From NCBI GenBank assembly GCA_903845365.1, contig CAIMXI010000161.1, forward strand, positions 1 to 45,458: a stretch of DNA of 45,458 nt, written 5' to 3'. Source of the stretch: an uncultured Geobacteraceae bacterium. Lineage in GTDB: Bacteria > Desulfobacterota > Desulfuromonadia > Geobacterales > Pseudopelobacteraceae. Of the stretch, positions 1 through 45,458 are shown piece after piece. Below the pieces are notes generated by a model that saw only the letters and a program-made list of their open reading frames with translations, was not told the DNA's origin and ran no database searches. The translations under genes were made by a program, and so were the position numbers. Positions within the stretch are counted from its first letter, which is position 1, and each line of letters opens with the position of its first letter.

Positions 1-94
<94 letters not shown>

Positions 95-104
95 AGGCGT
101 CATG

Positions 105-287
105 TTATTCATCTTTAACTCCTGTTTTGCTGGTTGATTTTACAGCGGCAGAGCCTGAAAAGCCGATTGCACAACCGATGGCAAGAGCAATAAGAGGGGC
201 GGCGATGCCTATAATTACGACCCCAAGGGCGCACGCACCGACAATTACTCCGGCATAAAGAAGCGCTTTTTTCCATGAGACAGGCAT
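105..287 (-). CDS. small hydrophobic membrane protein, 60 aa
   Basis: The product begins MPVSWKKALLYAG and has two adjacent hydrophobic stretches (about residues 10-26 and 26-42) that are rich in Gly, Ala, Ile and Val, so a short membrane hairpin is likely. A basic, Ser/Thr-rich tail follows. The start at 287 was chosen because an AAGGGGGG ribosome-binding site lies just upstream; a longer reading frame runs back to 386 but has no such site and would overlap the preceding gene. It is the last complete gene of the magnetosome cluster before the contig edge. I recognise no family. By size and composition it resembles the many small magnetosome membrane proteins, which is only an inference from context. 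Confidence 0.6.
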   Translation of the reverse strand: MPVSWKKALLYAGVIVGACALGVVIIGIAAPLIALAIGCAIGFSGSAAVKSTSKTGVKDE

Positions 288-301
288 GATACCCCCCTTG
301 C

Positions 302-604
302 TTATAACACGATTTTCAACAGGTTGGCGTGATTGAATTTTACTATATGCTCCGGAGCCAGGGCGTGTATCAGATCGGTCATCCATTCCCGTGAAGTATG
401 AATCCTGCTGATTTTTACACCACTGTCTTCCCCGGTTCTGATTTCATAATGTCCAATGTGAATCTGCAGCGGCGAGGCTTCGCCGCGCAGCAGGACCTCC
501 AGATCTATAGTCTTGTCCTCGGAGTTAATATCGAGCTTGAGCATTTGACCAAACCTCTCCATCTTGATGTTGAATATACGCCTGATTATTGATTTCGTAA
601 TCAT
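302..604 (-). CDS. unknown soluble protein, 100 aa
   Basis: A mixed, soluble-looking protein starting MITKSIIRRIFNIKMERFG. It alternates charged and beta-prone segments, with no membrane segment, signal peptide or cysteine cluster. I do not recognise the family. The ATG at 604 was preferred because AAGGG lies 7 nt upstream; an in-frame TTG at 637 would overlap the stop codon of the preceding gene by 4 nt and is a possible alternative. It sits between a glycine-zipper membrane protein and a small hydrophobic protein, in the downstream part of the magnetosome cluster, and is probably co-transcribed with them. Confidence 0.55.
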   Translation of the reverse strand: MITKSIIRRIFNIKMERFGQMLKLDINSEDKTIDLEVLLRGEASPLQIHIGHYEIRTGEDSGVKISRIHTSREWMTDLIHALAPEHIVKFNHANLLKIVL

Positions 605-633
605 GCTGGAGCCCTTATTCCACACGCCTCCCT

Positions 634-1101
634 TCAAGCTTTCATGCGGGTAAGTATTTCGAGCGTGGTATTGATCTCCGCAAGCTCTTCCTTGAACTGA
701 TCTTCATGCTTAATCAGGCGTGCCTGAATATCGCAGATTTTTTTCACCGCCACTCCAAGCGCGGCGGTTTTAATGGTTTTTTTCCGAATATTTGCCAGCG
801 TGTAGCCGGCAACCCCCAGGGCGGCAACAGGAGCGGCGAGAACGCCGACACCGACCAGCATCCCTCCGCCGATCAGACCGCCGGCAGCAGCCAACCCTGT
901 TGTGACTCCGGCAGCGGAGAGCCCGGCAACAGTACCAAGTGACGACAACGCTGCAATCGAGCCGACCGCACCGGCGCCGGCGCCAACGGAGGCCGCTACC
1001 CCTTCCGTAATACCGGTATGAGTCTTTTCAAGCGTTTGCATAACCTCACGAATATCTTCAGTTGCCTCTTTTTTCATGCTTTCGATGGTAGATGGAGACA
1101 T
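634..1101 (-). CDS. glycine-zipper membrane protein, paralogue of 21938-22540
   Basis: A 155-aa protein with three parts. An N-terminal amphipathic helix carries the IREVMQTLEKTHTGITEG segment. A long Gly/Ala/Leu-rich hydrophobic core (about residues 40-105) follows, with dense GxxxG-type spacing and an APVAALG motif. A C-terminal helical segment ends EILTRMKA. The core suggests a tightly packed membrane hairpin or oligomer. It is clearly homologous along its length to the product at 21938-22540 at the other end of the same cluster. The start at 1101 has a strong AAGGAGG site; the frame is open back to 1149 but without support. Its hydrophobic Gly/Leu richness recalls magnetosome crystal-associated proteins (MamD/Mms6/MamG types), but I see no alignment that would justify such a name. 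Confidence 0.7.
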   Translation of the reverse strand: MSPSTIESMKKEATEDIREVMQTLEKTHTGITEGVAASVGAGAGAVGSIAALSSLGTVAGLSAAGVTTGLAAAGGLIGGGMLVGVGVLAAPVAALGVAGYTLANIRKKTIKTAALGVAVKKICDIQARLIKHEDQFKEELAEINTTLEILTRMKA

Positions 1102-1145
1102 GCTCTCCTCCTTAAAAGTATTTTTATTACCGTTTCTGCCTTGAC

Positions 1146-1379
1146 TCAATCAAGCATCTCATGAACTTTTTTCCAATAATAATAGCCGCCTATGACACCG
1201 ATACCGACAAGGCCGATAGGCCCCCAGACTCCCAGGCCAAGTCCAAGACCTAAGCAGAGCCCTTTTCCGGAGAGACCTGTTCCCACCGTCTTGCAGCATG
1301 TCGCCGCCTTGAATCCGGCGCCATGTCCCGCTTTATGTCCGGCGACAGTCATTGTACTTGGGCATTGTAGTTGTTGCAT
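1146..1379 (-). CDS. Mms6-like LG-repeat magnetosome protein (possibly Mad10-type)
   Basis: A 77-aa protein whose second half contains GKGLCLGLGLGLGVWGPIG and then a short hydrophobic stretch ending in a basic KK pair. This closely follows the Leu-Gly repeat and WGPI segment of the alphaproteobacterial crystal-shaping protein Mms6, as I remember it. In Mms6 the repeat embeds in the magnetosome membrane and an acidic C-terminal tail binds iron or magnetite. Here the tail is only KKVHEMLD, so the acidic cluster is nearly absent. The N-terminal half carries Cys6, two His and a CC pair (residues 28-29) that could bind metal. The start at 1379 has AAAGGAGAA upstream. The deltaproteobacterial protein Mad10 is the likeliest named relative, but I cannot confirm this without alignment. 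Confidence 0.75.
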   Translation of the reverse strand: MQQLQCPSTMTVAGHKAGHGAGFKAATCCKTVGTGLSGKGLCLGLGLGLGVWGPIGLVGIGVIGGYYYWKKVHEMLD

Positions 1380-1478
1380 ATAGGTTCTCCTTTAATTGTA
1401 TGTGGTGCATTTCCCGGGCAAACTAAAATGGGACGACGAATTTAACTACTTATCTTCTATTTTGCAAGAACCAAGGTG

Positions 1479-2258
1479 TCAGTCGATATTTTTTTTGATG
1501 AGAGAAAACAGTAGCGCCGCCAATAGTGCCCATCCTATGGCGAGTACGCCGACCAAATGTCCAGTGCCGACTCCGCCGGCACCGTTTGTTTTTTCAATCT
1601 CAGCCTGGATATGAGCCGACTCCTGCCTGATCAGGGTGACATCAAGGCTGTGAAACATTGCGTGAAATCGGTTACGCAGTGAAAACAGTTTCATTTCAAG
1701 AGGATCAGTTTCAATCCCCTGGCTCTTCAAAACCGTGATCCTCTTTTCGATCGCTTTCAGCATCCTATCGGTCTTCACCATGGCTTTCCTGATCATGAGC
1801 GCCTTATCGAAGGTATGGCAACTGCTGCAGTTCTTCTTGTCGATCAGCGCCAGCGAGGCACTGACGATGGCATGGCTGCCGTGGCAGGTTACACAGGTCG
1901 GGCCACCTCTGCCTAGAGCGATGCCATGCGCGCTGTTCATGTAGTGCTTGGTGACCCCCATGTGGCAGCCGCCGCAGAGCGCCGGGATTGAGGTGGGGGG
2001 TGGAACACCCAGAAATCCGCTTGCCGGGCTCATGGAATTGGCCGCATTCATCGGGTCACCGCCATGACAGGCGTTGCAGGCGATGCCGTGATCGGAATGG
2101 ATACTGGTCTGCCAGAGCGTGACCGGTTTGCTTAAACGTCCAGGCTGCGCGGCATGGCACTGAATGCAGACGATTACCTGCGGGGCTACCGCCAAAGCCG
2201 CAGTTGACGGCATAGCGGAGAGAGCCAGCAGTATCAGGATGATTCGCCATCCCCTCAT
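1479..2258 (-). CDS. membrane-anchored pentaheme cytochrome c of a bc-type complex
   Basis: A 259-aa protein with a signal sequence (residues 1-24), five CxxCH haem sites (31-35, 61-65, 95-99, 122-126, 144-148) and spare histidines suited to bis-His ligation. A helical region of about 80 residues and a C-terminal membrane anchor (about 235-253) follow. It should face the periplasm or a periplasm-derived lumen. Its ATG overlaps the cytochrome b stop codon (ATGA), so translation is coupled. With cytochrome b and Rieske it forms a module in which this protein takes the place of cytochrome c1 or f as the Rieske electron acceptor; that role is inferred from gene order. An in-frame TTG at 2273 is a less likely start. 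The location inside the magnetosome operon is the unusual part. Confidence 0.85.
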   Translation of the reverse strand: MRGWRIILILLALSAMPSTAALAVAPQVIVCIQCHAAQPGRLSKPVTLWQTSIHSDHGIACNACHGGDPMNAANSMSPASGFLGVPPPTSIPALCGGCHMGVTKHYMNSAHGIALGRGGPTCVTCHGSHAIVSASLALIDKKNCSSCHTFDKALMIRKAMVKTDRMLKAIEKRITVLKSQGIETDPLEMKLFSLRNRFHAMFHSLDVTLIRQESAHIQAEIEKTNGAGGVGTGHLVGVLAIGWALLAALLFSLIKKNID

Positions 2259-3358
2259 GAGTAGAGACCCCAAAGCGTCATACCGATCCAGAGAAGGATT
2301 CCCCCGATAGCTGAGACGGTGAAAAGCGGCCTTTTGAGCGGGTGCTTCTCGGGGTCACGGTCGATAAACGGCAGGAACGCCAGAAAAGCCATGGCTGCCG
2401 CCTGTACCGTCAAACCGATGATTTCACTAGGGAAAAGTTTCAGTGTCTGATAGTTGGCCAGAAAGTACCACTCCGGCTTGATATTGGAAGGGGTGACGAG
2501 CGGATTCGCCGGAACGTATGAAATTGAAGGGATAAACATATCGGGGAAGAAAAACACAAACAGCATGAAGCAGGCGAGGTAGAGCGAGATGGAGATCATA
2601 TCCTGAAGAAAGAAGTTGGGGAAGAACGGAACGCCCCCCGGATGCTCTTCATATTCGAATGTTTTACCCTTCCACTGGTTTCTGCTGTCTTCAAGGCCAA
2701 AAGGGGGCGTGGAGACTCCCGTGCGCTGGATCAGGAAGAGATGGAGCCCGATCAGCACAGCGATAACAGCTGGGAGCATACCGACGTGCAGGGTGTAGAA
2801 GCGACCGATGGTATGGCTGCCGACCTGTTTGCCGCCACGCAGCATTTCGACGATGCTCTCTCCGAAAAATGGAATTGAGCTGACGCAGTCGGTGGCAACG
2901 GTTGTGGCCCAGAAGGAGAGCTGATTCCAGGGGAGGAGGTAGCCGGTCAGGGATATCCCCATTGCCAGGAGCAGAAGGATGAAGCCGGTGAGCCAGTGGA
3001 GTTCGCGGGGGCTTTTGTAGCTCCCCATAAACAGTATGGAAACCATGTGGAGCAGAAGCACCAGCAGCATCATGCTTGATCCGACGGCGTGGAACAGGCG
3101 CACCAGACGGCCAAGAGGGATTTCGGTCATGATAAATGAAACCGAATCAAAGGCTTTGTCGATGTCCGGCACGTAATAGAGCATCAAGAGCAGGCCGGTG
3201 ATCACCTGCAGGGCAAAAATCACCAGCAGGACACTGCCTAATGAATACCACGCGTTGACGTTGCGCGGCAGCAGATAGCCGGTGCGCTTCTCCGTTATGA
3301 TCTCGTGTGTGCCTAAGCGCACATCGATCCAGTTGTATATGCTTCTCAAAAATTCCAT
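2255..3358 (-). CDS. cytochrome b (b6/subunit IV fused type) of a quinol oxidoreductase
   Basis: A 367-aa polytopic membrane protein. Haem-ligand histidine pairs are visible at H90/H104 and H191/H206. The second-pair spacing of 15 matches b6-type rather than mitochondrial-type cytochrome b. A PEWY quinol-oxidation-site motif follows in NIKPEWYFLANYQ. The N-terminal haem half and the C-terminal subunit-IV-like half are in one chain. The expected reaction is oxidation of quinol in the membrane, with one electron going through the Rieske protein and one recycled across the haems. The gene follows rieske by 19 bp and overlaps the pentaheme cytochrome gene by 4 bp. Full-length and apparently intact. 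Confidence 0.92.
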   Translation of the reverse strand: MEFLRSIYNWIDVRLGTHEIITEKRTGYLLPRNVNAWYSLGSVLLVIFALQVITGLLLMLYYVPDIDKAFDSVSFIMTEIPLGRLVRLFHAVGSSMMLLVLLLHMVSILFMGSYKSPRELHWLTGFILLLLAMGISLTGYLLPWNQLSFWATTVATDCVSSIPFFGESIVEMLRGGKQVGSHTIGRFYTLHVGMLPAVIAVLIGLHLFLIQRTGVSTPPFGLEDSRNQWKGKTFEYEEHPGGVPFFPNFFLQDMISISLYLACFMLFVFFFPDMFIPSISYVPANPLVTPSNIKPEWYFLANYQTLKLFPSEIIGLTVQAAAMAFLAFLPFIDRDPEKHPLKRPLFTVSAIGGILLWIGMTLWGLYS

Positions 3359-3377
3359 TTAAGACGGCCTTTTAGTA

Positions 3378-3806
3378 TTATCCAATCGTTACCACGCCTT
3401 TCAGCACTGAGAAAGGTATCTTGGCCAGCCCCTTGGGGGGTGGGCCGGAGATTACTGCGCCATCAACGGTGAAATAGCCGGCATGGCAGGGGCAGAGAAA
3501 ATCCTGCTGCTCCGCTTGCCACAGCACGATGCATCCGAGATGTGGGCAGACGGCCGAAAGGGCAACCAGAGACCCGTCCTGCTTTCTGACCAGAACCGCA
3601 GCAGAGCCATTGAATTCAAAGAATTTGGCCTCCCCCGGCGCAATAGTGTTCAGAGGTATGCTGGTTTTACCTTTCCTGTTATTGTCATCCGGAGGTACCA
3701 GATAGAAACGGATGACCGGGTACGATACCGCGGCAAAGCCGATCACCGCGAGAGCTGCGACTCCGCCGAGGCAGGTATTGATGAATTTTCTCCTGCTGTC
3801 GTCCAT
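3378..3806 (-). CDS. Rieske iron-sulfur protein with Tat signal
   Basis: A 142-aa protein starting MDDSRRKFIN. The SRRKFI twin-arginine motif and following hydrophobic helix (residues 12-35) indicate Tat export with a retained membrane anchor. The two [2Fe-2S] boxes are CPHLGC (87-92) and CPCHAG (105-110), with C87, H89, C105 and H108 as cluster ligands and C92/C107 as the usual disulfide pair; all are present. The frame is open back to 3866, but that would overlap the upstream TauE gene by 46 bp; the ATG at 3806 has GGAAGAAG before it and lies 14 bp after that gene's stop. It should pass electrons from quinol to the pentaheme cytochrome encoded two genes downstream. Confidence 0.9.
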   Translation of the reverse strand: MDDSRRKFINTCLGGVAALAVIGFAAVSYPVIRFYLVPPDDNNRKGKTSIPLNTIAPGEAKFFEFNGSAAVLVRKQDGSLVALSAVCPHLGCIVLWQAEQQDFLCPCHAGYFTVDGAVISGPPPKGLAKIPFSVLKGVVTIG

Positions 3807-3820
3807 CAGTTCTTCTTCCA

Positions 3821-4723
3821 CTACATCACTCCGGTTACTAATTTCAAAGCGAGCATCAATAGACATATCGCAATAGCCCGCTTGATAAAACGGGGCTTGG
3901 TGGTTTTCGACAACTGTGCGCCGAAGTACGCGCCGAGTATGGCGCCGACGCCGATAAAAATGGCAAAGTCGAGGTCAATCTCATGCATGCCGGTAAAAAT
4001 AATCACAGCGAAAAAACTTGTTATCGCCAGGATGAAATGTGACGTTGCCGTGGCAATATGCACCGGCATGCCGAGTACCGAGTACATCAGCGGCACGTGG
4101 ATAATCCCCCCGCCGATTCCGAAGAGTCCGGAGAAAATGCCGGTAAAGAAACTCCCCGCAAGCCCAATGGCCATATCAGGCGCGTAGGCGTGCGTTTCAC
4201 CTTCGGCATCGACCAGCAACCGCTCTTTTGGCTGCTCGAGCGCCTTTGTTCTTACTATCGAAATATCCTTTTCAGTAAAGAGGTGAATCGACAGCAGAAT
4301 CAAGGTGATACTGAAAAAAATCGAAAAACTGGTAAAGGTAAAATGCTGGGCAACAACAGCGCCGATAAGAACACCGGGAACTGCAGCCGTCGCAAATTTG
4401 AGACCTATTTCGTAATCGATCCGCTGGTGCGTGATGTATGAAAACGTCCCTGACAGGGCATTCATAAAAACGGCTGTAATCGAGGTGCCGATTGCAAGCT
4501 GCGGTGAAAAATCAAAAAATATCATCAGCATCGGCACATGAATAAAGCCGCCTCCTGCCCCTATCAACGTGCCGATCAAGCCGACGACACAGCCGAAAAC
4601 GATAAGAAGTATCGCTTCAGGGAGGTCGGTAACTACGGCGTGTCCTTCAATTGCTACCGGGGACGCAAACGCGCTGCCGGCGATCAGGAGAAGTATGAGC
4701 ATCGGAACAATATACTTTTTCAT
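3821..4723 (-). CDS. TauE/SafE-family membrane transporter
   Basis: A 300-aa protein with an N-terminal signal-like helix (residues 1-20) and about eight membrane segments. It shows the duplicated TauE/SafE motif: GTLIGAGGGFIHVP in the first half and GLFGIGGGIIHVP in the second. Family members export or import small organic or sulfur anions. In magnetotactic bacteria a TauE-like domain also forms the C-terminal half of MamO, and stand-alone TauE proteins have been described in deltaproteobacterial magnetosome clusters. No MamO protease domain is encoded beside it here. It overlaps the upstream J-domain-like gene by 4 bp (ATGA). The substrate cannot be read from sequence. Confidence 0.85.
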   Translation of the reverse strand: MKKYIVPMLILLLIAGSAFASPVAIEGHAVVTDLPEAILLIVFGCVVGLIGTLIGAGGGFIHVPMLMIFFDFSPQLAIGTSITAVFMNALSGTFSYITHQRIDYEIGLKFATAAVPGVLIGAVVAQHFTFTSFSIFFSITLILLSIHLFTEKDISIVRTKALEQPKERLLVDAEGETHAYAPDMAIGLAGSFFTGIFSGLFGIGGGIIHVPLMYSVLGMPVHIATATSHFILAITSFFAVIIFTGMHEIDLDFAIFIGVGAILGAYFGAQLSKTTKPRFIKRAIAICLLMLALKLVTGVM

Positions 4724-5601
4724 GAAACCGCGTTTTCCATCCTCTTTACTAAATTGTGCGCGTTGATGCTCTGCTGAAAATATCTGGTCGCTTCTACTTT
4801 CTGAGCCTCGGATGCGAATTTGTCGGGATGAAACGCAACCTTGAAAAACTTAAATGCCCTCTCAACCGCAGCCGGGTCTGAGCTGTCATTTGTCCGGATA
4901 AAATGCAACCAGCTCTCGGCTAGCGAATCCGGTTTATCCGTCTGTTCACGAGACGAAAGAAGGCCAATTTCATTCAGCTCGATAATTTTCGCGCTGATAT
5001 CGACCATTTTAAGGCAGAGTTCATAGTATGTAAGATCGCCACGCTTCAGCTCATTTTCAACCAGTCCGACCTCCTGGCGGAGTACATCGGCGGCAAAGAG
5101 CAGTTCCGGATCCTGGATAGTCATCATTGTGGCGATGCGCCCCTGCAGACTCTTAACCAGAACCGAGAGCGCCGATTTCTTGTCCTCTTCGGCGGTGCGC
5201 AGTTTTGTGCGGAGCTCGCTCAACTGTTTGTCCGGTGAATTTTCTTCCATCACGACAATTTTATGGTTCAGCGCGCTGATCTCGGCGTCCAGTGCCGCTG
5301 ATTTCTGCTTCAGTTCTGCCAGTGTCAGATCGCGACCCTTGATGATCGCCTCAAGCATCGATTTTTCAGCGGCGAGCACGCTTGTTTTCTCGGCATTGCC
5401 TTCCAGGCAGATATATTTGCAGATCAGGAGGGCACCGGAAAATGCTGCGACAACCAGTCCGTACAAGGGAGAAATAGCCGCCAGGTAACCGGGCATAACT
5501 GCGGAGTACTGAGAGGCGGCGTATATCCAGAGAGCGACGCATAAAGCCGAGATGTAGGCGGCTGCATCTGTATACCCTGATGTAATAAACCTGTAGAGCA
5601 T
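4720..5601 (-). CDS. membrane-anchored coiled-coil protein with C-terminal J-domain-like HPD region
   Basis: A 293-aa protein. Two hydrophobic helices (about 13-31 and 41-65) are followed by a coiled coil (about 70-150), a helical linker and a C-terminal region (about 240-293). That region contains FKVAFHPDKF with the HPD tripeptide at 258-260 and a following amphipathic helix, as in DnaJ J-domains. J-domains stimulate the ATPase of Hsp70 chaperones. The N-terminal part of the J-domain is divergent, so this is a likely rather than certain call. The cytoplasmic side is inferred for the J-like domain. Its ATG lies 11 bp after the beta-propeller stop, and it overlaps tauE by 4 bp, so it belongs to the magnetosome operon. 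I do not recognise a named mam or mad gene. Confidence 0.7.
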   Translation of the reverse strand: MLYRFITSGYTDAAAYISALCVALWIYAASQYSAVMPGYLAAISPLYGLVVAAFSGALLICKYICLEGNAEKTSVLAAEKSMLEAIIKGRDLTLAELKQKSAALDAEISALNHKIVVMEENSPDKQLSELRTKLRTAEEDKKSALSVLVKSLQGRIATMMTIQDPELLFAADVLRQEVGLVENELKRGDLTYYELCLKMVDISAKIIELNEIGLLSSREQTDKPDSLAESWLHFIRTNDSSDPAAVERAFKFFKVAFHPDKFASEAQKVEATRYFQQSINAHNLVKRMENAVS

Positions 5602-5612
5602 ATACGTTCCGG

Positions 5613-6737
5613 CTACTGCGCCGCAGGATCTGCGGTCGGCTTCATCAGTTTGCTTTTCGTGGTACTGAAAAACCTGGTCAGGCTATGCAGTGCGCTTTTC
5701 AATCTGTTACGGTAGCCGATGTCGTAGACGCCTATCGTTCCGGAAGCGTACTGTACGTAGGCGCTTGTGCCGTCGGAACTTATCGTCACGTCGGAAGCCG
5801 GGGAAGTCAGCCCGATTGTCCTGCTGATTTTTCCGGAGGCGAGCTCGATGACCGCTATCTTCTGGGTATCGAGGAGGAAAAGCCCCCATTCGCCATGCGA
5901 TTCGATATCAAAAGCGGTAACGCCCTGCGTGGCAAGCTGGAAAAACCGTTTGACCGGCTCTGCGGCGGTTACGACGGAGAGCCCGCCAGCAGAGAGCCAG
6001 GCGTAGGTGGTGCCATCCAGACCCTTCTTGAAGAGGAGCGGCATGTCCGGGTCTAGCCCCCCTGCCATAGTGCGATTTTTCAGATCAAACAGAGAGAGTG
6101 TGTCGGACTGAAGAACATACTGCCCGTTGCCGTAATAGTAGGCTCGCGACGTCGGATTGCTCTTTTGCAGTATGGTGACCGTGTTCCCCTCTTTTATGTC
6201 GATTACCTTGATATAGGTTTCGCCGGTAACAAGAAGATATTTCCCAGCCGGATGCGGATCCAGCCAGAGTATCGGTTCCGGCTCATCAAGCTGCAGAATC
6301 TGTTTCCCGGTCGCCGCGTCAAAAAAGCCGATACTGCCGCTGTTATCAGCCTTCATCCCCCCCGCCACTACGATGGAAGAGGCCGGTACGAAACGGAGCG
6401 AGAACACCTGAAACCCCGCGCCGCCGTCAATTTCATGAAGCGGTGCTGTTTCGGGGAGTTGCCAGACCATGATGACGTCGTCTGATGCGGCAGCGGTCAG
6501 ATTGTATGGCGCGTTATAATCAACTACGACCTCTCCGGTAAGCCCGGCCAAGGTCGCTGACGGTTTCTTAGAAATTGAGATGCCGCGAAAACTGCTCTTT
6601 CCTGTTGCGCTTTTTGCTGCGCCTGGTCCGCGTGATCCGCGTGATCCAAAGAGGGTGCTCAGATCGTACTTGGCGGCTACGACGAGCGCTGTCACTAAAA
6701 AACATACAAAAAACAGATATTTGACTATCTGGTTCAT
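5613..6737 (-). CDS. membrane-anchored WD40/YVTN-like beta-propeller protein
   Basis: A 374-aa protein with one N-terminal membrane helix (about 5-24), a Gly/Ser/Arg-rich linker, and then repeated four-strand-like units. These include AAASDDVIMVWQLPE, IGFFDAATGKQILQL, IKVIDIKEGNTVTIL and IAVIELASGKISRTI, the pattern of WD40 or YVTN propeller blades. Such folds are protein-binding platforms; no catalytic residues are evident. With a single N-terminal anchor the propeller probably lies on the periplasmic or magnetosome-lumen side. The ATG overlaps the mamQ stop by 4 bp and the stop is 11 bp before the J-domain-like gene. Function is unknown; assembly of magnetosome membrane proteins is a guess from context. 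Confidence 0.75.
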   Translation of the reverse strand: MNQIVKYLFFVCFLVTALVVAAKYDLSTLFGSRGSRGPGAAKSATGKSSFRGISISKKPSATLAGLTGEVVVDYNAPYNLTAAASDDVIMVWQLPETAPLHEIDGGAGFQVFSLRFVPASSIVVAGGMKADNSGSIGFFDAATGKQILQLDEPEPILWLDPHPAGKYLLVTGETYIKVIDIKEGNTVTILQKSNPTSRAYYYGNGQYVLQSDTLSLFDLKNRTMAGGLDPDMPLLFKKGLDGTTYAWLSAGGLSVVTAAEPVKRFFQLATQGVTAFDIESHGEWGLFLLDTQKIAVIELASGKISRTIGLTSPASDVTISSDGTSAYVQYASGTIGVYDIGYRNRLKSALHSLTRFFSTTKSKLMKPTADPAAQ

Positions 6738-7441
6738 TTTACTGCAGCGGGCAGTTTGACTGTTTTTTCAGCTTTGTCAGCAATAAACGTTTTTGCATGC
6801 CTGAAGCCAAGCGGATATGCAAAGAAAAATCCGGGAACCAGTTCGAGGCTTGTATTGTAGATATTGGCTGCCGTGTTATATTTTGCCCGCGCCATAGCAA
6901 GCCTCGTCTCGGTATTGGCAAGTTCATTCATCAGGTTCTGGTATGTCACGGATGATTTCAGATCGGGGTAATTTTCCGCAACCGCCTGGAATTTGGAGAT
7001 GGCCGTTTTGAAGTTGGTGAGGGTCTGCATATCAACCGGCAGTGAGGTGCTGTCAGCGGTCAAATCCTTCAGCGAACCTAAGGCGCTCCGGACATCGGCG
7101 GCATGCACAAAGACCTTCCCCTCATACTGCATATACTCGGCGACCGCCTTGACAAGCCCAGGGATGAGATCACTCCTCCGCTGCAGCTCAGCTTCTATCT
7201 GCGCAGACTCAAGGTGCACCATAAACAGCTTGGTTGTGAACATGTTATAGTAATAGACGGAACCGGAGATGAACAGGAGGGTTAATGACATAATGGCAAT
7301 CTTTGCCGCAACATTCTGCTTGTCCCATGCCTTGCTCTTGATTTTTTTCAAGAGAGTGCGCGGCTTATCCCTTAACATTACCGGTTTGGGGGTAATGAGC
7401 TTCAACTCTTCGGCGTACAGTCTTTCAATAACATCTTTCAA
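6734..7441 (-). CDS. mamQ: MamQ, LemA-family magnetosome membrane protein
   Basis: A 235-aa LemA-like protein. A cytoplasmic basic N-terminus is followed by one membrane helix (about 47-66) and a helical bundle. The family motifs are visible: RRSDLIPGLVKAVAEY, YPDLKSSVTYQNLMNEL and a TRLAMARAKYNTAANIYN segment. MamQ is required for magnetosome membrane formation in Magnetospirillum, though its biochemical action is unknown. The start is TTG at 7441 with AAAGGG about 9 nt upstream, and it lies 6 bp after mamE. It overlaps the propeller gene by 4 bp. A second, more divergent LemA protein lies at 11912-12469; this one is the better match to MamQ by length and position beside mamE. Confidence 0.82.
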   Translation of the reverse strand: MKDVIERLYAEELKLITPKPVMLRDKPRTLLKKIKSKAWDKQNVAAKIAIMSLTLLFISGSVYYYNMFTTKLFMVHLESAQIEAELQRRSDLIPGLVKAVAEYMQYEGKVFVHAADVRSALGSLKDLTADSTSLPVDMQTLTNFKTAISKFQAVAENYPDLKSSVTYQNLMNELANTETRLAMARAKYNTAANIYNTSLELVPGFFFAYPLGFRHAKTFIADKAEKTVKLPAAVK

Positions 7442-7447
7442 TGGCGT

Positions 7448-9616
7448 CTACCCTTTAACCGTCAGGAACATCGAATTACCGGAACGGATGATATCCAGCG
7501 TAAAGCCCTTCCTGCTGTCAACCCTTTTTGTCGCCTTGATAAAGGTTTCGAGATCCTCGACCTTGGCACCGTTTATCCCTTTGATGATATCGCCGTTTTT
7601 CAGCCCGTTGGCGGCCAGAATTCCGCTGCTGTTCTGGATGAGCACTCCGGTTTTTGTGATGTTGGCAAATGCCGGGAGAATCGGTGTTACGGTCGCCCCG
7701 AGCGGCCACTTAAACGGTGCGGCGCCAGGCTGCGGCGCTTTCTGACCCTGTGGGGCGGTTTTAACCCTGACATCCTGACGTGTGCCATTGCGCGCTAAAA
7801 GTACATCATATCTGCGGCCAAGTTTTCCCGACGTAATTATATTATTGAGGGTGGCGGTATTAAGGATTTTTCTCCCGGCGATGCGCAGGAGAATATCGCC
7901 TCGCTGGATACCGGCCAGAGCCGCCGGCCCCCCCTGAGCAACAGCAGTAACAAGAACCCCCTCGGGGTGGAGCAAGCCGGCCTGTTTGCAGACGATGTCA
8001 TCAGCGTCGACCAGCGCGAGTCCCATAGTCAGATCGGTATAGAGCACCGGCTGACCGGCGGCGATATACTGCCCGTTACCGGTGGCGGGCCCCCCCAGCG
8101 TCCGCCCGAAAAGGCCTTTTGCCCTGCCTGCTCCGGCACCGATTGGAATACCAAAGAGGGTCTGCTGCTGCAGAGGCGGATCGGCATTAACGTGTGCTCC
8201 CATGGGGGTCTGCTGCTGGAGCAGCGGATCGGCATTGACAATCATACCCTGGTTGTTAAGCAGGAATGGATCTGCGTTTACAGGCATTGCCTGACCGTTC
8301 TGCAGGAACGGATCCGCATTTATCTTCACCCCACCCTGCTGCACAATTTGCGGATGACAGTTAAGACAGTTACCGCGCGGCTGGTGCGGAGGTGTGATTA
8401 CCTGGCCGCTTGGAAGAGTGAAAGTATTGCTGCCTGCATTATAGGCAACCGGTGTAGCTACGGCAGCGCCGGGAGCCGCTGGAGTCGCGGGAGTTTCACC
8501 CAGTTGCGGGTGACAGTCAAGACACTTGCCGAGCGGGCCGTGCGGTGCGGCAATAATCTTCCCACCCGGAAGCCTGAAAGCATTGCCGACCTGACGCCCC
8601 TGGCTAGTCCAGGCGACGAGCTGTCCGCCACCGATAGCGGGAGTTATATTGCCGAAGTCGATTACACCGCCGACAAGATCGGCGGCACGATTGATCGGGA
8701 TTGCGAAGCCGATGCCGTTGAATACGCCGGTCGGAGCAAAGATGGCGGTGTTGATTCCTATTACTTCACCCCGGACATTAAGCATCGGGCCGCCGCTGCT
8801 GCCACGGTTTATGGAAGAGTCTGTCTGGATGAGGTTTTCATAGACGGTGTCGCCGACCTGCAGTGTACGGTTACGGCTGCTGATCATACCGGAGGTGACC
8901 GTCTGCTCGAAGCCGAACGGGCTGCCGATGGTCAGCACCATATCGCCGGTTCTGGCGGCGTCGGAATTACCGAGTGCGGCATGCGGAAATGGGCCGGTGC
9001 CCTGAATACGGAGCAGAGCCATGTCGCTGCGCAGATCCCCCTTGACCATTTTAAGCGGATACTCTTTTGCTCCCCCAGGACCGTACAGGGTAGCTTTCAA
9101 AGCTTCCGCACCGGCGATGACATGATAGCTGCTGAGAACATAACCACGGGGATCAATGATGACACCGGAACCGATTTTGTTAAAGGCGACGTCATTCGGC
9201 AGGGGATCTATCATCCCCTGATTTGCGGCTGTCGGCGTGTTTTTCATGGCGGCGTCAATGCTGATGACTGCCGGTCTGACCGAGTCAATGATGCTGTGAT
9301 AGGAGGTCTGGACATCGCCGACAGCTCCCGGTGCCTGTGCAACCTGCACGCCGTTGGCAATTCCTGCGACAGGTAGCGCCACCGCTGAGGCGCTTGAGGC
9401 GCTGTTTTGAGCGGTCTCTTTCTGAGCGCTCTGCCCCCTGTTGAGGAAGTTGTTGACGTAACCCTCCTGCTGGGAACCTTCGTACAGCGCCCAGACGAGT
9501 GTCACGATAGCCATAACCACAAGCGCCCATATCCAAGGCTTGTAATTTTTGGAGCACCTATGGTCAGGTTGCTGAATAGTACTTTTGGTACTTTCAGTAG
9601 TTTTCTGAGACGACAT
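7448..9616 (-). CDS. mamE: MamE, HtrA-type protease with two magnetochrome motifs and two PDZ domains
   Basis: A 722-aa protein. It has one N-terminal membrane helix (about 28-46) and a trypsin-like domain (about 105-320) with an intact triad H165, D198 and S274 (in GSSGG). Two magnetochrome motifs follow, CLDCH (365-369) and CLNCH (417-421), each preceded by a PH pair. Next is a Gln/Asn-rich region with four repeats of NADPxLQ type (433-485), then two PDZ domains (about 535-620 and 640-722). MamE controls magnetosome protein localisation and crystal maturation by proteolysis and haem redox chemistry. The protease looks active. The start at 9616 has AGGAG upstream and lies inside a 43-bp tandem duplication. 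The repeat region between magnetochrome and PDZ parts is not something I know from Magnetospirillum MamE. Confidence 0.93.
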   Translation of the reverse strand: MSSQKTTESTKSTIQQPDHRCSKNYKPWIWALVVMAIVTLVWALYEGSQQEGYVNNFLNRGQSAQKETAQNSASSASAVALPVAGIANGVQVAQAPGAVGDVQTSYHSIIDSVRPAVISIDAAMKNTPTAANQGMIDPLPNDVAFNKIGSGVIIDPRGYVLSSYHVIAGAEALKATLYGPGGAKEYPLKMVKGDLRSDMALLRIQGTGPFPHAALGNSDAARTGDMVLTIGSPFGFEQTVTSGMISSRNRTLQVGDTVYENLIQTDSSINRGSSGGPMLNVRGEVIGINTAIFAPTGVFNGIGFAIPINRAADLVGGVIDFGNITPAIGGGQLVAWTSQGRQVGNAFRLPGGKIIAAPHGPLGKCLDCHPQLGETPATPAAPGAAVATPVAYNAGSNTFTLPSGQVITPPHQPRGNCLNCHPQIVQQGGVKINADPFLQNGQAMPVNADPFLLNNQGMIVNADPLLQQQTPMGAHVNADPPLQQQTLFGIPIGAGAGRAKGLFGRTLGGPATGNGQYIAAGQPVLYTDLTMGLALVDADDIVCKQAGLLHPEGVLVTAVAQGGPAALAGIQRGDILLRIAGRKILNTATLNNIITSGKLGRRYDVLLARNGTRQDVRVKTAPQGQKAPQPGAAPFKWPLGATVTPILPAFANITKTGVLIQNSSGILAANGLKNGDIIKGINGAKVEDLETFIKATKRVDSRKGFTLDIIRSGNSMFLTVKG

Positions 9617-9675
9617 CAGCGACTCCTATTCAACTTTCAGTAGTTTTCTGAGACGACATCAGCGACTCCTATTCA
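9590..9675. repeat. perfect 43-bp tandem duplication across the mamE start
   Basis: Positions 9590-9632 and 9633-9675 are identical. On the minus strand each copy holds the mamE ribosome-binding site, the ATG and the first nine codons. The upstream copy therefore encodes a 9-residue leader, MSSQKTTES, from 9659, ending at a TGA that overlaps the next copy's ribosome-binding region. The mamI stop lies inside the upstream copy. Confidence 0.95.
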
Positions 9676-9902
9676 TCCTGCTTGCGGGTTGAAGATTCGG
9701 CCTCTTGAGCGGCGCTCTTCTTGACTTTGAATGAAGTTCGCATGCCGGTGTTTTTGATGCCGGCCAAAAGAGCGATGGCACCACCGCCGATAAGCATCAA
9801 CGGCAGAATGGCAATCAGTACATCCACCATATACCACCAGTATTTTACAAGACCCCAGAATCCGAGACTCAAAGCGATCAGACCAAATACGATACTTAAC
9901 AT
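9669..9902 (-). CDS. mamI: MamI, small magnetosome membrane protein
   Basis: A 77-aa protein starting MLSIVFGLIALSLGFWGL. It has two membrane helices (about 1-18 and 27-50) separated by a KYWWYMVDVL turn, and a charged C-terminal tail. Length, helix layout and the FGLxALxLGxWGL segment agree with MamI, a protein needed for magnetosome membrane formation and reported to bind condensed iron phases. The ATG at 9902 is preferred because GGGAG precedes it; an ATG four codons upstream has no such site. The stop is about 50 bp before the mamE start, and the intervening sequence is the upstream copy of the 43-bp duplication. Confidence 0.85.
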   Translation of the reverse strand: MLSIVFGLIALSLGFWGLVKYWWYMVDVLIAILPLMLIGGGAIALLAGIKNTGMRTSFKVKKSAAQEAESSTRKQDE

Positions 9903-9935
9903 ACCATCTCCCATGCAACTTTATTTTGTATGCAA

Positions 9936-10577
9936 TTAGCTGTTTTTATGTTCCATCTCAAGTGATTTCTTGAAATATCTTACCGCTTCGTCGCGCATTC
10001 CTTTTGCTTCGTAAGCAAATCCGAGACTCTGATATGCTTTGACAAAATCAGGTTTGAAGTCGATTGTCTTCAGATAGGCTTTGATGGCCGCATCGTGATC
10101 ATTTCTGGCATCGGCGATCAGGCCGATTTTGTAGTACGCATCGGCGTACCCAGGATTTAAGGCAATCGCCCTGTTCAGCGCGTCCAGGGCATCGGCGTTA
10201 TTGTCATTGGAAAAATGGACGGAGCCGAGCAGGTAGAAAGCTTCTGGTATGTTTTCATCTAGAAGGGTAACTTTACGCAATGTTTCAAGCGCATCGCTGC
10301 TCTGCCCGAGGCGGGTGTAGATCTTGCCGAGTTTGAACAGCACTCCGGCGTTATCCGGTTCGGCCAGAAGTATTTTTTTATAGGCTTTTATGGCGCCGTC
10401 ATAGTTTCCCTTTTTCTCCAGGTCGTCACCAAGTTCGTTGTGGATCTCCTTGGTGCTCTCAGGGTCAATCTGCAACAGGCTGTTGTAGGCATCGATTGAT
10501 TTATTAACCAGTCTTTTGGCGTTTATTGATACCGCTTTTACAAAAAACTGCAGGTCACTGTTGTCCATGAATCCCAT
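9936..10577 (-). CDS. mamA: MamA, TPR scaffold protein of magnetosomes
   Basis: A 213-aa soluble protein made of about five tetratricopeptide repeats. Examples are the units beginning EIHNELGDDLEKKGNYDGAI, PEAFYLLGSVHFSNDNNADA and VKAYQSLGFAYEAKGMRDEA. MamA assembles on the cytoplasmic face of the magnetosome and recruits other proteins through its TPR groove. Length and the N-terminal helix before the repeats match the family, and the location between mamI and mamB fits. GAGGAG lies about 7 nt before the chosen ATG; a second Met three codons in is possible. Confidence 0.85.
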   Translation of the reverse strand: MGFMDNSDLQFFVKAVSINAKRLVNKSIDAYNSLLQIDPESTKEIHNELGDDLEKKGNYDGAIKAYKKILLAEPDNAGVLFKLGKIYTRLGQSSDALETLRKVTLLDENIPEAFYLLGSVHFSNDNNADALDALNRAIALNPGYADAYYKIGLIADARNDHDAAIKAYLKTIDFKPDFVKAYQSLGFAYEAKGMRDEAVRYFKKSLEMEHKNS

Positions 10578-10600
10578 TAGCTACTCCTCTGATAAATATT

Positions 10601-10999
10601 TTATTCAATCAGGTGCCCGACAATGAGCAGCACCAGCCAGACAAGAAAGACCGTCTGCTGGGTATGAATGAGCCGCATCTGTTTTTTAGTGTCGCTTGAG
10701 AAGCTTTTGGAGCGCATCAGCATTCCGGCGAGAGTCAGCCAGACGGTTACCAAAAGGCTTGCATAGAGAAATATATTGCGCTCATCGGAAAAATGCGCAT
10801 GGATCGTCATCGCAATAAACGCGACGATATTAATGTTCATGTGGAGGTCAAGATATTTTTTGAAAAATATCGCGACATCCCTCGGCCACGGCTTGAACTG
10901 ATTTGCAATCAATCTGGCCGGATAGTAGGCGTTGGCAAATACGAACAGCAGCAGGCTGACGATGCCAAAAAAATCGCTTATTGCCTCACCGCTTATCAC
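10601..10999 (-). CDS. four-helix membrane protein with paired histidines, possible b-type haem protein
   Basis: A 132-aa protein with four predicted membrane helices (about 10-30, 53-68, 75-95, 113-130). Histidines lie at 53, 67, 69, 112 and 129, near helix ends, so pairs could ligate one or two haems as in small cytochrome b561 or ferric-reductase-like domains. The sequence shows no other known motif. It starts at a GTG (10999) with GAGAGG upstream and lies between mamB and mamA. A ferric reductase-like domain occurs in MamZ of Magnetospirillum, so a role in setting the iron redox state is plausible; that is inference from residues and context only. Confidence 0.65.
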   Translation of the reverse strand: MISGEAISDFFGIVSLLLFVFANAYYPARLIANQFKPWPRDVAIFFKKYLDLHMNINIVAFIAMTIHAHFSDERNIFLYASLLVTVWLTLAGMLMRSKSFSSDTKKQMRLIHTQQTVFLVWLVLLIVGHLIE

Positions 11000-11020
11000 T
11001 GGAAGAGCCTCTCTTGCACG

Positions 11021-11893
11021 TTAATCCACCGGGTAGGTTGCTACCGAGATACCGCTGACTCCCTCTACTCCGCCCATAATCGCTTCACGAACTTTTTCAG
11101 TAATGTCATGTACCTCCAGCACCGAAATTTTTTTCGAAACTGCAATTTCCAGATCCACCCAGCTCTTCTGCCCCATTTTGCGGCTCTTGATCGAATGCAC
11201 CCCGGAAACTCCATCTATTTTCAGAGACGCCGCAACGATCTCTTCTATGACATCCCGATCGGCGGATACGTCGATCAAACCGTTTATCCCTTGCAGAAAC
11301 ATCTCCACGCTCATATTGAAAATGAAGAGCGACACAATGACCGCAGCTATGGTATCCGCGTTCGGGTAGCCAAGCTCCGCCCCGATCAGCCCAAGCAGAA
11401 CGGCGACTGAGGTGATGCTGTCGGCCTTGCTCTCATTGGCATCGGCGATCATTGCGGGGCTGCATAGCTGGGTTCCCGCACAGAGATTAGAAGTGTACAT
11501 CAAATAGCTGAAGCAGAGTGAAACCAAGGTTGCGAGCAGCGCTGGATACCCTGGAACATCGTGAACTCCCTGCTTGAAAGTATGCAAAGCATCCACAAAG
11601 ATTGAGCCGGCACCGATGAAAAGAAAGACGCTGGCGCAGATGGTGCTTATATACTCGATTTTGCCGTAGCCGTATGGGTGCTTGTCGTCATGCGGTTTAT
11701 CGGCAATTTTAAGGGCTACCAGTATGAAGAGCGATGACATGGCATCGGCTGCCGAATGGACACCATCAGCCACAAGACCTTTACTGCCGGTCAGTGTGCC
11801 GACAACGACCTTGAAAATAGCCGCAATCGAATTGCCGTAAAAGCTCCAGAGTGGAGATGTTTCACCGCATCGTGAACATTCAGGATACTTCAT
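11021..11893 (-). CDS. mamB: MamB, cation diffusion facilitator (iron transporter)
   Basis: A 290-aa CDF protein. It begins MKYPECSRC like MamB and has six membrane segments, then a C-terminal cytoplasmic domain (about 205-290). The TM2 site HSAAD (H46, D50) is present. At the TM5 site the usual His/Asp is replaced: ESKAD, with E154 and D158. DKHPYGYGKIEYIS after TM2 is typical of the family. MamB carries iron into the magnetosome and is also required for membrane invagination. AAGG lies before the ATG, and it follows the second LemA gene by 18 bp. It is distinguished from the MamM paralogue by the N-terminus and by HPYGYG rather than HPYGHG. Confidence 0.9.
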   Translation of the reverse strand: MKYPECSRCGETSPLWSFYGNSIAAIFKVVVGTLTGSKGLVADGVHSAADAMSSLFILVALKIADKPHDDKHPYGYGKIEYISTICASVFLFIGAGSIFVDALHTFKQGVHDVPGYPALLATLVSLCFSYLMYTSNLCAGTQLCSPAMIADANESKADSITSVAVLLGLIGAELGYPNADTIAAVIVSLFIFNMSVEMFLQGINGLIDVSADRDVIEEIVAASLKIDGVSGVHSIKSRKMGQKSWVDLEIAVSKKISVLEVHDITEKVREAIMGGVEGVSGISVATYPVD

Positions 11894-11911
11894 AACACCT
11901 TGTCGTTTTAG

Positions 11912-12469
11912 TTATTTTTCGTTCCTCAAGTACTTCTCGCCGACCCCTTCCTGAAAGGGGTGGGAGTGAAAGCCGAGCGGTCTGGCAAACAGTTTGTACG
12001 GGAACACATTCAGCAGCGTGTTGAATTCGCTTACTTTTCTGTTGTACGCCAGCCTGGCATTTACAACACGCAATCCCGAGGCCTGCATAGCCTCCATCAG
12101 AGCGATGTACGGATCCATGCTTTTCAGATCCGGGTAACGCTGCTTAAGAGTGTCGAACTCACTTATGATCTCAAATATCGGATTGGTTTTTTCCAGTCGA
12201 ATTTTATTGTTGCCGGGAGGAATCAGCAATGCATTCAATTCGACCAGATGTATATGGATTTTCTCCTCAAGTTTGTTGTAATCCCTCACTGCTGCCCGCG
12301 CCACGGCAAGATGATCAGCCCGACGCTTCATTTCCAGCTCAAGCAGCCCTGAGGCGGTGAAAAGCAGATGCTGCTCCTCGACAAAAACGTTGTTGGCATG
12401 CCTTGCAAACAGATAAATCAGTAAGACAACGGCAACAAGCAGTACTACGTAACGGTTTCGGGTAAACAT
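11912..12469 (-). CDS. second LemA/MamQ-like membrane protein
   Basis: A 185-aa protein with an N-terminal membrane helix (about 7-24), then a helical bundle containing RRADHLAVARAAVRDYNK, RYPDLKSMDPYIALMEAM and VNARLAYNRKVSEFN. These match the LemA pattern and align with the MamQ product at 6734-7441, including a shared ending of the form ARPLGFHSHPF against YPLGFRHAKTF. It overlaps the upstream EcsC-like gene by 25 bp and is followed by mamB. Either it is a second MamQ or a specialised partner. It lacks the long cytoplasmic N-terminal extension of the first copy. Confidence 0.75.
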   Translation of the reverse strand: MFTRNRYVVLLVAVVLLIYLFARHANNVFVEEQHLLFTASGLLELEMKRRADHLAVARAAVRDYNKLEEKIHIHLVELNALLIPPGNNKIRLEKTNPIFEIISEFDTLKQRYPDLKSMDPYIALMEAMQASGLRVVNARLAYNRKVSEFNTLLNVFPYKLFARPLGFHSHPFQEGVGEKYLRNEK

Positions 12470-13134
12470 CCGGCTTCATCCAGGTTTTCAGAGGAATCTT
12501 CCCATGTGCTGAAGTATTTTCTAGCCTGGTTACCAATCATCATGGTTGACGCGATATTTAATGAAGCGGAAATCGGAATGCCGAGGAATGGAATCAGCCG
12601 GTAAGCTTTGCCGGCAAATCGCGGGGCGAGTTTAGCCGACACATCCAGGGCTGAATCCGGTATTCCCTTCCGGAGATAGGCAACACTTATCTCGTCAACA
12701 ACGCCGCGCAGTGTTCGCACAGCAATCCCCTTTGCCGCTTCGGCGCTGCCGGAGAATCCGAGTAGCGCGAGAGAAACCGCCATCAGCTCTTCTTCATCCA
12801 TCTGCACATCGTAGGCGATTGAGATGGCGTAGCAGAGTTCGATCTGTGTTCTGACCAGATAGGCAAGATCAGCCGTAATCCCGGCCAACAGTGTGCCGAT
12901 AAGGCCAACACCCGGAATTGCTGCGGGGACACTTGCCAATCCACCAAAGGCCGCCGTTTTCATGGCAGCCCGCTTTATTAGCTTGCTGCTGACACCGTAC
13001 GAGACATAGCGCTTCGGCTTGCCGCCGTGCGCCAGATCGTAGTCACGCTCCATCCTCCGGACTTCCGCCCGAATGTCCGGGAGCGATTTTCCGGTAACCA
13101 TCAGTATTTTAGAAAGCCAGCCGTTATCGGTCAT
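12445..13134 (-). CDS. EcsC-like domain protein
   Basis: A 229-aa protein. After a charged N-terminal segment comes LIKRAAMKTAAFGGLASVPA, a hydrophobic AIPGVGLIGTLLAGITADLA stretch and an acidic-basic helix (VRTQIELCYAISIAYDVQMD). This order is that of the EcsC family, whose members are membrane-associated and of unclear function. A second hydrophobic stretch (about 180-200) could contact the membrane. It begins with an ATGA overlap of the mamM stop codon and overlaps the second LemA gene at its end, so it is embedded in the magnetosome operon. I know of no named mam gene with this domain. Confidence 0.65.
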   Translation of the reverse strand: MTDNGWLSKILMVTGKSLPDIRAEVRRMERDYDLAHGGKPKRYVSYGVSSKLIKRAAMKTAAFGGLASVPAAIPGVGLIGTLLAGITADLAYLVRTQIELCYAISIAYDVQMDEEELMAVSLALLGFSGSAEAAKGIAVRTLRGVVDEISVAYLRKGIPDSALDVSAKLAPRFAGKAYRLIPFLGIPISASLNIASTMMIGNQARKYFSTWEDSSENLDEAGCLPETVT

Positions 13135-14057
13135 GGCACGTACGGTTCAAATACCACATGCACCGCAGTATGATTACCAAAGGCCGCCTGTATGCTCTCC
13201 TTTACATGCTGTACGATAAGATACCCCTCCTGGTGACTCAGCGAATGGTCGATCTTTATTGTCATATCTATCGAGAGCCCTTGTCCCAGGTGACGTGCGA
13301 CAACTTTGACAACTTTGCGGACACCCGGAACCACTTGTGCGATTGATTCGATCTGCTCCACCGTCTTCGACGGGAGTGCGGAGTCAAACAGCCCTTTCAG
13401 GGCATCTTTGAGCATTTCAAAGCTCATTACCAACAGGCAGACAGCTTCAATCAGGGCGACAAGAGAATCCAGAAACACCAGTCCCAGATAACGCGCACCC
13501 AGCACCGCTCCGGCAACCATTATTGAGGATATGGCGTCGGAATGGTTGTGGCGGGCATTTGCGAGCATTGAAGGACTGTTCAGCTTCTCCCCGACACAGA
13601 GCAGATATTGCGCCAGTTTATAATTCGCTACGACAGAAATAAGAGCGGCCCAGAAAGCGATCAGCTTAGGGGCTCTATCGTAACCGTAGTAAGAACTCCA
13701 GATACCCTGTACCGAGTTCACAAACAGGAAAACGGTCGCGATGATCAGGCCGACGCTTATCAGAAACAGCGCAATATACTCGACCTTGCCATGTCCGTAC
13801 GGGTGTTGCTCATCGGCTGGTTTACCGGAAATCTTTATCCCGATAACCACGACTAAAGCAGCGATAAAATCTTTAAACGAAAAAAGGGCATCCCCCAGAA
13901 TAGCCTTACTGCCGCTGAGATAGCCGATTATCGCTTTAAAAACAGCCAGGGAGAGGTTTGCATAGACTGCAGCCCACCCCGCTTTTTTCTCGCATCTGCG
14001 ACATTCTTCAAAGTCGCTTCCGCAGCCGTTACTGTTACTCAGAGAAGCACGTGGCAT
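13131..14057 (-). CDS. mamM: MamM, cation diffusion facilitator (iron transporter)
   Basis: A 308-aa CDF protein with six membrane segments and a C-terminal cytoplasmic domain (about 225-308). The segment GDALFSFKDFIAALVVVIG followed by HPYGHGKVEYI is very close to MamM. TM2 has the MamM-type aromatic/Asp pair (F59, D63) and TM5 has HNHSD, keeping the His and Asp ligands. MamM forms complexes with MamB and stabilises it. The N-terminus carries an extra 10-15 residues before the conserved CRRC motif; the ATG at 14057 overlaps the mamP end by 19 bp. A different start cannot be excluded, but no better-placed codon was seen. Confidence 0.9.
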   Translation of the reverse strand: MPRASLSNSNGCGSDFEECRRCEKKAGWAAVYANLSLAVFKAIIGYLSGSKAILGDALFSFKDFIAALVVVIGIKISGKPADEQHPYGHGKVEYIALFLISVGLIIATVFLFVNSVQGIWSSYYGYDRAPKLIAFWAALISVVANYKLAQYLLCVGEKLNSPSMLANARHNHSDAISSIMVAGAVLGARYLGLVFLDSLVALIEAVCLLVMSFEMLKDALKGLFDSALPSKTVEQIESIAQVVPGVRKVVKVVARHLGQGLSIDMTIKIDHSLSHQEGYLIVQHVKESIQAAFGNHTAVHVVFEPYVP

Positions 14058-15037
14058 TTAGAACATGCACCCCTGTTGCCGTGCGGCGCGGGTGTCCCTT
14101 TTTTAATGTTTGGCGCAGTTTTGGCGAGAATATCGCCCAGGTCTTTGGCCATCTGGTTGAGGTTGACTCCAGCGGGCGCTATCGCGTGACACGAATCACA
14201 GGGGCCATAATTGCCGTGCGGAGCCCTGTCGGTGGCAAGGATCATCGGCGCCCCCTCAATCTGGGCGAAACCTAGTTCGTCCGGGCCGTTGATGGCAACG
14301 TTTCTGGTGGCGCCGCGCCTGAATATCGTCACCTGTGCCTGGTTCGCCAGGGCAACCTGCTTTGTGGCATTTTTAAACGATCTAAGGTCAGTAACCTGAT
14401 TTCCGTTGACGGCGGTAATGACATCACCGGCCAGGAGACCGGCATCTGCGGCGATCAGCGTTACTTCGTCAACAAAAACACCAGATACGTTGGCGGGGAT
14501 GTTGTTGGCTTTTGCCACCGCCGGCAGCAGGGGGCCAGCTTCAAGGCCGATCCAGTGCGCTTCAATCCAGGTTTTCCCCAATGCGCCGCCAGCTACAGGC
14601 ACGACATACTGGTTGCTGAATCCGTACGGATTCTGGAACTGAGCCACCTGAACATTCTGCTGGACATTCGGATCAACCTGGCGACTGAGACGAGGCTTTC
14701 TCTCGCCCATCAAAAACGGGTTCTCCTCAGGCATCGCCAGAGGATTCTGGCGATTCTGCTGTTTTAAAAACTGATCGCCATTCAGAACATTCATCTGCCC
14801 CGGATTTCTCCCCATATTGAACGGGTTCTCCTCTTTCATGATAATCCCTGCGACAGGTGTCGCGGTATTTGCATTTGCGGGAGGTGCAACTCGCCTGGCA
14901 GGCTCGGCGGGCTCAATTTCTGCGGCTTCTCTTCTTCTGACCGGTCCGTCGGCAAGATAAAAAAAGTAGACATAGACAAAAGAGCCGATCAAAGCCAGCA
15001 GAAAGAGTGGATTGGCGAGAAATCTAAGCTGCTTCAT
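14039..15037 (-). CDS. mamP: MamP, PDZ/magnetochrome iron oxidase
   Basis: A 332-aa protein. It has one N-terminal membrane helix (about 8-28), a Pro/Asn-rich linker with two EENPFxMG repeats, a PDZ domain (about 160-250), and two C-terminal magnetochrome motifs: CDSCH (280-284) and CSKCH (325-329), each after APHGN. The segment PDELGFAQIEGAPM between PDZ and haem domains is typical of MamP. MamP is a c-type cytochrome that oxidises ferrous iron and so balances Fe(II)/Fe(III) for magnetite. It overlaps the upstream small gene by 14 bp and mamM by 19 bp. Confidence 0.92.
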   Translation of the reverse strand: MKQLRFLANPLFLLALIGSFVYVYFFYLADGPVRRREAAEIEPAEPARRVAPPANANTATPVAGIIMKEENPFNMGRNPGQMNVLNGDQFLKQQNRQNPLAMPEENPFLMGERKPRLSRQVDPNVQQNVQVAQFQNPYGFSNQYVVPVAGGALGKTWIEAHWIGLEAGPLLPAVAKANNIPANVSGVFVDEVTLIAADAGLLAGDVITAVNGNQVTDLRSFKNATKQVALANQAQVTIFRRGATRNVAINGPDELGFAQIEGAPMILATDRAPHGNYGPCDSCHAIAPAGVNLNQMAKDLGDILAKTAPNIKKGTPAPHGNRGACSKCHVLL

Positions 15038-15206
15038 GAGCCTTGCTTGCTACAGTCTCTGGATGAACGCCGCAGACCTCATCGATCTTGTGAGTTGCAA
15101 ACTCTTCAACTTTTTTGATCAATTCAGGGTTGGTCCTGTTGATCAGTTCATAGATAACTGCGCCTATAAAAATACCCGAAAAAACGCCTACCAATATCTT
15201 GCTCAT
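15024..15206 (-). CDS. small one-TM protein, YtxH-like, 60 aa
   Basis: Begins MSKILVGVFSGIFIGAVIYE, a Gly-rich membrane helix, followed by an amphipathic helix with alternating charges and a single Cys (about residue 45). The layout resembles small YtxH-type proteins, which is a structural impression rather than a firm family call. Its ATG overlaps the stop of the coiled-coil gene by 4 bp, with AAGGAG upstream, and its end overlaps mamP by 14 bp. Co-translation with MamP is therefore likely. Function unknown. Confidence 0.65.
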   Translation of the reverse strand: MSKILVGVFSGIFIGAVIYELINRTNPELIKKVEEFATHKIDEVCGVHPETVASKAHEAA

Positions 15207-15580
15207 GTTGTTACTCCTTTTTCCTTAAAGTTGGCAGCGGTATCACACTCACAATGCTTCAGTTTTACACTGAACGGAAATACCAGACCGCTTCTTACCT
15301 CTTCAAATCCGGCAATATCTTTTTCAATGCCGTTAAGTTTGACGATAATATCCGACAGAGTGGCATCTTTCGAAAAATCGCTCTCCCCCTCTTTCATCAA
15401 CGCCTCAACCCGTTCGCCAAAACTTCTTGAGAGTTGATCTCTTTTACGGTGAAGTGTTTTGATGTCATACGCTAAAAAAAGTCGTTTTGAGCACTGAGTT
15501 GCAGTGCCGGCCGTCTTTTGCACGACATCAACAAATATGTCTCCAATGTGTTTGAGATTATATCTAACGTCAAATGCCAT
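15203..15580 (-). CDS. helical protein, paralogue of 22551-22919
   Basis: A 125-aa, mostly helical, soluble protein. It aligns over its length with the product at 22551-22919: both begin with RxNLxxxGxIFVxVVQK, have a LxxKxxxL segment and share IExDIA near residue 90. This copy ends with a CEC motif and a short basic tail. AAAGGAG precedes the ATG. I recognise no family outside this cluster. It lies between mamL and the YtxH-like gene, so a magnetosome role is inferred from position and from the existence of a second copy at the other operon end. Confidence 0.65.
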   Translation of the reverse strand: MAFDVRYNLKHIGDIFVDVVQKTAGTATQCSKRLFLAYDIKTLHRKRDQLSRSFGERVEALMKEGESDFSKDATLSDIIVKLNGIEKDIAGFEEVRSGLVFPFSVKLKHCECDTAANFKEKGVTT

Positions 15581-15634
15581 AATTTTGTCTCCTTTGCAAT
15601 ATATAAAGCATCTATTACGAAACCGGGAGCGCTC

Positions 15635-15895
15635 TTACTCTATGCTCTTTTCAACGCTTTTTTCAACAAGCTGCTGGCTCTTCCTCGCTTTCCGCACCTT
15701 TTTATAGAGCCAGAGAACTCCTATGGTTGCGAGCACTCCGACCAGCATACTTCCTACAATTATGGAACTTAGCCCAATCGGGCGCGGATCACCGAGAATA
15801 ATTTTGACCGGAACAGGAGTACCGTTCTGATCTAGGAACAGAACGGCAAAGAAGAGGGTAATAACCGTAGTAAAAAATATAACTTTTTTTTGCAT
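15635..15895 (-). CDS. mamL: MamL-like (LapA-domain) magnetosome membrane protein
   Basis: An 86-aa protein with two membrane helices (about 5-20 and 42-64) joined by NGTPVPVKIILGDPRPIGLS. This is the LapA-domain layout (N-x-x-P-V followed by a hydrophobic strand). A basic tail, KKVRKARKSQQ, follows. MamL shares this architecture and is needed for magnetosome membrane formation; its basic tail is thought to interact with the membrane. Length and context among mamP, mamM and mamK support the name, but sequence identity in so short a protein is limited, so LapA-family is the safer level. Confidence 0.75.
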   Translation of the reverse strand: MQKKVIFFTTVITLFFAVLFLDQNGTPVPVKIILGDPRPIGLSSIIVGSMLVGVLATIGVLWLYKKVRKARKSQQLVEKSVEKSIE

Positions 15896-15935
15896 ATTGA
15901 CCAGCCTTTATTTTTCTACGTAGCTGGGTACGGCC

Positions 15936-16145
15936 CTACTCTTTCTTTATCCCTTTTAAAAACCCGATCGCGCAGCCGGTCAAGCCAAACGCCTTTAGTA
16001 CCAGCAGAGCCGGGATGGCAACCTCGGCTGCCGCCGCTGCGACTACCAGACTTATCCCTGTAACTACACCGACGCCCAAACCGGCGGCTGTTTTGCCAAA
16101 AATAGTGCAGGCTGTATGAATATTTTCCTCAGTTGTAGGATTCAA
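15936..16145 (-). CDS. small hydrophobic protein, paralogue of 20955-21224
   Basis: A 69-aa protein with an N-terminal ENIHTACTIFGK segment, then one long hydrophobic Gly/Ala/Val region (about 18-62) containing GISLVVAAAAAEVAIPALL, and a basic end GFLKGIKKE. It matches the product at 20955-21224 almost residue for residue across this span. It uses a TTG start (16143-16145) with AAAGGAGG 5 nt upstream; no ATG is available in frame. Both copies lie in the magnetosome cluster. It could be a magnetosome membrane protein such as a distant MamC or MamF counterpart, but I see no diagnostic motif. Confidence 0.7.
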   Translation of the reverse strand: MNPTTEENIHTACTIFGKTAAGLGVGVVTGISLVVAAAAAEVAIPALLVLKAFGLTGCAIGFLKGIKKE

Positions 16146-16172
16146 TGCCGCCTCCTTTTCTCAATATATAAA

Positions 16173-16946
16173 TTAATTACCAAGCAGCAAGATATGCTCA
16201 AGCCGGACCTTGTCGCCATGCTCAAGTAACTTGCACTTATATTCAAGTAATTTGCCGGTCTCTTTGAGGCAGATCCCGGTCAAAATATCACTCAGGCTCG
16301 AGATATCGTCGAGATAAATAAATGTGCCGTCAGTCTCGCTGGCCATCCATCGGAAACTGGATTCGGTCTCATGGATGTTGTTGCAGAGGATCGGATAAAT
16401 TTTGATCCCTTTGGCTTTGATGGCCGCAACTTCCTGCCGGTAATCTTTCATCCGCGCACAGCCCCTGAAGCTGTCGATGACACCATGGGCAGGCTTATCT
16501 CCTACCAGCACAATCGCTTTTGGTGTTCTTGACAGACCCCAGTCCAGATTGACGGCATCATATAACGCACATTCGACCGCTTCGGCATCGTTGCCCCCCA
16601 CGCCGATATGCAGATCTGGCGAACGGAGGAAATCCACCATCTCTTTTTTATCAAAAGTGAGCGGTAGTATTTTGGTCAGATAAAATTCATTCTCCCCTTC
16701 GTCACCATGATCCTTATAGGCGACGATGCCCATCCTCACCCCCTGGGAATACTCGAACACATCCTCCATGATTTTAAGAATATTATCCCGCACTTCATGA
16801 ATGTAAGGTTCCATGCTGCCGGTGGTATCGATGGCAAAAACCACATCGAGTGATGATTCTACAAATAAGCGGCCACTTTTTAGATGACTTTCCCGTTCAC
16901 TCATCTCCTTGACCAGCCGGGCTTTTTTCGCTTCAACTGTTTCCAT
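16173..16946 (-). CDS. von Willebrand factor A domain protein
   Basis: A 257-aa soluble protein. The VWA fold is shown by DVVFAIDTTGSMEPYI with the metal-site motif DTTGS (residues 40-44), a GVGGNDAEAVECAL segment that would supply the third loop, and AIVLVGDKPAHG. This DTTGSM variant is typical of the alpha-kinase-associated VWA group. No signal peptide or membrane helix is seen, so it should be cytoplasmic. It lies after the large repeat protein, separated by a 195-bp gap, and 27 bp upstream of the TTG-start small hydrophobic gene. The role is unknown; protein docking on the magnetosome surface is a guess. Confidence 0.75.
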   Translation of the reverse strand: METVEAKKARLVKEMSERESHLKSGRLFVESSLDVVFAIDTTGSMEPYIHEVRDNILKIMEDVFEYSQGVRMGIVAYKDHGDEGENEFYLTKILPLTFDKKEMVDFLRSPDLHIGVGGNDAEAVECALYDAVNLDWGLSRTPKAIVLVGDKPAHGVIDSFRGCARMKDYRQEVAAIKAKGIKIYPILCNNIHETESSFRWMASETDGTFIYLDDISSLSDILTGICLKETGKLLEYKCKLLEHGDKVRLEHILLLGN

Positions 16947-16998
16947 AATACGTCTGCTCCAGCCGGTAGTGGTCTAACCTAAGACGGCAGTTTATTGC

Positions 16999-17112
16999 CA
17001 CAAAAAGGCACAAAAGTCACAAAAAGCATGATGTTATAGTGAGTGAATATTTAACCCTTTTGGTTAGTGGGTCGTATCGAATAACCCCCAAATATTTCTT
17101 GTGCTTTTTGTG
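16999..17112. repeat. imperfect inverted repeat flanking a 195-bp gap
   Basis: CACAAAAAGGCACAAAAG at 16999-17016 faces CTTGTGCTTTTTGTG at 17098-17112. The arms match as an imperfect inverted repeat about 80 bp apart. The sequence type resembles short GCACAAA-rich intergenic repeats common in proteobacteria. No clear promoter was found between the arms. Confidence 0.6.
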
Positions 17113-17141
17113 CTTTATTGCGGCTAAATGCTTTTTTAGGT

Positions 17142-19532
17142 TTAATCTTCCGTAGTCAACTTGCGCTTTTTGATGCTCTCTTTTACTGAAGTAGCTAAAG
17201 CCTCTTTCTCTCCGGAAAGGAGAGCATTTCTGCGCTTACTCAGCTTTTTAAAGTAGTCCGTCGCATCCAGCTCTTCTGGCTCTTCTACTTCCGGTTTCTC
17301 TGCTTCCGGCTCAGCAAGCTCTTCCGTGGCAGACGGTGTCTCATGACCTTCGAGAATCTCGTTCAGTTTATATTTCTCGACGTCATCTGCATGCAGGGTG
17401 CTGGCTACAGTCTCAATCTCTTCCCTGGTCGGAGGGGCGGGAGTTTCTACAGGAACCGGAGTTAGTATGGAAAATTGATTCCGGAATAATCTGGTGCGAA
17501 AGCCCGATCCTGATTCCTCTTTTACGAAGGCATCCGGTCGTAACCCTGGGATAATGGGTGGGTGATCCGAAACTACGCCATCGGCATCGACAGGCGCTGA
17601 CGGCACAGCCCCCACTTCAGCAGACGTCTCGGCGGTCTCTTCAGGCGCGGCAACCGCAGCGGCATTCTCAGGGAGTTCCTCTGATGCCGCTTCTACAGGC
17701 GATTCTGGCGAGGTCTCCAACTCATCATGCAGCGCTGGAGCCGCTTCCTCAGCTACAACCGCTTCCGCAGCTTCGGCTTCCAGAGCGCTCTCCTGCGGCA
17801 CTTCGACCGCAGCGGCAGCCGTAACCGTGGCTGGTTCATGAACCCTGAATACCTCCTCAGCTTCAGGCACCGGAACAAATGGCGGGTGTTCTACTGAGGC
17901 TACATGCGACACCCTGAAATCTTCCGCATCTTTATGACTGCTCTCAGGCACTGTCTCGGCAGGAAGATCCGTTGTTGCCACTGCCAGCTCTTCTTCAACA
18001 GCAGGCTCTGCAATCAGTTCATCAGCAGCGGTCACTGCTTCCTCGATGACTGGCTCAGCAGCGGCAAGATCTTCCTCTATTTCGTGGACGACCGCCTTGA
18101 TATCTTCTTCTGTTGGCTGCGGCATGACTGGTGGGGGAATATCGGGCCATTTTGTTCTGCTGTAAACGTATGGGGTGCTCCCCTCTTCAGGGTCGATGCC
18201 AGAGAGTTCGGTCAATTTAGCTACAGACTCCAGAGTTGGAGCACTCACTGTCACACGGATTTTTGATGGTTCGCCCTCTGCGTGAGCGGACGTTGCGGAA
18301 ACAGCCTTAATAACAGCGCTCTCTGTTACAGGGTGTGCTGCGGAAGCATCGACAGCATCGACAGCCTCAGCTGCAACCGGCGATTCAACCGCAACTTCTT
18401 CGAGTATCGGCTCGTCCTTCGCGGCTGAGATAGCCTCGGCTGCAACTGTTGATACCGCCGGAGTTTCTTCAGTTACCGGCTCATCCTTCGCAGGTGCGGC
18501 AGCGTCTTTCGCAGGTTTTGGAGCTGGCTTCGCCGGTGCTGCTGCTGCGGCCTTCGCCTTCTCCGCTTTGCCAACGGGCGAAAGCTCGGCTTTACGCTGG
18601 TTCAGGGTGGCGACTTCAGCTTTAAGTTCATTAATTTTTGCAACAAGTGCAACTACCGGCGCGGCGGTGATGGCCTCAGCAGGATCCGGGTATTTTACCG
18701 ATTCCTTGGCAACCTCCAGATAGAGACCTTGTATTTTTTTGTCACATTCTGCAAGTTTGCGCTCAATGCCTGATTTTTCACCCGGCAGGTACCCAGAGAC
18801 CGATTCCGCTATGGCGTGAATAAAAAACTTCGCGACTCCGGAAGATTCTGATGGCGCCTTTTTTACGTCTGGTTGCGCTTTCTTTTCCGCCGGTTTTTGC
18901 TTCTCCGGCTTTGGCTTCGGTTTGGCCAAATCGGCTAACTGAAGTTTTAATGAACTGATTTCGGCGTTAAGTTCATTGATCTTTGCATTAATGGCGGCAA
19001 CCGCACTGGAGTTGATTGCTTCAAAAGGATCGGGCTGTTTTGCGACTTCCCTGGCAAAATCAACGTAGAGCTGGCGTATCTTCTTTTCGTTGGCAAAAAT
19101 TTTCCTCTTTAGCCCCGCCTTTTCACCCGGCATAATTCCTGTTATCGATCGGGCAATCATGCAGGGTATTCCGCAAGGTTTCTCCTCCGGCTTTTTAACT
19201 CCCTTTATTGCATCGATCTCGGCAATGCGCTGCTTCATAGGCTCGATTTCTTTGTGAAGCTCCTTGATCGCAGTAAGGAGAGCCGTCACGGCTGTAGATT
19301 CGAGCGCTGCCGCAGGGTCTGCAAACTTTGAGGTTTCTTTTGCAATTCCGGCTGACAGTGCATTAATCTTCTTTTCCTGCTCTTTGATCCTCCCGGCAAG
19401 CTTTGATCTTTCGCTGGGTGACAACGCTGACATCGTGCAGTTAAAAGCAGCCGACCCGGCATCAAAAGCCGAAACAATTGCACAACCTCCCGCATTCATT
19501 GTTCGTGCAATCACGTTAATTAATACTGCCAT
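17142..19532 (-). CDS. large coiled-coil repeat protein with acidic Ala/Glu/Pro-rich region, next to mamK
   Basis: A 796-aa protein. Three homologous units of about 70 residues occur at 37-107, 133-203 and 247-317, each with a PGEKxG or SPSERS start, a KKIxxLY helix, a DPxEAI turn and a KINELxAEI helix. A long acidic region rich in Ala, Glu, Pro and Val follows (about 320-740), containing a repeated HPPxxP element. The protein ends in a basic helix (KKLSKRRNALLSGEKEA). An N-terminal segment with Cys17, Cys32 and hydrophobic residues may attach to a membrane. Its position directly after mamK, and its acidic low-complexity middle, resemble MamJ, which links magnetosomes to MamK; there is no evident sequence homology. 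Coiled-coil Mad proteins near mamK in other deltaproteobacteria are another comparison. Confidence 0.75.
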   Translation of the reverse strand: MAVLINVIARTMNAGGCAIVSAFDAGSAAFNCTMSALSPSERSKLAGRIKEQEKKINALSAGIAKETSKFADPAAALESTAVTALLTAIKELHKEIEPMKQRIAEIDAIKGVKKPEEKPCGIPCMIARSITGIMPGEKAGLKRKIFANEKKIRQLYVDFAREVAKQPDPFEAINSSAVAAINAKINELNAEISSLKLQLADLAKPKPKPEKQKPAEKKAQPDVKKAPSESSGVAKFFIHAIAESVSGYLPGEKSGIERKLAECDKKIQGLYLEVAKESVKYPDPAEAITAAPVVALVAKINELKAEVATLNQRKAELSPVGKAEKAKAAAAAPAKPAPKPAKDAAAPAKDEPVTEETPAVSTVAAEAISAAKDEPILEEVAVESPVAAEAVDAVDASAAHPVTESAVIKAVSATSAHAEGEPSKIRVTVSAPTLESVAKLTELSGIDPEEGSTPYVYSRTKWPDIPPPVMPQPTEEDIKAVVHEIEEDLAAAEPVIEEAVTAADELIAEPAVEEELAVATTDLPAETVPESSHKDAEDFRVSHVASVEHPPFVPVPEAEEVFRVHEPATVTAAAAVEVPQESALEAEAAEAVVAEEAAPALHDELETSPESPVEAASEELPENAAAVAAPEETAETSAEVGAVPSAPVDADGVVSDHPPIIPGLRPDAFVKEESGSGFRTRLFRNQFSILTPVPVETPAPPTREEIETVASTLHADDVEKYKLNEILEGHETPSATEELAEPEAEKPEVEEPEELDATDYFKKLSKRRNALLSGEKEALATSVKESIKKRKLTTED

Positions 19533-19602
19533 CGCCTTCTCCCCCCTTAAATCACTAAATTTATCACGCTACCTGATATCGTTAACAGTCATAAAGGCAT
19601 AA

Positions 19603-19644
19603 ACTCCAGTCACTCATCCGGCACGGCGGGAGAGTGACTGGAGT
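19603..19644. terminator. strong hairpin after mamK
   Basis: A perfect 13-bp stem, ACTCCAGTCACTC (19603-19615) and its complement (19632-19644), encloses a 16-nt loop just downstream of mamK. In the transcribed (minus) direction only a weak T-rich stretch follows, so it may be a partial terminator or a processing or stability hairpin that sets mamK apart from the repeat-protein gene. Confidence 0.6.
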
Positions 19645-19678
19645 CTTGGTTGCTACCGCAATTACTCCACCATGTTAG

Positions 19679-20752
19679 TTATGGCTTATTTTCAGCTTTT
19701 TTCTGTTTCAGCTCGGCCCACAACTCATCAGGCGTATCCTTGGCATACATGAGAGCGCCGTTTGCGCCGGCATAGACAGGATCCGGAACCTTTCTGACAG
19801 TGCCGTACCCCAGTGACTCCTTCATATGTTTTTCCAGCTCTTCTCCAAGGCCGATTATCTGGCTCCCGCCGCCTGCAAGGACAATATTCTCTTTCAACTG
19901 ATCCTGGAATTCAGGATCGTATGTTGAGACAAGGTATTTGATTGCATCCGAAATTTCCGGAACTATGGCGGCGCACGCCTGCCGTAATTCGTCAGTCAAA
20001 TCCATTTCCGTCGGTTTTCCGCATACCGGCAGGGTAAGGATCAGCCTTTCATCGGTATCGGCGATCAACGCATGCTCTTCCTTAAACGAGCGAAGCATGT
20101 TTATGGTGTAATTCGCATCGGGGAATTTGGCATCCAGCAGGTCAAAAAAGACGTTGTCGATATAGTCACCCGCTTTATATGTCGTCAACTGATCTTCTTT
20201 CGTCGGATAGACTCCAGACATCCTGCAGAGGTCAACCGTCCCCCCTCCAATGTCGATGATGAGGGTGTTGTTCAGTAAATTCATACCGTACGCGACCGTA
20301 AAAGGTTCAGAGACTATCTGGGCGGCATCGAACAGAGATTCCGTCAAATCAAGCAGCGCCTGATTGTTGTTCTCGTTCGCAAGGGCGGGTGTACCGATGA
20401 CGGCTCGTATCAGATAATCCTGCGGCCTCCCCTGTGTTGCCAGGCCGATCAGATGCTTGAAGAGCAGTTGCGCCACCCAGGAGATATGCTGATAGTCAGC
20501 AAGATTTTCCTCCGCATGATCCGAATACTTCAGAACCCCCCGTTCAAGCGGGCGGAACACGTTACAGGACAAGCGGTTTTTAATCGCGTCGTCGCCAATC
20601 AGAAACTCCTTGCCAAGGAGCCTCCGTGAAATCATGTCCTTCGGGAATCCAACATAGCTCGGCACGCAGGCACGCACACCGTTATCAGCCGCGATCACAC
20701 TTATTGAGCTTCCAAAATCAATTCCGACGTTCATAACTTTCGGTTCACGCAT
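19679..20752 (-). CDS. mamK: MamK, actin-like magnetosome filament protein
   Basis: A 357-aa actin/Hsp70-fold ATPase. Visible motifs are the phosphate-1 loop GIDFGSSISV, the MamK-type segment VGFPKDMISRRLLGKEFLIG, the second phosphate loop IIDIGGGTVDLC, and the adenosine motif NIVLAGGGSQI. These agree closely with MamK rather than MreB or ParM. It polymerises into a cytoplasmic filament that positions the magnetosome chain. The ATG at 20752 follows AGGGGG. A 202-bp gap separates it from the upstream small hydrophobic gene and a hairpin follows the gene, so it may be partly a separate transcription unit. Confidence 0.93.
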   Translation of the reverse strand: MREPKVMNVGIDFGSSISVIAADNGVRACVPSYVGFPKDMISRRLLGKEFLIGDDAIKNRLSCNVFRPLERGVLKYSDHAEENLADYQHISWVAQLLFKHLIGLATQGRPQDYLIRAVIGTPALANENNNQALLDLTESLFDAAQIVSEPFTVAYGMNLLNNTLIIDIGGGTVDLCRMSGVYPTKEDQLTTYKAGDYIDNVFFDLLDAKFPDANYTINMLRSFKEEHALIADTDERLILTLPVCGKPTEMDLTDELRQACAAIVPEISDAIKYLVSTYDPEFQDQLKENIVLAGGGSQIIGLGEELEKHMKESLGYGTVRKVPDPVYAGANGALMYAKDTPDELWAELKQKKAENKP

Positions 20753-20954
20753 GAAACCCCCTTTTATACACCCGTTTTATTTAGACTAATCCAGTATTAG
20801 TAAAAAAGCATCTTTCCACGGAACCATGCAGATCGGCATGGGGCAACTTCCAGATAAACACTGACTCCTGCAAGCCATGCATAGAGCCAAATTTACATGG
20901 CGAAGGTTATTTCACATTTTTTTAACCGTGTCAACAGCCACATTTCGCAAGCAG

Positions 20955-21224
20955 CTAATTTTTCTTGATCCCTTTTACAAATCCGAGCGCCCCACCAGTC
21001 AGGCCAAATGCCTTTAACAGCAATAATGCCGGCACGGCAACATCGGCGGCAGCGGCAGCGACAACCAGGCTGATGCCGCCAACGACTCCAATTCCCACGC
21101 CGGCCAACGCTTTGCCGACAATAGAGCAGGCGGTGTGAATGTTATCTTCCGCCGTATTTGTACGGCAGTAATGATTGACGATCTGTTTTGCCTCAGCACT
21201 TTTCTCTGTTGTTGCCGTTTCCAT
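20955..21224 (-). CDS. small hydrophobic protein, paralogue of 15936-16145
   Basis: An 89-aa protein. Compared with its paralogue it has an extra 20-residue charged N-terminus, then NIHTACSIVGKALAGVG, the hydrophobic stretch GISLVVAAAAADVAVPALL and the basic end GFVKGIKKN. The ATG lies 11 nt after the stop of the preceding gene, with GAGGTGA upstream. Its position before mamK at the promoter end of the cluster, with a second copy beside mamL, suggests a magnetosome membrane component present in two versions. No named family recognised. Confidence 0.7.
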   Translation of the reverse strand: METATTEKSAEAKQIVNHYCRTNTAEDNIHTACSIVGKALAGVGIGVVGGISLVVAAAAADVAVPALLLLKAFGLTGGALGFVKGIKKN

Positions 21225-21235
21225 TTCCGGTCACC

Positions 21236-21910
21236 TCATATATTTTCAAGTAGTACATCACTAATGATATCGCTTCCTGCCGTATCTTCGACCACAGGAT
21301 AAAATTCAGGCTCAAACCATCTGTTGAAGAGTGCAAAGGTTCTATTTTGTGGCCACTTTATATCGTCGATGCAGTACTGAAATAACTTCTCGGCAAAAAT
21401 GTCTGCATGAATCTGGTGAAGAATTTCATCTTTTTGCCGATTATCCTCAAACTCCGGGATCAGATACGCCTTGCAGCCTGTATTCAGATCTCTGATCGTG
21501 ATTTTACTTTTGCCCGGCAGCGAGGCAACCCAGTCCCTGAAAGGCTCTTTGGCTTTTATAATCAACAGGCTCCTGTTTACGGTCGTGATCTGCTTGTCCG
21601 TCTGGGACATTTTCACGGCAACAAAAGAGCTGTCATAACTATCGTGCATATATATTCTGCCGGTAAGGGTCTCGCCGGAACAGGTAAAGTTTCCGTAACC
21701 ACTGACCGGATATGATTCGTTGTTACCAACCCAGGTGAAGAGGTATCTGTCCTTAGCCTCCGTAATATCCATCTGGCCGTCAAAGCCGATGAAATGGAGC
21801 TTACCTTTTTTCCCTTTAATACTGATTCGGGCACGTTCCACCAGGGCGGTGGTATCGGTGCCTTCCCATATTTCCATCTCGACAATTTCATACAAGCCGT
21901 TAATCGGCAT
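21236..21910 (-). CDS. unknown protein with N-terminal beta-rich domain and C-terminal WPQNRT domain
   Basis: A 224-aa soluble protein. The first half (1-115) is beta-rich and lipocalin-like in feel. The second half (about 125-224) contains FRDWVASLPG, YLIPEFEDNRQKDEIL and WPQNRTFALFNRWFEPEF. The WPQNRT...WFExEF pattern is one I associate with small hypothetical proteins in environmental bacteria, with no function known to me. No signal peptide or membrane helix. It sits between the glycine-zipper gene and the small hydrophobic gene in the first transcription block of the magnetosome cluster. Confidence 0.6.
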   Translation of the reverse strand: MPINGLYEIVEMEIWEGTDTTALVERARISIKGKKGKLHFIGFDGQMDITEAKDRYLFTWVGNNESYPVSGYGNFTCSGETLTGRIYMHDSYDSSFVAVKMSQTDKQITTVNRSLLIIKAKEPFRDWVASLPGKSKITIRDLNTGCKAYLIPEFEDNRQKDEILHQIHADIFAEKLFQYCIDDIKWPQNRTFALFNRWFEPEFYPVVEDTAGSDIISDVLLENI

Positions 21911-21937
21911 ACTGCGCGCTCCGCTTATTCATCGTGA

Positions 21938-22540
21938 CTACTGTATTGCCTTCAAGCGAGTCAATATTTCAAGTATCGTTCTGATCTGCACCAGCTCTTC
22001 CCTGAAATGTTCTTTGTGCTGGATCAGTTGGGACTGAATCTCACAGATTTTTTTGGCACTCATGCCGATCGCAGCGGCTTTTTTTGCCTTCTGCCGTCTC
22101 TTGGCCAATCCGTAGCCGACCGCGCCCAGGGCTGCGACCGGAGCAGCTAAAACGCCAATACCCAAAAGTGCTCCACCCCCCAGCATACCGCCCGCAGCGG
22201 CAAGCCCAGTTTTTACTCCGGCGGCGGATAAGCCCGATACCGTACCCAGTGATGACATCGCCGTAAGCGAAGTAGCCGCGCCGGTTCCTGCGCCAAGAGC
22301 GGTTGCCAGTCCTTCGGTGATGCCGGCATGTTTATTCTCAAGATTCTGCAGAACATCTCGCAGGTCCTCCGCGGCCTTTGTCCTCAGACTCTCAACAATG
22401 GATGCCTTCATGGCCAGAGTCTCGACGCTTCTACCGGTGCTCGGCTTATCCACTTCTGCCAGTCTTTCAAAAAAAGGAGCCTTATTCACACCCAGCTTGT
22501 TGCTTGAAAAATCACTGCTTGTATCCACTCGCGCTGTCAT
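21938..22540 (-). CDS. glycine-zipper membrane protein, paralogue of 634-1101
   Basis: A 200-aa protein. It has a 50-residue charged N-terminal extension absent from its paralogue, then ESLRTKAAEDLRDVLQNLEN, a long Gly/Ala/Leu hydrophobic core (about 90-150, containing GLSAAGVKTGLAAAGGML), a basic KRRQKAKKAA patch and a C-terminal helix EILTRLKAIQ. The match to 634-1101 is strong throughout. AGGAGG precedes the ATG. It lies 10 bp after the cluster's first gene and may shape or line the magnetosome membrane; that is inferred only from composition and position. Confidence 0.7.
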   Translation of the reverse strand: MTARVDTSSDFSSNKLGVNKAPFFERLAEVDKPSTGRSVETLAMKASIVESLRTKAAEDLRDVLQNLENKHAGITEGLATALGAGTGAATSLTAMSSLGTVSGLSAAGVKTGLAAAGGMLGGGALLGIGVLAAPVAALGAVGYGLAKRRQKAKKAAAIGMSAKKICEIQSQLIQHKEHFREELVQIRTILEILTRLKAIQ

Positions 22541-22550
22541 TTCACACCTC

Positions 22551-22919
22551 CTATAAGAACTTTTTTTTCAGGCTCGAAATTGATGATTCACACTTCTTAA
22601 CTATTGAAGTAAACCGATCCTCCAGCCCGCTCGTCTGTTTTTTATGCTCTGCGATATCACGTTCAATCTCGTTAAACCTGGCGACAAGCTTCGTCAACGC
22701 TTCATCGCGACAGACCTCACTCTGCCCCTCACGTAACAGAACTGCAACCCGATCAATGATTTCGCCGGCAATCTTCTCCTTTTTGGAGGAGAGCGAGGTG
22801 ATGCCGTAGTTTGTGACAGCGCCCCTTGAAAACGCCATGGCAGAGTCTGCTGACTTTTGAACCACGCCAACAAAAATAGTGCCAACTTGCTGCAGGTTGC
22901 GTCTAAAGTCAATGTTCAT
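22551..22919 (-). CDS. helical protein, paralogue of 15203-15580; first gene of the cluster
   Basis: A 122-aa helical protein starting MNIDFRRNLQQVGTIFVGVV. It aligns with 15203-15580, sharing the N-terminal motif, an EGxSxxxxDxxLTKL segment and IERDIAEHKK; its C-terminus is basic (SSLKKKFL). AAGGAAGGG lies before the ATG. It is the most upstream gene of the minus-strand magnetosome cluster, with a 563-bp non-coding stretch ahead of it, so the cluster promoter is expected immediately upstream. No family outside the window recognised. Confidence 0.65.
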   Translation of the reverse strand: MNIDFRRNLQQVGTIFVGVVQKSADSAMAFSRGAVTNYGITSLSSKKEKIAGEIIDRVAVLLREGQSEVCRDEALTKLVARFNEIERDIAEHKKQTSGLEDRFTSIVKKCESSISSLKKKFL

Positions 22920-22974
22920 TAGAGTCCCTTCCTTTACCAGGTTATGGTGGGGTCATAAGCAACATATTCAATGT

Positions 22975-22994
22975 ATTACAACATTCTTTGTAAT
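22975..22994. promoter_or_regulatory. palindrome ATTACAA-N6-TTGTAAT, possible operator
   Basis: Perfect 7-bp arms with a 6-bp spacer, 56-75 bp upstream of the first cluster gene. The arm length and spacing suit a dimeric regulator of the CRP/FNR type, but the half-site is not a classical match to either, so the regulator is unknown. Confidence 0.4.
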
Positions 22995-23030
22995 GATATC
23001 CGGCTTGAGGGCTAACGGTTTATATATTGT

Positions 23031-23051
23031 TTAGGCATGTTTTATGCCTAA
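23031..23051. promoter_or_regulatory. palindrome TTAGGCAT-N5-ATGCCTAA, possible operator
   Basis: Perfect 8-bp arms with a 5-nt spacer and no T-run, about 110-130 bp upstream of the first magnetosome gene. It lies in AT-rich sequence where minus-strand promoter elements would be expected. A regulator-binding site is more likely than a terminator. Confidence 0.4.
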
Positions 23052-23250
23052 CTCATATTTTATATTAATACTGCAATTACAGCAGGTTATCTGGCTGCTG
23101 TGGCGTTATCAAAAAGTAAAGAAGCGACACTTGTTGACATTAATCACCTGACAGCATTATTTATCTGATAAAACAGCAGCTTAGACTAATGGACATTTGT
23201 TGCTGAAGCAACTTTAATTGCACATCCCGCCTCTGCAAAACCTCAACTCA

Positions 23251-23334
23251 GATGTGAGATGTGAGATGTGAGATGTGAGATGTGAGATGTGAGATGTGAG
23301 ATGTGAGATGTGAGATGTGAGATGTGAGATGTGA
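23251..23334. repeat. 12 perfect tandem copies of GATGTGA
   Basis: The heptamer is repeated twelve times without error, then GATGAT. It is non-coding. Such perfect short arrays usually vary in copy number by slippage. It lies at the junction between the magnetosome cluster and the ABC uptake operon. Confidence 0.95.
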
Positions 23335-23482
23335 GATGATATAGCTAACTTAGCGTTTGTCAACTCTTTTTTTCATAACAACAGAACATCTCCTGTCGCC
23401 GCGTCCCACGCAACACCCCTGTCCTCTATAAAACGGTGTTGGACTGTATACATTTAGTGAGTGGTGAAAATCAACAATTATT

Positions 23483-24313
23483 TTAGTCCCTTCCGTCAAA
23501 ACCCCAGCGACGGTGAATAAAACTCTCTCCGAATCTGAAAATCAGGCGGTCGGTCAAGAGTCCGATCGTGATTATAAGTATCATTGCCGCCACTACCAGC
23601 GCCATATCGTGCAACTCTCGCCCCATCATCAAAGTCGATCCAATGCCGCTTGTGACGTAGAGAAGCTCAGCCGCCATGAGCGAACGCCAGGCAAACGACC
23701 AGCCGAGCTTTGCCCCCGTGATGATCGCTGGCAGTGATGCGGGGAGGAGCACGTACCAGTAGAAGCGCCACCCGGTCGCGCCAAGTATGCCGGCAGCTCT
23801 CAGGTAGAGTGTCGGTATCGTTTTTACGCCGTCACGAACCGAGAGTGTTATGGACATAAGCGATCCCATGATGATCACAAACTGCATCGCCGTCTCGCTC
23901 AGCCCGAACCAGAGAACCGCCATCGGAAGCCAGCAGATGCTTGGCAGCGCCTGCAGCCCCACGGCCAGGCTACCGACCGTATCGTCCAGCAGCCTCTTGC
24001 GCCCGAGCAGAAGCCCCAAAGGAATCCCGATAAGCAGAGAGATGCCATACCCCATGCAGAGGCGCTTCATGCTCGCCTCGATCGCCAACGGCAGAGTCCC
24101 GTCACGCATTCCTAAGACTATGGCATCCGCCACCTCTTTCGGGTGCGGGAAGATGACTTCATTCCAGATCTCCAGAGAGGCGGCAATCTGCCAGAGAGCT
24201 ATCAGCAGTATAAAGAAACCGAGACGGGCCGCTCTCCCCCTCCAGGCATGGTACCCCTGAGCTAAAAAACGGACTTTAGCAATGTCGCTCTGCTCCTCTA
24301 GCTCAATCGACAT
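23483..24313 (-). CDS. ABC permease, sulfonate/taurine/nitrate type (SsuC/TauC family)
   Basis: A 276-aa inner-membrane permease with about six helices. The EAA loop is seen as RAAGILGATGWRFYWYVLLPASLPAIITG, a form found in SsuC/TauC-type permeases. It forms the channel of an importer with the ATPase and binding protein encoded just upstream in the same operon. It overlaps the ATPase gene by 11 bp and is the last gene of the operon. The substrate is likely an alkanesulfonate, taurine or related anion; the family does not separate these by sequence. Confidence 0.85.
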   Translation of the reverse strand: MSIELEEQSDIAKVRFLAQGYHAWRGRAARLGFFILLIALWQIAASLEIWNEVIFPHPKEVADAIVLGMRDGTLPLAIEASMKRLCMGYGISLLIGIPLGLLLGRKRLLDDTVGSLAVGLQALPSICWLPMAVLWFGLSETAMQFVIIMGSLMSITLSVRDGVKTIPTLYLRAAGILGATGWRFYWYVLLPASLPAIITGAKLGWSFAWRSLMAAELLYVTSGIGSTLMMGRELHDMALVVAAMILIITIGLLTDRLIFRFGESFIHRRWGFDGRD

Positions 24314-25097
24314 GATACCCCTCTTCCATGGATGCTCTCAGAACTTCTTGACGGAGATCGTCGCGTATCTGCGATGCGATCTTTACGACTTCAACATCTT
24401 CCAGAAAACGATTGCGGGGGAGGTCGATCGGATATTCGCGCAGTATTTTGCCCCCCTTCGCCGTCATCAGGATAACCCGTGTTCCGAGGCGCACCGCTTC
24501 GCGAACATTGTGCGTCACGAACAGTATGGTTTTCTTTGTCCGCTGCCAGACCAGCTCCACCTCTTCATGCAGCATGTCGCGGGTCTGGGAATCCAGGGCG
24601 GCAAACGGCTCATCCATCAGCAGGATTTCAGGATCCATGATCAATGCGCGCGCCAGAGCCACCCGCTGCTTCATACCTCCGGAGAGTTCATGGATCCAGG
24701 CGGTTGAAAAATCGGACAGGTTTACCGTTCTGAGGAGCGCAGCGGTTCTCTCTTTCCGCTCACGTTTCTGGATTCCCGCCATCTTGAGGCCGAACATGAT
24801 GTTCTGACTGACATTCAACCATGGAAAAAGCGCATGTTCCTGAAACATGACAAAGCGGTTGGTTCCGGGACCGGTTATCTTCTCGCCGTCAATCAGCACG
24901 TCGCCGAGATCAGGCGGTTCAAACCCGGCCACGATATTGAGCAGCGTTGTCTTGCCACATCCGGACGGCCCGACGATGCAGACAAACTCCCCCTCTTTAA
25001 TGCGGAGGTCAAAAGCGCTGAGACCATATACCGGGCCTGATTGCCCCAGATAGACCCTTGAAACATTTTTCAGCTCCACCGAAGTCATAACGGTCAC
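24303..25097 (-). CDS. ABC ATPase, SsuB/TauB family
   Basis: A 264-aa ATP-binding protein. Walker A is GPSGCGKTT, the signature is LSGGMKQRVALARAL, Walker B is ILLMDEPFAALD, and the switch His is in FVTHNVREAV, so it is catalytically complete. It energises the neighbouring permease. Its ATG overlaps the binding-protein stop by 4 bp. The FQEHALFPWL Q-loop is typical of the nitrate/sulfonate/taurine group. Confidence 0.9.
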   Translation of the reverse strand: MTVMTSVELKNVSRVYLGQSGPVYGLSAFDLRIKEGEFVCIVGPSGCGKTTLLNIVAGFEPPDLGDVLIDGEKITGPGTNRFVMFQEHALFPWLNVSQNIMFGLKMAGIQKRERKERTAALLRTVNLSDFSTAWIHELSGGMKQRVALARALIMDPEILLMDEPFAALDSQTRDMLHEEVELVWQRTKKTILFVTHNVREAVRLGTRVILMTAKGGKILREYPIDLPRNRFLEDVEVVKIASQIRDDLRQEVLRASMEEGYHVD

Positions 25098-26143
25098 TTC
25101 TCCCTTACCTGCGGCAGCGATTTTTTCTTTAGGATCTCATTGAGAAGAGTCACGTCGATCAACCCCTTGATCCCTCCTGAGAGGTCGGTACTGCGGGGGA
25201 GATACCCCAGTTCTCTGGCTCTATCGGCGGAGATCATCAGCGGAGCGGCCAGTGGATCGAAGGTAACCGTGACCCTGCCAAACGCCTCCGCTAAAAGAGC
25301 GACCGGCATCGGCTTGGTAATTATCCGGGTCAGCTCTTCATTGAAGCGTTTTTGCGCTTCGGCAGGGTGTTTCTCTATCCACTCCGTTATCTCGATATGA
25401 GCCTCAAGAAAACGCTTCACCATCTCCCTGTTCTTTTCATAAAACTCTCTCCGCACGACCACCACCGTGGTCGGGAATTTACCCTCGGGCCAGAGCTGAC
25501 GCTCATCAAGCTGGATCCTGCCGCCGCCATCCATGAGCAGGCGGGATACCCACGGCTCCGGAACCCATGCGCCGTCCAGTTTTTTCTGCTGGAAAAGCAT
25601 CAAAATATCCGGATTTTTGATCGGAATCACCTGAACATCACGTCCGGGAGTGAGGCCGTTGCTCTTTAGCCAGTGACGGAGTGCGACGTCCTGGGTATTT
25701 GCAAATTCAGGTGAAGCGATTCGCTTACCCTTAAAATCCTTTGCAGCATTAATCCGGGCATCTTTCGGCACCACGAGGGCAGCGCCACCGCTGGCTGCCC
25801 CGGCTATGATTCTGAGCGCCTTCCCTTTAGACCTGAGAAATGCGTTCACCGCAGGGTTGGGCCCGACAAAAGCGATATCAAGCTGCCCGGCAATAAGAGC
25901 CTCCATTTCGGAAGGACCGGCATTAAACGTTTTCCAGTAGATCGGTGCGCCGATCCGCTTTTCAAAGGTTCCAAGACTCTGGCCGATAATCGGCTGTAGA
26001 TGGGTGACGTTGGGGAAATGGCCGATTCTCACCCTCTCTGCACCCCATGCCGAGTCGGTGACCCCCAAGAAAAGAGTGATAACGGCTGCAAGAGCGCAGA
26101 GTGTAGACAACTGCACAGCTCTGAATATAATTATTCGTTTCAC
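25094..26143 (-). CDS. periplasmic binding protein, sulfonate/taurine/nitrate type
   Basis: A 349-aa protein with a signal peptide (cleavage near SAWG-AE, residue 34) and the NMT1/SsuA fold: RIGHFPNVTHLQPIIGQ, then GPSEMEALIAGQLDIAFVGPNP and GAWVPEPWVSRLL. It captures the substrate in the periplasm and delivers it to the permease. It is the first gene of the operon. The 174-bp gap before it is shared with a divergently transcribed gene and contains an imperfect inverted repeat (26208-26246) followed by a T-run, whose role is unclear. Confidence 0.87.
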   Translation of the reverse strand: MKRIIIFRAVQLSTLCALAAVITLFLGVTDSAWGAERVRIGHFPNVTHLQPIIGQSLGTFEKRIGAPIYWKTFNAGPSEMEALIAGQLDIAFVGPNPAVNAFLRSKGKALRIIAGAASGGAALVVPKDARINAAKDFKGKRIASPEFANTQDVALRHWLKSNGLTPGRDVQVIPIKNPDILMLFQQKKLDGAWVPEPWVSRLLMDGGGRIQLDERQLWPEGKFPTTVVVVRREFYEKNREMVKRFLEAHIEITEWIEKHPAEAQKRFNEELTRIITKPMPVALLAEAFGRVTVTFDPLAAPLMISADRARELGYLPRSTDLSGGIKGLIDVTLLNEILKKKSLPQVREK

Positions 26144-26317
26144 GAAACTGCTCCCTTTTAACCGCCAAAGCTGCTGTGGAGTCTGAAGAGCGGCTACTCT
26201 AAATCAAATGAACCGGCCACGCAAGACGTAACTCGACCGGTTTCATGACTTTTTTATTGTGTTTACCGTATGACATTGTTAGATTGTGCGGCACCGCTTA
26301 TCTGGAGGATTATTCAC

Positions 26318-26719
26318 ATGAAATACCTCAATGAGGCCGATGGACTGAACGTTGTCATAAGCCTGAGGGAGTTTAACGAGATTGTTGACGAATTGCGAAT
26401 GCTGACAATGCCACCCGTGCTTGCCGGGCTTGAGCGACTGGATGCGACGGAGCGCTTCATTGCCGGGCAACTGGCTCTCCCTGAAGAGGCTATAGAAGAT
26501 TTGAAGAGCGGCAAGGTAGATCTGACGATAGACCAGCAGGTACGCCTCTGCTTTACGCTTGAGCGCGGCTTGCAAATATATGAAGACCTTCTGGCTAGTT
26601 ACGACGACGAAGATGGCGATCATCCATTTTACGAAGTCGGCGTTCTGGAAGAGCATATTCGTTGTGCCGGTAAATTGCTGGCGATACAGCGTGAACGGAT
26701 TGAAGCAGACAGGGGATAA
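26318..26719 (+). CDS. unknown helical protein upstream of a response regulator
   Basis: A 133-aa acidic helical protein starting MKYLNEADGLNVVISLREF, with no motifs recognised. The ATG at 26318 was chosen because GGAGG lies 10 nt upstream; the frame is open back to 26270. Its stop is 5 bp before the GTG of the response regulator, so the two form an operon and may act in the same signalling step. Confidence 0.6.
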   Translation: MKYLNEADGLNVVISLREFNEIVDELRMLTMPPVLAGLERLDATERFIAGQLALPEEAIEDLKSGKVDLTIDQQVRLCFTLERGLQIYEDLLASYDDEDGDHPFYEVGVLEEHIRCAGKLLAIQRERIEADRG

Positions 26720-26724
26720 AAAAG

Positions 26725-27351
26725 GTGAGTAAACAGACCGTACTTATTGTTGATGATGAACCGTTGAGCGTCGAGATCCTCTGTCACCACCTTAATAATG
26801 ATTACACCGTTATGTCGGCGCACAGTGGCTCTGAAGCCCTGGAGATGATTTCTCATGCAACGCCTGACATTATTCTTCTGGATCTTGTCATGCCGGTGAT
26901 GGATGGTTATGAGGTTTATAAAGCTATCAGGAGTATGCCGTCACTAGACGGTATCCCGGTGCTTTTCATCACCGTTCTGGCCGATGCGGAGTGTGAGGCG
27001 ATGGGTCTTGAAATGGGCGCCAGCGACTACGTGCATAAGCCGTTCAGCGCCGACTTGGTACGCTTGCGGATAAAAAACCACCTGGCGTTCAGCCAGGAGC
27101 GGAGTCTGCTGTTGCAGCGAAGCACAGAACTTCAGGAGGCAAACAGGGCACTTGAAGCAACATTGGCTCGGGTAAAACTGCTGGAGGGGATCATACCGAT
27201 CTGCATGTACTGTTATAAGATCAGAGATTATAATGGTGCCTGGAATAAGATGGTTGAGTATATCACCGCACATTCGGAAGCGCAGTTCAGTCATGGGGTC
27301 TGCCCTGACTGCGCCGGGGAGCAGAGAGAGCTGATCAGAAAAATGAAGTAG
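26725..27351 (+). CDS. response regulator with C-terminal CxxC/CxxC zinc-ribbon-like tail
   Basis: A 208-aa protein. The receiver domain (1-120) has the acidic pair D10/D11, the phospho-acceptor D53 in LLDLVMP and the conserved Lys in HKPF. A coiled linker leads to a tail with PICMYCYKIRDYNGAW and GVCPDCAGEQ, four cysteines as two CxxC pairs around a YI-HSEA-FSHG segment. This tail is frequent in Geobacter-type signalling proteins; its function is not known to me. There is no DNA-binding or enzymatic output domain. The start is GTG at 26725. Confidence 0.88.
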   Translation: MSKQTVLIVDDEPLSVEILCHHLNNDYTVMSAHSGSEALEMISHATPDIILLDLVMPVMDGYEVYKAIRSMPSLDGIPVLFITVLADAECEAMGLEMGASDYVHKPFSADLVRLRIKNHLAFSQERSLLLQRSTELQEANRALEATLARVKLLEGIIPICMYCYKIRDYNGAWNKMVEYITAHSEAQFSHGVCPDCAGEQRELIRKMK

Positions 27352-27359
27352 GTATAAAG

Positions 27360-28343
27360 TCAGGGAGAGGAAGCCGGGGTCGGTGTTCCATGCGGGAGCG
27401 ACTGGTTATGGTCGGCTATCCAGGAGACGATATCAGCCAGCGGTTTATCACCCTGTAAATCACGCAGCAACATGTGGTAGCCGTTTTTGTAGAAAGCCTT
27501 TCTGGTTGCTGCCGGCATCTTTTCGAGCATGAGAAGCGTTGGCAGTTTTGGAATAACCTGGTCATTCTCCCCGTACAGAACGAGGGTTGGCAGCCGTAGT
27601 TGCTCCGCCCGCATCAATGCAGCGTCCATCAGATTGGTGAGTCCATACATGGCATCAATCCGTGTGGCCTTGATGACAAGTGGATCTGGTCCCAACTCCC
27701 GCAGCATCTTGGTATTGTCCGAAGCCCTGACTTTCAGCCCTTTCCCTGTCAACTCCATCCATGGAACAGTGTACGATGCAACGGCGAGCAGCCACCTTTG
27801 ATACCACGGCATGGTATCTCTCCCCCAGACTGCCGGAGCGACCAGTATGACGCCATCAACGTCCGGCGGATGGTTCCCGGTCGTGGCAACGATGGTCACC
27901 GCCCCCCCCATACTCTCTCCCAGTACATATAGCGGAACGTTCGGATAAAGCGAACGAATCACCGTTGAAAACGCGGAAAGATCGCTTGTATAGGCTTCGA
28001 TACCCGACCAGAGTCCGCGCCCCGGCGCGCCGCCGAAGCCTCGTTGATCGTAGGCGTAACAAGCGATGCCACGACTGCTCAGATAGGTTCCAGTAGAGAC
28101 AAATGCTCTGCTGTAGTCGTTGAATCCATGTAGTGCAATGACCACCGCCTTAAGCGGCTTATCCTTAGGTAGCCAACTGCGTAAAGGCAACTCTGCCCCG
28201 TCAGCAGCTATGAATTGCGAATTTTCAATTTTTGGGGTCGTGATCGGTGCGCCGGGGTGATTCACCAGTGGCGAGCAGGCAGAGACGACTAGTAGAGCCA
28301 CCACTGACAATACGGCAAGTACTAATGGTACTACTTTAGGCAT
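27360..28343 (-). CDS. lipoprotein alpha/beta hydrolase (lysophospholipase/monoacylglycerol lipase type)
   Basis: A 327-aa protein starting [12 protein letters not shown] with a lipobox VVSAC, so it is probably a lipoprotein. The hydrolase motifs are [12 protein letters not shown] (oxyanion region), GESMGG (nucleophile Ser), GENDQVIP (acid region) and NGYHMLL (His), a complete triad set of the PldB/monoglyceride lipase group. The ATG at 28343 overlaps the larC-cinA stop by 8 bp; an upstream extension to 28394 lacks support. Its 3' end is 8 bp from the convergent response regulator gene. Confidence 0.8.
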
Positions 28344-30024
28344 ATTGCGATCCGTTACTCTCCAGCAGATACCGCCGTAACCAGTCAAGCGCACTCCAAG
28401 CGGTCAAGGTGCGGATCTTATCACGGCTGCCGTCAAACTGAAAACGCCTGGTCCGGCAACCTTCATCTGTGGACAGAGAGATGAATACCGTACCTACCGG
28501 CTTCTCGTCACTACCGCCATCCGGGCCAGCTATGCCGGTTACCGCAAGCCCCAGATCACTGCCGGAAGCCAGCCTGACCCCTTGTGCCATCGCAGCGGCG
28601 CATTCGGCGCTGACCGCGCCAAAGCTGTTCAGCAACTCCGCCGGAACCCCCAGCAATCTTGACTTGGCGGCATTTGAATAGGTTACGATACCTTCGCTGA
28701 AATATGCGGAACTGCCCGGAATGTCGGTAATCCGCTTGGCTATCAAACCGCCGCTGCACGACTCCGCGAGTGAAAGCGTCAGACCGCGCTCCCGAAACAG
28801 TTCTGCCACAACGTCATCAATGCTGACATCACCACTGCTTAAGCATGTTTCAGACTCTCCACTGCGCTGTAGCCGTAGCATAACTTCCTGGCACGGAATC
28901 TCTTTTTCGCGGGCGATGCGGCGACAATCCTCGTATTCAGGCGTTGACCGCATAACCGCGCCGTTGCGGTCAAAAACCTGCTTGAAGCGCACGGTGCCAA
29001 ATTCTGTCTGCCGATCAACACTCTGCCGCCGCAGAATAACGCGATCCGCATGAAAATAGCGAAGGCCGATGGCCGACGTCTCAGTCAACAGCAGCCCAGC
29101 CAGTTGCTCAAGCTGTGGCGACGTGCAGAGAAAAGAGATCATCACACCGGGGCGGTTCTTCTTCATCTGGATCGATGTAAAGAAGACATCCAGCGCCCCT
29201 TCTTCAAAGAGCCGTTCCATAGCATAACCAAGCAGCTCCGGAGTCGAGTCGTCAATGTTGGCCTCAACCACTATTACTCCATCAGTAAACGCCGTTTTTT
29301 CGGCGTTCCTCCCCAAAAAGCCGCGCAAAATATTGGGGCAGTCGGGGAAATCCTTCCCTCCGGCACCGCAGCCGAGCTTCTCCAGCAGCATTTCTGGTTG
29401 CGCGCCGAAGCCGGTCACCAGAGCCGCCACGATAGCCGCTCCGGTCGGCGTCACCCGTTCACCCGCGCCACAGCCGCCGTGCACCGGTAACCCTCGCAAA
29501 AGTTCCGCCGTCGCCGGAGCCGGTACCGGCAGGCGACCATGAGCGGTCTCGACAAAACCGCTTCCGAGCGGCAGCGCCGAAGCGTAGATCGCCCCGACCT
29601 CCAGGAATTCCAGGCAGATAGCCGTTCCGACGATATCAATAATGGAATCCACCCCCCCGACCTCATGAAAATGCACCTCTTCAATGGCGACACCATGCAC
29701 CTTCGCTTCAGCTTCAGCCAGGCGACGAAAGATCGCCTGCGCCCGAATTTTGACCGGCTCGGCCAGGCCACTTCCGGCAATCATGGCATCAATGGCGGCA
29801 TAATGCCGGTGCGTATGGTGGTCATGTACCGCCACATCGAATTTCAGAGCCGGAATATGCCGACGCTCGGTGCGGCTCGTTGAGAGCTCGTAAGAGCCTG
29901 GCGGCAGCCCCAGCTTCTCCAGCTCCGTGCGCAGATATTCCAGTGGCACCCCAAGCTCAAGAAGCGCTCCCACGGTCATGTCACCGGAAATTCCGGCGTA
30001 GCAGTCGAGATATAAAATAGTCAT
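28336..30024 (-). CDS. larC: LarC-CinA C-terminal fusion (nickel-pincer cofactor protein plus NMN amidase domain)
   Basis: A 562-aa fusion. The N-terminal part (about 1-395) is Lar[40 protein letters not shown], and [11 protein letters not shown]. LarC inserts nickel into the pincer cofactor. The C-terminal part (about 405-562) is the CinA_C/PncC type: [20 protein letters not shown] and [11 protein letters not shown], an amidase that acts on nicotinamide mononucleotide in related proteins. The ATG at 30024 has AAGGAG and is 1 bp after the upstream ATPase stop. The fusion joins two nicotinate-nucleotide-linked activities, because the pincer cofactor derives from nicotinic acid adenine dinucleotide. 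Confidence 0.88.
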
Positions 30025-30025
30025 A

Positions 30026-31519
30026 TTACTCCTTAACCCGATAGAACCCATTCCTGGGAGCCCCGACAAACTCAATCGAACCCCGCGTTCTCAAGTCGGC
30101 AATGTCCCGTTTGGCACTTTTCTCAGTTACCTTCCACTGTACGGCAATATCCGTGGCCCTGGCTTGTTTGCCCGCTGAAAGCTGCTCCAAAAACCACAGT
30201 TGCCTGTCGTTTACAGGGACATTTACAGGGACATTTACAGGGACATTTATCATTTCTGTTGGAAATTCAACCGGGAAATCAGCATGAACGGGCAGAACCG
30301 TCAGAAAGTAGGTACGATCATCGTCCGTATCGAAGACCGGATCCGGAGAACCGTTAGTACGCATGGCTTTTTTGATTCTGGGAATACCGGTGGCTTTTCC
30401 CTCGGTTAGTTCCAGTTCCTTCAAAAATTCGCCAATCCTGCGGTTACGGTACCTCCGGGAGACTATATTTCCGGTGGCAATATCCTCTCTCCTGACCGAT
30501 CTGTCCGGTCCGGGAAAGCTCAGGATCTCAATGCGGTCGGGATGAATCCTGACCTCAACCGGTTCACGGATTTCATAACTGCGGTGGTAGATCGCGTTCA
30601 CCAAGGCTTCCTCGATGGCCTCATAGGGATAGTTAAAATAACGAAGCGCTTCGGCCTGTTGCGGCACCTTGCGGATGTGCTCGGCAATGAATGTTCCCTG
30701 AATGTAGTTCAAGGCATTTCGTAATTGCCGATGGATCGGCCCTTCAAAGATTTTCTCGCTCATTTCATCGCCGGCGGGGGAGGTCTTGAAATGCACCAGC
30801 TCGATTCGCGAATAGGGGAAATAATCGTGAGGGCGTTCGTTGAAGAACATCAAACCGACGTTACGAGGCTTCAAGTATTCGGGAGGTCCGTCTACAATCA
30901 TCATATTCCCACAGATCTGTTCAAAGGGAAGCTTGACCGACTGTTCGAAGAGTGTGCTCCCGATCTCCTGGAGGAATGACTGAATAAGACCGAGGTTCAG
31001 CCCACCAATATCGGCTTTATGGTTGATCCGGTCGTCAAAGGGAACATTCGCTGCCAGCTCCATAAGCTCTCTTTCGTCTTCGGTCTTGGCCCTGACCGTA
31101 CTGGAGAACCTGCGGATGTAGTAGGCATAGGGTACCTGCTTTGCCAGGGAAACCGGTGCTTGATAGGGGCGGTTCTGCCCTCCCGGCGCCCAGATGATAA
31201 AGACATGTTTTCCCTGAAAAACAACCAGTTCGGCCACAGGGAAATAGGCGGGTTTCAGGCGGTTGCAGAGATTGAGAAGTTCTTTTTGTATCTTGTCAAT
31301 GCCTGCCGGATTGAGTCCGACCGGCGGCAATACCGGCCTGCCGTTATCATCACGGATTCCGACCACTATATAGCCGCCGCCCCAGTTGTTGATGTCGTTG
31401 GCAAAAGCGCACAGGGAGCGACTGACCTCTTCCGGGTTCCATCCCTCCTTGAACTCGATCCGCTCGGATTCAACGGTGCGACAGTTGATCAGATCGTCTA
31501 TGTTGATGGGCAGGGCCAT
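30026..31519 (-). CDS. AlbA_2-type (Schlafen-like) protein with ATP-binding and winged-helix C-terminus
   Basis: A 497-aa protein. The N-terminal domain (about 1-130) carries [20 protein letters not shown] and [14 protein letters not shown], the AlbA_2/DUF4062-like putative DNA-binding pattern. The middle contains a helicase-associated or HATPase-like region with [19 protein letters not shown]. The C-terminus has [14 protein letters not shown] followed by a winged-helix segment. Proteins of this type are putative transcriptional regulators. It lies between larB and larC, breaking the usual lar order, and its stop is 1 bp before larC. The ATG at 31519 follows AAGGAA. Confidence 0.78.
30211..30246. 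repeat. three 12-bp tandem copies encoding Val-Asn-Val-Pro
   Basis: TTACAGGGACAT repeated three times in frame inside the AlbA_2-type gene, giving the VNVP repeats before its winged-helix domain. Similar repeats are common in this family. Being a multiple of three, copy-number change would alter linker length without shifting frame. Confidence 0.85.
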
Positions 31520-31569
31520 GTTTGGTTCCTTGCGGCGTGTTGCGATTATGGGGCTTATTGGAAGAAGAT

Positions 31570-32319
31570 TCACACCCGATTAATCAGCGTTGCCGCGCAG
31601 GCGGCACCGAAGCCGTTGTCGATATTAACGACCGTCACCCCGGAAGCACATGAGTTTAGCATACCGAGCAGTGCCGCTACACCGCCGAAGGAGGCGCCGT
31701 AGCCGATAGAAGTCGGTACTGCAATCACCGGTTTATCTACCAACCCGCCAACCACTGAAGGGAGTGCCCCTTCCATGCCGGCGACCACGATGATTACCGA
31801 AGCTGCAGCAAGGCGATCCTGTCTGGCGAGCAGTCGGTGAATACCGGCCACGCCGACATCATAGATCTGTTCGACCTGATTGCCGAGAAAACGGGCTGTC
31901 ACCAACGCCTCCGCCGCAACAGGAATATCGGAGGTTCCGGCGGATAGCACCAGTATTGTTCCCTTGCCCCGCTGTTCCGGCGGCTGAGTCTCAAGAGTCA
32001 GGCAGCGCGCCTCGACATGATAAAACGCCGCCGGAAACGTGCTAATAACCAGTTCTGCCTTCTCCCTGCACAGGCGCGTCACGAGAACGTTGTCCCCCCG
32101 GTCAGAAATGGCAGCGGTGATAGCTGCAATCTGCTCAGCTGTCTTCCCTTCGCCGAAAATCATTTCCGGCATCCCCTGGCGCAGGTGGCGATGATGGTCT
32201 ACCTGGGCACAACCGATATCCTGAGAGTGGAGCTGGCGCAGATGCTGGATTGCGTCATCAACTGAAAGTCCACCCTGGCGGACTGAGTTGAGCATTGTCT
32301 TGAGATATTCCTGATTCAT
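31570..32319 (-). CDS. larB: LarB, pyridinium carboxylase/hydrolase for nickel-pincer cofactor
   Basis: A 249-aa protein starting MNQEYLKTMLNS. The PurE-like C-terminal domain contains ILVLSAGTSDIPVAAEA, VAGMEGALPSVVGGLV, and NSCASGVTVVNIDNGFGA. The Cys in NSCA corresponds to the active-site cysteine of LarB. LarB carboxylates nicotinic acid adenine dinucleotide and hydrolyses the phosphoanhydride, the first step of the cofactor pathway. No larA or larE is present in the window. The ATG at 32319 has GGGGATG before it. Confidence 0.87.
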   Translation of the reverse strand: MNQEYLKTMLNSVRQGGLSVDDAIQHLRQLHSQDIGCAQVDHHRHLRQGMPEMIFGEGKTAEQIAAITAAISDRGDNVLVTRLCREKAELVISTFPAAFYHVEARCLTLETQPPEQRGKGTILVLSAGTSDIPVAAEALVTARFLGNQVEQIYDVGVAGIHRLLARQDRLAAASVIIVVAGMEGALPSVVGGLVDKPVIAVPTSIGYGASFGGVAALLGMLNSCASGVTVVNIDNGFGAACAATLINRV

Positions 32320-32368
32320 GAAAGCATCCCCGCAGGATAAAAAAGTAATGAAGCCCCCATTCACCATA

Positions 32369-32420
32369 AAAAAGTCCGTTCAGCACTCTGTTAATGTCAA
32401 CTGAGTTGAACGGACTTTTT
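32369..32420 (-). terminator. rho-independent terminator after ppdK
   Basis: A-run plus GTCCGTTCA (32369-32382) pairs with TGAACGGAC plus T-run (32407-32420), a 14-bp stem with a 24-nt loop. Symmetric A/T flanks make it workable in both directions; the minus direction ends the ppdK transcript 33 bp downstream of its stop. Confidence 0.85.
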
Positions 32421-32453
32421 CATGCCGGAGAAACGGCGGCTTGGCTCTCCGGA

Positions 32454-35111
32454 TTATTTTTCGTCCAGAACAGCATGAGCCGCTGCCAGACGGGCAATCG
32501 GCACCCGGAACGGTGAGCATGAGACATAATCCAGCCCGACTTTGTGGCAGAAGATGACCGAAGAGGGATCGCCGCCATGCTCGCCACAGATGCCGAGTTT
32601 GATATTCGGGCGGGTTGCGCGCCCCAGCTCGCAGGCCATCTTGACCAGCTTGCCAACGCCATTCTGATCGAGCGAAACAAACGGATCTTCCGGTAGAATA
32701 TTATTGTCAACATAGAATGGCAGGAACTTTCCTGCATCGTCGCGTGACAGGCCAAATGTTGTCTGAGTCAGGTCGTTGGTGCCGAAAGAGAAAAATTCTG
32801 CTTCGACCGCAATTTCGTCTGCAGTCAGGGCGGCGCGGGGCAATTCGATCATCGTACCGATCAGATACTCGACCTTGACGCCGTACCTAGCGATTGTTAC
32901 GTCGCAGATAGCTACGGCATTCTGCTTGAGAACCGATAACTCTTTGACTGTTGCGATCAAAGGAATCATGATTTCAGGCACAATGCTGAAACCCTCATTT
33001 TTTACCAGTTCGCAGGCCGCTTCCATAATAGCGGTGACCTGCATGTTATAAATTTCCGGGAAGGTGATGCCGAGACGACAGCCTCGATGGCCCAGCATCG
33101 GGTTGAACTCGTGCAGTGTTTCAATCTTGTGCTTTAGTGCGCTGACCGGCACTTTCATGGTCTTGCACAACTCAACGATATCTTTTTCTTCCTGGGGCAG
33201 GAACTCGTGCAGCGGCGGGTCGAGCAGCCTGATAGTAACCGGCAGCCCTTTCATCTCACGGAACAGGCCGATAAAATCACTCTTCTGCATCGGAAGAATC
33301 TTTGCCAGAGCAAGTTCGCGACCTTCAATATCATCGGCGAGAATCATTTCACGAACGGCTGCGATCCGCTCGGCATCAAAAAACATATGCTCGGTGCGGC
33401 AGAGCCCGATCCCCTCGGCGCCAAACTGGCGGGCGACTTTGGCATCATGCGGAGTATCGGCATTAGTGCGCACCTTCAGGCGGCGGATGCCGTCAACCCA
33501 CGCCATCAGCGTCCCGAAATCCCCGGTCAATTCCGCCGATACGGTAGGCACCGCGCCGAGCATGACCTCACCGAGAGTCCCGTCGAGTGTGATCATGTCA
33601 CCTTTTTTGACAACAACTCCACCCCTTGTAGTGAAGCACTGGTTTGCATAATCCACCTTGATATCACCACAACCGGCGACGCAGCATTTACCCATACCAC
33701 GGGCAACGACAGCGGCATGAGACGTCATGCCGCCGCGAGCCGTCAGAATACCTTGCGCGGCATGCATACCGTGGATATCTTCAGGCGACGTTTCAATGCG
33801 GACAAGAATTACTTTCCGACCGGTTTTAGCTTCAGACTCCGCTTCATCAGCAGTAAAGACAACAGTGCCGGATACAGCGCCCGGTGACGCCGGAAGCCCT
33901 TTGGCGATGATGTTTTTGACCGCTTTCGGGTCAAGTGACGGGTGTAGCAGTTGGTCGAGCTGTTCCGGTGCCACGCGCTTTACGGCGGTTCTTTGGTCGA
34001 TAAGCCCCTCGGCAACCATGTCAACCGCAATCTTGATGGCGGCCGGCGCGGTTCGTTTGCCGTTACGGGTCTGCAGCATGAACAGCTTACCTTTTTCAAT
34101 GGTAAACTCGATATCCTGCATATCCTTGTAATGTGTTTCAAGTATGGTGCGGATTGAATCGAGTTGCCGGTAACACTCCGGCATGACCTCCTCCATCGGC
34201 GGAAGTGTCGTTGCTTTGGCGCGATTGATCGGTTGCGGTGTGCGGATACCGGCAACGACATCTTCACCCTGGGCGTTGACCAGATATTCGCCGTAGAAGT
34301 AGTTTTCACCTGTGGAAGGGTCTCTGGTAAAAGCCACTCCGGTAGCGCAGTCGTCACCCATGTTGCCGTAGACCATCGACTGGACGTTAACGGCAGTACC
34401 CCATTCAGCAGGAATGTTATTCAGGCGGCGGTAGGTTATCGCGCGTTGATTCATCCAGGAACCGAACACGGCACCAATTGCTCCCCAGAGCTGATCCATC
34501 GGATCTTCGGGAAAGGCGACGCCGAGTTCCTCCTTAATCTGTGCCTTGAATGCCGCAACCAGATCTTTCCAGTCGCCGGCGCTCAGGTCTGTGTCAAGAT
34601 GGACACCCCGCGCGTCCTTCTTCTGCTCCAGAAGGTGCTCAAGCAAATGTTTGTCCATCCCCATGACAACATCGGAATACATCTGGACAAAGCGGCGGTA
34701 CGCATCGTAGGCAAAACGTTCATCTCCGCTCTGGTTTATGATCCCCTGGACGGTGATGTCGTTAAGTCCGAGGTTTAGAACGGTGTCCATCATACCCGGC
34801 ATGGAAGCGCGGGCACCCGAACGTACCGAAACAAGCAGGGGATTGGCAGGATCACCGAATTTCCGTTCCATCAGCGCTTCAACCTGAGCAAGATGCACGG
34901 CAACTTCATCCGCCAGCGTGGGGGGGTAATTACTGTCGTTCTTATAAAACTCGGTACATACTTCCGTACTGATAGTAAAACCGGGGGGGACCGGAAGGCC
35001 GATACTGGTCATCTCGGCCAGATTCGCACCCTTGCCTCCCAATAGATTTTTCATGTCAGCCCGACCTTCAGCGTGACCATTACCAAAAAAATACACAAAC
35101 TTCTGAGCCAT
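32454..35111 (-). CDS. ppdK: pyruvate, phosphate dikinase
   Basis: An 885-aa full-length enzyme that interconverts pyruvate, ATP and phosphate with phosphoenolpyruvate, AMP and pyrophosphate. The nucleotide-binding domain starts [20 protein letters not shown]. The swivelling domain has the phospho-carrier His in [15 protein letters not shown]. The PEP/pyruvate domain ends with [11 protein letters not shown], containing the catalytic Cys. It is a key enzyme of gluconeogenesis in anaerobic acetate users. No frameshift seen. A terminator follows it. Confidence 0.97.
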
Positions 35112-35139
35112 TATGCCGCCTCCTCTTAAATAAGATTTC

Positions 35140-35580
35140 CTATTTAGTATCCCAACTAGTTATATCAACATTTTTCCCTTCGCCGCCCTTCGCACCGTCA
35201 GAACCATATGAAAAGAGGTCATAGTCGCCATGTTCACCCGGTGAAATGTAAAGATAGTCGCTTCCCCAGGGATCTTTGGGAACCTTCTTGCTCTCCAGAT
35301 ATCCCCCCTCCTTGTAACCGTTTGGTATCACACCGACGGTCGGTTTTGTTACCAACGCGGTCAAACCCTGCTCAGTAGACGGGTAATTGCCGTTGTCAAG
35401 CTTATAGAGCTTGAGAGCAGTCTCGATATTCTTTATTTGTACCCGTGCGTCGGTAATCTTTGCATCATCCGTTCGTCCCATAAGCTTCGGGCCGACCAGC
35501 GCCGCCAATAGAGCCAATATAACGATAACAACCATGATTTCAATCAACGTAAAACCTTTTCTGTTCTCTAAAAATTGCAT
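35140..35580 (-). CDS. gspG: type II secretion pseudopilin GspG
   Basis: A 146-aa pseudopilin. The prepilin leader MQFLENRKG precedes the cleavage point and [19 protein letters not shown] helix, and the C-terminal domain has the GspG signature NGYKEGGYL...KKVPKDPWG...[10 protein letters not shown]...[10 protein letters not shown]. This is the major pseudopilin of the type II secretion pseudopilus. The ATG at 35580 follows GGGAGGAA. It stands alone here, without the rest of the gsp genes, which is common for GspG-like singletons in this group. Confidence 0.9.
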
Positions 35581-35682
35581 TTGATGTTTGTTCCTCCCGA
35601 AATAAAATATTTTCCAACTTACTAATAGACGGCACTTATGGCAAGCTCTTTTACACGGAAATACTTCAAAAAATATAATTGC

Positions 35683-35698
35683 TACCTCAATTGAGGTA
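35683..35698. promoter_or_regulatory. perfect palindrome TACCTCAATTGAGGTA
   Basis: A 16-bp perfect palindrome about 105 bp upstream of gspG and 185 bp upstream of the cytochrome gene. Its symmetry suggests a dimeric regulator site; no known operator is recognised. Confidence 0.45.
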
Positions 35699-35773
35699 TA
35701 AAATCTCTGTCGACAATAACGGCCAAACAATTTAAATCAATAAATTCAGCTGTTTATATTATAACTTGCAGGT

Positions 35774-35788
35774 TGGCATTTAATATGC
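35774..35788 (+). promoter_or_regulatory. sigma-54-like promoter for the cytochrome c7 gene
   Basis: TGGCATTTAATATGC has the GG and GC elements at the required spacing of a -24/-12 promoter, with two deviations from the consensus TGGCAC-N5-TTGC. It lies 93 bp before the cytochrome ATG on the correct strand. Confidence 0.4.
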
Positions 35789-35880
35789 TATTTAACCGGC
35801 AATGATGAAATTCAGTAAGAGCAGTATGACACTATGTCTGCGTTATTACGCAGCAAAAAACTAAAAAGGAGAATAACCAG

Positions 35881-36168
35881 ATGAAAAAAATCAGCGCCGT
35901 AGTCGCAATGTTCGCCGTCACCGCTTTTGCAGGAGCAGCTTTCGCTGCTGGCCCCGCAACAATCGACCTTCCGGCTTCCATGGGTAAGGTAACTTTTCAG
36001 CACCTTAAACATCAGGAAAGGGTGAAGCAGGATTGTAAAAAGTGTCACGAGAAAGCCCCAGGTAAAATTGCCGAAAAGAACAAAGACTGGGCTCACAAAA
36101 CCTGTAAAGGTTGCCACACTGAAATGAAAAAAGGACCTGTTGGTTGCAAGGATTGCCACAAGAAATAA
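35881..36168 (+). CDS. PpcA-family triheme cytochrome c7
   Basis: A 95-aa periplasmic cytochrome. A signal peptide (1-23) is followed by three CxxCH sites (52-56, 75-79, 89-93) and extra histidines at 41, 44 and 72 for bis-His ligation. The CKKCHEKAPGKI and CKGCHTEMKKGP segments match Geobacter PpcA-type cytochromes, which carry electrons from the inner membrane towards extracellular acceptors. AAGGAG lies before the ATG. A terminator follows. This is one of the best taxonomic clues in the window. Confidence 0.93.
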   Translation: MKKISAVVAMFAVTAFAGAAFAAGPATIDLPASMGKVTFQHLKHQERVKQDCKKCHEKAPGKIAEKNKDWAHKTCKGCHTEMKKGPVGCKDCHKK

Positions 36169-36194
36169 GCTGAAGAACCTGTATCTCGATTGAG

Positions 36195-36227
36195 AAGGGG
36201 GCAATGCACACCGCATGCCCCCTTTTT
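36195..36227. terminator. bidirectional terminator between cytochrome c7 and uvrB
   Basis: GGGGGC-AA-TGC pairs with GCA-T-GCCCCC, preceded by AA and followed by TTTTT on the plus strand. It lies between the convergent cytochrome and uvrB genes and best serves the cytochrome transcript. Confidence 0.8.
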
Positions 36228-36240
36228 ACGGAAAAACTGA

Positions 36241-38337
36241 TCACCGCAACGCCAACTCCATCGCCTCAAGTTTTTTCACCCGGTCGCGCAAAACCGCCGC
36301 CTTTTCAAAATTCAACTCTTTGGCCGCCGTCAGCATCTCCTTGCGCAGCTTCTTAACCAGTTTCGGGATCTCTTTTGGTGCCAGATACTCCTCACCCGCT
36401 TCAGCGACTCCTGCCGGTTGCGTGACATAATCCTTCTCCTCGATCGACTCCAGAATACTGCGCAACCCTTTCTTGACCGTCTCAGGCGTAATGCCGTGCT
36501 CTTCGTTGTAGGCGAGCTGCTTGACCCGCCGCCGCCCGGTTTCATCGATACAGGCCTGCATGGAACGGGTGATGTTGTCTCCGTACATCAGCACCCGACC
36601 ATTGACGTTGCGGGCGGCACGGCCGCAGGTCTGGATTAATGACCGCTGTGAGCGGAGAAACCCCTCCTTGTCAGCATCAAGAATGGCGACCAGTGAGACC
36701 TCCGGCAGATCCAGCCCTTCTCGCAGCAGGTTGATCCCGACCAGCACATCAAATTCCCCCATGCGGAGGTCACGAATAATCTGCATCCGTTCGATGGTGA
36801 CGATATCTGAATGGAGATATTTTATTCGCACCCCCAGTTCGCGATAATAATTGGTCAACTCTTCGGCCATCCGCTTGGTTAACGTCGTCACCAACACCCG
36901 TTCGCCTCTGGCAACGGTTTCTCGTACTTCGTGAAGGAGATCATCCACCTGGCCGACGGAAATCCCCCTCTCTAGCTCTCCCCCTCCTGTGGAGAGGACG
37001 TAAGCTCCCTCCCCCAGCGGGGGAGGGTTGGGGAGGGGGATTTGCCTTCCCGCCGTCACCGACCGCACCTCTATAACCGGATCAACCAGCCCGGTCGGGC
37101 GTATCACCTGCTCAACAAATACGCCGCCGCTCGCCTCAAGCTCATAATCGGCAGGCGTCGCCGAAACATAGACCGCTTGCCGGATGCGGGTCTGGAATTC
37201 CTCGAAATTGAGCGGGCGGTTGTCGAGAGCCGCTGGGAGGCGAAAGCCGTAGTTTACCAGCGTATCCTTGCGTGAGCGGTCACCACGGTACATGGCGCCG
37301 GTCTGCGGAATGGTGATATGCGACTCATCCACGAACAGAACAAAGTCCTCCGGAAAGTAGTCAATCAGTGTATACGGCGCCTCGCCCGGTTGACGACCGT
37401 CGAAATAGCGCGAATAGTTTTCTATACCGTGGCAAAATCCCATCTCCTCCATCATCTCTATATCGTAGAAGGTTCGCTGTTCGATGCGCTGCTCTTCCAG
37501 CAGCATGTTTTGCGAGCGGAAATAACTGATCCGCCCCGCCAGATCGACACGGATCTGCTCAACCGCCCGCTCCAGCGTTTCACGGGTGGAGACGTAATGT
37601 GATGCCGGATAGATGGAGCATTTCGATAGCTTCTGCAGCACAATGCCACGCAGCGGATCGATTTCATTGATCGCTTCAACTTCGTCGCCAAAAAATTCTA
37701 TTCTGAGCGCACGGTCATTATCATACGCCGGGAAAATTTCGATCACATCGCCCCGCACCCGGAACGTGCCACGATGGAAATCCATATCATTACGCTCATA
37801 CTGGATCTCGATCAGTTTTTTGAGCAGTTCGTCACGCCCGTAATCATCACCTTGATGAAAGAAGATATGCATCGACTGATAGGCATCGGGAGAGCCGATG
37901 CCGTAAATGCAGGATACCGACGCCACGATAATGACATCGCGCCGCGTCAGCAGGCTGCGCGTCGCTGAATGACGCATCTTGTCTATTTCGTCGTTGATGG
38001 CGGAATCTTTTTCGATGAAGGTATCGCTGGTCGGGATGTAGGCTTCCGGCTGGTAGTAATCGTAATATGAGACAAAGTATTCAACGGCGTTATCCGGGAA
38101 AAGTTCCTTGAACTCCCCGTAGAGCTGAGCCGCAAGGGTCTTGTTTGGAGCCAGTACCAGAGCCGGTCGCGAAGTTTGGGCTATGACGTTGGCAACGGTA
38201 AACGTTTTGCCGGAGCCGGTCACCCCGAGCAGCGTCTGGTGGCGGTCGCCCCGCTCGATCCCCTCTACCAGCTCTTTGATTGCCAGAGGTTGATCGCCGC
38301 GTGGGGTATATTCGGTTGTAATGTTAAAAATAGACAT
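36241..38337 (-). CDS. uvrB: UvrB, excision nuclease subunit B, with 33-residue insertion
   Basis: A 698-aa UvrB. It has the helicase motifs [17 protein letters not shown] and the beta-hairpin region [12 protein letters not shown], ending with the UvrC-binding coiled coil [20 protein letters not shown]. UvrB verifies DNA damage loaded by UvrA and recruits UvrC. Between EVR and QVDDLL, where E. coli has about 4 residues, there are 37, encoded by a palindromic C/G-rich element (see 36960-37043). The insertion keeps the frame and lies in a linker before the second RecA-like half, so the protein may still work. Confidence 0.95.
36960..37043. mobile_element. in-frame palindromic element inside uvrB
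   Basis: An 84-bp element with perfect 11-bp terminal inverted repeats (AAATCCCCCTC and GAGGGGGATTT) and an internal hairpin CCCTCCCCC-AGC-GGGGGAGGG. It is exactly 28 codons long and adds a Pro/Gly-rich peptide beginning [14 protein letters not shown] to UvrB. Together with flanking bases the insertion is about 99 bp. The sequence type looks like a dispersed CCCCTCCCC-rich bacterial palindromic repeat, but no second copy was found in this window. Confidence 0.8.
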
Positions 38338-38343
38338 GATGAC

Positions 38344-40158
38344 TCAGAGATTATCGGCATTCATCTGCCTCTGACATAACTCGGCGTACAATCCGCCCTG
38401 AAGAAGCAGATCAGCGGGTGTCCCCTCTTCGGCAATAACGCCCTCTTTCAGAACAATAATCCGGTCGCAGTCGCGGAAGGAAGATACCTTCTGTGAGACA
38501 ATCAGTACGGTTCGTCCGGCATAGAATTTGCCGAGTTCATTGAGAATTTCTTCTTCACGTCCTGCATCAACCGCAGAAAGCGGATCATCAAGCAGCAGGA
38601 TCTGTGGGTTCCCCACAACGGCACGGGCGATGGCGAGCCTTTGTTTCTGCCCGCCGGAAAGAGTCACCCCCTTTTCTCCCACCGGCGTTTCAAATCCGGC
38701 GGGGAATCCTTCTACATCCTCAAGAAAACCGGCCTGCCCTGCCGCTATGGTAACTGCATCCGCTGCATGCTCTCCCGCAATGCCGTACCCAATATTCTCG
38801 GCAACGGTTCGCGAGAACAGAAAAGTTTCTTGCGGAACATAACCGATCAAGCGGCGGAGAGTGGCAGTCGTTATGCTGTTGATATCCCGCCCGTCGATAT
38901 AAAGCATCCCGTCTGAAATGGGAAGAAGCCGTGCAATCAGACGGAGCAGGGTAGTTTTGCCGCTCCCGACATCTCCTGTGATTCCGATGGTTTCGCCTGC
39001 CTTAATATAAAGAGAGATCCCCTTGATAATTTCCATATCGCCATAACTGAAACTGAGGTTGACCGCCGCAATACCTGAATCAAAGGAGTTGATCGGTTCT
39101 GCGTCAGGTTTATCGATAACGGTCGATTCGGCGCCCAGTATTCCAGCCAGGCGGGACATTGAGGCGGCTCCCCGCTGTGCTAGGGTCAGAATCCAGCCCA
39201 AGACCGCTGTCGGCCATACAAGCATCGCCAGATAGCCGCTGAACGCGACAAAATCACCCAGAGTTATGCTCTGCGCAATCACCAGTCTGCCACCGATGAA
39301 CAGGACAACAAGAGTTCCGGCTCCGGTTGCGGCTGCCATGACCGGGATGATAAGACCCCGCAGTCTGGCAAGTCGAAGGTTGTGTTTGAGGTAGCGCTCG
39401 GCGCTTTTCGCAAATTCATCCTGAAAATACTCTTCCCGACAGTAGGATTTTATCAATCGAACTGCTGAGACGGTTTCTTCGGCCTGGCTTGAAAGATGTG
39501 CCAGCTCCTCCTGGGCCTGAAGAGAACGGTGAAAGAGTCGATGGCTTACTTTTTTGATGATCAGAATCATAATAGGGAAGGGGAGAATTGCCCAGAAGGT
39601 GAGCATGGGGCTAATCCTGATCATCATCGTTACGGCAGCACAGTAAATCAACACGGTATTTATTGCGCTCATGCAGCCAAAGCCGGTCAACATGCGGACG
39701 TTAGTCAGGTCATTGGAAAAGCGGGATATGATGTCGCCGCTGCGACTAGTGGAAAAGTAACTGAGGTCAAGCCGGGTCAAGCGCTGGAACAGGTCGTTGC
39801 GGATGCGGAATTCAATAATTCTGGCAGCATTCAGCATGAATGTTCGTGAAAATATACGGGTGCCGCAGTGCAGGAGCGCCAGAAGTGATATAATCAGGGC
39901 GCACGTTGAGGGCGAATACCGGGCAACCTCAGGATGCTGCAACGCCTCTATCGCCAGCTTCATGAACCATGGAATCAACAGTGCAAAGGCGTTTGTGAGG
40001 AGAAGGAACAGCGTCCCGCCGGCATAACGCCAGCGAAGCGAGATTATATAAGGATATAGTCGGGAAAGGTCTTTTATGGCTGGGTCCTTATCTTTCAGAT
40101 AATGGTACTCAGTTCTCAATAACAGGTTTTGAGCGAAATCGCCACTGCCAAGAATCAC
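38344..40158 (-). CDS. ABC exporter half-transporter, MdlA-like, with degenerate catalytic site
   Basis: A 604-aa protein with six membrane helices (about 40-320) and a nucleotide-binding domain. Walker A is GDVGSGKTT and the signature LSGGQKQRLAIARA. Walker B ends LLLDDPLSAVD, with Asp in place of the catalytic Glu, and the switch is VSQKVSS, with Gln in place of His. Both changes are typical of the degenerate half of heterodimeric exporters (TM287- and MdlA-like). A partner with an intact site is expected, but none is encoded next to it: uvrB follows and htrA is divergent. The start is GTG at 40158. Confidence 0.85.
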   Translation of the reverse strand: MILGSGDFAQNLLLRTEYHYLKDKDPAIKDLSRLYPYIISLRWRYAGGTLFLLLTNAFALLIPWFMKLAIEALQHPEVARYSPSTCALIISLLALLHCGTRIFSRTFMLNAARIIEFRIRNDLFQRLTRLDLSYFSTSRSGDIISRFSNDLTNVRMLTGFGCMSAINTVLIYCAAVTMMIRISPMLTFWAILPFPIMILIIKKVSHRLFHRSLQAQEELAHLSSQAEETVSAVRLIKSYCREEYFQDEFAKSAERYLKHNLRLARLRGLIIPVMAAATGAGTLVVLFIGGRLVIAQSITLGDFVAFSGYLAMLVWPTAVLGWILTLAQRGAASMSRLAGILGAESTVIDKPDAEPINSFDSGIAAVNLSFSYGDMEIIKGISLYIKAGETIGITGDVGSGKTTLLRLIARLLPISDGMLYIDGRDINSITTATLRRLIGYVPQETFLFSRTVAENIGYGIAGEHAADAVTIAAGQAGFLEDVEGFPAGFETPVGEKGVTLSGGQKQRLAIARAVVGNPQILLLDDPLSAVDAGREEEILNELGKFYAGRTVLIVSQKVSSFRDCDRIIVLKEGVIAEEGTPADLLLQGGLYAELCQRQMNADNL

Positions 40159-40190
40159 GGCCTCTCATAAATTCAGGCTTTTATCAGGGG

Positions 40191-40219
40191 TTGACTTTTG
40201 CCGTCAGGCTCTATATTTT
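40191..40219 (+). promoter_or_regulatory. sigma-70-like promoter for htrA
   Basis: TTGACT at 40191-40196 and TATTTT at 40214-40219, with a 17-bp spacer, 90 bp upstream of the htrA ATG on the plus strand. Confidence 0.5.
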
Positions 40220-40309
40220 TTGCGGGAAAAGGGGAGGGGAGAATCGTGGCAACGCTGCAATTTTCCGCTCTCAATTACACCAAACACCCGGATTCATGGA
40301 GGTCATATT

Positions 40310-41740
40310 ATGTCTACAAAAACAGTATCAGTGATGCGTCTGATGGTAGCAGGTCTCATATTTTCTCTCTCCGCCCCGGCGTTGTCCATAGCCAGAACCG
40401 CCAGTCCGGATTTTGTAGAATTAGCAAAAAAACTCATGCCGACCGTTGTCAACATACGCACCGCCAAGATAATCAAGCCTCGGCAGCAGCAACGCCCACA
40501 GCAGCAGCGCCCACGTATGCAGTCCCCATTTGACAATTTTTTCGAGGATTTTTTCCGTCAATTCGATGGGCAGCAGATGCCCCAGCAGAAATCACGGCGT
40601 GAACAGAGCCTCGGAACCGGGTTCGTAATCGATAAGGACGGTTACATCCTTACCAATAACCATGTGGTCAACGGGGCGGACGAAGTAATGGTCAAACTCT
40701 CCGATGGCCGCGAGCTAAAGGGCGAGATCAAGGGAACAGACGAAAAACTGGATCTGGCATTAATCAAGGTGAGTGACAAGGATGTTTTTCATGTTGCCGA
40801 ACTTGGGGACAGTGACGTTCTGAATGTAGGCGAGTGGGTCATGGCCATCGGCAATCCCTTCGGCTTATCCCAGACGGTTACTGCCGGTATTGTAAGCGCC
40901 AAAGGACGTGTAATCGGCAACGGCCCTTACGATGACTTTATTCAGACTGACGCATCAATTAATCCTGGTAATTCCGGCGGTCCTCTTTTCAATGCCGAAG
41001 GCAAAGTAATCGGCATCAATACCGCCATTATTGCCGGTGGTCAGGGGATTGGATTTGCCATCCCGATCAATATGGCCAAGAGCATCATCTCGCAACTGCG
41101 CGACACCGGCAAGGTGACTCGCGGTTACCTTGGGATCCGTTTTCAGCCTTTGACCGCTGATCTTGCCAAGTCCTTTGGCATGAATTCCGACAAAGGGGCA
41201 CTGATCGCGAATGTTGAAAAAGACACTCCGGCTGACAGGGCCGGACTTAAAGCTGGTGATGTTATAACTGAATATGACGGCAAGACGATTAATGAAAGTA
41301 GTGAGTTACCCCGACTTGTCGCTACGACGCCAATTGACAAGAAGGTTTCAGTAGTAATTTTTCGTGATGGTAAGAAACAGGAGCTTTCTGTTGTAGTTGG
41401 CAAGCTGAAGGGTGATGATGCCGCCTCGGCTACCACTGGCGACAACGAGAGTGAGAAGCTAGGAATTACTGTCCAGCAGATGACGAGCGAATTGGCTTCC
41501 CGCCTCGGTATCAAGGAGAGCAAAAACGGGCTGGTAATTACCGAAGTCAAACATGGAACGCCCGCAGATGAGGCCGGTATTGTTCCCGGGAGTATTGTTA
41601 TCGAGATAAACGGACGACGTCCAGAGACCCTGCAGCAGTATATGTCGATCGTATCCGGCATTAAAAAGGGGGACATCGTGCGTTTGCTGCTTAAACGTCC
41701 CGACGGCAGCGTACACTATGTGGCCTTAAAATCTGAATAG
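40310..41740 (+). CDS. htrA: HtrA/DegP-type periplasmic serine protease
   Basis: A 476-aa protein. The signal peptide (1-29) is followed by a trypsin-like domain with H118, D148 and S222 (in GNSGG), then two PDZ domains (about 275-370 and 385-475). A Gln/Arg-rich stretch RQQQRPQQQRPRMQ lies in the loop between the first strands. The enzyme degrades or refolds damaged envelope proteins. The ATG at 40310 has GGAGG about 8 nt upstream. This housekeeping member gives a useful contrast to MamE, which has magnetochromes and a membrane anchor. Confidence 0.92.
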   Translation: MSTKTVSVMRLMVAGLIFSLSAPALSIARTASPDFVELAKKLMPTVVNIRTAKIIKPRQQQRPQQQRPRMQSPFDNFFEDFFRQFDGQQMPQQKSRREQSLGTGFVIDKDGYILTNNHVVNGADEVMVKLSDGRELKGEIKGTDEKLDLALIKVSDKDVFHVAELGDSDVLNVGEWVMAIGNPFGLSQTVTAGIVSAKGRVIGNGPYDDFIQTDASINPGNSGGPLFNAEGKVIGINTAIIAGGQGIGFAIPINMAKSIISQLRDTGKVTRGYLGIRFQPLTADLAKSFGMNSDKGALIANVEKDTPADRAGLKAGDVITEYDGKTINESSELPRLVATTPIDKKVSVVIFRDGKKQELSVVVGKLKGDDAASATTGDNESEKLGITVQQMTSELASRLGIKESKNGLVITEVKHGTPADEAGIVPGSIVIEINGRRPETLQQYMSIVSGIKKGDIVRLLLKRPDGSVHYVALKSE

Positions 41741-41778
41741 CTTGGCCACGCTTAGGGCAGGTATTACCACGACGTAAA

Positions 41779-41808
41779 CAGCAGGACTCCCGTGAGGGAG
41801 TCCTGCTG
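41779..41808. terminator. hairpin between convergent htrA and hflX
   Basis: A perfect 13-bp stem, CAGCAGGACTCCC with a GTGA loop, 39 bp downstream of the htrA stop. No T-run follows in either direction, so it may stabilise 3' ends or act as a factor-dependent terminator. Confidence 0.6.
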
Positions 41809-41845
41809 ATAGCAACACCAATTCGCATCTGTGACAGTATCGACT

Positions 41846-43513
41846 TCAGACCTCTACATCATCAGGCCAGAACCTTTTCTGCAATTCATCCATCAACGGC
41901 TTGAGGCTCTTCCGGTCGCGAGCCGACACAGTGACGCTCTTGCTGGTGCGGGCTGATTGACGAACCTTGATAAAACCCACTGTATCTTTCTTCTTCAAAT
42001 CATTCAGAAGGTCAGCCTTGTTGTACACCAGCAGTTCCGGCTTATCCCCCAACTCCAACTCAGTAAGAATGGTTCGTACCTGTGTTATCTGATCCTCAAA
42101 ACGGGGATGGGAGGCATCGACTACATGCAGCAGCAGGTCGGCATCACGCATCTCTTCCAAGGTTGCCTTGAAAGCCCCCAACAGTGATTTAGGGAGCGAG
42201 CGGATGAAACCTACCGTGTCGGTAATGATAACTTCCCGTTCACGCGGGAAGCGGAGGCGGCGGGTGGAAGTATCAAGGGTTGCAAAGAGTAAATCTTCGG
42301 TAAAGACATCACTCTTGGTCAAGGCGTTCAGTAGCGTCGATTTGCCGGCATTGGTGTAGCCGACGATCGAAATGATCGGCACTCCGGCTTTCACCCGCTG
42401 TTTTCGTCGTTGATCCCGTCCTTGAGAAAGCTCTTTCAGTTCCCGCTCAAGGGTGGTGATCCGGTCTCGAACCCGGCGCCGATCCGTTTCAAGCTTTGTT
42501 TCACCCGGCCCTCGACCACCGATACCGCCCATCAGGCGCGACATCTGTACACCGCGACCAGTCAGGCGCGGTAGAAGATATTTGAGCTGAGCCAGTTCGA
42601 CCTGCACCTTGCCATCAAGACTCTTCGCCCGCCGGGCGAAAATATCGAGTATCAACTGGCTCCGGTCGATTACCTTCAACTCCGTCATTGCAGAAATAGA
42701 GCGTATTTGAGCCGGCGTAAGCTCCTGATCAAAAACCAGCATGCTGGCGCCACGCTGCATCGCTCTGATGACGACATCACGCATCATCCCCTCACCCATC
42801 AGAAATCGGGGATTAAGAGTTTTCGGGCGCTGGATGAATTCGTCTAGCGCCTCCACCTGAGCAGTACGGGAAAGCTCACGCAACTCAGCCATGGAATCTT
42901 CTGCTTCCTGGCGACTGCCGGAAGTTGTGACGGAGATCAATATGGCTCTTTCAAGTGCGTCCTTGGCACGGGGCAGGGCACGAGCCGCTTTTTCCAGATC
43001 GGCTTCCAGTTCCGGGATAAAATGAACGCAGTCAAGATCAATTCGTTCAAAAGGAACAACCGGATCAAGGGTCGTGGTTGTACCACGTTGATCAGCGGTC
43101 AGAAAGGCAAGCTGGGCATAAATCTGATTTTTTCCGGGAGCAATGAGCAGGGCGGCAAGAAGATCAAAGCGTAACAGGGAAAGGTCTGTCAAATCGTCTT
43201 CAGAGACCGGCTCGTTTTTCAGGTGGGTATGGATAAAACGGAGGCCGCGCATGACTCTTTTGCCGAGTGGGTAATCGCGCAGCTCCGGTATCACTACCCC
43301 TTTTTCATCGCCAACGATGACATATTCGACACTGCCGGCACGATTGACGAGGAGAGCAATTTGACGGCGAAGTTCACCGGAAAGATCGACGAGGCGGGAA
43401 GCAAGCTCAAAGGAGCAGAATTCAGCCACCGGTATCCGCCTGCGATAGAGACGTTCAAGAGACTGAATCTGGCTTGATTTTAGACCGGCAAGATTGCCAA
43501 ATACTTCTTTAAT
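41846..43513 (-). CDS. hflX: HflX GTPase, probable ATT start
   Basis: A ribosome-associated GTPase of about 555 aa. The HflX-specific GGIGGRGPGETKLE precedes the G domain: GYTNAGKST (G1), DTVGFIRSLP (G3) and NKAD (G4). HflX splits stalled ribosomes. The first ATG/GTG/TTG in frame is GTG at 43429, but conserved-looking HflX sequence continues upstream (GNLAGLKSSQ, SLERLYRRRIPVAEF). The frame reaches an ATT at 43511-43513 with GGAG 7 nt before it, giving an N-terminus MKEVFGN. I therefore prefer the ATT start; if that is wrong the gene would be 41846-43429. Confidence 0.85.
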   Translation of the reverse strand: MKEVFGNLAGLKSSQIQSLERLYRRRIPVAEFCSFELASRLVDLSGELRRQIALLVNRAGSVEYVIVGDEKGVVIPELRDYPLGKRVMRGLRFIHTHLKNEPVSEDDLTDLSLLRFDLLAALLIAPGKNQIYAQLAFLTADQRGTTTTLDPVVPFERIDLDCVHFIPELEADLEKAARALPRAKDALERAILISVTTSGSRQEAEDSMAELRELSRTAQVEALDEFIQRPKTLNPRFLMGEGMMRDVVIRAMQRGASMLVFDQELTPAQIRSISAMTELKVIDRSQLILDIFARRAKSLDGKVQVELAQLKYLLPRLTGRGVQMSRLMGGIGGRGPGETKLETDRRRVRDRITTLERELKELSQGRDQRRKQRVKAGVPIISIVGYTNAGKSTLLNALTKSDVFTEDLLFATLDTSTRRLRFPREREVIITDTVGFIRSLPKSLLGAFKATLEEMRDADLLLHVVDASHPRFEDQITQVRTILTELELGDKPELLVYNKADLLNDLKKKDTVGFIKVRQSARTSKSVTVSARDRKSLKPLMDELQKRFWPDDVEV

Positions 43514-43527
43514 GGTATGACTCCGGG

Positions 43528-44295
43528 TTATAGCCCAATGATATTGTAGCCGCCGTCAACATAATGGATTTCACCGCTCACACCGCTCGCCAGGTTACTG
43601 CTGAGATATAGTGCGGCACCGGCGACATCTTCCTGGGTAATGGATCGCCTGAGCGGCGTCTTCAACTCAACCTGGTTTAGAATGGTGTGAAAGCCGTTCA
43701 CTCCTGCTGCGGCCAGCGTACGGATCGGTCCGGCGGAAATGGCGTTTACTCTGATTCCGTCATGGCCGAGCGCCTCGGACAGATAGCGGACAGACGCTTC
43801 CAGCGCCGCCTTGGCAAGACCCATAACATTGTAGCTCGGGAACACCTTCATCGACCCATAGAAGCTGAGTGTCAAAGCAGAGCCCCCCCGCCCCAGCATC
43901 ATTGGTTGCGCCGCTTTCATGACTGCCAGAAATGAATACACACTGATATCCATGGCGGTGGCAAAGCCTTCCCGGGTTGTGCTGAGGATGCTCCCCTTAA
44001 GCTCTTCCTTGTTTGCAAAGGCGACCGCATGGATTATAATATCAACGCATTCCCATATTTTGGCGAGTGCAGTAAACACGGAAGCAATTTCTTCATCACT
44101 CGCAACATTACACGGCAGTATCGCTGCGGCATCTATCGATTCGGACAGTGGCCGCACACGCTTTTCAAGGGCTTCTCCCGCGTAGGTTATCGCCAGTTCG
44201 GCGCCCTGCTCATGAAAAAGCCGGGCGATCGCCCAAGCAATACTCTTTTCGTTTGCGATGCCAAAAATCACGACTTTTTTCCCTCTAAGCAACAT
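43528..44295 (-). CDS. fabI: enoyl-ACP reductase FabI
   Basis: A 255-aa short-chain-dehydrogenase fold enzyme that reduces enoyl-ACP in the last step of fatty-acid elongation. The NAD site is FGIANEKSIAWAIA, and the catalytic Tyr-x6-Lys is YNVMGLAK within FPSYNVMGLAKAALEAS. The ISAGPIRTLAAAG segment is also typical of FabI. GGAGG lies 8 nt before the ATG at 44295. Its start overlaps the upstream small membrane protein gene by 11 bp. Length is normal. Confidence 0.94.
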   Translation of the reverse strand: MLLRGKKVVIFGIANEKSIAWAIARLFHEQGAELAITYAGEALEKRVRPLSESIDAAAILPCNVASDEEIASVFTALAKIWECVDIIIHAVAFANKEELKGSILSTTREGFATAMDISVYSFLAVMKAAQPMMLGRGGSALTLSFYGSMKVFPSYNVMGLAKAALEASVRYLSEALGHDGIRVNAISAGPIRTLAAAGVNGFHTILNQVELKTPLRRSITQEDVAGAALYLSSNLASGVSGEIHYVDGGYNIIGL

Positions 44296-44515
44296 CTTTA
44301 CAATCCTCCGGATCATCTGGCATTGTAACCGGCGTAACAGTCACACGGGAGTTTTCAATGGCAGCCAGACGTTTCTCGATAGACTCAAGCACCTCCAGCG
44401 TCCGATCCTGTTTCCCTTTGATCGCAAATACGACAAACGGCATTATCAACCAGACAACTGCCAGAAAAAAACCGATAATGCTCATCATTACCATGAAACC
44501 GCCAAAAATTTCCAT
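44285..44515 (-). CDS. small one-TM protein upstream of fabI
   Basis: A 76-aa protein with an N-terminal hydrophobic segment (about 5-32), then a charged helix (KQDRTLEVLESIEKRLAAIE) that may form a coiled coil. No family recognised. The ATG at 44515 has GGGAG 5 nt upstream; a GTG one codon earlier is an alternative. It overlaps fabI and is probably co-transcribed with it. Confidence 0.65.
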   Translation of the reverse strand: MEIFGGFMVMMSIIGFFLAVVWLIMPFVVFAIKGKQDRTLEVLESIEKRLAAIENSRVTVTPVTMPDDPEDCKDVA

Positions 44516-45008
44516 CACAACTCCCGCTCAAAGTCTGCTCCGCTTATAGCATAGTGCCGTCTGAAAGTTAAGCTGTTTGACGATATAGTCGTCTGCGCCG
44601 ACTTAAAAGCCTGCAACATGATCAATTTCATCACCTGTTAGCGGTTTCTTGTTCCTCTCCTGTGCTCGGATTACCGTAATTCGTGAGACCGTACATCTAC
44701 TATTTGACGACTCGTAACATACCTTGTGTTTGCGTAAAGAATTTGTAGAAACTCCTCCTGCGTTAAGATATGGCCGATTAATAATCGGTTTTTACAAGCT
44801 TTGGTGTGATTTTTTACTTGTATTTAATGCCAGTATTCATTTAAATATATAATTTCAAAGTAAAGAACCGATAAGCGAAGAAGAATATTCTCCAATTTAC
44901 TATAAATTTAATTCATGCAGGTGCAACTCACCGAAGCTTGCTTCGATGATAGAAGAATGGCATGAGTGTAGACGTGTTTCTTTTTAAGCCAAGCTTAGGA
45001 GGCTTGTG
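44516..45008. other. 493-bp non-coding region with hairpins
   Basis: An AT-rich gap between divergent genes. CCGAT-TAATA-ATCGG followed by TTTTT (44774-44793) looks like a plus-strand terminator, although no plus-strand gene precedes it, so a small RNA is possible. AAGCC-N10-GGCTT (44987-45006) overlaps the ribosome-binding site of the next gene. No tRNA or known riboswitch was recognised. Confidence 0.5.
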
Positions 45009-45458
45009 ATGGCAGGTTTATCATCATTTACAACAGCGCAAATTGCAGTTATTGGCACTCAAACTATTGCCGATCTGACAACTTCTGAGATTCTGTTGCT
45101 TAGAACAGATCAGATATCTGCACTGAGAACGGATCATATCCAGGCACTGAGAACGGATCACATCGTCGCCCTGAGTACAACGCAGGTGCAGGCGCTTGAA
45201 ACCCGTGACGTAGCTGCGCTGACCACGAAGCAGATAGCGGTTCTTGAAACCAGCGACTTAAACGCTCTGACCTCCAGCCAGATCCAGGCTCTGACAACTG
45301 CGCAGATACAGGCTCTGACCACAACGCAGATAGCCGCAATGGAAACCTCCGACCTCCAGTCGCTGACCACTGCACAGATGCGCGGGCTGACCACCACAGA
45401 ACTTGCCGCCTTGACCACGACCCAGCTGCAGGTTATTGAAACCGCCGACATAGCCGCG
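45009..45458 (+). CDS. octapeptide-repeat protein, 5' part only
   Basis: An open frame from ATG at 45009 (AGGAGG 6 nt upstream) to the window end, 150 codons, no stop. From about residue 10 it is built of 8-residue units of the form A-L-T-T-x-Q-I-x, as in QALTTAQIQALTTTQIAA, with Glu-Thr-x-Asp variants. Repeats of this type occur in large proteins annotated as adhesion or haem-utilisation proteins; I recall similar ones in Magnetospirillum genomes. A solenoid fold is likely. No signal peptide is evident at the N-terminus. Function unknown; the C-terminal part lies outside the window. Confidence 0.8.
   Translation, partial: MAGLSSFTTAQIAVIGTQTIADLTTSEILLLRTDQISALRTDHIQALRTDHIVALSTTQVQALETRDVAALTTKQIAVLETSDLNALTSSQIQALTTAQIQALTTTQIAAMETSDLQSLTTAQMRGLTTTELAALTTTQLQVIETADIAA

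Follow-up and report, generated by a model that had tools for sequence, protein, structure and literature searches.

A man-type magnetosome gene cluster of a Geobacter relative contains a bc-type operon that may link the menaquinone pool and the magnetochromes by electron exchange

The locus described here bears on the route by which electrons travel to or from magnetosome iron, and does so in the Geobacter family, the model for dissimilatory iron reduction, in which we saw magnetosome genes only in metagenome-assembled genomes (MAGs). The window, i.e. the whole stretch of 45,458 nucleotides that was analyzed, carries at positions 105 to 22919 of the minus strand what its sequence identifies as a magnetosome gene cluster (MGC), a set of genes with which other bacteria make magnetic organelles. 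All 31 ORFs taken in this region lie on that strand, and 12 of the 30 junctions overlap, six of them by exactly 4 bp (the largest overlap is 85 bp, a value that varies with the choice of start codon). The first-pass annotation of this DNA had described one strand with many 4-bp overlaps, a magnetosome cluster and a host related to Geobacter, all of which were borne out; the CxxC-tailed regulator that it mentioned is present at 26725–27351, as seen from the translation. Its list of mam genes (A, B, E, I, K, L, M, P and Q) was recovered except for mamL, for which we found only an 86-aa ORF (g23, 15635–15895, man2 by position) with a sub-threshold match to the LapA domain (PF06305, 2e-4, below gathering).

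The cluster contains mamA, B, E, I, K, M, P and Q, each matching its own NCBIfam model, together with a second mamQ and a stand-alone TauE protein. Two of the eight named proteins scored above the curated cut-offs, namely the actin-like MamK (19679–20752; NF040964, 411 bits versus 400) and the CDF transporter MamM (13131–14057; NF033615, 365.9 bits versus 350). The other six fell below: MamE (7448–9616; NF040960, 3e-67, 228 bits versus 800), MamI (9669–9914; NF040963, 4e-19, 68.3 versus 80), the TPR protein MamA (9936–10577; NF040959, 4e-39, 134 versus 200), the CDF transporter MamB (11021–11893; NF033616, 7e-71, 239 versus 350), MamP (14039–15037; NF040965, 3e-62, 211 versus 300) and MamQ. 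MamQ (6734–7441), a LemA-like protein, matched the MamQ model NF040966 at 2e-26 (92.6 bits versus 250); MamQ-2 (11912–12469) matched the same model at 1e-9 and is 29% identical to MamQ over 164 columns. MamP combines a PDZ domain with magnetochrome domain PF18509, which scored 47.8 against a gathering threshold of 30.4 in two stretches. MamE is a trypsin-like protease with Pfam matches, the H/D/S motifs, two PDZ stretches and CxxCH at 365 and 417; its PF18509 match was weak (18.9, below gathering), and the generic DegP model outscored the MamE model (307 versus 228 bits). Only the C-terminal, TauE part of mamO is present, as in the mamO-Cter of strain LBB01 discussed below (3821–4723; PF01925, 7e-51; MamO model positions 536–647, 2e-12). 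Because MamK and MamM exceed the curated cut-offs and MamP carries magnetochromes, we reject the reading that the first-pass annotation had set against its own, namely ordinary LemA, CDF, TPR and HtrA genes with no magnetosome link.

The gene order presumably departs from that of the Magnetospirillum mamAB operon. Judged from the genes in the window, the core order is of the 'man' type of Nitrospirota and hence already known: it runs mamO-Cter, x, x, mamQ, E, I, A, mad2, B, Q2, mad31, M, P, x, x, x ... K, and this order, with mad2, mamQ-2 and mad31 at matching places, has been published for Ca. Magnetomonas plexicatena LBB01 (PMC9376291). The comparison was made with the printed order only, where the named mam genes agree by order and the unnamed ones by place, and it rules out a new layout for the core. 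LBB01 has three man genes between mamO-Cter and mamQ, whereas the window has two ORFs; its cluster starts with mad26–mad23 before mamO-Cter, whereas on the other side of TauE the window has a bc-type operon and a GL-repeat protein; and the window has extra genes near mamK (a von Willebrand factor A protein and a large acidic repeat protein). The man-type order has been attributed to MAGs of the window's genus by Uzun et al. (2020, 2022), and the 2020 paper (PMC7449369) gives mam, mad and man genes for three MAGs of 'UBA8499, Pelobacteraceae', the same genus group as the window, with no occurrence of the word 'cytochrome' in its main text. The magnetosome island of Desulfovibrio magneticus RS-1 shares mad2 and a stand-alone TauE with the window but additionally has a TauE fused to MamE; according to the accessible parts of PMC4287615 and PMC12748827, its stand-alone TauE is required for magnetite and coiled-coil proteins organize its chains. 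Within those parts, 'rieske' occurs zero times in PMC4287615 and 'cytochrome' zero times in PMC12748827.

The bc-type operon consists of three genes. The Rieske iron-sulfur protein (g07, 3378–3866), which overlaps TauE by 46 bp, matched the NCBIfam b6f Rieske model at 1e-19, below cut-off, and has the motif CPHLGC...CPCH. Cytochrome b (g06, 2255–3358) is a single chain that comprises both the b6 part and the subunit IV part, with H-x13-H at 90, H-x14-H at 191 and PEWY at 295, and its residues 3–363 match PDB 6kls chain B at 2e-66. The c-type cytochrome (g05, 1479–2273) has five CxxCH motifs and Cytochrom_c3_2 / Cytochrome_C7 matches (PF14537, PF14522); the first-pass annotation had reported a PpcA-like cytochrome, but PpcA was not found, and this five-haem protein is part of the operon. 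The four haem-b ligands, the Qo motif PEW[YF] and the Rieske cluster motif are all in place. The ligands and Qo motif are kept in 8/8 full-length cytochrome b proteins (PEWY, with PEWF in two) and the cluster motif in all 10 Rieske copies examined. Estimates of dN/dS, from two pairs each, were 0.09 for cytochrome b, 0.12–0.16 for Rieske and 0.11–0.16 for cytochrome c.

Seven of the nine MGC genomes (G000, G004, G009, G013, G020, G030 and G032) have the operon after TauE in their primary cluster, with a large repeat protein in between in G009 and G032, and in all seven TauE stands on one side of it and the GL-repeat protein on the other. The operon also occurs after TauE within the MGC of a Desulfobulbales MAG (G121). 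In a cytochrome b tree of 53 rows, 22 of them unlabelled database rows and with the short broken fragments of G030 C25 and G004 C89 left out, a branch with 100/100 support separated the 10 MGC rows from 21 of the 36 non-MGC copies of the family. The non-MGC operon of Geobacteraceae consists of the same three genes, identically ordered, in 21/21 loci fetched, with cytochrome b 62–67% identical, but its cytochrome b falls in a separate clade and the stretches fetched around it show no match to mam genes. A search of 395 genomes drawn evenly from the phylum found no further MGC-type cytochrome b: seven genomes matched at E <= 1e-155, including the window's, and the other six were 62–64% identical. 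The idea that the MGC copy had caused loss of the non-MGC copy was unsupported, the latter being present in 2/8 MGC genomes (G009 and G032, alongside the MGC copy) and in 15/31 other genomes of the genus. No Rieske protein is placed in an MGC in the accessible parts of PMC13343851 and PMC7604359.

A further redox protein is suggested by Mad2 (10601–10999), named by its position between mamA and mamB and modelled by AlphaFold2 as four helices (pLDDT 85.5). Four histidines (53, 67, 112 and 129) sit in helices 40–70 and 104–131, and Mad2 is predicted to be a four-helix transmembrane di-haem b cytochrome. By eye, the four are kept together in 18/22 fetched copies, and likewise in 84 of the best 120 of 164 database homologues; in 33 of these best 120, and these 33 form one clade, both His67 and His129 are missing. 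One alignment of 14 of the 22 copies omits the four in which three of the histidines are absent, so that its 14/14 describes a chosen set and the former counts are the fair ones. The fold-search score lay inside the helical-bundle background, and a sequence relationship to cytochrome b was discarded, with no profile match found. In RS-1, the mad2 mutants H101Y and G162S gave no magnetic response, according to the accessible part of PMC4287615; a spacing of 61 separates these residues, as it does His67 and Gly128 in the window's Mad2, and the predicted haem ligands can be tested in that strain.

What might such an operon do inside an MGC? Magnetochromes have been described before, and a paper that proposes a chain linking them names no quinone-side partner in its accessible part (PMC3840617); a bc-type operon fixed in the cluster is a candidate for that partner. 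We propose, giving it an even chance, that the complex exchanges electrons between the menaquinone pool and MamP/MamE and thereby sets the balance of Fe(II) and Fe(III) for magnetite. The sequences supply the mam genes, complete redox motifs, low operon dN/dS, a fixed place after TauE in seven genomes, a separate cytochrome b clade and the Desulfobulbales occurrence. The Rieske/cytochrome b/cytochrome c complex, likely the exchanger, would sit in the magnetosome membrane, where its cytochrome c would meet MamP or MamE, with quinol to magnetochrome as the main direction and magnetite as the probable mineral; Mad2 is predicted to carry two b haems across the same membrane. A bolder form, which we regard as rather doubtful, would make the magnetosome a respiratory compartment, with a quinol-cytochrome c complex that pumps protons and is related to the respiratory operon of the host family built into the cluster, forming with di-haem Mad2 an unbroken wire that leads from the menaquinone pool to MamP/MamE, and copied and moved with the cluster from Geobacteraceae to Desulfobulbales.

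A serious contender, if short of probable, is that the operon encodes the ordinary respiratory bc complex of the cell, parked beside the mam genes in place of the usual copy and with no role in magnetosomes. The gene order shared with all non-MGC loci fetched is consistent with this, as are the five of eight MGC genomes of the genus that hold MGC-type copies only and a non-MGC copy that is dispensable anyway, given its presence in 15 of the 31 MGC-less genomes. However, two MGC genomes keep both types, the place between TauE and the GL-repeat protein is constant, with the overlap into TauE in the window, and the operon recurs in the cluster of G121 and, in parts, beside second mam genes. There is a slim chance that the whole cluster is a silent or decaying relic in cells that make no magnetosomes, since MamA (E <= 1e-40) was found in only 8/39 genomes of the genus and second copies of mam genes are partly broken; we also know of no phenotype for these bins. 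Against decay, the ORFs of the window are open, dN/dS was below 0.2 for MamM, MamK, Mad2 and the cytochrome operon in the pairs tested, and the order from mamP to TauE is identical in the remaining primary clusters over the extent of their contigs, with a mamK end that varies.

The second mam loci are rearranged, partly broken and present in seven of the nine MGC genomes, with stops in G030 C25 and truncated genes in G004 C89 and G032 C236. Second MamM proteins are 59–71% identical to that of the window. Of the trees for MamE, MamM, MamB, MamI, Mad2 and MamP, only that of MamE showed a clean split into primary and second clades (96/98), with G121, unlabelled, among the primary rows; such a split was rejected for MamM, which needs three changes, and for MamB, MamI and Mad2, which need two each, while support for the MamP split was 57/40. 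A second cluster for greigite was likewise unsupported, the second copies being paralogues of the primary copies in shared trees, which hold no greigite-type reference. That these loci are a binning artefact, i.e. contigs of a second, related magnetotactic species in the same bin, is rather unlikely, but several bins are large (G000 5.5 Mb, G020 5.9 Mb, G032 5.4 Mb), one gene of G013 on contig C111, where second mam genes also lie, is matched at 94% by a copy on C69, with two similar copies of it in G000 and G032 as well, and G013 and G004 carry the same isolate prefix (E14), so that a shared contaminant is possible. In contrast, a single 48-kb contig of G030 (C5) holds both the primary cluster (21.2–45 kb) and a cytochrome c / mamQ / mad2 / CZB cassette (6.1–9.1 kb), and G004 and G013 pair in both primary and second rows of the MamM, MamP, MamE and Mad2 trees.

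The GL-repeat protein (g04, 1146–1379) matched the NCBIfam models MamD (1e-10), Mms6 (6e-10) and MamG (7e-10) at 39–41 bits against curated cut-offs of 100–200, and 9/9 homologues also matched all three. Like these proteins it has a GL repeat followed by a WGP-type segment, here an invariant WGP...GGYYYWKK tail, but it is only 77 aa long and below all the cut-offs, and its sequence suggests a likeness in how it may work only. The accessible parts of PMC9376291 and PMC7602337 state mms genes as known from Pseudomonadota, Nitrospinota and SAR324. The first-pass annotation had suggested that a cluster of this layout would be a little-described variant; this fails for the core order, printed for LBB01, and the unusual features, which it did not mention, are the bc-type operon inside the cluster, the GL-repeat protein and, elsewhere in the genomes, second mam loci. 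Our literature search, with subscription papers and supplements outside its scope, found no earlier report of these three features here (the operon inside an MGC, a MamD/Mms6/MamG-like protein, second loci in these genomes) or of Mad2 as a di-haem b cytochrome.

For the remaining ORFs, man and mad labels were assigned by position relative to the printed LBB01 order. Between TauE and mamQ lie g09 (4720–5601), with a J-domain-like C-terminus by eye, no Pfam match and homologues in six other primary clusters and G121 (man6/man5 region), and a WD40-like beta-propeller protein (g10, 5613–6737; Pfam matches all below gathering; man5/man4 region). An EcsC-like protein (g18, 12445–13134; PF12787, 0.003, below gathering) takes the place of mad31. 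The small ORF g21 (15024–15206), man3 by position, is present in 8/8 other primary clusters and several second loci, and g22 (15203–15580; no Pfam match), mad10 by position, is a paralogue of 22551–22919 (35%). Towards mamK follow a Gly/Ala-rich small ORF (g24, 15936–16145), a paralogue of 20955–21224 (76% over 66 aa), the von Willebrand factor A protein (g25, 16173–16946; PF00092, 3e-13) and, beside mamK, a 796-aa acidic protein (g26, 17142–19532) with three repeats 36–51% identical and a net charge of -67 over residues 331–796, which from its sequence is a candidate chain linker. At the other end, a small unnamed membrane ORF (g01, 105–386; no Pfam or NCBIfam match) has a homologue (65%) at the cluster end in G030, the unnamed g02 (302–637) adjoins g03 in G030, G020, G032 and G009, and the Gly/Ala-rich g03 (634–1149; no Pfam or NCBIfam family match) is a paralogue of 21938–22540 (62% over 156 aa). 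The last four ORFs (20955–22919) comprise three paralogues of ORFs within the cluster (g28, g30 and g31) and the unnamed g29.

The window comprises the entire contig C161 of a 5.5 Mb genome in 511 contigs, which is 99.6% complete and 3.1% contaminated. Between positions 105 and 22919 we took 31 ORFs, all on the minus strand and overlapping at 12 of the 30 junctions. NCBIfam matches to MamQ, MamE, MamI, MamA, MamB, a second MamQ, MamM, MamP and MamK were found in this magnetosome gene cluster (MGC), of which MamK and MamM reached the curated cut-off and the others scored below it. MamE scored higher with the generic DegP model than with the NCBIfam MamE model, and retains two CxxCH motifs and the protease motifs. 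The magnetochrome domain of MamP scored above the Pfam gathering threshold, and the match of TauE (3821-4723, minus strand) to the MamO model falls in the model's C-terminal part. Of the genes named in the first-pass annotation, mamA, B, E, I, K, M, P and Q are backed by NCBIfam matches; the identity of mamL was not confirmed. At the mamK end, an ABC transporter with a substrate-binding protein was recognized by eye at 23483-26143, a position kept in two relatives (G023 and G030). The window beyond 23483 holds ordinary genes, also named by eye, including the ABC transporter, uvrB and a DegP-type protease.

MamK exceeded the cut-off in nine of 117 genomes, counting the window's own: eight of the window's genus and one of a sister genus (G051). 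A search of the genus with MamA recovered the same eight of 39 genomes. Uzun et al. 2020 (PMC7449369) reported mam, mad and man genes and assigned MAGs of their own to 'UBA8499, Pelobacteraceae'. From mamO-Cter to mamK, the mam genes of the window follow the order printed for Ca. Magnetomonas plexicatena by Uzun et al. 2022 (PMC9376291), who inferred a transfer from Nitrospirota. Therefore, the core layout is already known. The labels mad2, mad31, man3 and so on were given by position.

Downstream of TauE, the cluster continues with a three-gene operon for Rieske protein, cytochrome b and five-heme cytochrome c, and then with the gene of a GL-repeat protein. Seven of the nine MGC genomes have this block after TauE, with a large repeat protein intervening in G009 and G032. 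The G023 contig stops at mamQ, and a genome-wide search gave only a 37% cytochrome b; the G051 contig stops at mamI, and no cytochrome b match was found anywhere in the genome. Counting both types, 41 of 76 family genomes have a close cytochrome b (E <= 1e-60). All 21 fetched non-MGC loci, mostly 6-kb stretches, contain a three-gene operon in the same order with no mam-gene matches nearby. In the cytochrome b tree of 53 rows, a 100/100 branch separates the 10 MGC rows from 21 of the 36 non-MGC copies. The full-length operon copies retain intact motifs, and pairwise dN/dS values of the operon genes are 0.09-0.16.

MamB and MamM would import iron, and the magnetosome lumen is derived from the periplasm. 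A bc complex delivers its electrons on the periplasmic side, so a quinol-fed complex with its own multiheme cytochrome would be well placed to poise the magnetochromes. An electron chain between MamE and MamP, both c-type cytochromes, has been proposed (PMC3840617). We infer both the electron direction and the contact between complex and magnetochromes. A FeoB-like GTPase gene (by eye) lies just past the G009 cluster, at about 62500-64500 of contig C11 (stretch L045).

The operon also occurs in G121 (MAG_22309_dsfv_022), which is placed in Desulfobulbales in PMC7449369. The 2022 paper (PMC9376291) lists it under Desulfuromonadia and the other three under Desulfobulbia, labels that look swapped. 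Its cluster runs from the position of g22 (15203-15580 in the window) through mamP, TauE and the operon to the GL-repeat protein, with mamK at the far end, and the contig begins there. The database cytochrome b P0140 falls within the Geobacteraceae MGC clade of the tree, and its longest contig is as long (87397) as that of P0039, a database MamP identical to the MamP of G121. These observations point to a movement of the MGC between classes that would have carried the operon along.

Mad2 (10601-10999, 132 aa) is encoded between MamA and MamB. Its AlphaFold2 model (pLDDT 85.5) has four main helices. One of them, spanning residues 40-70, holds His53 and His67 at a distance of 14 residues, and another (104-131) holds His112 and His129. 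Of 22 fetched copies, 18 retain all four histidines; the remaining four copies each come from a second mam locus and have kept His53 but none of the other three. Among the best 120 of 164 database homologs, 84 have all four, and 33 forming one clade keep His53 and have jointly lost His67 and His129. In Desulfovibrio magneticus RS-1, the mad2 missense mutants H101Y and G162S gave no magnetic response (PMC4287615), and the H101-G162 spacing equals that of His67 and Gly128 in the window; the corresponding spacing is one shorter in 15 of 17 long homologs. A profile search against cytochrome b found no relationship, and matches from a structure search stayed within the helical-bundle background. 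Taken together, the conserved histidines, the helix model and the mutant spacing suggest that Mad2 may be a di-heme membrane cytochrome.

Further mam genes were present in seven of the nine MGC genomes, with a second mamM in G000, G004, G013, G020, G032 and G051 and a second mamP in G000, G004, G013, G020, G030 and G032; neither was found in searches of the G009 and G023 genomes. The second loci of the window's own genome are spread over three short contigs (C28, C284 and C343). Second loci are rearranged and several are broken. Mixed bins are a real concern here: a Ppx-like gene, named by eye, has two similar copies per bin in G013 (C111/C69), G000 (C10/C472) and G032 (C180/C23), a hint that some bins combine two related genomes. 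A single 48-kb contig of G030 holds both the primary cluster and second mam genes, which argues that the multiplicity is genuine, at least in that genome. Duplicated magnetosome genes have been described in Alphaproteobacteria (PMC6819731). Genes for chemoreceptor zinc-binding (CZB) proteins recur beside second loci (L064 2379-2918, L067 5845-6369, L070 2255-2806 and L074 4579-5115), and all four proteins tested matched PF13682.

Three pairs of small paralogs have one copy within the cluster and the other at the mamK end (634-1149 and 21938-22540; 15203-15580 and 22551-22919; 15936-16145 and 20955-21224). A large acidic protein of 796 aa (17142-19532) contains three repeats of ~70 aa that are 36-51% identical. 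By analogy with MamJ and Mad10 (PMC12748827), it is a candidate linker of magnetosomes to filaments. Its gene lies beside mamK in the window. In some genomes homologs likewise adjoin mamK, and in G009 and G032 they lie near the cytochrome operon, where they separate TauE from the Rieske gene.
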